Origin: Polytrichum commune
Lineage: Eukaryota; Streptophyta; Polytrichopsida; Polytrichales; Polytrichaceae
Reading direction: 5' to 3'
Assembly (NCBI GenBank): GCA_950295325.1
Contig: OX485804.1
Span: 46,686,001-46,750,000 of the forward strand
DNA length: 64,000 bases
How positions within the stretch are numbered: position 1 is the stretch's first letter; each line of letters opens with the position of its first letter. This document shows positions 1 through 64,000 of the stretch, one piece after another. The position numbers were made by a program, and so were the translations under genes. The notes under the pieces are model-generated. The model had not been told where the DNA came from, ran no database searches, and saw only the letters and a program-made list of their open reading frames with translations.

Positions 1-230
1 CGAGCAATCCTATTGGTCGAGAACAAAATTTTGGACCCAAGTAGTTTACAAGCACGTCATAAAATAGAAAGTGGCATTAGCATGGCATCACTTTCTCATC
101 AAATCTCGATGATCCCTCCATCTAAAAATAATTTGAGTATGAATAACAAATCTTTGATGTTGGGTCCAATTTTAAGCTTAAATGTAACATCTATTTAGGA
201 GAGTTTTGGATTTGAACCCTAAATTTGCAG
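1..230. repeat. Truncated copy of the element at 243-1012
   Basis: The segment from 2 (GAGCAATCCTATTGG, TTTTGGACCCAAGT) and the later TCTTTGATGTTGGGTCCAAT part repeat positions 285-480 in direct orientation. The copy is cut by the window edge. Confidence 0.6.
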
Positions 231-242
231 CATACTTTATTA

Positions 243-1012
243 GGGTGGGTTTACACGGGTCCAAGACAACTGAAACTCCAACATCGAGCAATCTTATTGG
301 GTGAGAATGGATTTTTGGACCCAAGGAGTTGACCCCCAAGGTTTGAGTCCACTAGATGAAAATGAAATATCTTGGAACAGCATCGCATTCAAATCTCATT
401 GGTCCCCACTCAAGAAAATAATCCTCTTCATTTAAGAAAAAAATCTTTGATGTTGGGTGCAATCTTGAGCTTGAATGCAAGGTTTGTTGAAAGGTGTATT
501 GCACCCCAAGTATCATGGGTCCGTGTCCAAGATACTTCAAGTCCAAAACAACCAAAACAATACATATACATTTGCATCCAATGAGCACCCAAGTTGTGCA
601 TTTGAACACCAAATGCTCAATTGTATCAAAGAATTTCATCAATTTGGAAAGTGCACTATAAGCTTAATGACTTAATTCTAAATTGTGTCACTTTTGACAT
701 GAACGACTAATAACATAAATATGTAGCTTAAATACACGTTTTTGTGTATGAAGAGACCCAACCCAGGCTTGTTGATGCCTAGGGGTTAATACACTTTACT
801 TAACAACTCAAGATTGAACCCAGGCTTGAAGATTTGTTACTCATAATAGGAGTATTTTTTTCTTGAGTGAGAATCGCCAAGATTATAAGGGTAATGCCAT
901 GGACCCAAACCCTAGAGTAACCTCTTGAGTCCAAAATTTTGCTCTTAGCCAATAAAATCGCTAGATTTTGGAGAGAATTTGATCTTGGATCCCAATGTCA
1001 ACAACCCACCCT
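243..1012. mobile_element. Inverted-repeat element with about 100 bp degenerate arms (PIF/Harbinger-like MITE)
   Basis: Left arm from 243 (GGGTGGGTTTACACGGG, through GAGCAATCTTATTGG and TTTTTGGACCCAAG) and right arm to about 1012 are diverged inverted copies. TTA flanks the left end and a TTA lies next to the right end. No transposase. Confidence 0.6.
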
Positions 1013-1084
1013 TTAAGGTGCCTTCCAATTCCACATAAAACTTTGGTCGTTAGATTGGCTCTAAAATTGTCTTCTTCTGTTAAT

Positions 1085-1945
1085 GATTGCAAGTTGCAAA
1101 GGTTATCATTCAAGTTTCAAATCATAGTGGAAATGTAGAAGTTATAAGAGTTCATAATGAAGATTCTCTTTCTCTTCAAAACTTCACATGGGCTCTTGTA
1201 ATTGTGTTCATTAATGAACATTGCATAGTTAATATCATTTGTGCACATAGTCCAACTCATTATAAAGTGTGTCTTTCTATGTTCATTCTTAGGGGTTGTT
1301 TACATCATGGACCATGAAGTCATCCCAAGGCCCTGTAAAAATATGTGATTGGTTGTTAAACTCATCCCGGGCCCACTCCGGTTTACACCAAGGAAAAATG
1401 TCAAAGTGACCATGAAGTTTGAGGTCCCCAAAAGACATATTTTAAGGCCTACATTGTCCACTGAGATGGTCCAATGAGTTTTGTGGTGGGAGAGGAAAAA
1501 GAGGTGCTCTAGTAGAAAAAGGCAAGGACTCATGGGAGAGAAATGTTGTTATAATGATTTTTGAATGAAATGTTTTTGGGGAAGAGAAGATGAAGACAAG
1601 AGAATACAAGAGAATGGTCAAACTTGATTTATTTTTGTCAAAATTTTCCTTTTTGGGGCATGTATTAAAGAAATTAGTGCTTTCAATTTTTGGTGCATGG
1701 TCGTTCCTCTTGGTCCACATTTGGTTTAGACCTAGTGAAGGCCCCAAAGGCTTTGTAAATCGATTTTTAAAGAAACCGGACCATGAAGTCGGACCATGGA
1801 AAAAGGCCATCTTCCATGGTCTGACTTCATGGTCCATGGTGTAAACCAGCCCTTAACCACAAACCTTCAATCATGAGGACAATACTTAAGCTTTAAATAT
1901 AGGTGTACGGTTATGAAGCGTGATCACATAAGGCCCACACAATGC
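1085..1945. repeat. Older dispersed repeat interrupted by the 561 bp MITE
   Basis: Positions 1085-1291 plus 1853-1945 together match 3968-4245 (for example CAAGTTTCA, GATTCTCTTTCTCTT, AATTGTGTTCA, ATATAGGTGT, GACCACATAAG-like end). Parts are also related to 2431-2780 and 44054-44414. Confidence 0.75.
1292..1852. mobile_element. MITE of 561 bp with TTA target duplication, inserted in an older repeat
   Basis: Terminal inverted repeats of about 35 bp (left GGGGTTGTTTACATCATGG, right end reverse complement GGGCTGGTTTACACCATGG, both continuing ACCATGAAGTCA). TTA lies at 1289-1291 and 1853-1855. A related locus at about 3968-4245 shows the unoccupied site with one TTA. No transposase is coded. Tourist/PIF-Harbinger type inferred from the TTA duplication. 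Confidence 0.85.
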
Positions 1946-2430
1946 ACCGGTTCAAGTGTCATCTCGTGTGCAAGTACATAAAATTCTATGGCAAAAGCCC
2001 AAATGGGGTTCTCTTCTAGAGCATCTTCAACTTTGATCAATATAGGCCTCGCAACAAGACAATGTTGGGTTTTAGCCTAGGAGTTGGACCTACACGTCAT
2101 ACCCAACCGCTATTGTACTGCTAGTGGGGCCATAAAGCTCGTATAGGCCGGAATAGCTTGGTTCTATTGAAGCCTAGCTTTCAACTCCTCTACAAAAGAA
2201 TGAACTATCAATACCCAATCTTTGACCAAATAAAATTTAGCATCAACAATTCATAAGTAAAGCCATATTAGTAAGGTACTAGCTTTCATCACAAGACCCA
2301 CATAATATGAAGTTCACATAGAGTGAATGTTTTGGACAAATAATGGGACTACTCCCCTCCAAAATAATGTTACCCGATTCAACACCCATTTATGTTAGCA
2401 TTTGGTGTACAACATATGATCTACATTAAA

Positions 2431-2785
2431 TAAGGTATGTGGGTGTTATTTGGGTCATTATTTGTGTTCTCAAACTTATGTTGATTAGATTTAAATAAAT
2501 CAAAATCTTGTTTCATTAACAAATTTATGATGAAACATATGCAAAAACCGAATTGAAAATCAAACCTCCCTTGGTTTAGTTATGGTTATTGGAAGTACAT
2601 GTTTGTTGATTACTTAATTGGATACATAGGTCCTCCCAATAGTGTTAATTATTGAGTATCTAGTACTTATTAATATTTGAGAACATAGTCCAATCTCATT
2701 CAAACATGTGTATTTATGATGTTTGCTCATTGATCCTCACCGAACCACAAACCAATCAAAACTAGGTTACTAAGTTTGTTACAAA
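2431..2785. mobile_element. Right-truncated copy of the MITE found in the last DNA-PKcs intron
   Basis: Starts TAAGGTATGTGGGTGTTATT as at 44054 and keeps similarity through GGTCCTC, AGTCCAATCTCATT and CATTGATCCTCACC. The right terminal repeat is missing. Confidence 0.75.
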
Positions 2786-3543
2786 TGTACTGGTTGAAGT
2801 TCAAGACTCCAGGTAAACAATCAATCATTTTAGAGGAATCTGTGCAAATGTACCTCAAATTATTAAAGTAAAACCGGAAGATTACAAAATGGAACAAGGT
2901 GCAATTAATATTTATTCAAATCTTAACAACTCCATACTATATTCGTTACCATCTAGAACATGATAGTATTTAATATAATATATTACAATGAAATCTGTAT
3001 TCACAAATGTAATACTCAATCAATTGAGTGGTCAACTTTGATCCTTTATTTGGTTAAGGATGCAACTAATACATGTAAAGATCCATATACCATGTGCACA
3101 TGAAGAAAGATGAGAGCATAATAACTTGCAAGAACAGAAAAATAGGTAATCTGCATTCCGTCTAACAACTGCAACTGCAACTGATCAGAAATTAGAGTGT
3201 AGTTTGGTTGTCACCATTCAAAGTGAAAGTGGCAAGGGCAGGAAAGTCCAAACTTAAGTTTGTCTGGATAGGAGTAGTTCAAACGGTCAAACCTGAATAA
3301 GCCTTTCATCTTCACCATATAATAATGTCACTCTTGGGTTTAGTGTTTGCTTAATATCTACAACCTACAGTATATGCAGAATTATCTTGGGAGGGAGACC
3401 AATTTGGCCAATCTACAAACTATAAACATTACCAGCCACAAGTATTCAACTCATGAATTCTCCTTGCAGTTATGAGCAGATGCGAGAAGCAAAGCGGATG
3501 TACTTTTCCTTGCCGACAAGAACATGTCAAGTATCTAATGTAT
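2786..3543. other. CIPK 3' flank without a gene
   Basis: AT-rich sequence downstream of the CIPK stop at 3544 on the minus strand. It includes the 2797-2880 stretch that resembles 59120-59206. No coding region or clear polyadenylation site is assigned. Confidence 0.5.
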
Positions 3544-8738
<5,195 letters not shown>

Positions 8739-9135
8739 CGCCACCAAACCCTTTAACCCCCTTTCCCCAAACCCTCCCTCCCTTTCTCCTCCTTCTCCTC
8801 CTCCTCCTCCTCCTCCTCTTCCTCCTTTTCCTCCTTTTCCTCCTGTCAACTCAAAAACTCAAAAACCAAACGCACTCCACCACCTCGATCTCTCCTAAAT
8901 TACTCTCAACCCAGATTCCCCAGCCACCAAGCAATCAATCAATCAATCAATCAATCAATCTCATGACGCCCTCCAGAGAGAAATTGGAAGGGAATTGCAC
9001 CCGTGCGTCTGGATCGTTCAAGTTAGCCTCCCACGTAACTTACTTGATTTTTCAAGTGAGGATGATCACATGTAACTTCAATGTTAACTCTAAGACATCT
9101 ATCTATCTATCGATGGATCGATCGATCGATCTTCA
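8739..9135 (-). promoter_or_regulatory. CIPK 5' leader/proximal promoter rich in microsatellites
   Basis: Upstream of the CIPK start the minus strand is a GGA/GAA-rich tract (8760-8845 on the plus strand as CCT/CTT), then an AATC tetranucleotide array (about 8932-8960), then ATCT/GATC tetranucleotides (about 9098-9132). No TATA box is placed with confidence. GA-rich leaders are common in plant genes. The transcription start cannot be fixed from sequence. Confidence 0.4.
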
Positions 9136-9345
9136 AGTGACATTCACATCATTGCAAGGAAGTTGTTAGCCTTGTTTTGTGTTGCGTGCTGAGTCCAAAC
9201 GAGTAGGTAAGTCCGGTTGACATGTGTAATATCAATGTCCCGGCTGCTTTGCTGCGGATGACGTGGCATTGCGTAGTAGATGGGATTTTGTTTGTTTGTT
9301 TGTTTTCTTGCCACCGTGTCACAACACTCTTCCCATCAATGCTAA

Positions 9346-9882
9346 GGGCCACTGTACACTTATTAGAGGCCGGGCCAATTCCCCTTGAGGCCGATTGCAT
9401 GAAATTTCAGCCCCTTTTGGGTTGGAGGCCGGCCTCAACTACACATTACAATAAGATTATAACGGGGGCCAATTTTCCCATATGTAAAGGCTTTAGGGCC
9501 AAGAAGCCAGGCCGATTCAATAAATCTAGCATAATCCAACGGATCTAGCATAATCTAGCGTAGAGCCCCTCAGATTTTCGCAAAATCCAACGGATCTGGT
9601 TCGTTGAAAAAAATCATTTTTTTTTTTTTAAAAAAAATTAATTGAAATTTGACATTGGCCCCGAGGTCAAGAATTGGCCCTCCATTTTGGGTGCACCCAA
9701 TTCAACAAGCTCGGGCCATGTCAGAACATGCATTTTTTGATTAAAAAAATCATACCACCAAATCGACCCGGCCTCTAGTATAAAGGGGTTGGGACCGATT
9801 TCAGCCTTTTGGCCAATCACAAGTGAGGATTTCAAGCCACTTACACAACAAATTGGCATGGCCTCTAGGTGTAAAGCAGCCC
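9346..9882. mobile_element. MITE of 537 bp with TAA target duplication
   Basis: Ends are inverted repeats: left GGGCCACTGTACACTTATTA then GAGGCCGGGCCAATT, right reverse complement GGGCTGCTTTACACCTA then GAGGCCATGCCAATT. TAA lies at 9343-9345 and 9883-9885. The interior contains further GAGGCC motifs and a T/A homopolymer run (9618-9637). No coding capacity. Confidence 0.85.
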
Positions 9883-10309
9883 TAAGGTACTAGCTAGGTC
9901 ATTGCCAAGATTGGATGTTGCGAGCTTACTTGTCACGTCAACTGCTTCTAATATTAAGGTCACGCTAGATGGCAGGCTGACATGGCAGTGTGGTGGGACG
10001 GCATTGCCACCTACAATTTTAGGGGTCACCACTTGAGGTGGCTCATCTCATCATTTAGGGTTAGGTGTCTAGGTGGCTCATCTGTTACATGGAGGGCGAG
10101 ATGATGATTCCCCTCCAAGATTGCCCTTCTCTATTAGTGTTAAATGACTTCAGTGCTTGATGGTTGGAGAAGCGCTATATGATTTGTGCTCGTGTGTTGT
10201 TTCGATGTCTAATGTTGCATTGCGGGTGTATAATCTACGAAGGAACGAGTTATGGGACTAAGGTGGACATGTGTTATTCGGATATTTTTTCTCTTTGCAC
10301 CCACTTCGT

Positions 10310-10460
10310 GTAGGATATGAAACAAGTAATTAGTGCGAGATGATCAGCAAATCCAAATTGTATCCATATTCATTTGTCTCATAGTTTTCAAAGCTCATAT
10401 GAATAACTTATTCATTGTCAAAGTGAGGGTTCTTGTGTTCATTAAGTGGCTAGTGCATTC
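10310..10460 (-). repeat. Dispersed repeat family R, inverse copy 1
   Basis: The reverse complement matches 16370-16510 (AATTAGTGC, GATNAGCAAA, CATTTGTC, CATATGAATA, TTATTCATT). Also similar in the same orientation to 62380-62530. Confidence 0.7.
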
Positions 10461-12478
10461 CATTCTCAACAACAACAAAATCAACCTTAACCATGTTAAC
10501 CTTAACCCATGCATGTTTCTATTTGGAGAATACTTGATCAAGTTAGGATACAAACATCTTAAGTTTGTTCCAAGGCGAAGTACACTGGCCCTTGACGGCA
10601 TTTAGGTCACCCCCACCAAGTTGATTATTGAACTTATAATAGTTAGCATATTTTGAAGATACAATCCAATTTCTTTTTGCCACACATATCTTCCATATTG
10701 TAGTTAAAATTTTGGTTATAACATAACCCAAGGAAACACTCAAGAAACACTTAAAAGGTGATTTTTAGGTCATCTAGGTGTCTCAAATAAGTTTTAGTAT
10801 GACAATGTTCAGTTTACTCTAAATTATTTAGGACTTTGGGTGACCGTCATACATTCAAAACAAGAAGAGTCTCTCAACCACAATACCTGCATTTGTGACC
10901 GTCTCTCGGTCTCGCACAATTTTACCCATGCACTAGTTTGGAAGTAAGTACATTTGACTCAAACCTAGTGCGGTGCGCAAGCATAGGCACAACCATTGTC
11001 AATAGTCTTACAACAAAGTATCCCATTCTTGTCTCTTTGCTACAGCCAAGGGCACTTTGGTGGAGCCTTTATAATGTAAGGTAACTTGAATTAGCAATAT
11101 AGTCATCCCACATGATTTTTAATTTAATCAAATTGTCATGCATTTGTCTTTGCCTCCTCATCAATTGCATGTAAGAAATATCCATGGCGTAAGACAACGG
11201 ACTATTGTCTTGTTTCATTTATACCTCCTTCTTTTGTTTATCTATAATCAAACACATTGATTCCTTTCAAAAAGACCTCTCAAATCTTAATTCACTTGCA
11301 ACTCTCCAAGGCTATTGTCTTGGTCCCATTAATTATCATGATTAAAAATTGATACATATTTGCCCTCAACACACATCAAGGTAACTTGATGACATCTATG
11401 AAAGTATTTAACACTTAATAATGTTCAACATCCAAATGTCAAATCTCCTTTTTTCAGAGATCACTTTATTCTTTGCAAACAATGGTCTTACATAGCCACC
11501 CTTTCAAATTATGCCAAAGGTTAGGAAGTAAGAATAACAAGGACGGCCGCAAATATCTACCAAACAATGGCATTTTTAAGCCTTCTTTGGGTCAGTTGAG
11601 CACTTCAACATTCACAAACAATAGTTAAAACTCACAACAATATCTCAATCACTTCACATGCAGAGAGGCTATAGACTTGAGCAAGGATTTCAACTAACGA
11701 TACCGCATCCAAAGCCCAAGGAATCACTCCTTGTTGGTTGGGCAAATTTAATCACAACCAAACTTTACTACTGAAGTTGGGCAAGAGAAAATACCATCTA
11801 AGAGGTACTAAAACTATTTAAACATCAAACATTTGACTCACAATTAGGTATCACCCACAACAAAGTCAAAGTGGGTTTGAATTTCAATTCAATTCAAGTT
11901 GATGGAAAAAAATATATCATAAACTTTAGCAGAGTTATGGTATCACAAGAGATGTGCTATGAGCCCATCTTGTTGCATATATTGATTCTAAGGGTTCAAA
12001 AACACTACAATTAATTGTCCAACTTAGAATTGAGGAATCTCTCCTCCTATCTCCAACTTATTTATTTCAATACATGTGCTATGATCCCTATATCAAAGGA
12101 TTATTTAAAATTAAACTACATCATACATGACCATAGTCCCAACAATTCATATTTCACTAGAAATGCGAGTTCAAGACTATTGTCTAAATCCTAATGTTGG
12201 TAGAAACTTCATACAAAACAAGCCATCCACCTAAACCAAATAACCACTCTTTGCCAATATCTCCCCTTAGCCTTCAATGTATTGAACACGCTCAAAATTC
12301 GATAAGACAACCAACAATCATGTGTATACACCCTGAATAACTTCCAATTATCACAAATATCAGAGAATGCAATCTAAGCACCACACATCTATTACTTGAG
12401 TCCAAAAGTATAATTGCTCTTGAAGAAATGAAATTTTTGCATAAGAATGTTATCAAAGTCTTTGAAATGCTCAAAATA

Positions 12479-12479
<1 letters not shown>

Positions 12480-12519
<40 letters not shown>
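12480..12519. repeat. GA dinucleotide microsatellite
   Basis: About 20 uninterrupted GA units. The Arg-Glu open frame through it is an artefact. Confidence 0.95.
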
Positions 12520-12522
<3 letters not shown>

Positions 12523-15014
12523 GGTTTATATTTCAATAAGCACATGTGGGTTTCAACTTACACACCCCTTTCAATCATACCAGAGTCTTTCCACCCACCA
12601 TGTCATGTCTTCTTCATTTGCCCACTCCCCCACCACCCACACTCAACATGGAGATTCTGTAATGTTTTTAAGAATAGGTGGGTGCAAGTCTCATTTGATT
12701 TCAATTTCATAGTTTGAAGGATGATGGTGTTTTGAAGTTTCTTGAAGCTTACCAACACTTTAAGAATGAAGCAAATCTTCATGCATGTGGTGTTGGGTGT
12801 TACAAAAAATCAACATCTTCATCAACCAAACATGTTTCAAAATTGGCATTCAAGCTTCATGCGAGAGACTCGTCATTTGGTCGATGAACCTTGACCGCTT
12901 GTAGAATAGGCATGGATAGTCCAAAGACACGTGTTATGCGAAGATTGCTAAAATAAATAAATAAATACTCAATAAAAATTTTATTGTGTTAATGAAAAGG
13001 ATTTCGTTTCCGAAAAAAAAATTCATTTCTTAGAGCATGGTATTACAAGAGGACAAGGGCATTATGCTGGTTTGGATTGCACTGTGCCTTTGTCTTATGC
13101 AAGGGAAGGCGAACAAAGGAGAAGCATTCCAAAAATGTTGGGCCATGTCCTTAAGGTTGGGTCTTCCAATTTCTAAAAGACATCCCCTTCTAGCCTTCCC
13201 CTATACATATGAAGCATTCGAGGTCAATAATGAACCAAATTGAGAGGGAACATGTCTATTAAGAAGAGAAATAGAATCTTCATTTTTACCTCATATGTTT
13301 TTGTGTATCAACTATGACTTTAAAGTTCGAAATGACTTTTTATCTGCAATTGGTTACCAATGAGACAATTTCCGATCCGATCCAACGACAAAATATGGTT
13401 GTGGAGTTTGCATTTCCCAAATATATAGATAAAGAGATAGATAGATAAAAACTCCGGTCCTTTTGAGAGGCCTGCACTTCCGACAATGGAGCCACATACC
13501 TAAATTGATGGCCTCTCTCCAACACACGAGTCCCTTATGGCCTTGCTTAAAGTTTGTGCTCAAATTGTTTTGTTTTGTGGTTGCGGATGAGCAAGAATCA
13601 TATTGGCACCTTCAATTCCGTTATGCTTGAGTTGTGGCACTTCATGATTTACCCTTACATTTCAAACTTGGTATTATTTTGAAAGATTAAGATGACTTCG
13701 GAAAAAAAAACTTCACATTAAAAGGATAGTGTTTACAATCACTTGAAGTGTACATTGATGTTGTTGCATGGAGGGGGCACTTTTCTTTAAGAATCGGAGT
13801 CACACGCATGCAAGATGAGTGCAAACCCCTTATAAAAACCCTTTATATACCAAAAAATTTGACGAGAAAAAAAAAACACTATGCTATAATGTCGTTTAGT
13901 GCCCCATCCTCAGTAATATGGGTGTTGCACTCACTATCTTGACATAGCCTTTACGTTTGGATAAAGTAATCTAAAGCAAGCCATTCAGACTTAGTTAATT
14001 ATATCTTACGACGAGCTAGCAAGCAAGCAACGTACATTTGCATGCACTCCCATTTGTAGAGTTGCAACAATGGTTCATAAGCTACTGGCATCGTGGCTGA
14101 TTTTATTATTTTGACATAAATGAGAGTATAACAACTCTTGTTTATGTAGTTTGTGAACAATATCTATAATTAAACCTAAAGGTGTACTGTATATGATTGA
14201 TTGCTTTGTCATAATAACATTTCATTATGTTGGATTTATAGTTATGTTAAGAAACATCATAAATCTTTCTTGCATCTTAAGTGTTGTTCCATAGCATACT
14301 TACAAAGCACACATTACATAATAGTCTCATGTGTGTATACATAATTTTGGAACTCGTAAAGTAAATTTTCTTTATTATGTATAGTTACACAATGTGAAAG
14401 ACTATCAACTTACCCTCGTCAAACTTCAACCAATTGTTGTTAACCGGAGGCCCACCAAAAGAAAATTAAGCACATTTCCATGTGGATTGGTGAAGGTAAG
14501 GTGAGTGGGTTGCGGGAGGGGGGGGGTGCCAATACTAGAAAATTAAATTTACGTTTTAAAATATACAAAAATTGGGAATGGCTTGAATAATACAACTGTA
14601 TTAGCATATTAAACATGTACAATGTAGAATACAAGGAGCCCAAAACGCACCAATTGTTTATGCAAATCAAATAAAACAAAATCCCACTCAAATCAAAATC
14701 AATTTCCATTAACTTGGAACATAGAGGTAGTCAACTCTCCCTCCTCGCACTTCAAATTCCCCTACAATTGTGCATGCCTTTCTTTAGTAAGATATTAAGC
14801 ATGTTTTTGTGTGAATTGGGGCCTGGGGCCAACACATGGAATCGTGCTCTACATTATTTTGGGTTTTCGGTGTTGGAATGATTGTGTTAAAGGAAAGTGT
14901 TGTACGATGAAAACCACATGGGTCGGTTCCAAGACCATGGAATGTATTAATTATATTATGTGGGCCTACGGACAAAGTAAGAATACTCATTTACTATTCA
15001 CACAGTCAAACTGA

Positions 15015-15215
15015 CACTTGGAAGTTTGTCAGGAGTTATACTTCCGACATTATTTACATAAAACAATGTTCATCCTAGTATAATTCACTAAAAATATTAT
15101 TCATAATAGCATTGTCACTGAAAAATATTAATAGCTATTCATGATATTCTTACTATTCATACCGGCATCAATTTCTTCTTATTTTCTATGTTTCTTTCCA
15201 TGAAGTTAAGATAGT
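15015..15215 (-). repeat. Dispersed repeat, inverse copy of 60300-60565
   Basis: Shares, in opposite orientation, ACAATGTTC, ATATTCTT, CTATTCAT and CAATTTCTTCTTATTTTC with 60300-60565. AT-rich and non-coding. Confidence 0.65.
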
Positions 15216-15337
15216 GGAGATCCATGTTAAATATACAATGGAACATAACCATGCAGATGAATAATGTTATGTTGGGTATCTTATAGTACACTGACTTTTA
15301 TATTTCATGTTTAAGTACCGTGCACAATGAATGATGA

Positions 15338-15625
15338 GGGTCAGTTCACATGGGGTCCCAAATCCCAAGTCCCAACATGGAGGCAACGTCCCAACTTTTG
15401 AGCCTCAAGACATCATTTGAGTATGGTTACTTATCATTGAAGCCATATCTCAGTTATTATAAATTGCAAAGGTATGTTGAGGGTTGGGTCTAGTTTTTTG
15501 CACAACCCAACTCTCAACAAAAGTTCCATGCCTCTCCTGCAAAAAGTTGTTGCCATGTAGGCATCCATATCATACTTGGGACTTGGGACTTGGGACTTGG
15601 GACCCCATGTGAAGTGGTATGCCCC
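15338..15625. repeat. Inverted-repeat hairpin element with ACTTGGG heptamer array
   Basis: Left arm TTCACATGGGGTCCCAA and right arm TTGGGACCCCATGTGAA are inverted. The right arm contains four ACTTGGG heptamers (15574-15601), while the left carries one or two degenerate ones. Confidence 0.7.
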
Positions 15626-15909
15626 AAACTCCCAATGCATGTTCTCAACTGCTGTGATTGCACGGATTGACCCCATGTGAGCCAACCCTTAGTGTGTGAC
15701 ATGTAATCAAATTTAGGAGTAGCTTTGAGGTGGAGCATTGTTACTAAGCACGTTCACCATTGATGAGTGATCCTAGCAATTGATCACGGAGAGGGAACCC
15801 CAAGAAGCTCCTAGATGAAGTTGATGTTTAGCAATATTTTCCCAAATAAATCAAAGATTTTCCGATGTCAATGATTTTCCTTCACATATATTTTGCATTT
15901 TAGCCATGC

Positions 15910-16069
15910 ACATAACATTATTTAGATCCATAACAATGTTTCGTGGGATTGACAGTATTCCACAGAATATTCCCATATTCAATCCGAACATTCCATGGAA
16001 TGTGGGGAATGTTTTGTGGAATATTGTCAATCCCATATAACATTGTTATGGATCTGAACAATGTTATGT
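15910..16069. repeat. Long hairpin: two 65 bp arms around a 16 bp palindrome
   Basis: The left arm (ACATAACATTATTTAGATCC to ATATTCCC) and the right arm are about 85-90% complementary. The centre holds the perfect palindrome ACATTCCATGGAATGT (15988-16003). A transcript would fold into one long stem. It could be a MITE relic or a small-RNA precursor. Confidence 0.8.
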
Positions 16070-16240
16070 AAACCCCACTTTAAGATTCAAAATTCAATAT
16101 CCGTAAAACACGTTATATATTGAGTGATTAATGAGTTGTTACCACATCACCAAATGAACAATTTCCTTGACATTCTTGTTTGAATGTGTCTTAAAAATCA
16201 ACAAAAGTAGACGTGCTCAATTTCGACAATGCCATGATTT

Positions 16241-16570
16241 GGACACCTATATTTGAGTGGAATGTGGTCATGTGTCAATCTAAGAACATACATCATAAAG
16301 ACACGTGTTTAGAAGAGATTGGACTACATGTTCAAAGTATGCAAGTAGTTAGTATGATTGGGGGGGCTTATGTGACCCCTCAACGAACTTGTGAATCTTC
16401 ACTTCGATAATGAATAAGATATTCATATGAACTCCAAAAGCCATGGGACAAATGACTAAGGGTGCAATTTGGGTTTGCTAATCGTCTTGCACTAATTACG
16501 TGTTTTATATCTTACTAGAAGTGGGTGCCAAGAGAAAACTATCCAAATTAGATGCATCTACTTCAACCTT
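16241..16570 (+). repeat. Dispersed repeat family R, copy 2
   Basis: Matches 58433-58780 in the same orientation: GGACACCTATATTTGAGTG, AGACACGTGTTT, AAGAGATT, GATAATGAATAAG, TTTTATATCTTAC. No long open frame. Confidence 0.8.
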
Positions 16571-16899
16571 TTGTGAGTTTTGCATCGTCTTAAGAATAGA
16601 TTTCATGACATGCATGCATCCCCTTAAAGAATGTGCATTACATCGCATGCAAGGCCACCCTTGTTCCAAGCTATGCAAAGTATCACGACTCATGCCCCCA
16701 AATTCCATGCACACCCAATGAAATTGTCAAGAATTGGAGGCAATAGAACCAACGTTGGGAGAGCACTTTCTACTTTAACTTTATGTAGAGTATACGTTCC
16801 CAAAAATCCGTCACATTGGTTGTTCGCCACATGAATCTTATACGAGCATCATAACTTGACATGAAACCTTCATGTTGCAGGTATCCATGATTTTATAGA

Positions 16900-17350
16900 T
16901 TTTCATCCATAATTTACAATTTTAGGGATGTATAACAATTTCATCTATCACTTAGCATATATTGTCATTGTCTCCACTACATGTCTTCTCCCTCCTTCAT
17001 CAATAAAACAAGCAAACCATACAACTTTCTTTGGCTCATCATGCTTATATGTTGTACCACATAAATAAACTCAAACTAACTCTTTAAACCTTCATAGTAA
17101 TTCTTAAATGCATCAATGCAAGCATAAATTATGTCTACCCACACCTCCCCACACCACATCCATTGAACATGATAGAAGAGATGATGTTTAGACCTTGTCA
17201 TGTAATCAACCTCAACTGCCTGATCTCTCCAACTACTTACATGTCTTTAGGAGATCGGGTTGAGTTCATGTAAGGTTACGCTGGGAGTGATAAACTACAT
17301 AGTTTGAAGAAGAATTGACACTATGAATGTGAACATTCGTTTGTCACAAC
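16900..17350. repeat. Decayed duplicate of the DNA-PKcs upstream region
   Basis: ATCCATAATTTACA..TTAGGGATGTA..AATTTCATCTATCAC here corresponds to ATCCACAATTTACA..CAGGGATGTAGAACGGCTTCATCCGTGAC at 17545. GAGTTCATGTAAGGTTACGC then TGGGAGTGATAAACTAC corresponds to about 17805. Most differences are C in the gene-proximal copy versus T here. Confidence 0.6.
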
Positions 17351-17539
17351 CACTTAACACTTAGTACAAAGTTTTGTGATTATGAAAGATGATGACTTCC
17401 TCAACGCAAATTCCTCTTCCTCCCCTGCCCTTAATGTAGATTGTTAATCTCTATGATTGGAGGGCCCAAAGAAAAGGATGCCAAAATTGTTTTATGTTCA
17501 ATCACCATGTTCAGGCCTTGAGATTGCCTAGTCCATATT

Positions 17540-18019
17540 ATCATCCACAATTTACATCCTCAGGGATGTAGAACGGCTTCATCCGTGACGTTGCAGATTC
17601 GAGAATGGAACAGTCACCCGACTCCCGCCCATTTGCCTGACATCGAATGATAGGTGTCATCATACGTGGATGTCCACGTAGGTGAACCAGAGATTCCACG
17701 TAGGATTGATTTGATGGCCTCCGACACTTCGTCGCGCCCATGCAGTCGGCCCGGGCTTCTTATTAATCTCTTCGACACACTTTGCCTGACCTTGGTGGAT
17801 CGGTTGGAGTTCTTTTTAGGTCGAGCTGGGAGTGATGAATTGTGTGGTTGTGGGATTGGCACTGCAAAATGCGATCATTCCTGGAATGGTGAATTCCGCC
17901 CCGTCTTGTGACACTTGAACACGCTCGTTATTGAGGTGATGAGTTTATCCGGGCTTAATTGAGTGAGCAATCGGAGATTTGCAGTTGAATTAAAGCTATG
18001 TGAGGAGAATTGACAAGCA
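17540..18019 (+). promoter_or_regulatory. Upstream region of DNA-PKcs, partly duplicated further upstream
   Basis: The 480 bp before the ATG is more GC-rich than the surrounding intergenic DNA and contains an in-frame stop at 18011, so the coding region starts at 18020. Parts of it (17545-17590 and about 17790-17885) have decayed relatives at about 16905-16955 and 17255-17345. No TATA box or defined element is recognised. Confidence 0.4.
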
Positions 18020-21000
18020 ATGGACAAGCAGCTGGAAGGTTGCTTGGCTTCGCTGCGGGACGCAGCGGAGACTGTGCGGAGTCATGGAGATTACATCGAC
18101 CTTGCGCCCTATGTGAACGATTTCGCTGAACTCTGCAAGGACCTGGTGGCGGACGAGCATGTGTCTTTCGCCATTGCGATCGTGTTCGATGAGGACACCG
18201 GAATTTTCAGCATCTTGGAATCCTTGCTGCACGGGCGGGACAAGGCTGTGGTGAAAGCGCGGGAGTTGTGTTGGAGTTTCCTTTCGTCTTTCGTCAAGAA
18301 GATCGGTCCACGAGCACTTCCGTATGCTCCGTTGTTGAAGGTATCATGTGCACAATGCCTGATTGAGTGTGGTGTCAAATATTACTCGAGCTCGTGCAGA
18401 GGTTTTGAATAATGTGTGTGTGTGTGTGTGTGTGTGTATGTGGGCAGAGTTTTGTGTATGTTGGCAGAGTTTAGCAATTCCGCATGTGTTCAAAGACATT
18501 AATTTATTGTTGAATTCGTATATTAGAGAATTCTTATATTAGAGAATTGGGATGCTGATGATCTGATCGTGGAAGTAAGAATACGTTAGAATGATCCACA
18601 GTGGGAAGATTCTGTCCGCAGACGTGGTTTGCCATGCAGTGAATTTCCAGTAGTAGCATCATGTGTTCATTATAGCATCCACAATTAGGATGTAGGGAGA
18701 AAGGATGCGTTGTGAAATTTTATGATATTATTGAATTTGTCCTGTGAGCTGTGATGATTACCGAGGGAGCCAGAGTTTTCATGTCGCATATGTCCTCTAG
18801 AACATCTGGGTTCAGGGTTCAGGGTTATGTAGACATTCATCAGCACACGGGCACTTTTGTGAATTGGTGGCAAATTTCTGATGTGCAGGAAAAGTGTCTG
18901 AAGTATTTTCGGAGGGATGAAGCTAAATCTGTGCAAGCAGCAGCTTTGACACCCCTTATTGTCTTGTTGGAGTCAAACATGGCACTTATGAAGCCTGTGA
19001 ATTTTTCAGTGGATTGGGGTGTTGGCAGCATGCTGATGGTTGAGTTTCGGAAGGCCAAGACAAATGGCACATGTACTTGCAGCATCTCTGCCTCCCTGCA
19101 TTTCAGAACTGCATAAAGGAACCTTTGTAATATATATAATTATAGACACGTCATTGTGTATGTTTGAATTTAGCTGTGCACACGTATTGGTTTGGTTTGG
19201 CAATGGATGTGAATGCATGGCGTGAGGGGATATTTTGGTCAACATGGTTCACTAGCATAGGAAGTAGCATAATGAACTGTGTATTTTTGGAAGTCCGTCT
19301 TTTGGTGTGTGGCCAACAACAATAGTATGTAATGTCATCATTCTGAGCATATCTTTAGAGATTTGAGATGATTGAGTATTCTTTTTTGTGTGCAATTCAC
19401 AGTGAAAAGCCACATCATGCAGCTACTTGGGTACCTGGTGGAGTACTTTAAATTGATATTCAACGAGGACAACGTGCTAGCCATCTTGAAACTTTGTTTG
19501 GATACACTTGAAGAGCAGCTACAGCTACAGCAACCTGTACATGTTCTAATGGCAGGGGCTATCAAATGTCTCGATTCTATCCTCACATGGTTTGATCCCT
19601 CTCTTCCAGCCGGAGGTATGGTGTGGCATGTTGAGTTATACACCAAAGCATTTATTCTGGATGGCTATTGCTTGGTTCTATCTATAATCAGGGTTATCGC
19701 CCTGTTGTACACGTCAGTTGCTCTCTCTGTCAAGTAGTGAGCAAATGGGTCACATGGTTCATCACAAGTCATTTAGCAACACAAGGTAAATACTGAATAC
19801 ATATTAACGTCAACCATGGTTACCTATCAAATTCATATGAAGAATCTATCGTTCACATGTAGAAAGTAAGATTTTTTGAGACCTCAAAGTCGCATTTGAG
19901 CAACTACGTTGCACAATTCTAGTTCTTGTAAGGTGACTTTTGCATACTTTTACATCCTTACTGGCATGGCTCCACTTACTTTTCCACCTTAGGATCAGAA
20001 TCTTAAATCTCATAAAATACAGGTAACGTGATGCTCTTTAAAATATCCAACCCATTTCATTGCAGGTTCTGTAGACAATGCGAAACGAGCATACATGTAT
20101 ATTGAGCAGGTGTTATGGCCGCGTGAGGATCTGAAACGTTATGAAGGGCTCAAAGGTATGTCAGACTTCCCTTTATTTATCTAATAATCTTACCTGCGGT
20201 ACTGGAGTTGACAGAAAGCTCACTTCAAAATGCACTCATAAAACACTTGCAAAATATTATGGCTGTCTCCAAGTGGGAACTTGAATTTTGAGGACTTGTT
20301 TGGCAATGAGAGGGTATTTTTCTTTACATTTCCTGAAATATTGATAAAAGTTGGTCTGATCTTACTTTGTCTGCATAGCTTGTCTACGGCTGTTATCAAG
20401 GCATGCAGGCCTATTCAGCATGCGGCTTCTGGAAGAGGGATTAAGAAATTTACATTGGCTCCAGGAATACTGGTGTTGCCTCTCTTGCCTGTCTGTTTAA
20501 TATTGTTGCTCACGTTTGAGGGTCTTCAGCTTCTAAACGGAATTAAAAACCTCTGAAGATTTTGTTCACTCAAAATAACATGACCTGATCTAGAAAGGGA
20601 CTTGAGATGGTGGTAGTGTTGTAGAATATGTAACGTACTTATCTTTCAAGGGCATGCAGTTTTTTCTGTTGAGTTTGTGTTAACTTTCTATGTCTTGGAG
20701 CAATGTCAAACATTTCCAGTGAAAGGTAGTGTCAACTTGATTAATGGATTCACAGATCACTGCAGCCGTAGGTGCATTCAATTCTTCACTGGAACATATA
20801 GTCAGAAATGGCATTGTTTTGGGCTTATTATTTCTGACAGTTGCATTCATGCTGCAGCACACACATAAATGCTGCAATACGGGATGCTGCTCTTCCAGCT
20901 TATGATCACTTCATGACGCAAGTAGGTTCTATCCAGGGTTTTACCTGTCCATTTCATTTACTTGATTGTACCTGTACCATGATTTATTTTATGGTGGAAT

Positions 21001-24000
21001 TCTCTCACCACAGAGTTGTGGTTATTGTGGAAGCCATATGATGCTCAGAAAGAAAAATTTCTGCTCAAGAATTTTCAACAAACGTTCATACACTGAACAC
21101 CTGCACATGATTCTGCAAACTGAAGTCTTCATGGCACACTTGACTCTGTCATAGTCTTTCTGTGGTACACATGTATCTGTCAGTTAACCACTTGGCTGCC
21201 CTGAAATTTTGCATGTTGAACCTTTGAATGCAAGTTGGTCTTCTGGAGAGGTCTACTCTTTATATGGATTTTCTTCTTGTGCATGGTTGCAGGTATCCAG
21301 TTCACTTGTTCTAGACAGCCGCATCAAGAATGCTCAACAACTGTATAAGGTTTGTGTGAAATTATAAATTTGGTGGACTGGAACTCTTTACTAATAAAGG
21401 GGGAAGGTGATATTAACTATCATATCTGTTGTGGTTTCCTGAAATGAACTCTGTGCAAGTAACAATCATATCTTAATGGGTGGGTTAATTTCAGGGCTTT
21501 GCAAGAGATACATTGGGGGTTCTGGATACAAAGGGTGCTGAACCAAAGAGAGTCTCTCTTGCCATTCGTGCAGTTGGAAAGATGGCTGCACCTATTGTAA
21601 AATTTTCAGGGAAAGGTAGTCTAAAGGAAGCGTTCCATCGCCTTGAACCATTTGGTGTCTCATCAAGGTGCTTTACTTTTCTTTAATCCTATGTTTCTCC
21701 TATTGATCAATAATTATCAACAGCTATCTATATATTATATCTTGTTTCTAGAGAGAAACGATTCTCATATGTTGGTACTCATGTACTAGAGTATAGTATG
21801 TGCATTCTAGCATGATCATTAGTCATTGGTATTAACATGTCATAAGTTCTTGCAGAGTAGGAGAAGGACGAGATGAATCACTAGGTTATGCAGTCACCCT
21901 TGTAGGCGCTTTTGCAGATATGGTCATTCACCTAGATGATGTTGAAGACTTTATGGTTTCTTTCATTGCACAGGTTTGTTGCTTGCATTGCCTGAGTACT
22001 CCCATATGCAGCAGTATATCCTTTACTGTGTATTAAAATACATTTGATAGTATCTTCTCTCCCTGAGACAATGCGTCTAGATTGTCCTTTGTAAGTTATG
22101 TAGAGATAACCTGAGATGTTAACACCAATTATAATCCCCCACTAAATTTCATCAAACTGACAATCAAGTATACTTATGTTCTTTGTTGCAAATTATCGAG
22201 TACTAGTTCCAATGTATTGTATAATTGTGCGTACAATATTTTCCTACTGTAGATACATACATCCAGATATTGACCTGCTTTTATATTTTGTGTTTGAACA
22301 GCTTGTAAGCTTTGGTACAAAATCCCGAAATTTAGTTATTTGTAATACGAAATGGGCAAACAAAAAACTTGAAGACTTGCAATTGGAGTTTGTGCATGTG
22401 CAAAGGGTGGATGCAAATTTCATGTGTATAAAGGCCTTCTTGTGACAACATTTCTTCTGGGATCTCTAGTTTTGAGATTTGAAGTTTATAAGTGTCCATT
22501 GTATCATTTGTCAAAGAACTTACTTGTGGTCCCAAGGGTCACAGATGCCTAATAAGACTTCTTGCCAAGTTACGAGAAGAAGTATGATGAGGAAATTGAG
22601 TGGTTCACAAGGGGTTCACTGTTGATGGCATCGTATGTTAACTTGCTTAAGATTGGCAGTGATCTTCAGCCTTTTACGAAGTTGCTAGGTTGTAAAATTA
22701 TCTGACAGATCCCTTAGTCACAGTTCCTCACAAAACTCCGCAGCTCCTACAAGGCAGGCTGTGACTTCCCTCTTTCTGAACTGGAATTTCTTATGTTTGT
22801 TCAATCATGAGTTCTTTCCTGCTTTGTGAAGGTTGATAGCTTGCACTCCCACTGGTTAAATTTGATAGGTACTTATCAAATCTTGATATTTGAGTGTGTG
22901 AATTTGTGGAAGTAGATAAGTATATTTGACCGTCCAAATGGTGTCTTTTTATGACCAGCTACTTGGTGTCAGTTGAGTGACTCACAATGACTTATATACA
23001 TGATTCACAGGTCACAGGAAATATTTTTTATCAGTTTCCTCAACTTTTCCCAAAGCAAAAGCAGGCTGTATACTTAAGTCTGCACAGCTTATTCAAAGCA
23101 CTATACTCAAAGGGGGCAGTTTTTACCTTATTTTTGAACAACATCGGTGAGTGGTTGTACCATAAGCAATCATGTCATCAAACATGTTAGATTCAAGAGA
23201 TACAAGATGTTTTCATATTATGCATTGTCATGAGTGCACCCTTATTCAGAAACATTTCAAGTGGGACACTGGAATGTCTTTTAGTCAAGCTTGTGTAGTG
23301 TCTATATGACATGGTTTGTTTGATGTTGACCAAGAGGGTTCAACGGGGGTTCAACGATTACATGAGGTCGCGCATTTGAGAACTGGCACTGATATGGAAG
23401 AGCACCATTCACTGTGTATAAACCTTTGAGGAGCATATGTCCTTCAATAAATGGAGAGGATCACAACTCTAAATGTATATTGTTCTTTGTTGCAAATTAT
23501 TACCATATTTTCTGATGAGATAATACAGCAAGACTAACAGGATGGTTTTTGTGACAAATATGATCTTCTGTCTACAAAAGAACAATTGGTTGAAAAATTT
23601 CTATAAGAATGAAACAACTTGTTCTACAAAGTTCAATGTACACTTCTAGGTCGCTTCTTAGTGAAGAGTGTGAATTAACTTGCACTTATCTCTTCTGCAG
23701 CAGACTTAAGAGGTGAGTGTTGCTTTTGCAGTGTGGTCCTCACTGGAGAGGGCGATGGAGCCAGTGGATGAGACACTTGAAGATGGATCGACCCATCTGT
23801 GGCGCCACTATGTTGAACTCTGGTCACGCCTTTTGGATATGGCATCTGATCAGACACTGCAAATTATATCTGACTTAGATGAGGGGGAGAATTTTGAAGA
23901 ACTTGTTGCCTCTGATGTGGGTGATGTTGGCATCAGTGGCAGTAAATTAAAGGAGTCGATGTTTGATGCTATCATGCACTGCGTGCTAAAGGCCATGACT

Positions 24001-27000
24001 GAGCTCAACTTGAAATATCGTGTTAAATTGTCACATGCAACCACAAATCCAGGTTGATGGTGTTTCTTTAATTCAGGCAGTTGTCATAGTGATATTGAGA
24101 AAATGTACATCATTATGTTTGTCTTCTTGCACATCTTGTGGTATTATTATCACATTGTCAATTTCTTGATGTGGACTACTGGACATAGCTGCTCACTGCA
24201 TCCTAAATGGGCATTGAGTAGACTCAATTTCTGTAGTCCAACATGCTTTGATAAGATTGCAAGAGAAGGTCATGTTGCTCTGTCAGTGATTTATTGAATT
24301 GTACTTTGAACTCTCTGACTTGAGGCTATTGACAATGTTGAAATGGTTAAGGGATTCACCATTTGATGTATTGCAACATGCCAAAGCACCTCTGTTCTAA
24401 TTTCATCAGATGAATCATCTGTGTTCATGGTGCTTGTTTTGATCAAGAGGAGGTTCCTACCGTAGCAATTTCTGAGCATTATTTCTTGTTTGATGGTACA
24501 GAAGAGGGCGATAACAGCCCAAATGAGCCAGAAGCTGAAATGGAAATCATTGAACCCCTGGACATGCTGCACATGCGAAAGTATCTCAACATGGTTAGTT
24601 TTCAAGTTAACTAATTAAATTTCAATGACTTGATTGCCATCTTCTCATGATGTAGTTTAAATATGATGTTATGGTGTGAAGGAAATGAAAGGCAACAAGG
24701 ATATTGGAAATGTTTTGAGAAGAGCTACAATAATTATTTACATCATTATTATGCAATATGAACATCATAAAAGAGCACCTTTGGAATCTCCTTTTCAATT
24801 ATAAATAGGTGGACTAATTGCACATTTGGTTGGTCGAACATACTGGAACATTGTACCAATTGTTTGTACATGTCTCAAAGGACTAGCTCTATTCTAGGAC
24901 CCGTTTGGGACCAGGTATTTCTTAACTTGCAGCATGTTGCAGGTGACTATATAGTCTAACAAGCCATCAAGACTTACTGGAATTGCCTAATAGAAAAATG
25001 TGGGACTTTTCTTCAAAACATTTTTCTTCATGTATGAAATAGTGTTGTCAGTTATATACAGTATATGATGAACTCACCAAGTAGGATAGTTCTTTGAAGG
25101 ACGTGTTGTTTGAAATGACATTTCCTAATGGGGACTAGTTTGAAAGCATTTGAATTGATATAATATTTATTGTAATCCTTGGTGAACTTGCGAACTCCTG
25201 ACAATTTGCTCATTGATTGCCTCCAGTCAGGTAAAATTGACGTAGATATGAATTGCGTTTATGTGCATGTTGCAACAGGTGCAGTTTGTGCAAGTACTAC
25301 TTTCTGGGTAAGTTGACAATCACCAACCACATGGCAAAACTTGAAGTTAGAACATTTGAGGTTGAAAATTTCTCCCAACTTGAACCATGCAGTCCAAAAG
25401 CAAGCAACAGGAATTTGGGTACTGACTTTATGGCTCAAAACCTGAGCAGGCTGTATACATGCAGCTATGTTCTCTTTGAAATATGATTTTGAAACTGTAT
25501 TATATTCTCCTGACGACATGATTTGATTTTCTACTGGGTCCAAAGACCGTCCTTGATGCAATGGTTGGTACATACATCACACTTTACAGTCGAATGAATT
25601 ATGCTGCAGAAACTTGGGTTGATGTATGTTATGTTGTGTATTCTTGTATTTGATAATGATTGTGGTGGTGGTAATGCGGTGCATGGCAGGTCGTATGCAC
25701 AGCTCTTTCAGAAATGGACTTACACTTTTGGTCGCAAAATCATTGAGCTCTCAAGTAGGTACCCGCTGATTAGTGGGTTTTACAAACTGCTGGCAGTCAC
25801 CATAACAACTGCAGATTCTGTTGGATTTTTCTCATTCTCAGAGGCAACAACTCAGTTCTCACATGGGACTGAGGCATCTGTAGCTCATGCACATGACAAA
25901 GCTCAAACTGTGCATGTAAGACGTCTGAATGTTCTCTTGTAGTGATTGCTGTTGAGAGTGCATTGATTTGCATCGGTTTGTTATTGGTGTGCCTTCAGCA
26001 GTGCTGTTGCTGTGAGGTTGAAGAATAGCAGGTGCTTCTGGTCCTGAATATATTCGAATAACTCTTATACAGCACTGAACTTTGTACTCTTGGTCCTTGT
26101 TCAGTTGCCCTTGCTTTCTCCAGAATTTGAACCTTCTTATCTCCCCTTCAGTGACCCAGGTGGTTTCTAGATTAATTACGGCTTTAAATCGATCCTCTAT
26201 TTCACTGTGGATCTATGTCTCCTTATCTTACAACCTCTACAGATGACAAACTTGTACCGTGAAGAAGCATGTAATGTTTTGTTGGATTTTGTCCAATGAT
26301 TAACATGTCTGTAATTGGTGATCTCAGACAGGAGGAACGGTAGACTTGGAAGAAAATCGAAGACTTTGCAAAGAATTATTTGGCAAATACTTGCAGGAAG
26401 TTTTAGTGGCTAGTCGGAGGTACACGCTTGAGCTACTGGCTGCATGCCTTCACCTTTGTCTATCAGCACCACCAATTTTGCTTGGGATTGGCGGGATTGT
26501 TCCACCCCTAAGGAATGCCTTGAAGATTGGTCTTCGATATCCTTTACAATGATAGACTGTGAAGTGCATTTGGTGCATATTTCCCTTCGTGAAGTGCATG
26601 CTTTTTCACTTAGAAATCTCAGTTTATATGTAATTACTGTTTAATATTGTTGAATCCATTTTAAGCAATTTCATGCTGGTTTGTTCGATCAGTAGATTGC
26701 CACAAATCGAACAACATCTCCTTTTGTCTTGTATCCATGCTTAAAGTGTGGAACATAGCATATGCATACAATAGAAAGTGGACAATGATGTTTCTCATTG
26801 TCATCCTTGACAAAAATAATTGTGCACTTATCTTCCTTTGGCAGCAGTGGCCATGGATGCACTGGAGAGATGGCAAATAGATTCCCCTGAAAAGCTTCAA
26901 CAGTATCTTCCTGAGATCGTTCCTTCCCTGAATGAATATCTTGTTGATTTTGAGACTATGGAGTTTTTAGAACCAGAATTTGGGGTTGATCAAACAGGTG

Positions 27001-30000
27001 CAAGCACATCCTCGGCCCATGGTACTACTGGCGTCTCCCGATCACAGTTGGCCCGTATCAAACAAGCGCGTGCTAAAGAAGCACAGGTGATTCTTATGAT
27101 CTTCACTTTGATCTTCACTTTGTATTGTCCAGATCTGGTCAATTGGTGGTGAACTCTTCTTGGTTGTGTTTGATAGGCAGGGTACCATCTCAAAAGACTC
27201 AATTGTGCATTAGCATGTTCTGGGCCAGGCATGCCTATATACTAATGGATGCTGACTACAAATTTTTTTTAAGCACTCGAATTTCTTGATTTGATAGGCC
27301 TCAATAATATTTTGTTTATACATGATGGCTGCAGTAACAGTAATTTCTTAAGACACAAACAATTGGTCAAATGGGCGGGATCTTGTAATAGAGATACCAC
27401 AAAGGGTAATCTGTTCTCACGTAGTAGATGAATATAAGTTGGGAGGAAGCAGTTTTCACAATGTCATATCAGATCAGGCTCAGTGGTTGGCAGTTTTTCT
27501 GGATTTTGATCCTTGAATACTTAGACATGGTTTCTGATCAAATTGCTTGAGGTTTGTAAAAATCCTACTAATTGTATCAATATGTAAATAGTGAACATGT
27601 GCAATATTTTTTTCTTCAATTTGCCTTGGCATATGAAGTTCCATATGTTTTACTGAGTGATGTTGCCATGTGGCTTTCAGCCATGTAACCTGATCCTGGT
27701 GTCTGTGTATGGTGCACACAGCCTGGGCCCTTTGAGATAATTCAAGTGCGGGTGCAAAAGTTTCTAGGGCGCATTGGTGGATATTCCCATTTGCTTGTGG
27801 GTGATGTCAATCTGCTGCAGGTGGCTGGTACTGGAGGTCTGGCATGGGATCCAGTTTCTCGTGTCAAATTTACCCTTCCTTTCCGGGAGGAGAAGCCCGA
27901 CATTTGGCTAGGTGATATTTTCTTATCCTTTTCTTTCAAAGACAGAGGCTTATTGAAGTATTTGTGTACCTTCCACAATCAGGACAGGCAGGTTTTTAAG
28001 ATGGTTTTAGTATGTAACAGTAGACAGAGGATCATTGAAAAGTAAGTGTGGCTTTCTTCTCATCTCAGACTCACTACTCTCACGAATGGTGGAGCTTTCA
28101 CTCTCCTCAAGTGACAGGAGTGTAAAAGTAACAGCTAGTGAGCTGTTACAGGCAGTTTGTTTGCTCATGCTTGGAAGTGCTGCCAAGGGTCCAATTCGTC
28201 GACGGGGTGAAGAGGCTCATTCAGTAGGTTGACTTGGCACCCTTTGAATAATGGTTTCCTTCAGGCATATGAAATGCACACACTGGAACTGAATATGTGT
28301 TATTGAGTTCCTTTTCTTATAATGCAGGATATTGCAGGACAATGCTGGATAATGCTGCCTCTCAATCTCTTTTCATTTGTCATGAACCTTTGGAAGTTTG
28401 TCAGCTGGATACTGTGAAGCTTACACCATTTGTTTGTGTTGAGTATAGGTTCACTTTGATAAGCTTTACAAACGTTTATTTCCAGCTGTGTTACGCCTGT
28501 CCACAGATGTTGAATTGGTAAGCCTTCCTTGTCCATGACACAATCACATACTTCACAAGTAATCAAATTTTATTGATGAAGTCTAGACATTAATCTTGTT
28601 ATGTTTGTACTACTGTTGTTGGGATCATGAATTTCTTGTATGGAATGGTAGAGATTGTATTTCCTAGTCTTTAAGTAGGTTTTTAATGCTAATTATACTG
28701 TTACAACCTCGCTCCAAATGTAGAACTAGTCTATTGCAACAACATATAAAAGAAAAACGGCCTATGCATGTGCAGGTGACCCGACAGCTGTTTACGGAGT
28801 TTGTGAAGCAGCTCATACATTGGTTCACAAGTAATCAGCAAAAGGAGAACCCAGAGACCATGGCTCTCCTTGATGCAATATTAGATGGTCTTGTTGATCC
28901 TGAGAATGGATCCCTCAGGTCCTTTTATCGACCTCAACTTTTTCATGGACTGCACAGAGAGCTCACAGCATTAATAAGTCTAAATCATTATTTCTCTGTC
29001 GTGTACTTGGGTTTCTATAATGTTGTAGTCTCTTCCACTTAACTGGAGGTATATGTCGAGGGCCACTGTCCCAGTGCATATTCTAAATACTCTACAATAT
29101 GATCTACTTATGTTGTTATTGCAGGCTGAGTGAGTGTTTCCCTGTCTCCATGGGTTCCATTTGCTGAGTCACATAGGTTCTTAAGGAAATGTCCTCTCTT
29201 ATTTATCCTTATCCCTAGCGCTCTGAACTCATGATATTTAGGAAGTAGTGCCTGGTGCTTCTTCTGTGCATATTGAAGTTGTTCCAAAATTCAAATGCTC
29301 TTTCAATTCTGAAAAGGAGTTGCATGCAATGCAATTGGTGCTTTTTTGACTGAAGAATTTTGTTCTCAAGCCCACTCTCCCTTTCTTGCCATGCAGGGAG
29401 TTCAGTGCTGATTGTTTTGCTGAGTTTATGCGGTGGTCAGTGCGGCATGCACCACCTGAGGTTAGCTGATTTCATACAGCTCACTTTGAGCATCATATGG
29501 GATCTGGGATGACCATAGCCCAGTAATTGAATGCAGATGTCTGTGGGCCTTAACTGATAATGCTAAATAGCTGAAATTCTCAGAGCAGATTGTATGTTTT
29601 ATTAGACACTGCTATTTAATATAATACACTGCGTGGTTTGTACAATATGTGTCTCATTTGCAATTTATAGGTTTGGAACTATCTCTTCTCCATGAACAAA
29701 ATTGCTTCAAAATGTAAAGTTCTCTGACAACAGGTGTGCGTGCATCTGTTCTTCCAGAACATTATTGAGCTCACTGTAATTGTGTGTGAAGGCATTACAA
29801 TCTGAACAATACAACCACTTTCAAAATGAAAGCTGTTCTTCTTAATGTGAAGCATATCCAAGAATGCGCTGAAGATTTTACATGTGGTGAAAATTGCAGG
29901 TGGACAACTTTGTGAATGTTACCTCAATGCTTCGACGGGTGTACAATAGAATGGACCATCCAAATCCTTACCACCGGTTGGGTGCAGCCATGGCAGCTCA

Positions 30001-33000
30001 TCGCATGTATCCAATTCTTAGAGAGAATGGAGCTATAATTGATCGCCATATTTTTGAGATGCTGTTCTTCTGTGTCAAGAGCTTAGCCCTTGGGGATTCA
30101 GATGATGAACAAATTGGTGTGCTTCTAACACAACTATTTGCTTAGCCGCTTTAGGTAGCATATCCATCAAAGTTTGTCAATTTCATCCACAATCTAATCT
30201 TCCAATCTCTAGTTTACAATCTTGAAGAGAAAAATTGAATCTCTTGGATGTAAGGCTGACAAATGCATCAATACAGGCACCTTGAAGCAGATGAACAAAA
30301 CAGTTGATCTTCTACAGAGATTGGTCCTGAGAAATTTGTCCTCACTGCAGAAGAAACGGAAAGATAGGCCCTTGTTTCTAGCTTTGGAGGACTTTATGTC
30401 CTGGCTTTTTGATCAAACAGGACGGTTGCAAGAAAAATGCCGAACAAAGTGCATGAAGCTCTTCAGCTCCATTTGTCAAACCATTCCTGGTGAGTTTGTT
30501 GTCATAAAGCAAGTTAGCCCTTCTGTGAACAATCTCCTTGGGCGTTTTCAAAATTCTGTATGTAGAGTTGACATCCATCAAGCTGTTTGGAATATTACAA
30601 TGAACACTGGAGTCTATAGTTGCAACTGAGATATAATTGACTTTGATTTTTTATCATGCTTTTCTTCCAGATGATCCCGCACACTGGTTTCGTGTAAATA
30701 GAGTCTCAGATAGCGATTTGTGTGGAGCGCTGAAAAAGTTTGACTTGGGAATGGAGTACCCTGCAAACAATCACCCTTCTCTACAACAACTGCAGCTTTG
30801 GTTTTCGCATTTCACACAATCATTGCACTGGTTTGAGTGGGCCTTGCAAGAGAAACTTATCAGCATGACAGAAATGGCTGAATGTGAGCTCAATATTGCT
30901 CCTTCTATTTGTAGCTTTCTACAGAGACTGCTTGACTCACAAAATTCAAGCCACACTATACTTGGTGATTTAACTCCTGGAGAGCAACAAAACCTGCAAA
31001 TCCTCAAGTACAAGTCGGTTACCTACCTACTGAACCTTTACAGCCAGGTATTGAAAACCATTACAGGCATCACTGATATTGAGAGTGTGGCATCATACTC
31101 AATTTTCATGCCTATCTGGAACACAAGCTTCCAAAAATTATTATGCCTTGCACTACTACGACCTCGACACCTTGGCCTTGTTTTCTCCGATCCTCAACAG
31201 GCCCATGATTTAGCCAATTTGGCAATGAGGCTGTTCAAGAGGATGACAGTAGTATCACCTCTGCTGAAAAATGAGATGATTAAGTCACTTCAGATTGTTG
31301 TGAGCAGTGAAGACCATATATATGACTTCAGCTCTGTCAGCTTCTTGTTAGAAAAGTCTAGAAGGCCAGAAGATCTTGGAATTGAGGATGCAATGAGTCT
31401 TGTGAAAGGGTACCAGCAGCTAAACCAAGCCGGTATTCTGCAGCTAGTCATTGGAAAAGTGCAGGCTGTCAAAATTGGAGAGAGGATCATGCTTATAGTC
31501 TTTGGCATTGAGCAAGAATGCCCTCCTGGACTTGAGCCCATTGCATCTGAAATGCTTAGTCTTGCAATGGTGTTGGGGGTTAAACCAGGGCGATTGTTGG
31601 ACCTTGTCCTCGATGAGCGCCCCATATCTATTGGGAACAACCGAAAGCTTACTGCTGGTGAAGTCTTTTACATGAATTTTCGCAGGACAATAGTGCAGCA
31701 AGTTAAGTTTTTCTATAAAGACTCCCTTGGACGTCTACTTAAGGCAGCGATTGAGAACCAGACTGCAAGAAAGGTCCTGGTGGCTGTATTAGATGACTAC
31801 TGGAAACAGAGAGGGACTGGTGACAGTATTACCAAGGGCAGTTTTCTGCAGGAATTCATGCAACATGTTGGATTGCTTGCTAGTTCCTGCAAATCCAGCA
31901 CATCGCTTACCTTAAAACAGTTTTTCTTAGAGATTCTGCACAAACTCCTGATGTTGGATACAGGAAAGGACGCAGTCCTCTCCAAAAGGAATCCCTCCTT
32001 CAACATTATTTTAGAGGCATTTATGTGGTTTCTTGGAACAGTTCCTGAGGAAGGTACAAACAGTACCTTTGATAAAAACTCAGCATCTCTACTCAGAAGT
32101 GCATCAATCTCTCTATTGCCCTTCTTTTTTCGTTCCAATCTAGACCCCGAATTCTCCAAGCTCCTTGTGAGTATTTTAACAGGAATTGTGACTGACCATT
32201 TACTGGTACGAGAAGTGGATTTGCCCCAAGGCTCTATACAACTGGCCAACTATTCCCAATTGTTGACACAATTGCTTGGAGCAATCTCTTCCAGCTGTAG
32301 CCTTGAGCTTCTTGAGGTCCTTTTTCCTCTTCTCCAGAATCCCACTAAACTCTCCTTGAGAGGAACTTTGGAAGCTGTTGAGGTTTTTGCTCAATCAATT
32401 GGCGAAGAGATGAAAGAGGGGGCCTTGAATCTCTGCCTTGGAGTAATTAAAGATTGCAATAAGACAACAAAACTGAGACGGGCAATCATTGAAAATGTAT
32501 TTGAACCCTTAGTGAATTCGGCACCCCCAGCGTTTGTTGCATCATGGTATTCTCAGCACATTGACTCATTCTTTCAAGTGCTTAAGCAGAAGCCCAGCAT
32601 GATGGATGCTGAGAGAGAGCTGGAAGATATTACAAGGAAAATTTGTCACTATGGTTTAGTGGAACTACTTTTTGCAAGAGTAGAGGCTCCTCTGATCAAA
32701 GAAATTATCAACCCAGTGTTAAAATCTGTAGATATCTTGAGGCAAGCTAGTGATGATTGCCACAGTAAATCTGATCCAGGTGATAAACCTTATCCTGAGA
32801 ATCTACAATTCTGGCGAGAACTTCATTCTGCAGCGTACAACTGCCTGGCTGCTGCAATCATGTCCACCCAAGATCAGGAGAACTTTTTCAATGTTTTCAT
32901 GTTCAAAGAAAATACAGCAAAAGGCTCCATATGGCAACACCTGGTGGACCTAAGCAAAGCATTTGATGACATGCCTGTGGAGACATCCCAGTTGGGTGTG

Positions 33001-36000
33001 GCTAGCGAGACAGTCAAAGGTTTGCGAGCTGCGCAAAAGGCTCAAAGAATTAGAGCTGGGGTTGGAAGTTCTCAAGTGACAGCAAGTCTCTCCTCTCAGT
33101 ATATGATTAGTGCAAGCCTCAGTCAGGAGCCTGCAGTGATTGATAGCTTTGTTGGTAGGCAAAGAAGGTCACCAGTAGGTTCTACAAGTCTAGGTGCTGG
33201 GTTGTTACTTGACGAGGAAGATTCATCAAATACCATGGATTTGGATACCATGACTCAAGGTTTGTGCTTTTAACTTTTGTACAGTATGCCCAACATGGCT
33301 GTGTGAATGATGTTGAATAGCTAATAACATTAGGATAGGTGCATTGTCTTTTACATTGGATCCAGGGAGGCTGAAGAGGTTCGTGTGTGCATTGCAGGAC
33401 CTAAAGAGGAAACTGTAGAATTCGTTGCACTTGACCAAGACTATTTTGACCAGCACCCCTGCATGGGTGTTGTATTGCGGGTGATTGAACACTTGCATTC
33501 CAAATTTGGGGAAGCACAACGAGGCTCATCAAAGATGCCAGATTGGATGCAGTCCCTTCATGCTTCACTTGAGAACGCAGGTACGTCATTTCATTTGCAC
33601 TGAAATTCTTAAAACCATCAAAAGTGTAATAATGTTAGACAGTCACAAGATTATCTGTAGCTGTCAATCTTATAATTGCGACACTACAGAAAATATTCTA
33701 ATGTCATACTTGCATTGGCCTTGGCCACTTGCTAGTTCATGAGCACAGATGTGGCCAAATGATGTGAGAGTATTGCTTTGGAGTCAGGGTTCTGACACCA
33801 TCGTAGAACTTGCAGCTCATGAGGTTCTTTAGGGCCCTAGATGTGTATGTTTCAGATGTTTGAAAAGGGATTTGGGGTATATGAGCCTTAGATCGAAAAA
33901 AATCTGTGGAATCAAAGTTGACTTGAGGTCTGAGTGTTTTAACAAGGGGAGATCTTTCTGTGCAGGCACACACATCAATGTGCGCCTCTTTCTTGCAAAG
34001 GTGGTCACAAGAGCACGGAAGGTTTTTGCCCCATATGCCATAGAATGGTTCCGACCATATGTGCAAGCTATTCTGATTGACCCCATGAAGTCAGGGGGTT
34101 TTGCTTTTCATTACATGCTTCGAGATATATGTATTACTTTACTTGAGTGGAACCTGCTCACTGCACCAGATGAGCGGCTTGCCACAAAGTTTGTTCAACA
34201 CTTGATTAGAGTAGCTCCTCATGGGTCAAACCAAGTCTTGCGTGCTAATGTAGACATTATAAGACTTTTTCTTGAAAGGTGGAAAAATGAGATTTGTCTG
34301 GAGAGAAAAATTCTGCTTCAGTACTTAATTGCTGGAGGTCAACGCCCAGAGATGAATGATAGAAATATCAAAATGCAGCGGTCAGTAGGTTTGCAGTTGT
34401 TGGGAGCAATTGTTGCATCGGGATACCCATTATATGACCCTATAACTGATATATCGACCTCAGAAGAGCATATGTGTGGAGCTTTGCTCAACAACCTAAC
34501 TGTCAAAACTAAGGAGGTCTATGAGGCAGCAGCTGAGCTGCTAGGAATTGTCACAAGAACACGACGTGAAGCAGCTGGAATTATTGACGAGGAGATTCTG
34601 GAGACAAGATTGCACAAAGCCCTCAAGCAGTTGTACCGTGATGCAGAGTATGAGAGATTTCTCAATATCCTCAACAAGGTTACTGTACGAGATCCAAAGT
34701 TTCTCCAGGGTTACAGTGCTATGGTTGTTGATCAGCTACCACGCCTTTTTGGCATATACAAATCAAATGCCTTGGACACACTTCTGCGGTATCCCAATGC
34801 AGAACCAAACCTCTTCAATCAGATCTCACGGTTTCTTCCCAAGCTGTTGACACATCGAGATGAGATTGCACAGCTGAAAACGTTGAAGCTTCTTGCAGAG
34901 CTTCTAAAGGAAGTTAGTAACGAAAAAATATCTGAAAGTGTCCTTCCAGTTCTATGTCAAACATTTGGTGGACATGAGAGTGTCGATTGCAGACGAGAGT
35001 ATTATGAGATCCTTATGTATCTCCATAAAACCAAGGGTATGGACAAGGAACCTCTAGTCATACGCTCATTACTCCTGGGCTTGTGTGACATCTCAGATAT
35101 GGTGAGGGAGACTTTGCAGAACTTCTGGCACTCTCTTCTCTCTCAGGTAAATTGTCCTGCAAAGGATTTCCCATGTTCTATGTTGTGCTTTGAAATTTTT
35201 TACAGAGGTTTGTTTCACATGTTTCTCAATATGTATGATTTTAGTTCCTCCAGTTACATCTCTTCAGATTGGATAACTGTCTCCTACAAAGAAGGTGGTT
35301 GATTTGTAGAGACATTCTTGGAGGCTAATTTGTTTTGCATTTGTGTCGCATGCTTGCAATGGTTGTAAATCAATTGAGTCTCCTCTTTTCTCTAGAACTT
35401 GTTCAAGAGTTAGGGTATTTTACATCACATTTATGGTGTGTTTGTTTTCAGGATGTACAACAACGATTTGTTCAACTTGTGAATCAGATCTATGATCCAG
35501 CACTAGAAGAGCATTGGGCACAAATATCTAATGTTCTTCTGCTAAAGGTAACATGCTATGCTTATCTATATTTTACACAACTTTAGAAAAGCAATCATAC
35601 ATGTAGTCGGCCAGGAATAGCCCTTGGTTTCTAACATCTTCAAACACTGAAATTGAGTCAGGTGTGTAAAGTTGGTTGCAATTGCTTGGATGTAATTCAT
35701 TTTGTCTATTCACAAAAGTGCGGGATCCTGGTAATTGCTTCAGGGTCAAGGCCTTTGCAAATAAATTGAGAATAAGCATCTCTTTTCTCTCTATCTATTC
35801 TTGTCTCTTTGAATAATCCTGACCACATCCTAGATGTGTTACGCTGTAAAGCCATGTTGTTCAGGGGCCTAAATTGAACAACAAATACACCTCTTCAGGA
35901 AAACATGTGCAAAGGTTATCTTGAGTTTGTTGTTCTCTAATGTCTGATGTCCTTGGCCCTTCTCTATCTTTTAATTTCAATGACGGATTTGGCTGCATGC

Positions 36001-39000
36001 TGTTGTTGAAGAGCACAAGAGCCTTACCCAGATTCACTAAGGTTTGCTGCAAGTTGTGTACATGTCACTGGTTGCTTCACAATTGAACGGGCCCTAATTG
36101 AACCTACTGTTTATCAATATAAGTGGTTGTAGTTGTAAGTCAATTTATAAGGATGATTCTAGGGAGTAATGCTTCAAACCTTCCAATAATGAGATTGTTT
36201 CTTTGCAATTGTTCAGTTGTGTGAGGACTCAGTTGATTACAGACGTCCAATTTTTACAGCGCCTCTATCAGATTGTCAGTTTCATGACTACACTATCAAC
36301 ACGTCATGGATGGGAGGGAGTCTTCCTATGACTCCTCTTTTCTCCAGTTCACAGATATTAAGCTCTCAAGCAACTCTAGATGATGATCAAGAGAAGGAAA
36401 TCATCGCCACACAACCTCGGGCAAGGATGATACGAGCAACCATGACTCCTTCACTTGCACTTACTCAAACTCAAGGAGGCACCATGGGTTCAACACAAGC
36501 TTTTAGTGGAAGTGTGCTTTTTGCAATGTCACAAAGACCAGGCACAGCTGGATACTCACAGTCTGTAGGGCAGGAAGGGGGCTCAATGAGAGACCCTGCT
36601 ACAAACTTACGGCGGCGGCTTTTAAGTTCACGTGCTGCCCAGTCACAGGTAACCCCCCGAGCTGGGAATGGAGGTCACATATGTTGTGCTTTGTAGCTGT
36701 TATATACATGTTGACTGACGTTACGTTTACCCTGTAATAGGTCTTGTCAGGAGTCTTGCAAGCAAATAGGAGACGGGAAGCCCGTGCTGCTGTTCAAGCC
36801 TTGGAGCGGGCAAACAAGGTGCATATGATGAGACAGTACCGGACTGGTAACTTTTCATACTTGGTGCTACCATCCATCTTGAGAGTTTCTAGTATTGTAT
36901 CCTACCACATCTGGTCTTACAGTAGACTTAAATGTGGTCTTAGCACACTAAGTTGCCAAGAGCTATCAACAAATGTGAGCCCACCTGATGTGTCTCGAAA
37001 ATTAACAGAGTTACAATTGGTGAAATGTTCTCAGTCCCTTTCAATTAATCCCTATGGAAAGGCATGCCAAGAAGTCTTCACCAGTCTTGTAGCGTGCCTC
37101 CACCATATGAATGATAGTGGTATTCACAACTTTATTGCAGGGCTGGTAAATATATGATGGTTGTCGTCTCAGTATAGTTGTGTCGAAATGACTTTCCTTT
37201 GCTATTATGTGATGTTTGACATTTCATTTTCAGGGTTTTCAAATCATGTGTAAGGGCTTGGGGAGAGCATTGTTTCCTTTCATAGCTGATACTCGTTTGG
37301 GAGTGCATGGCTCATCATCCTTGAAATTGTTGGAACTAAAGTAAGGGTATCTTGTTCGGTGCAGGTGAGCTTCCAGACATTGAGATAAAGCATTCAGAAA
37401 TTTTGGGTCCCCTGGGAGCTTTGGCACAAAGAGACTCAACGTTTGCAAGACTCCTACTCACAGTCCTTAGCAGTGCTGTGTATTCTCTACCATCAACAAG
37501 TCAAAACATCATCGCAGAAGTGAGATTTGGCTTTGAGGCTGCTTTTCAGCAAACACACAATGGTGTTTCTTTTGTGAGTTGTGTGGAAGCTCTGTGTCTT
37601 CAAGACCCAGGAATCTGGATTACACCAAAACTTGTGGGCACAGCCAGCCGAAAGTCAACAAATTACCACTCAGGAGTCTTGCTTCTTGAGAATCAAATAC
37701 TGAATGAGACAGTCCCAGAAGTTGAAGAGAGTGGAAATAACAAGCGACATAAAGGGAGGGGAGGACAAATCAACAGAGATGTGCGTCCATTGGAGGATGC
37801 CTGGTTAGAGCTGGCCCAACTTTACAAAGCCCTTGGTGAGGAGGACATAGTTCTTGGACTCTTTCAAATGCATGTAGCCAAGAATGAGAAGACCCACAAA
37901 GCTCTAGAGTATCAACTTGGTGGCGATGCACAACGAGCTCAAATTGTCTATGAAGAAGTTATAGACATGCATTTAGATGGTGAGCTGACTTAAATTCTAC
38001 ACTTTCTCCTTTTGTCTTCTATTTCAGTCCTTTCTAGGGGCACCTTGAGCACCACTTAGATGTTCCAATACGATGTGCAGTATTCAGGAGAAAAGATATG
38101 TGGAACTGTCCCTTAGTAGAAGTTTTTAATAACTGTTTCTGAATATTGCAACATATTATCAGTCCCTTGACCCTTTTGGGTTGTTATGGAGCAACCAAAT
38201 TTAGTATGTTATTTGCCTTGCAGTTCATGTATCTCTATGTACATTTCACTTGACAACTTCAAATTCTCTTATGTAACTTTTCAGGATTTATGGGATACTA
38301 ATTCTCTAGCGGAACGTGCTTGGGTGCAGGTGTCCTTGGTGGCACAACCATAACCAAGTCAGAGATTGATATCTGGTACAATCAGCATCTCACTTGCCTG
38401 GCAAATCTTAATAAATGGACAGATGTTCTTGCGGACATAAAAACTCAAATCACCACCGATGATGCACCAGATGAACTGGATTACAAGTGTTTATGGGAAC
38501 CAGAGAAAGAGATTTACCTTGAGCTATTTCTCAAAGGGGCAATCAAGGTGTCCACATACCATAGTGCAGTCACTGAATTTGTACAATTATGTAATGATGA
38601 CCTGCCCAAGAAAAGTCGCCTATTAAATGAATACAGCACACACTTGGCTACATTGACTGTCATCAATAGAGAATGGGACCGTGCAAGATTTGTCCTTGGC
38701 CAGTGTTACAAAGTTTTTAGGAGGAGGTGGTCTGCCTTGCACCCACTTGCTCTTGGGGCACGCCATCAGCACATACGACTGTTGCAAAAGACTTTGGAGC
38801 TGGATGAGTTTGTCAGTTTTGTTTCCAATCCTCATTGGAATGAGTTACCGAGGTTTCTTTCTTGTAGCTCCACATGCCTTTGCACCTTTGGTTCTGTTGT
38901 TGTGATCCATCGTATGACAGAAAATATATGTTCATTTCAACTTCAGGCAGGGTGTATTATCAATAGATTTGTAATTCTTGTTAGTGAGCTATTTTGATCC

Positions 39001-42000
39001 AAAAGACCATTAGATCCTTCTCCAATGACATGTAGCTACTCAGAGTATATATTCATAGTATATATAAATCTCTCTGAATGTGCTGTGTTTTTGTCACTGA
39101 TGACTTGTTCTGTAGTCTGTTGGAAGGATGGCAGAAGCGATGGCCATCCTCAGAATTTGATGATGTCGAAGCCTGGGATGATATAGCACAGAACCGCCTA
39201 CTCTTCTTCAACGAAATACAGGCAGTTATCACTCAGCAGCTCCAGAAGAATTCTTATTTTGAAGATGGAAAAAATTCTATTGTCTCTCGGCTGGATGCAC
39301 AGAGAGCTCATTTGCACCTTGAAGTTGCCAATGGCCTCATAAAGCATGGCGCTTATGATGTTTCCCAGGTAAAAGAGCCTGCCATCTCCACATGTGTTTG
39401 ATAGCAAACAATCTTCCCAGATAATAAATAATGAGGCCTGGTCCATTTGTCTCTGTTGAGACATAAGGAAAGCAAAACAGAGAGATACAGTGCATCAATC
39501 CACACAGGGGCTCAGATGGAACTTCAATTCAAGCCTCACAGCGTACACAACTTTCTTAGTGTCCAACAAAGTCATCCAGGTTACTGTTGTTCAGTATCAA
39601 CTCCAGGGTTGATCAACGAGACTTGCAGGCAACGTTTGGGAGACCATTATGTTAGCTAGTTCATTCATATGGTCATCAGATCCTTTAATTATGGACTGTG
39701 ATACTAACTTGACATATATGGCTGCTATCAAGTACTTTTTGTAGTTGATATCTGAACGGTCTCTTCATTCAATAAAGGCTTATGGTATGAAAGCACCGAA
39801 AGTTAGGTCTTGTCTGATTGTGTTCATCTTATTTGCACCAAAACAGGCATACATGAAGGAATATGATTTGCTAAAAATTGAAATCTCTGAGAAGATGAAG
39901 CGAGCCTTTGAGTTTTTCAAAGCATTGGTGAAGCTTCGGTCTTTGCAAGCTGAGCGGGTTGATTCTTCAAGCAAAAAGATTGAGATGCTTCAGCAGGTTC
40001 GTTGATTCTTCATGCAGTGCACTTCTCAGTTCGTTGATGTGCCACTTTGGAAGATGGAGACAGTTACTTTTGTCCTTTTTGATGTGCGTTGTAGAGGATT
40101 TTTCAGATGGGTAGCGGAGAGTTCTCGATTTAGGTCTATGGTAGCTGTTGGGGTTAGAAATCTTTTTTGCAGAGACCTTGATTTCAACTCTTGAAGACTT
40201 TATGACTAAGGTTCGGGAAGAACTACCGTCAGTTCTTGGACTCTATAAAATCAATTCTTAACTGAGTAGAAAACACTTATATAGTAATACGATTTTTTAT
40301 CACTTCTTGTCTCAAAAGTTTCTCGTTTAATTAAGTGTGCTAGTCATTTCACAAGTGTTTCAAATCTTGAAGCTGGTGTTTGAAGTTACAATCTGCATTA
40401 GTAAAGATGAGAAAAGAAGCAAGCCTTGACCTAGGGCTTGTGTTGCATCCAGTTGTTGGGGTATATTGAAGGCGAGAAGGACAAAGGCAACGTGCGTCCA
40501 GAGTTTATGCAAGAGTTTCAGATGGTGGAAGGTGATGTCTATGCCCAGGTTGCGAGAGCAACTCGATCACAGGCTGAGGAGGTTGGAAGTTCCCATACTG
40601 TTGGTAACTCCTTGCTGGGATCAGCATTTAAGGCATATTCAAGTGCTTTAGCACCTGCATGTACATCTGAACAAAAATCTGGAACAATAGGTATGATACA
40701 AGCTGGACCCTGCCTTCTTTTTCCCAGAGCCAGATGCTTGGTCCCTCCAAAACGAGTTATTCTATGTGTAGTAATTCTAGTCCTTTATCTGCCTATGTGT
40801 AGAACAGTGTGTTGCTCTGAAGGGTTGCTTAATTAGTCCCAACCAGCTTGCGGATCCTGAGATGCATGCTGACCCCCTGCTAAAATCTACACTATAAATA
40901 GGAGCGAACTTAAGTTTGAATCATGCACAGAATTCAACTGATTGTCTTCCTTACTTCATGTCTCTGCATTTTAATATATATTTTTGAAACAGGCAACTTT
41001 TCAGCACGAGAAGCAGCAAATGCATGCCTCAAATTTGGTCTCTTTTGTGATGAGCTATTGAAGATTTCGCAAAATATAAACTGGGAACATTCATCAGCTG
41101 GGGTTCCACCAGCATTCGAGCTCCCCCAGCTCATTGTGCGGCACATGCTGAAAGCTCTAGCACTGGACAGCACCCTGCAAGCACAGCATGCGGTGGCAAG
41201 GCTTCTCTCTCTTGTGGGACACTCTGTTCAAACACAGCAAGAGTTTGCTAGTCTTGTCGACAATGTCTCCACTTGGGTATTCGTGGCCTGGATACCTCAA
41301 ATTTTAGCCAATATGGACAAGGATGCAGGGTCTGTCCTTGTCAAGGTATTGGACTCTATAGCAAAATCCTACCCTCAAGCACTCTACTTTGCATTTCATG
41401 TAAGTCAGACTGATTTTAAGACTACAGGCCGACATCGGACAGACCATTTAAGAATTCTCTTGAGGAATCCTTTCCTTGAAGGCATGATTCGGGCACTGGA
41501 AGATCTTACTTACCCAGAACAACGTTTACGGGATGGCATCCTACAAATCATGCAACACTTCCACAGTGGTGACCGTTCCAAAGCACAGTCAATCTTTTCA
41601 GAGGTTTATCAAGACTGCCTTCATATACAGGAATTGAGAAAGCACAACCGGCAGGCTGGAGAATACAACTTGAAGTTTGCTCGTGACTGGGCACCCTTCA
41701 TTGTAAACTCCTGAACCAACCTGTTTCTGATGATCAAATTTTTCTTGATGACTTCTATGATTCTTGATTACTTTTACTGCATTGAAGATCTTCCAACAAA
41801 ATATTCTCTTGGCCTTCAATAGAACACCGAGCTATGAATTCAATTTTTGAAGCTTTACGTACTTTAGCTATATGTGACACCAACTTAGCCCCTCAAAATT
41901 TGATGGCATCCCGAATCTTCCAATTTGTCATACAATAGCAAGGCGCAGTTAAGGCTGGTATACTTTTCCCTTCAACTGGAGCCATCAGTTATTTATAAAG

Positions 42001-44872
42001 AAATTAGCTAATGTCTCCAATTGACAACGTATCCTGCACAATTATTTCACTAATACTGGTGGTGTTGGATGCCGTGCCCTAGTCCATTTATTTACAGGCT
42101 AATGTCCACAGATCAGAAGCTATGGAGAACTTACCTCAGTTCTGACAGTGGTGGCAAACATTCTTTGATAATTACTGTCAATTGTGGTGCAGACTAAAGA
42201 ACTGGGCGAGGATGGAAGCAAGCTGCAATCAGTGGATGTAAAACCTCTCTCTGTAGCTGCAGGTGGCATAGTTGAGAAACTTAGCAAGATCGAAACTCCT
42301 GTTGGTAAGATCAGCCTAAGCACATTGTCAAAGTGGTTGGCAGACTTTGATCAGGCAAAGTCACTCAACGAAGACGGTGTCACTGATCACCCCAGGAATC
42401 AAGTGGAAATTCCTGGTCAGTACAACCATTTTAACACCCGTAATTTGTCATCACATGTACAACTTGTGGGTTTTGACCAGACCCTGATATGTTTGAGATC
42501 AAAACAACGCCCTAAGATATTAACCATGCGTGGTTCTGACGAGAAAGAATACAAGTTCATTGTCAAGGGAGGAGAAGACTTGCGATTAGATCAAAGAATC
42601 GAGCAGCTGTTTGAAGTCATGAATAATGTCCTGAATCGTGATGCATCATGCTCTCAGAGGAAGCTTGCTGTGCCAACATATTCCGTGATCCCAGTTTCAA
42701 AAAGATGTGGATTACTTCAATTTGTGGACAACACGTGTATACTTGAAGATATAATCAAAGATGGCCTGTCCTCTAAAATTTCGAGCAAATTACAAGGGCA
42801 GAAGACTCTACCACCAGAGCAAATATTGCACAGTGTGAAACTAAAGTATATGGATTGGGTTCAAAGGAAAGGGGGGACTAAGAATCCAAGTGCAAATTAC
42901 TGTAATATGTACAGCAAAGTTGGATATGATGAAGTTTCTCGGATGTTGAGTTCTCTTCAAAACCAGTTACCATGGGACGCCTTACGCACAGGGTTTTCAA
43001 GGTCAGCAACACACTGTCTAACTATCCTCAATATTGCTCTCTGATCTCTTCCTTATATTTTTTGTGATCCCAAATGTAGGGATTTTTCTCCAAAGAGTTC
43101 CTTAGGTTGTTACCGTTCCCATTCTCTTTCCAATTTCTTACCTCTTTGTGGCTCTTTCTGCCTGTTCCTTCTTATCCTCTTGTCACATCAAGTCCCTGGG
43201 TCAACCTATCCTCTTAAAAGTTGAGGGTACTGAGGGGCTAGGCAATCTTTGTAGAGGACGAGCAATGGGCAATCATGCTGCTCCGATTACAACTGTTAGA
43301 AAGAGTGTACCTCTTAATTGACATAGCAGCCTGTGGGCAAAGAGACTATATGAATCTTAGTGTTGGCAAAAATCCGCATCATCCTTTTTATTTTTTGACC
43401 TTCGTGTAACATTTTCAAAAAGTGTCATTGTCCTAACAAAATTTTCATTCCCTTGCTTGGGAGGCCAGGTTGACCACAAGCGCGGAATCATATCTTGCTC
43501 TACGATCAAACTTCGCTCGGAGCCTCTCGGTGGTGAGCATCTGTGGTTATGTAGCAGGAGTTGGGGACCGGCATCTTGCCAATACACTCATTGACATGCG
43601 CTCTGGTTCACTTGTACCTATTGATTTTGGCTACAGTTTCGGAACCAACGTTCTCCTCCTTCCAGTCCCAGAACTCATCCCTTTCCGCTTGACAGCCCAA
43701 CTGACGAATTTTCTACGCCCTCTCGATGCAATTGGTCTTCTACGCAGTGACATGGTCCGCATCATGTCTGCATTGCGTAGTAATCGTGATGTGATTTCTG
43801 CTGTGATGGAGGTGTTTGTGGACGAACCTCTTCTTGACTGGAAACAGGAAGCATTAAAGTTGCAAAGAGCTCGTGGTGGAGTCCAGACAACTGCACTTGA
43901 AGAACTCGGTGCAAATGATATAGTATGTCAATTTTATCTCAGACTCTTGAAACTCAGTCCACTTACCATACTAAGTGTCTTTCTGAGATCTTTTTGTACT
44001 GTCAAAGTCCTGCTCTGTATGATGCTGCTCTCCCTTTCGGATTGCTACACACCTAAGGTATGTGGGTGTTATTTGGTTCGTTTTTCATGTTCTCCAACTT
44101 CTACCAATTAGATTTTTACAACTGAACTTGTGTTGCATAAACATCAACAAAAATGGGATTGGAAATTGGACCTCATATGATTTATGGTTATCGGAAGTGC
44201 ATGTTTGATAATTCCTTAACTGAATACATAGGTCCTCTGAATTGTGTTCACTATCGACTGTGGAGTATTTGTTAAAATATGAAGACGTAGTCCAATCTCA
44301 TTTTAACATCATGTGCTTTTATGGTGTTTGTTCTTTGACCCTCACCTGACCATACGCCTGACAAATATAGATGTTTAATTAAGGAAAGTAACTGATTAAC
44401 ACCCGCATACCTTATTAAATTGTAGAAGTAGATGATGTGAAGGTTGAAGTGGCAGGTCTGACATCAGTACCTTGCTTGATGATGAACTTCTGGTTAGGTT
44501 TTTTTTTCTTTAGACTGAGAGTTAGCAGCATCCATTCCCAATTAAAATATTGTCTTGGCATGTTAACAGGAGGGGGCAAGCCCAGAACAGCAACACGTCG
44601 AGCTGAAGGTGGAGAATGCAGAGCGCAAATTAGACCTCTGGAACCCTGCTGAGATTACTATATCTGAACTACAAGCCTCCACACATGCAAACAAGCCTTA
44701 TATTTCGGCACTGCAGCAGATTGTTCGGGGTGATCCTACTCGCAATGCTCGTGCCCGTGTTGCTGGAGAAGTCTGTGCCTCGGTTCAGGAGCAAGTTGAC
44801 TGCCTTCTAGATCAAGCCACAGACCATAACCTTCTTGGTCGTATTTTTGTAGGCTGGCAACCTTGGGTCTAA
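18020..44872 (+). CDS. PRKDC: DNA-dependent protein kinase catalytic subunit (DNA-PKcs), PIKK family, about 39 exons
   Basis: Giant PI3K-like Ser/Thr kinase that with Ku70/80 holds and processes broken DNA ends in non-homologous end joining. Nearly all exons could be joined in phase, giving about 12.17 kb of coding sequence (about 4,055 residues) plus two unresolved short stretches, close to the 4,128 residues of the human protein. Alignable landmarks run the whole length: SGFYKLL (25759), [12 protein letters not shown] (about 27870), VTRQLF..QLIHWFT (28776), [13 protein letters not shown] (28864), NVRLFLAK (33973), [12 protein letters not shown] (about 36258), [13 protein letters not shown] across the 36846/37365 junction, [16 protein letters not shown], and the FATC end [19 protein letters not shown]. 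The start ATG at 18020 is preceded by an in-frame stop at 18011 and has good context. ATR, ATM, TOR and SMG1 are ruled out by the DNA-PKcs-specific middle region and FATC end. Head-to-tail with the coiled-coil gene 1.5 kb downstream. Confidence 0.95.
18412..18438. repeat. GT dinucleotide microsatellite in DNA-PKcs intron 1
   Basis: About 12 GT units within the first intron. Confidence 0.9.
26537..26827 (+). other. U12-type AT-AC intron in DNA-PKcs
   Basis: The intron opens with ATATCCTTT directly after CTTCG and closes with AC at 26826-26827. A U12-like branch site TCCTTGAC has its branch A at 26810, 17 nt before the 3' end. No GT donor works here: the frame runs into a stop at once. Joining 26536 to 26828 restores phase and gives [18 protein letters not shown], which matches the vertebrate DNA-PKcs sequence at this place. 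Length 291 nt. Confidence 0.9.
30671..33259 (+). other. DNA-PKcs giant exon (2,589 nt), middle HEAT region ending in PQR-like linker
   Basis: A single uninterrupted exon with phase 1 at both ends, coding about 862 residues (roughly residues 1,220-2,090). The other exons are mostly 60-600 nt. The last 90 residues lose helical character and hold four SQ/TQ dipeptides (SSQ about 33070, SSQ about 33095, LSQ 33121, MTQ 33253) around the basic stretch VGRQRRSP. This sits where the vertebrate protein has its PQR autophosphorylation cluster, which is followed by an acidic segment as here ([13 protein letters not shown]). Confidence 0.9.
33398..35547 (+). other. DNA-PKcs exons coding the second HEAT arm (M-HEAT/forehead region)
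   Basis: Exons 33398-33580, 33966-35146 (1,181 nt) and 35452-35547 join in phase. They carry [61 protein letters not shown] and NFWHSLLSQ, all alignable with vertebrate DNA-PKcs just ahead of the ABCDE loop. Confidence 0.9.
36217..36846 (+). other. DNA-PKcs ABCDE-type SQ/TQ phosphorylation loop and YR..PD helix (exons 36217-36648 and 36741-36846)
   Basis: After [12 protein letters not shown] and LPMTPLF the exon codes a low-complexity loop with nine SQ or TQ dipeptides in about 115 residues, including LALTQTQ, which lines up with the human T2647 site. An arginine-rich helix follows ([14 protein letters not shown], then [16 protein letters not shown]), ending MMRQYRTG. The next exon (37365) completes [13 protein letters not shown], which fits the DNA-PKcs-specific YRPD motif as I recall it. 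Confidence 0.9.
37365..41702 (+). other. DNA-PKcs FAT domain exons
   Basis: Exons 37365-37979, 38330-38852, 39116-39368, 39847-39996, 40175-40210 (tentative, 36 nt), 40453-40690 and 40993-41702 join in phase. They encode TPR-like helices of the FAT domain: [90 protein letters not shown]. The FAT domain wraps the kinase domain in all PIKKs. Confidence 0.88.
42193..43922 (+). other. DNA-PKcs kinase domain (exons 42193-43001 and 43469-43922)
   Basis: The N-lobe exon has [31 protein letters not shown], then [18 protein letters not shown] with the ATP-binding lysine. The C-lobe exon has [13 protein letters not shown] (catalytic Asp, His and metal-binding Asn) and IDFGYSFG, followed by [12 protein letters not shown] as in other PIKKs. 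The junction splits an Arg codon (AG|G) and rejoins as [17 protein letters not shown]. All catalytic residues are present, so the kinase should be active. Leu replaces the Gln of human GGEDLRQDQR. Confidence 0.95.
44054..44414. mobile_element. MITE of 361 bp in the last intron of DNA-PKcs
   Basis: Terminal inverted repeats TAAGGTATGTGGGTGTTA and, at the right end, TAACACCCGCATACCTTA. It occupies over half of the intron 43923-44569 between the kinase C-lobe exon and the FATC exon. Related to 2431-2785. Non-coding. Confidence 0.85.
44570..44872 (+). other. DNA-PKcs last exon with FATC domain
   Basis: The exon follows a TTAACAG acceptor and codes about 100 residues. The last 35 or so are the FATC motif ending [13 protein letters not shown] and TAA at 44870-44872. 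The Trp-rich end is nearly the same as vertebrate DNA-PKcs (GWEPWM). The preceding helix ([19 protein letters not shown]) is specific to this lineage. Confidence 0.93.
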
Positions 44873-46343
44873 CTGTAAATGGTGACTGCTTGAAGGCCAA
44901 CTAAAGGTCTTATACCCTAAACGCTAAACCATTCCTATCCGGAAGGTTTTGTTTTGAAATGTTGTGTGTTGCTGTTATATGCTTCTCTGGGAAGCTTGAG
45001 AAGGGCAGTAGCCAGACAGTTTTCCTTCTTTGTATTCCACTAGTTCCCATGCTGTCCTGGTCCCGGCGCATTGCACCCGTGCTTATAATTTAATCTTCCA
45101 GGCCATTCTGCATGGTACGCTCAACATACCGACATTGAACCCCTGCAGTCTACTCACAGTCACAAGTGAACACCCATGTGCCGTCGCTGTTCCAATTTGT
45201 AAAGCTCCAAAGGTGTCCAAGAGGCAACTTCATATATTATATCGAAACCATAGGGCTTGAGGAAGTGTTGGAGCAAGCAGTTGGCCGTTATATGAATACA
45301 TGGAAGTTAGTTCAGTATATCTACTTTTCTGAAATGCATACAACATGTGAGACATGTAATTTCATGAATTCGTGAGAGTTACAATTTAAAATGAATTTCA
45401 AGCGAAAGCTATCCTCAAAGGTAACTGATCAACTGTCTGACATGCCACGCATGTTAAGTGACTGACATTGATATTTCTCTGTAATCGGACTATGATGTTT
45501 CCAGCTGGAAATCTAGAGATCCTTGATGTGATGTGTGCTGTGCAGTGTGGACTGAATGACTACACTGGAGTAGGGTTAGGTCTTCCAGTGGTTCATGGTA
45601 CAATTATTTCCCACCTTTTCTTTCAGATACTGAGGGTCACACTATTATCAAATATAAAATTACGTAAGTGTACAAATCCTACCAAACGAGATCCTCTCAA
45701 GTTTGGCAGAACTCAAGACTACCTCATGTCATAGACATACCTATGCTGTCTGATAACCTTTGGTACCCATGTAGTAGGCTACTTTTGCTACCTTTGTAAG
45801 TAGGCTTCGAACAATCACATCTGTGCACTTTCAGTGTTCTCACCTTCTCTTGGCCACGAAGCGCTGCAATGCAAACCATCAACAATGTGGAGGTGAAGGA
45901 GAATTCTCGTCAGGTTAAAGAAGTCGAATGAGCACGATTCTGAACAGCACACATTATAAATGATTCTGGCAACAGTGACTTGCCTTCCTTTGATATGGTC
46001 ACAGGAACACAAAACTTGCTCTAAAAATCACTGTATGTGTGAATATACCTTCTTTGACGCTGTTGTCATAGAAACATTTTGCGATTCAGGGCATCTTATC
46101 ATAGTTGGGCTGAATCAGGTTTATAAAATTTATACATCTACTAACCTCTTAGGACAGGTATAGAGAGGTTGAGCTGCCCAAATGACACTTGTGGAATTGG
46201 CACTGGCAGAACTTCTTTGAAGGACTCAATGGAGGAGGGAGGGCTATATTCCAACAACTTGTAAAATGAACAAATACCAGAGCAGGATTTTAGGTTAAGA
46301 ATAGGAGAGCATACTTCCACAGTGGTGCAGGGAACTAGAAGTT
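44873..46343. other. Intergenic region between DNA-PKcs and the coiled-coil gene
   Basis: Should contain the DNA-PKcs 3' UTR and the promoter and possible 5' exons of the next gene. Short open frames here (for example 45468-45734) have no splice-consistent partner. I see nothing else definite. Confidence 0.5.
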
Positions 46344-49300
46344 ATGACGAGCAGTTGTCACCTTCCCAGGATGGGTTTAATCCATATACTGGTTCCTGAA
46401 GATTCAAGGAATGACTCTACAAGAGTTCAATCACCTCTAACCATCACATTCTCACCAGCACTTCCGAATGTTCCTGGATCAACTCACATATATCCCGCTT
46501 CTCTTGACCTAGGTGCAGGAGTCACTTGTTCGAACACAGCAATTGCTGCAGGCAAAGTAAGATTTCTTCATAAGGCTTTATTGTTGTAATGTTTGATCAT
46601 GATGTCCACATATGCGCAACACTTCATTTACAGAATATTTGAAGGACTACTGTTGATCGATTGTAGTTGACTTCCCTGTGTGGCTTCTTATATCTCACAT
46701 TTGCTTACCTCGCCCTTTAAGATAGAGAGAATGCTTTACGAAATATTCCCCAAGCCCTACAACTCTGGTCATTGAACAGAAGAACCATTATCCATATGTA
46801 GATGTTATCATGACTCATTTTGAGGTTAATGTGTGATGCATTTAGTTTGTAACAGCCCTTCCTTCCTGAAATTTCGAAAAACCTGAAGGGGATAAGCGTC
46901 ATGAAGCACAATCCAACTACACCTCCTTGCAGTCAAGAGTAAGAACCCTACTCCTTTATGTTCTACACCTTTGTACTCTGGAATTACATGGTGGTTTGAC
47001 AATGTGGCCACTGTAATAAGTCTGTTAATTCACTCGAATTTCATGCCAATTGATGTGGTGCATGATTCTCTGGAGGTAAATAGTGTTTGTTGAGTTCAAT
47101 TGATTGTGATGACTTCAGGGGTATTGGGAGAAAAGAGCGCACAACATGGAACGAGTGGAGGAAGTTGGCCAATAATACAAACCTAGAACTCCATCTCGCG
47201 AAAGATCACCTCCACCGATTAAACCACGTAGAAAATTGTGAGATCATGGAGCCCCTCAACCAAAGGTAAATCCAGTTCATGACGACAATATATATATCCA
47301 CAAGTTGAACATGCTGCCACTTAATTCATCTTCATGCATGGTGACTTTCATCTGGTCACATTGTAATGGCGTGGATCTCAAGTTTGATCTCTATTTCGTG
47401 CGTCAGCTCTGGTGTAGAGAATGAACTTGAAACTAAGAGGAAGCAAACACATTTCATATCTCATAAAGTACAGAATATTGAATAGGTCATTCATGAGTTT
47501 TGCTAAAATATTGCTTTTGCGTTGTGTTGTATTTCAGGTTCGAAACATTGGGAGCAGCCATGCAAGACCAAGGCATGGGCATCGAGGGCCATCGCAAGAG
47601 GATTAAAGAGCTCCGGATGCAATCCGAATTCTCAAACAATCCACATGTTAGGTTTCTGCCTGCTTTTTTATGTAATCTGATCTGCTCATTTAATCAAGTG
47701 CCAACTTTCATCAAAGTGCACAAGGTATGGTATGTAGAATTATCAGATACTTATTGTAAGAAAAAGCAATAGAAACCACATGACTATCGCGCATTACACT
47801 CACGATTGAGCTATGTTAATTATGACCAGCTATGTGAGCTATGATATTTATAATCCACCTGATCACTGAGAATCGTGTTGGACTTAACACGAAAATGGAT
47901 GTGATGTGAGTGCAGAGCTTTGACCAAGAGAACAGCAAGCACCAAGACCTGGTGGTGCAAAAGCAAGATACACGATTTGCGGAGGTTGTGACGAAGAGTG
48001 AAAATGAGGCGAGTTTCTTGAAATCAACTTCAAATTAGGGAACCGAAGAATCTGCGGCAGAAGGTGAAAGTCAGAAAGGAAAGATGTATCGGAATTCTTT
48101 GCAACGCAAACGTAAATCTAGCCTGAAACTGATCAGTCGGGCGCCGAGAGGGACCTCAGGATATTCTTCCTCCTCCGACGCCTCTTCTCAGGCAGGAACC
48201 TCCTCAGAGGGGCTAATTAATTTGCGTTTCAAGTTGCATTCAATTTAGATTCATTTCCGTATCATTTACACTGCTTCAATTGTTGTCTGCGTTTTAGAGC
48301 GACGTCATCACGGTCCTCGTGAACTATATAATATCTATGACTAGTTCTCCTCGCATATAGAAACCTGTAGTATCAGATTTCTGGAATATGAGAGTTATCC
48401 TTTAAGTGCATTGGACTCTTCGTGGTGTGCATAGGACTCTTCGTTGAGAGACGGCCCCAGATTTTCCATTGGTTGTCTTGTATACGATATCGAGGTAGTG
48501 TACAAGACACTACCCCGAATTTTGATTTCCACTTGTAGTACATCCTCGGAGGTAGTGTTTGAATTTGATTGCACGGCAACCTATTTCGGTTCATTGAGGC
48601 CAAACTCATTTTAGCACCTCTTGCCATGCCAAAATGTGTTTCACCTTCAATGAACCGTTATTGAATGTTCTTCTTCATTCAAATCTCCATACTACCTCCA
48701 ACCATCCACCTCAAACTTACCGAAATGCAGGGTGTTGAATGCAAAGCAACCCACTCCCGACCAAAAGTTCTGTTGAGTTCAAGGAAAACTCTATTCTAGG
48801 ATTTGTGTTTATGAATTGCCTGTGCTTCCTTAAGTGAAGCAGGTTACCCTCGGCTTTCCTTCTCGCGTATTCCATCTTCCGGAACCATGATACGTTTTGG
48901 TCTGTGCTTGAAAATTCCTTCTGAAATCGGTCGAACGGTTGGTACGTTTGTGAGGTTTCCATGGGGGTTTGAGGATATTAGCCGTAAAATTATGTAGTTT
49001 CGAATTGTTCTGATATGTGTGAGCACGGGCAAGATCTCGACTAATTAGAGTCACGGATGTCTCAAAGACTAAGGATAAACTGTGGATTGAGTTCGTGTTT
49101 TGATGCAGGTTGAGGAGCTACAGCAGGAGCTAGAAGAGGCGAACAGGAGGACGGAGGCGCTGCAGAATCAGATTGAGGAGATTCGCTTGTACATGGATCA
49201 AGCGCCGGAGTTGGCAGTGCATCTCAATGCTCAGCATGCACATGAGAGACCTAGCAGTAGGAGTGATGATGATGACATCCAGAAGCTGGACGTTCGGGGG

Positions 49301-52300
49301 AGGGGATTAATCTCCCTTCACTCCGATGAGAGGGAGGATGGAAATGGAATGCGGCGGTCAAATCGTAATAGGAGTGGGAGTGAGATTTCCTCTGCTACCG
49401 CTCATGGCATACTTGGAATTTCACCTCTGTCAATTGGTGGCAGCTACCCGGACGAGAGATCGGCTCTTGCCAGTCGCGTGTTGGCAATTCGGAACCAAAA
49501 CGTGCAGTTGGTAACCAATTCTGATATTATACCCTCGTATCCATACGATAAAACATAACATTCTTATGTATGCGTTGGACAGTTCTCCTTTTTATTCTGG
49601 CTTCAAGAATAAATCCAAGAATCAAGTTCCTTAAATACATGCATGCATGCGAAGCACTGTCAAGTTGCAACATACATTAGTCGACGCCTATTTTCGGACA
49701 AAGCCTTCTCCCATCTTCCAAGATTCAACTTAAAGACTTGACAAATAAAATGAGCACTTACTTAAAATATCCTCGGAGTTTTCATTGTAAAAAAGGAGTG
49801 AGAATCTTCGCCATATTGTCCAGGTCATAAACATGAGAGGCACCGTTATTCTATAGACACTTTTCTGAATAAAGCTAAGATATACTTCACACTATGTTCG
49901 TAGTTGGATTTGATAAAATACAGTTAATTGCAGACACAAATGCTGCGAGCGCGGGATGAAACAATCCAAGGTCTACTCCAGGAATCTGAGGAAATAAAGA
50001 ATGCAGCTCAAGAGGCTATCCACTCCAAAGAGGCGGTGCACGGGTTCCTTAACATGGTTGTGGCGGACCGTGACACAGCCCTTGTAATCACCTTCTTCTT
50101 TTGCAGTCACTGAGCTCCATTATCTTCGTGCTGTATTCATCGGATTAAGTCGCAGATGTGTATAGTATCCCTGTCCTTACTTTCAACAATAAGCTTATGG
50201 TTGTTCAAAAACTGACGCCGCAGTTACGGTGAGACCTCTTACGGATACGCAGATGTTTGCAGTTTACACTGAAGGAACTGGAAGATGACCTAGCCCACCT
50301 TGAATCTGTAGAGGAGGAGCTGTCAACATTGGCACAACAGCCTTGGCCAGAACCAAAGGAAATGCCCGGTGGCTTATTAGTGTATAATCCAAAGAAGTAC
50401 GCTATGAAGTGGCGCTACTCAGCTCCGACAAACGTAGCTCAAGGAGATGTAATGCATCCGCATTTGACACGCAAGAAGAAGAGCGTCACTGCTTATGGAG
50501 CAGCGCCGCAGCGCTCTTCCCCTGGGGTCGTGATGAATAAAGAAAGGAAGAATGTCAAGAAGAACACCGTCTTAGAGACTTTTCAAAAAATCTTCGAGCA
50601 CTTACAAGAAATTATGTCTAAAGTATGCTACGGGAGGAACCTCCTTAGTAAGGGAAGATCTTGTGAGGTTTCCAACATCATGCACGTGCATCTGCCTACA
50701 AATTGTAGGGTGTAACGTTTTTCATAAATGTTTGACCACACCCTAACCGCGAGATTTAAATTCCAAAAAGTATTCTGCAAATCTCACGAGTCTGAATGTC
50801 GGACACTCTTCACATGCGATTGAGAAAATGAGCAAGGTCGCTTTAAATGTGACCAGTTGTGTTGAGATTTTTGGTTTCTGGATCAGGCAACAGCAAATAG
50901 CCAAGCGGCTTTCAATATGAAGGAGGAGAAGGAGTTTGTTGCTGGCGCGGTCATGGAGATCAAGAAGGAGCTTCTTGGGGATCAGAGACCTGGAGGCCAT
51001 AGCAGGCTAGATAAAGAAGAGGCAGGGAAATTGCTGGCAGCCGTGAAAGGACTCAAATCCAGTATTGAGGTCATCCAATGCTCGACTCAAAGATGCTCCA
51101 TTTTCCATCTTTTGTATGTCACTTTACGACGACTGTTCTCACGAGCGTTCAGTCTCAACAAGCATGTTGCTTGGCAGGATCAAGAGAACTACATTGAAGA
51201 GCAAAATGCAAGAATAAAAGAGTTGGAGACTGTCGTCGCTAAAATGCGCTCAGAGTACGTCAGTTTTGTAGATATGCAAAAGGGGATTATTGAATCCCTT
51301 GGAGTTCCTGACCCTCTGGATGTGCGTCAAGGACCGCGTGAAGGTCCGTTCTACTTGCCGTTGTATTTGTTAAATCCTAGTATCTACACATGCCAAGATG
51401 TAATTAAGGAAGACTTAACTACCTAGGTACACTTGGAGAATGTAAGCTTTCAATGGAATGAATTTATTACTTGGGAAACGATCCCTTTATATAGTACATT
51501 AATGGATGTGACCTTACAAGCCTTATTGGCTTATAAAGGGTCATGCTTCTTCTACCTAACCTTTGATATTCAAAGGGTTGATCCGTGTCAATAGACACGT
51601 ACTTGTATTCTGTACACATACACTCAACTATGTATGTATGTGTATACGTATTGTATTCTGTAACCTGAATGGTACACTACATTTCTACAGTATTTTGGCA
51701 TGGTAACCCTTTGATGAGTAGTAGCCACCTTTGGAGATTAGTTTATTCTTTTTGCCATCATGATTATGTTTTTGTGTTGCTTTTTGCATCGTTGAAATGT
51801 GTTTGCTCCTCAAGTAATTTCGCTTTCTTAAAATTTCTTTCACGGCTTGGCTATTCACGTTACTTCCATCAACGTTTGCAAGTGTGTTATTCTCATATGC
51901 TATTCTGTTGCAATCTGCATGACCATTCTTTGTGGTCCAGTGTTACACCTTTGGAAACGCTTCTCATGACAAACGCTTCTTATGAGGAAGTATGTGATAG
52001 AAGTACACGTTCCTTAACCCCATGCTGGTACTGAGATATAAATCACATCGACTGGTCTAATTTCTTTGCATCAGGACCCAACATCGCTACACAACAGGAA
52101 CAACTCATCGTGCAAAGAGTCTTTGCCCTGACTACGGGGAGGGATGAAATGCGAAAGGAGCTCGAGAAATCTCAAAAGAGTTTCGCGGACCTAAAGATCG
52201 TCCTGGACAAGACACGATCTTCGATTGTTGACTTCGGTATCCAGAAAGAGGCCCTCGAAGGTCGCAATCAGGAACTGCAGAAAAGGTTGTCAGAAATCGA

Positions 52301-55300
52301 AATCACCGCAGCTGGTATTAGGAAAGAGAAAGAAGAACTGCAAAGAACCTTAAGCGAATCTAGGACGTCTGTGCGCAATTCTGTTAAGCACGACAAGTTA
52401 GGTGGTAGTGTGTACGTGCAACGTGCTGATCTGCTGGTGTCAAAACAGTCTGATGCCAGAAACGCACACTCGAACCTTGGGGAGCCGCACCGCTGGTCTC
52501 AGGAAAGACGGCCGAGGGACGCGAATATGAATGCTGAAGCTGATTACCGGCGAGAATTGGAGATAATGGAGAGGCAGTTACAAGGAGTGCAGGAGTTTGT
52601 GATGGCCATGGACACCATTCTAGGCCTTGGGGATGCATTCCTCACAGAGGACCTCAAGACTGCTTTGCGACGAGATTGTGGGGGCCAAGAACGGCTTCTT
52701 GAGAAGCTGATGCTACAAAGGGAGGAGCTAGAAGCTTGGCGCCAGGAGCTACTACGAGAGCGAGCATTGACCACGGCCTCTATGCAAGACTTGGAGGATG
52801 TCCTTAATGGGTTGGACCCATTCGCTGTTCGTAAGTGCATCCTCCTTCAATTCAGAAAGAAAGGAAAGAAAACAAAGACGACTCCGACGTTGCCAACAAT
52901 GGGAATTACAGTGTTTCTTTTTTTTTGGAGTTCGTGTAAGTCTATATGTAATACCAAACAGGAAAACACGAGAATTAGAGGGCCCCCAAGACTACTGCGT
53001 CATTTGAAAGCCGAACACCTTGAACAGGTGCGGACGAGTCGACATGCACCTCTCCCCCCAAGGGCAAAGTTCCCACATGGTTGGTTGAAGAAATCCGATT
53101 CATGCGGATACCCCGCACTATGATCGGGTGAACCACAGGTGGTAGGGTGCACTGGAAATCAAATCCTAAGAAGGTCACCTATCAGAGCTCTGTTCCTGCC
53201 GTTAGGGTTCTTAACCTGGACAGAATTTTGTCAATATTGTGATGACTTCTCTCACGATGAGATCGATTTCAATCTACCTTTCAGTTCCATGGCCAGTTCT
53301 GTCTCTCATTGACACCACCTCGGTTCCAGTAAACATTGTTCTTTATTCTATTTCAAATCTACTGAGGTATATATCCAAACAGACCTAAATTTATGCAGAA
53401 ATGTTTTTTTCCTCTTGCACATATCGAAGCCTTCCAAAGAGAGTACGTCATGCCGGTTGTTGGACAGGTAGTCTGCACCCAGCAAATACAGGGTTGATGG
53501 CACGAGTGCGAGCAGTGGTAGAGAGGAAGGAGCAACTGCAACAGGTGATTGACCAGAGCCAATTACTGCATGACATGGTGCAAAAGGCTACTCAAGAGCT
53601 TCGGGACCTCGTGTCGATGGGAAGCACATTGCCACCTGGGAAAGACCTCCTCGAAGCTTGTCCCCTTGTATCAGGTCATTCAATGGGAAATCTTCTATCT
53701 GGTCTCTTCTAAAAAAAATTTGGGTGTGCGGTTTACGATCATCATGTCTCTAAATGACTATCCGAACTTAAATGTTCTATATGCTCATAGAGAAGGATTC
53801 ATGGCCTACTTCTTTCTGATAGATTCCAGGCCACGTCATGCAGTACCTATCACCTGACGACATCTTCCTCCCTGCTCGGTGTCGGCAAGTTTCTTTGCAG
53901 TGTCTTGTAAAGTCTACAAGTTGTTGAGATTGTCACTGTAATCCGCAGTAGTTGTCACAGTATGTAGCTGATTGTGTTTTTTCATAGGAAGTTTTGTTTT
54001 CTAGGATCAAAACCATGCATTTTCTGCATGTGGCAGATATAACTGTGTATTAAAACATCTGGGTTTTCCTGTAGAATTGACAAAATAACAACCTTGTGCC
54101 TCAGTGGAATTCGTTGAAGCTGTAGCAGAACTCCCATCACTTGTAAGGCAGGTGGCAGTCTTGAGGACTGAGAAGGAGCATGTGACCAGAGGGACGCAAG
54201 GTATAGAGGATCAAGAGCAAAACATACTTACGGAACAACATGAGCATGTTCGGCTTGAGCAAATCCAAGCATTTTCAGGCATTCCATCACCACAAGATAT
54301 GCACAAATTAAATGAACATGTGGATGCAGCTGCATCTCCCATCCGTGCACCCACCCGTATAGAAAGTTTTAAGCAGGTATCCCATGTCCAACTCAGTCTA
54401 GCATTCAAAGTCCACATTGGCTTGCAGAAAGGGGATGTAATTTCTTGGATCAATAAACATGTGGAAGTGTTACATCGTTAGGTATACATGACTTTATTCT
54501 TTGGATTTTACTTGAAATTAGAGGCTCTAATATTTCTTGTCCTGCACTACGAAATGATCATTCGCTGTAGACCGTCCTAGCACATGACATAGTAGCATAA
54601 ATTGAAACAAACACTCTGATCAGGGTTTATATTTCAGGGTTCAGATTCTCTCTAATTGCGAACTGCCACTCCACGTTGATCACCTTGACATCATTTTTGG
54701 TTCACTGAGAAGAGGACTATGCTGTAACATGTTCTCTATAGCCCTGATGTATCCAGCAATTGCGTATCTGTCTCGTATATATAGTAGTTTGCGATTAAGT
54801 TTCATGGGAGGTTTCTGCGATATAGCTTCATGTTGAATTGTGAAATCTTTGTCCTCAAAAGGAGACAGTCAAAAACATTCGCTAAACTGTCAGTTGGAGA
54901 TGCGGCTGTTTGTGTGCTCACGGAGTAAGTAACTACAATTGAGAACTGGCGCAGGATTTCACCAGTCAGGCCACAATGGTGGAATCAAAAGTGCAGGAAA
55001 TGACTAGGCAGATTGAGTTGGCCGAAAGGGAACTTAAGAATCTGTTTGGTCTCCTACATTCGAAGATGGAGAGAAGTTCCCAAGGAGTTTATCAGCTGGG
55101 ACACCCAACTCTTCTCAGTGAGCAAATTAAAGAAGTATACGTCAAGACACAAGAGGTAAGGCTCTAATCTTGGTTGTACGAGTAGCATGATGCATGAATT
55201 ACATCAACCTAAGCATCAGATTTGAATTTGGAGTGGGAACGACTTACATATTCAAGTGTCCAATTTAGCCCCATCGGAAAAATATGATTCAATGTGGTGA

Positions 55301-57166
55301 ACATAGTCATTGTGGATGTGATGAACAGAATTATGCCCCAAAAAACTCTCTATAGTGAGAGTTTACTACAACGAGGAGGCCACTTCCCTTAAACTATCAC
55401 ATGGAGGGTGGCGTATTAATTTTGAAAATTTTGGAAATTATTCAAGTGATATTTTGGAAATCTATTTAAAGCTCTCTTTTTGCCATTCATATTCTTCAGG
55501 ACAATCTTACGTGAAATTGATATTTGTCCATTGACTTCTGAATTCTCATTCTGCAACTGATTTCTATCCAAAGTCACTGAAACATTATTGAAAAGTTTGG
55601 AGTTCAATGTGACAATTGTCTACTGACACCGGCAGTGTATGGTTGTTGTGTTTGAGTTGATTGGAGTAAAGCTTTGAACCTTGTGTTGGGCTCTATGTTT
55701 CTTAGACTCTTTAATTACAATATCAAAGCTGTGCATTATTAATGTTGACTTGGCGATCAACTTGGCAATCAACTTCTCAAGTCCTGTAGCCCCACTTCTG
55801 AAGTGATTTGATTCTGATAATCTCAGCAGAGCAATTCGTCACTACTCCTTCTTGCAACCACTAATTTTTGTTTTGCCATAGATCATCGAATCAAAAGAGA
55901 CAGAGGTTACGAAGTTAAAGCAAGCACATGAAACATCACAACATGAAAGTGGGGACCAGGATGAGGATATTGCTGACCTCAAGAAAGATTTGACCTCTAA
56001 AATAAACATGTTATTGAAGGAGGTTTCCAAACTTGGAGGTATGGCAACTGCTTATTCATTGCATATTACTAACTTAGAATGATTTCTTATTAAACGTCGC
56101 CTCATAACAGGCCAATTCAGAAACACAACCTTGTCAGTCATGCAATAAGATCTTTCTCCCGAGGACTTTACTAGTTTTGAGGTTTTGTCCAAGGTTGAAA
56201 ATCTGAGTACAAAAATCCTTGAATAATCCTTCACCTTGCATCGATCTTGAATGACCCCAATATTGAGCGATGCTTTGTTCATAGCTGTAAGCTTCAAAAA
56301 CATTCTCCAACATACATGGTTTCTTCAAGTCATTTATGAGCCTAAAAAGATTAACTTTAATCAACTTATATCAATGAACATAAATATTCATCAGAATAAA
56401 AGACGGACGGTATACATTCGCTTTATATCACAAATACTGTTGGCCACAATACCCAATACATTCATGATCAGAATGGTTACTCATAGTAATCAACATTACC
56501 TATCTGATTTGTGAATGAATTCACAATTAAAGTCGGCCATGACTCTCTTATTTTATGTGAAGGGTATGATATTTTTGACGACCAAGAGAGACAAAAGAGA
56601 GAGGCCGCACGTCAAAAGGCAAGTTACTTGAACTACAATAAAATCCTCCAAAAGTCCTTCAGCTGCTCCTTCAAATCCCCATTGTTGGGGTATCTCAAAT
56701 GGCAATGTACTTGATTTCGGATTGCAAGATGAAAATATTAAATTTGCATGATTGTTCACAAACACCGCATGGTGCTATGAGTCTCATCTTTGAATAATGA
56801 CATGAATGAAGGAACCTATTGTTCACAAGCTGATGATTTTAATGATTATATTTATATTTGTGATATAATTATATCACAAATCATGTGCCACATTATTACT
56901 CACTTTTCTCTCTTGCCTACAAACATATAATCATATCGACGACTTTGAAAATACCAAAAGTGCTTGATCCATAGACTGATGAACTCCATAGCATCATAAG
57001 CTAATAAGTGATTTTGTTTGAAGCATCTTATTTCTTCCATGCACAGTTACGCAATTTATTGGGTGCAGTACAAGATAAAGGAGGTGCACAAAGGAGGATC
57101 AGCTTCCAAAGAGTAGTGTGTATTATCCCTTCTTCAACTTGTATGAAGTACTTAGTAATAATCTAG
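46344..57166 (+). CDS. Large coiled-coil protein of unknown function, about 1,220 residues, 17 exons
   Basis: I do not recognise this gene. Exons joined in phase: 46344-46556, 46856-46938, 47119-47265, 47538-47646, 47916-48008 (or to 47984), 49109-49510, 49934-50083, 50263-50622, 50887-51069, 51178-51343, 52075-52830, 53483-53674, 54105-54376, 54955-55155, 55882-56038, 56563-56618, 57047-57166. The first 70 residues are Ser/Thr/Pro-rich. Heptad-rich helices follow, such as VEELQQELEEANRRTEALQ (49109), KEELQRTLSESR (about 52330), ERLLEKLMLQREELEAWRQE (about 52690) and EMTRQIELAERELKNLF (about 54990). Basic or Ser-rich linkers lie between (RKKKSVTAYG at 50470; RSNRNRSGSEISS at 49350). No catalytic domain, signal peptide or membrane segment is seen. 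A centrosomal, ciliary or cytoskeletal scaffold is possible but unproven. The start (first ATG after an in-frame stop at 46302) and the 3' end are both uncertain. Confidence 0.7.
48039..48246 (+). other. Basic, Ser-rich coding-like segment after an in-frame TAG (alternative 3' end or exon)
   Basis: The exon starting at 47916 reads on through 48008 to TAG at 48036-48038. The same frame then stays open for another 68 codons, with a basic stretch (LQRKRKSS) and a Ser run (SGYSSSSDASS). It may be a terminal exon of a short isoform or a cassette exon using the TTAG acceptor just before 48039. Alternatively it is chance open sequence in a long intron. Confidence 0.35.
56619..57046 (+). other. Probable GC-AG intron in the coiled-coil gene
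   Basis: The exon ending REAARQK at 56618 is followed by GCAAGT, the standard GC-type donor with full match to the rest of the donor consensus (AAG|GCAAGT). The acceptor TGCACAG ends at 57046. Phase is 0 on both sides. A GT donor in the same place is absent. Confidence 0.6.
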
Positions 57167-57726
57167 TCGTGACAGATTTAGTGGCATGGGTGGAAACTCA
57201 TGCATTGTAGATGGCAATCTACTAAAACCTAACCGCTAAATTTTTGTTGTTAATGTTTCAGTAGACCAAGGCAGAGTCTGCTATTTCACAAGAGCAAATC
57301 AACTAAAGACATATATTTAGAGCTATATAATAATTCACTATATTTTCACCTTCCAAAAGGGTGACTTTACATGCATAGCCGAATTTGTTGTGAAGAAACA
57401 AAGGGTTAATATCTTTCTACCCCAATAACCTTGACTACTTGTTCCAAAAGGATATCCACCATAGCTTCCAATTTTGAACAGTGTGCATGACTTCGAATTG
57501 AAAGGTCTGTAAAAAACACATTTTTTTCAAAACATTCACATGAGCAACTATGGCATACTACTTTCAGAACTAACGTGGATGATGTAGCCATTTAAACTGG
57601 GACCGTAGGATCAAGTTTATAATTTTGTGATGTTCTACGACAGTGGTGTCTTGAGGAGTGGGCACTTGTCAAGGTTTTCACTTTCTGTCCTCTCAATATG
57701 TGGATTAATTGAATGCAACTGGGCAG

Positions 57727-57789
57727 GCAAAACCTTATGTGCCACCAAGTCCTTTGCTCAAGCTTGCAACAATTCAAGTCGACCTTCTC
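57727..57789 (+). other. Possible additional exon, 21 codons
   Basis: GGGCAG acceptor, then codons for AKPYVPPSPLLKLATIQVDL and a GTAAAT donor, phase 0 both sides. It could follow the exon at 57047 if that exon used the GT donor at 57113 (ISFQR|AKPYVPP). That would extend the coiled-coil gene beyond 57166. Confidence 0.35.
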
Positions 57790-58432
57790 GTAAATAGTAA
57801 GGTAGTGTTGCTTGTCCCTTGCTCTTATAAATTACGTGCCCATCTATGTGGGTTACAGTGCTATCTATCAAAATCCATGATTATTCTTGTACTTTAAAAG
57901 AAGTTGATTTCAGATGGACAATCACTTGTGTAACAGGCCTTTCACCGAAAATTGGTAAAGAGGAATCACATTTTGCTACCACATTGAAGTTGGCAATTTC
58001 TTTGCTGAACTACTGAAACTTAGGGTACTTATTTGTATGATTGCATGTGGCAGGGTTGATGTGTCATGCTTTATATATGTCATGTACAGCGAGAGGGGAA
58101 TCATTGCATATGAGCATACCTCTCATTCCTCCAACACAAAATAGTATGCAATATCCAGGGGTTTTTGAATAAATAAAAAGTGATCTGACATTGGAATTAG
58201 TTTCAAACACCTAAATGAGTCTAGGTGAAGTTAATTTATATGAATCGGTCACAAACCTATAGGGGATGAGATGACAAACTTATATGTTGGATGGATGAGA
58301 GGTACGCTTGTATTTGATAATTCCCTCTTGACATTATGTACCATAAGGAAGCCATATCATGCACAAGATTTCATATTGTCCAGCATATGAAATAGAATGT
58401 AGACAACCCTTATGTGGTTATTTCTCTTAATC

Positions 58433-58780
58433 GGACACCTATATTTGAGTGATATGTGGTTTGGTGCGGTTCCAAGAATGGATACGAAAGACACGTGTTT
58501 TAAAAGAGATTAGGTGGCGTGCTCAAAATCTGATAACTATTTCAAGTTCAATAGTCAACATAATTTTGGGAAAGGGGGGCTATATGACCATTTAATGAGC
58601 ACAAGAATAATCACTTTGATAATGAATAAGTTTTTCATGTGAGCTCCAAATCGTATGAGGGAAACGGCTACAGAATCGATTTGGATTCGCTAACTATCTT
58701 GTACAAAGCAAGAGTTTTATATCTTACAAGAGTAGGTTCGTTGGAAATAGTAACCATTCAAGGCTCATCTACCTTGGGCT
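58433..58780 (+). repeat. Dispersed repeat family R, copy 3
   Basis: Same orientation and order of blocks as 16241-16570, moderately diverged. Confidence 0.8.
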
Positions 58781-58846
58781 GGAACAGGATTGTTTTGAGT
58801 TTCAATAACGTTCTCTAACAAATCATTTATTGGCGGCTCGTAACAG

Positions 58847-59326
58847 GTTCACCAATCTCTCGAGGTCGGGGGCCATTTGGGAGGAATCTGTCAAGCCGCC
58901 ATCCATTATTTCCAAATCAATGAACAATGTGATGATGTAACCTTTGAAAACGCAACACTGCCTGGATCTCAATCTTCCAACCTACTTGTTGACTTGGTAT
59001 TGTTTATTGCCTCTCCTAAACCCACTCTGTAAATTTCCCAAAACTCGGTCTACAGTCCATTGAATGGGGAGAACCAATCGCTTGTTAAAGATGAGCAGGC
59101 TGAGTTTGAGAAATAACTAGTTCAAGTTCAAGACCTCAGGGAATCTACCGATCCTTTTAGAGAAATTCACAGACTATTCCTCAATTTAATAAAGAAAACC
59201 CAACAGATGTCAACATGTAACTGGATGATCTTGGAAACACTAGGATCATTACCGATGATGCCCAAAAATCTCCCTCCGACAATGTTAAAGACACCCACAC
59301 ACTGCTTCCTAATATGAAAACTATCT
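58847..59326 (+). pseudogene. Coding-like remnant, one frame with two in-frame stops
   Basis: After a TAACAG acceptor-like site the same frame runs 160 codons with only two stops (TAA near 59030 and 59114). It reads VHQSLEVGGHLGGICQAAI at its start and LVQVQDLRESTDPFREIH later. A GT donor at 58997 would make the first 50 codons a phase-0 exon. About 85 bp of the later part has a decayed relative at 2797-2880, which favours a transposable-element or duplicated-gene fragment. Family not recognised. Confidence 0.35.
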
Positions 59327-59570
59327 AAATGTCGGATCATGCTTAGGGACGCTTACATTGTTAGGGTGTTCATGTTGTTTGACCGCTTTCTTTCTCGGGT
59401 CCCGGTGGCCTTGTAAGATCTATCCCAAAAACATGAGAATAGAAACAATAACATGAAGCCGTCATCTTGTGTTCACAAATGAAGTTCGACGCATGCAGGT
59501 GGCAAATCTCTTGAGGGTTTGCATTGTAATTAACAATTAACATTCATGTATTTATAATTCTGTAATCCAG

Positions 59571-59725
59571 GGTTGAGGAATTTTGCAATTTGTGGGGATG
59601 GTGGACAGATGTTAATACCTGTGGATGCTAAGAAGTCTTATGAGACTAACGCTGGTGACGTCCTGGGACTTCACATTCGGGTACCTCCATCACCAAGCGA
59701 TCATGATTTCACACAAAGGGCTTAG
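59571..59725 (+). other. Possible exon with a GOLD-like segment
   Basis: Following an AATCCAG acceptor, the frame codes LRNFAICGDGG.. then MLIPVDAKKSYETNAGDVL and GLHIRVPPSPSDHDF before TAG at 59723-59725. A possible GT donor lies at 59681 (CGG|GTACCT). The pattern ET-x-x-GDVL followed by a beta strand and SDHDF resembles part of a GOLD domain, but the usual Trp is Leu. The call is tentative. Confidence 0.3.
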
Positions 59726-60299
59726 GGTTTACAAAAGACAAGTTAACGGGTCTAGTTCAATCTTATGTCATATAAATTTATGGCAAATCCATCCAACTTA
59801 ATCTCACTAGACTTACTTATGGTCTCTTAGGCTAGTTCCGTTTGCAGTTTTTACTTCGGAAATGTTGAGATCTATGAGAGATCTGACTTCGTCACATGAA
59901 TCAACTTCTGTGGCAATCACAAATCCTTGACCAACACCACGACCTCACAACTACAACAGTGTGAATTGCATACTTTTACATCGGACTTTTGTAGAGACAC
60001 AAATCACATTAGAAAGAGGGAGAGAGAGAGAGAATCTAGTAAAGTTCTTTGCCACATGGATTATGAGAAACAATGTGGTAGATGAATAGTGTGACTTACC
60101 ATGGACAACCTAGTGTGGTCTACAATATCCATCATCATGCAAGAAGAGAACGTTTATCCCTAGTTACACTCACACTAGTCATACTCAACTACCCAAGACT
60201 TTTACACTTGAAACTGCCCAAGTACTTCCTCTAGGTTGGCAACCATTCAAATGCCATAATAGTATTCAACAGCATCTAACATGGGCCTCCCTTATCTTA

Positions 60300-60565
60300 C
60301 CTTCATGAGAAGAAACTTAGAAAATAAGAAGAAATTGACACCACTACGAATAATGAATAGTGTCGGTTCAGATAACAAGAATATTGTGAACGGTGTTAGT
60401 ATTTTCAATAATAGTGCTACTATAAATAATCATTTTAGGGAATAATACTAAGATAAACAATGTTCCCTATGAATGTTCTTGGGATGAACAATAATTCACA
60501 AGCATAGTGTCAGGACTATAACTCCACCCAAATTTCCAAGTTCAGCCTAAATGTAGACGAATGTT
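60300..60565 (+). repeat. Dispersed repeat, partner of 15015-15215
   Basis: GAAAATAAGAAGAAATTG, ATGAATAG, AAGAATAT and ACAATGTTC blocks occur in inverse order and orientation at 15015-15215. Confidence 0.65.
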
Positions 60566-61652
60566 TCCACTTTGTTCGAGGGACTCATGATACCCAAAGT
60601 CATGAAACCGACCCACATGCTGAATAATGTTATCGCACACTACTAAAAATATTGTAACTTGAAACGTGGACCCGTGATGTTTAGATATTGTGGATTTGTG
60701 GATAGGTATTTGTTCTCTCATTGCAATATAACTTAATCAAAAACATTTTTAGTGCAAAATGAAGCTTAATAGTTGAAACTTTCTAGAGCTACATATTAAG
60801 TCAAATAGGAAACTTGGCTCATACTATTCGAGGGTTGTCTTATGCAGGTCACTCCCTTGAACGAGCAATATTCTCATGAAGTTTTGTACAACAACAGTGT
60901 CATACACAGTAATGAGGTAGATTATCACTTTTCCTTCAAATTACACCACTTATTTTGTGACCTATTATTGACCAAATTGGCTTGAAATAAAGTAATACTA
61001 CTTATTTCCCGCATTCCTTCCAATGCGGCACTGAAGCTCCACTCACTATTTCATCATGATGAACTCAAGGAACATTGTGAAAACAAATCAAGTTTAAGTT
61101 ATAATTTAGTGCCATAAGATTTGCATAAGATTAAGCCATTTTTTTGTGGACATATTTTTACCAATATTTTTTCAAAATATCATTGTCATATTGATGTGGA
61201 TATGAGTAGTTGTAGCAACAATAAGAGGTTCAACTTATGAAGAAAGACCAACGTACTCCAGACATTTTGATACAACTCTATAACCTCTAACAATAACATT
61301 CATGATTTCAACATTTGTGATCAACTTCGTGGTCCAATTTACCGTGCTTGCACACAATAACATCATTGGTTATTTTATATCAATAAGGCATCTTTTGCCT
61401 ATTAGAATAATAATTAGAAACCGGTTGAGAATATTGTTGGTATTCTAGTCTCTTGTTGATTCTAATAAACACATATTGAAAATTGGCATCAAATAAGATA
61501 ACAGCGGTAAACCTAATATAATATACTAATACTTTAATATACTAAACACAACATATATAAGTGAGATTAAGTTTTTGTATTTCAAAATTATATCAGTCAC
61601 AACTTATTACTGTAATTCCATAGCATCATAAGAAATTTTGTGAGATGGGCAG

Positions 61653-61747
61653 GTGTTGGATGCAATACAAGGGCAACCCATAGACAGCTTCTCACTCTGG
61701 CCAGACCTCATAAGTAGTTGGCGATGGGAGCGCACGTCTCAAAATAG
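61653..61747 (+). other. Possible exon, 31 codons
   Basis: A GATGGGCAG acceptor is followed by an open 95 nt stretch coding VLDAIQGQPIDSFSLWPDLI and SSWRWERTSQN, then a GTAACT donor. It is phase 0 in and phase 2 out, and joins in phase to a donor at 59681. Trp-rich and codon-like, but no family recognised and no partner exon downstream found. Confidence 0.3.
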
Positions 61748-62379
61748 GTAACTAAACTAAACATTGTATTATTTAGTGTCATATGGCATGTTTTATGTCA
61801 CTATGGTAACATTTTCTAATGACACTTCGTATGAATAAGTTCACAAATATTATCATCCTAACTAACTTTTAATTCATCCACTTTCGGTAATATTCAACAT
61901 CCTAACATTTATTTAATGAAATATTGTCAAGATTGGTTGAAATTTGGATGGAAAATCGCTTAGTAGTATTTCACAATAATCGCAACATTGTGAATCTATA
62001 TAGCCCCAATTTCTTTTACAAGGAATGACAATTAGTGCTAGATCTACATTTAGTGTTGGTGACACTACACGGGCGGTTTAAAATTAGTATTGAACAAGAC
62101 AAAGAGAATCAGTAACACTAAATACAGTATTTAGTGTAGTCATCCTCAAAGAAGGAACTGTGAATTGCACGAGACATGGCACCACATTTATTCTAATGTC
62201 TAAGAGTGCGTGCGCTTATATTTATGAAGAAACGGTAACGGTACAATGATTGGTCATCAATTTATGATGGCACAAGTTTTTGAATGGTAGCGATTATTGG
62301 TAGGCTTTTCACACCTTTGGCACCTTGAAATCTAAAGGTAGATGGGTTTGAAATGGTTATTAAAATTTTTTATTAGCCC

Positions 62380-62530
62380 ATGATACGAAACACACAATTA
62401 GTAGGAGACGATTAGCAAATTCAAATCAAGATCGTAGCCACTTTCTTTATGATTGTTGGATTTCAAATGAATATCTTATTCTTTATCCATCAACATGGAG
62501 ATTCTTGTGCTCATTGACAAACGGTCATAT
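62380..62530 (-). repeat. Dispersed repeat family R, inverse copy 4
   Basis: TGATACGAAA, CAATTAGTAG, GACGATTAGCAAATTCAAAT, GAATATCTTATTC and TTCTTGTGCTCATTGA follow the order of the copy at 10310-10460. Confidence 0.7.
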
Positions 62531-63312
62531 AGGTCCCCACCAAACTATGTTGAAGCCAATTAAACTTACTAGGTTGTCATATTTTGAGCATACGGTTGGT
62601 CCAAAGATCAATCTCTTTTGAACAAACACATGTCTTTTTGATACCCGTTCTTAAAGCCACACCAAATTGCATACAACTCAAATAGAGGCATTCGATGAAT
62701 GCCCCCTCCCCACCTGACTTTACCTAAGCCTATAAGATGGTTCTAAAAGCACGCCCTTCCACCATCGACATTATCTAGTGCCGAGCCTAGTTGGCAAATG
62801 ATGTGGCATGGTTTAAAAGTGGAGGTTTTAAGCCTCCAGCACTGACCCTCCCATTGGTACCCAGACCTGAGGCAAGAATGTAGGACCCCCAAAAGTGTCG
62901 CCTCCTGCCCTTGTGGTTGGTTGCTTTTAGTCTTAGCTATGAGGGCACAAGGAGCTTCATTAACAAAACAAACCGATGGTAAGATAGATGAGTAAGTAAG
63001 GCATTTGGGGATGGGACAAAAACTATCCAACATTCATTGCTTGGTAGACAAAACAATGAACATGTGTGAAAGCTACTTAACTAAAACCTACTTGAAAACC
63101 TCCAGAGCAAGTTCTCGTAAGTGCATTGGGATAGCGGATGCCTCCGCTATAAACGAGGGAACTTTACCCGGTTTTGAGGAAAGACTTTGGTTATTTGATA
63201 AAGTCAGGTGGGGAGGGGGCATAAGATAGGTAACCGAATTAAGCACATCTACCTTATGGGTTTTACAAAGTTCCAATAGGAAGGTTTAGTTGTGAACCTC
63301 CTAAAGATACTC

Positions 63313-63703
63313 TAAGGTAGGGGTGGCAATTACCGTCCAAATTTCAGATGTGCCTAGTTGGGATGCTGAAACTATTTTTTTTATAAATTTTGAGCGCTCC
63401 GCAAAGCTGGTGCAAGAGCAACTATGAAAAAATCAAAAATTTCCAGCATGTCTATGATTTCCTACAAATTTTTAAAGGAAACCTTGTAGAGTGACCAACA
63501 CTCGCAAAAAGGGTACGTGGTATATCCACAGGCTGGATTTCTAAAACCGACCGCTGGCAACCAATGCAATGCTGGCAGCGCTGTGAACGGTAAAAGCACC
63601 TTGATAGGTGCTTTTGTAAACCCAAGTTAAAGCACCTAGATAGGTGCTTCCGACCCTAGGGGTCGACTTTAGGACCTGCACGGAAATTGCCACCCCTACC
63701 TTA
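63313..63703. mobile_element. Terminal inverted-repeat element of 391 bp
   Basis: The two 24 bp ends match at 23 positions when one is reverse complemented (TAAGGTAGGGGTGGCAATT, one variable base, then CCGT). The interior holds two short self-complementary AAGCACCTNGATAGGTGCTT blocks (63594-63652). No coding capacity. Confidence 0.8.
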
Positions 63704-64000
63704 CCTCCCTACTTGAACGGACCAATACCAATGTGACATCAACATTCCATTCCGTTTCTTAATGACATATGGGGACTCACCTCTAATAAGGGTGCATCAA
63801 GGACATATAGTACTTCAAACTTGTAATATCTATATATAGAAATTATTAATAGACTTTCTATCCCTTCCACCTTCTAATATGAGTCTTACAAGTTTGAAAG
63901 CTATATGTTTAACTATGAACCCCCAAAAAAAGATTCTACATACTTGAAGAAGGTGCTATCAAGGTGACATCAATGTTATGTATATGCTAAGTAATGGAAA

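Follow-up and report, generated by a model that had tools for sequence, protein, structure and literature searches.

We asked whether a 64,000-nucleotide stretch of the Polytrichum commune genome (the window) encodes an intact DNA-PKcs, and whether such a protein would serve DNA end joining in this plant. The window covers 46.69–46.75 Mb of contig C2 in a genome of 407.8 Mb assembled in 64 contigs. Seven contigs account for 406.07 of the 407.81 Mb, and n=7 is likely, a number that fits polytrichalean mosses. The genome was taken as that of a green plant because it contains at least 34 chlorophyll-binding family matches. A chlorophyll-binding cluster at C5:1751760–1846580 holds 14 matches of equal E-value within ~95 kb on both strands, and looks like a recent local expansion.

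The exons of the DNA-PKcs gene were curated by hand from splice sites, reading frame and homology because automatic splicing was unreliable. An automatic gene finder over-split the gene into 122 exons, and stricter runs gave 49, 35 and 30 exons with exons lost; these results were replaced by the curated model. The curated model contains 40 exons and 12,366 nt, encodes 4,121 aa without an internal stop, and extends from an ATG at 18020 to the last base of the stop codon at 44872. Its 39 introns comprise 38 GT-AG introns and one AT-AC intron. Each exon was scored by jackknife, i.e., left out of the training of its own coding model, and introns were scored after training on the whole set of exons. 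In all 40 exons the assigned frame outscored the other two; the minimum exon score was -2.1, and the maximum best-frame score over the 39 introns was -2.8. Homology guided part of the choice of exons, and the model and its domain scores are therefore not wholly independent; the frame score offers the more independent test. Taken at the sequence level, an intron-rich and apparently complete DNA-PKcs gene on the forward strand is confirmed. Upstream of it, a neighbour at 7085–8858 on the reverse strand reads as a protein kinase, by eye a plant CBL-interacting (SnRK3-type) kinase, with weak Pkinase matches below the cut-off in two single frames. Downstream, frames at 49091–54481 on the forward strand resemble one long coiled-coil protein, and a Pfam family exceeded its cut-off in none of the five frames.

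Table 1. Features of the DNA-PKcs gene, in positions of the window.
Feature	Position	Strand	Basis
DNA-PKcs gene, coding span	18020-44872	+	Curated 40-exon model; best frame in 40/40 exons
Exons 1-20	18020-18340, 18889-19072, 19403-19615, 20066-20155, 20379-20472, 20858-20921, 21293-21349, 21495-21667, 21856-21973, 23011-23146, 23732-24052, 24502-24593, 25279-25307, 25690-25915, 26105-26159, 26332-26536, 26828-27086, 27722-27911, 28069-28223, 28449-28517	+	Curated model
Exons 21-40	28776-28918, 29397-29460, 29900-30116, 30277-30489, 30671-33259, 33398-33580, 33966-35146, 35452-35547, 36217-36648, 36741-36846, 37365-37979, 38330-38852, 39116-39368, 39847-39996, 40175-40210, 40453-40690, 40993-41702, 42193-43001, 43469-43922, 44570-44872	+	Curated model
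Exons for N-terminal HEAT solenoid (DNA-PKcs_N, PF20500)	18167-27772	+	Pfam profile match
Probable U12-type AT-AC intron (intron 16)	26537-26827	+	Donor, branch-like element, domain score
Exons for CC1/2 and first part of CC3 (NUC194)	28449-33259	+	Pfam
PQR-like loop, residues 2028-2062	33064-33168	+	Three S-Q sites
Exons for end of CC3 and CC5	33966-37705	+	Pfam
ABCDE-like loop, residues 2622-2695	36343-36564	+	8 S/T-Q sites; alignment to ABCDE region
YRPD motif, intron-split	36837-37387	+	Alignment to DNA-PKcs
Exons holding FAT domain match	38330-41702	+	PF02259, 53.7 bits
Uncertain FAT-domain junction, several in-frame splice solutions	40175-40453	+	Coding and FAT scores
Exons for PI3K-like kinase domain	42193-43922	+	Pfam; motifs
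C-terminal FATC region	44789-44869	+	Pfam

The original prediction had described a full-length DNA-PKcs with its parts in phase, and the solenoid families, FAT, kinase and FATC were all recovered from the curated model. The four DNA-PKcs-specific Pfam families (DNA-PKcs_N, CC1-2, CC3/NUC194 and CC5) scored above their curated cut-offs. DNA-PKcs_N matched the spliced N-terminal part at 334 bits over profile positions 2–809 of 810, and CC1-2 matched at 238.6 bits. FAT, PI3K-like kinase and FATC were present in order. The residues that we take to be catalytic (the lysine, the GDRHxxN loop and DFG) lie in intact motifs: IVKGGEDLR from 42559, GVGDRHLAN at 43557–43583 and IDFG at 43620–43631. The expectation that these residues are kept and that no disabling mutation is present agrees with the predicted model, which is open throughout. 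The YRPD motif reads YRTGELPD at residues 2756–2763, preceded by MRQ, and fits the definition YRxGxxPD given in passages of PMC10419180 and PMC8549938.

The density of S/T-Q pairs was assessed with five window sizes (40, 60, 80, 110 and 130 residues). The whole protein contains 34 such pairs, compared with 27.2 expected by composition. Eight fall within an 80-residue window in the ABCDE loop, a count reached by 0 of 500 random placements; the maximum was matched in 3 of 500 placements for 40 residues, in 1 of 500 for 60 residues and in 0 of 500 for both 110 and 130 residues. These S/T-Q sites may be phosphorylation sites, as predicted from their sequence.

We then considered the partners that a DNA-PKcs would need. 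The Ku80 gene lies on the same chromosome (C2) at 3.22 Mb and encodes a Ku core and a Ku_PK_bind domain. Its spliced 3′ end aligned with the solved Ku80 C-terminal domain at 58.3 bits, and the alignment stopped before the tail. The predicted C-terminus ends KKEEPVDELDEMEALLEEAM. Its tail, DELDEMEALLEEAM, is acidic, contains LL and resembles, by eye, the motif DVDDLLDM, the terminal Ku80 motif that contacts the NUC194 domain according to passages of PMC8549938. Compared with that recruitment motif, the MEALLEEAM of the Polytrichum Ku80 likewise has LL followed by acidic residues after Ku_PK_bind; it differs from the motif letter for letter, the likeness being judged by eye. On C5, an exon of the Ku family looks like Ku70 by eye. 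Four XRCC4-family matches (C7:28106807, C2:68309251, C1:40559529 and C7:13459496) were all above the cut-off; they may include other superfamily members or duplicates. Four loci for SNM1-type nucleases (DRMBL) were also above the cut-off, and the one compared with PDB chains, on C7, scored 86.0 bits with Apollo and 56.0 bits with Artemis from a partial query. Pfam models of ligase IV, XLF and PAXX found no match in the genome and no control match either; having matched nothing anywhere, these searches are uninformative on absence. The gene and its Ku partners fit a working DNA-PK holoenzyme, whose activity we infer. The original prediction had read the gene as implying a DNA-PKcs branch of end joining and had pointed to Ku70/80, Artemis and XRCC4 as partners to look for. 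This reading stands circumstantially: the Ku80 domain and tail, the Ku70-like exon and the XRCC4-family matches were found, whereas the searches did not establish Artemis (its C7 candidate being nearer Apollo), XLF, PAXX or ligase IV.

The mechanism that we propose is that of the animal enzyme, and only the list of parts comes from this genome. By homology, the Ku70/Ku80 ring would bind a DNA end, and the C-terminal domain and acidic tail of Ku80 would recruit DNA-PKcs through the CC3/NUC194 region. Two DNA-PKcs kinases would span the break; by phosphorylating the S/T-Q sites of their ABCDE and PQR loops they would release the ends, to be processed and then joined by XRCC4–ligase IV. Expression of the gene, activity of the protein, its binding to Ku and its role in end joining are predictions. 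Alternatively, DNA-PKcs may be made and be active mainly elsewhere (telomere maintenance, transcription and other stress responses being examples), while Ku, XRCC4 and ligase IV carry out end joining as in flowering plants. Artemis is the main nuclease partner of DNA-PKcs in animals, and the lack of an established orthologue here would suit such a division of labour. End joining in flowering plants indeed runs without DNA-PKcs, as stated in a part of PMC10419180. However, the Polytrichum Ku80 retains the domain that binds DNA-PKcs and a tail resembling the motif; passages of PMC8549938 describe this tail as conserved in those non-flowering plants that have DNA-PKcs and as missing in flowering plants. 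We consider a role mainly outside end joining unlikely. We are highly confident in the explanation as a whole, i.e., that the locus encodes an intact green-plant DNA-PKcs orthologue that would be recruited by Ku and serve end joining.

The gene could also be a recently decaying pseudogene in which long open exons remain but the FAT domain carries a disabling frameshift near 40450. A coding-like stretch at 40386–40452 (score 4.4) is out of frame with the strongly coding stretch at 40453–40521 (score 10.5), which belongs to the exon beginning at 40453, and joining the two directly would need a frameshift. However, several GT-AG splice solutions around 40175–40453 are in frame, one of them with a good acceptor before 40453, and the absence of internal stops and the intact catalytic motifs also argue against decay. 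Four in-frame joins in this region gave FAT scores of 36.1–38.9 bits, i.e., with little difference among them. Transcripts containing all of 40386–40452 as well as the exon at 40453 would mean a frameshift; such transcripts are unlikely, and we judge decay of the gene to be very improbable. An intact DNA-PKcs remains our reading of the locus.

As FAT, kinase and FATC occur in all PIKKs, the family of the kinase was assessed by scores and a tree. Against PDB chains, the kinase and FATC region scored 331.7 bits with DNA-PKcs, compared with 157.4 for mTOR, 146.7 for ATR, 129.5 for ATM and 127.7 for SMG1, among the best 60 of 142 matches. A search of the genome for FATC gave eight matches, seven of them above the cut-off and including DNA-PKcs; the control gave one bacterial match, below the cut-off. 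The eighth match of the genome, C6:16803197, was likewise below the cut-off and was left out of the tree; epimerase-like frames were seen nearby by eye. The best PDB match served to name the ATR, ATM, TOR and SMG1 of the genome. One TRRAP-like gene had 9ynu ("non-specific serine/threonine protein kinase") as its best match, followed by TRRAP and Tra1 chains, and the second was assigned from its position in the tree. In the tree, which had 13 rows and 301 columns with one reference per family and some own-genome rows partial, the Polytrichum DNA-PKcs paired with the solved DNA-PKcs (bootstrap/SH-aLRT, 98/97). The other PIKKs of this genome (ATM, ATR, TOR, SMG1 and two TRRAP-like kinases) each grouped with their own reference; the placement with DNA-PKcs, outside these families, is as the original prediction expected. 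The two TRRAP/Tra1-like genes lie at C4:39763741 (L026) and C6:14410363 (L027), of which L026 has the clearly longer branch. In the whole-genome search, matches over the cut-off to CC3 and DNA-PKcs_N occurred at the DNA-PKcs locus only, and a DNA-PKcs_N match on C1 (E=0.19) was below the cut-off. That the locus is ATM, ATR, TOR, SMG1 or TRRAP misread as DNA-PKcs is hardly conceivable: the FAT, kinase and FATC domains are shared, but DNA-PKcs_N, CC1-2, CC3 and CC5 are present at the locus, the tree and scores set it apart, and the other PIKKs are encoded elsewhere in the genome. The sequence evidence supports the locus as a DNA-PKcs orthologue and as the sole such locus found in the genome.

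We compared the protein with human DNA-PKcs (PRKDC), represented by PDB entries 5y3r and 5w1r, which we take to be the human protein. The two are similar in length (4,121 and 4,128 aa), have N-HEAT, CC1/2, CC3, CC5, FAT, kinase and FATC in the same order with intact catalytic motifs, and can be aligned through the ABCDE loop and YRPD. Human T2609, S2612, T2638 and T2647 correspond to S, S, T and T here, with Q next at three of the four, whereas T2620 and S2624 align with D and E; S or T is present at four of the six positions. The phosphorylation loops have otherwise diverged. Domain order is the same and size is similar, as compared by description, in the plant DNA-PKcs of Physcomitrella, Sphagnum, Marchantia, Anthoceros, Selaginella, ferns and conifers (passages of Kumar 2023, PMC10419180). 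The YRPD here, with M for the tyrosine of the second YR, is one of several plant forms given in that source, and T at the T2638 position likewise agrees with it. In contrast, S-Q is found here at the S2612 position, which is called not conserved in green plants there, and the T2647 position is T here and S in most of those plants (PMC10419180, in part).

The presence of DNA-PKcs in a plant is not startling because it has already been published across non-flowering plants. In passages of PMC8803787 and PMC3532656, the sole statement on plant DNA-PKcs is that it was "not identified in plants" (2012). Passages of PMC10419180 report it in chlorophytes, charophytes, liverworts, mosses, hornworts, lycophytes, ferns and the four gymnosperm lineages and, together with those of PMC8549938, report none in flowering plants. 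PMC8549938 briefly agrees on this plant distribution and adds the Ku80 tail. The loss on the way to flowering plants that the original prediction proposed is thereby a published finding, and the novelty that it saw in the host lineage was not established. The original framing of DNA-PKcs as vertebrate-specific is therefore out of date, and the Polytrichum gene is a good further example of a known plant DNA-PKcs, not a surprise. It probably adds two details to that picture, namely a probable U12-type AT-AC intron and the S/T-Q-dense ABCDE loop.

Intron 16 is required by homology. It starts with ATATCCTTT, contains a branch-like element, TCCTTGAC, with 16 bases to the intron end, and ends with GCAC. 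Donor and branch-like element fit the U12 consensus, and the ends are those of an AT-AC intron. In the 64 kb, donor-like matches numbered 4 against 2.74 expected and branch-plus-acceptor matches numbered 4 against 1.27 expected; neither element alone is rare, and both occur at the ends of intron 16. A GT-AG solution is also in frame, but it drops the eight residues GLRYLPLA and lowers the DNA-PKcs_N score to 110.7 bits. We read the intron as AT-AC because this reading gives the better domain match (137.5 bits). U12 snRNA, the component of the minor spliceosome that was searched for, was found in the genome at 87.6 bits (gathering score, 53). Judging from these elements, intron 16 is probably a U12-type AT-AC intron. 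A narrow search of open-licence papers, as far as their text was available, found no description of a U12-type or minor intron in PRKDC; in the portions of the U12-intron literature found, Prkdc appeared only in mentions of mouse strains or SCID.

Taken further, the host, possibly of a lineage without a described DNA-PKcs, may keep the full DNA-PK recruitment module, comprising the kinase with its S/T-Q loops together with the binding domain and tail of Ku80. Splicing of the kinase transcript would then need the minor (U12) spliceosome, so that DNA-PK output could follow minor-intron splicing. We put this forward tentatively, as a possibility more doubtful than probable. If this holds, DNA-PK function in plants could be tested directly in this host. 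Passages of PMC10419180 indicate that DNA-PKcs function is known mainly from human and mouse, and that plant repair is known mostly from Arabidopsis, a flowering plant without DNA-PKcs. As a complete, chromosome-anchored gene whose Ku80 partner is encoded by the same 408 Mb genome, this plant DNA-PKcs is a clean target for the study of DNA-PK outside animals, and the same target bears on what changed once flowering plants lost DNA-PKcs.
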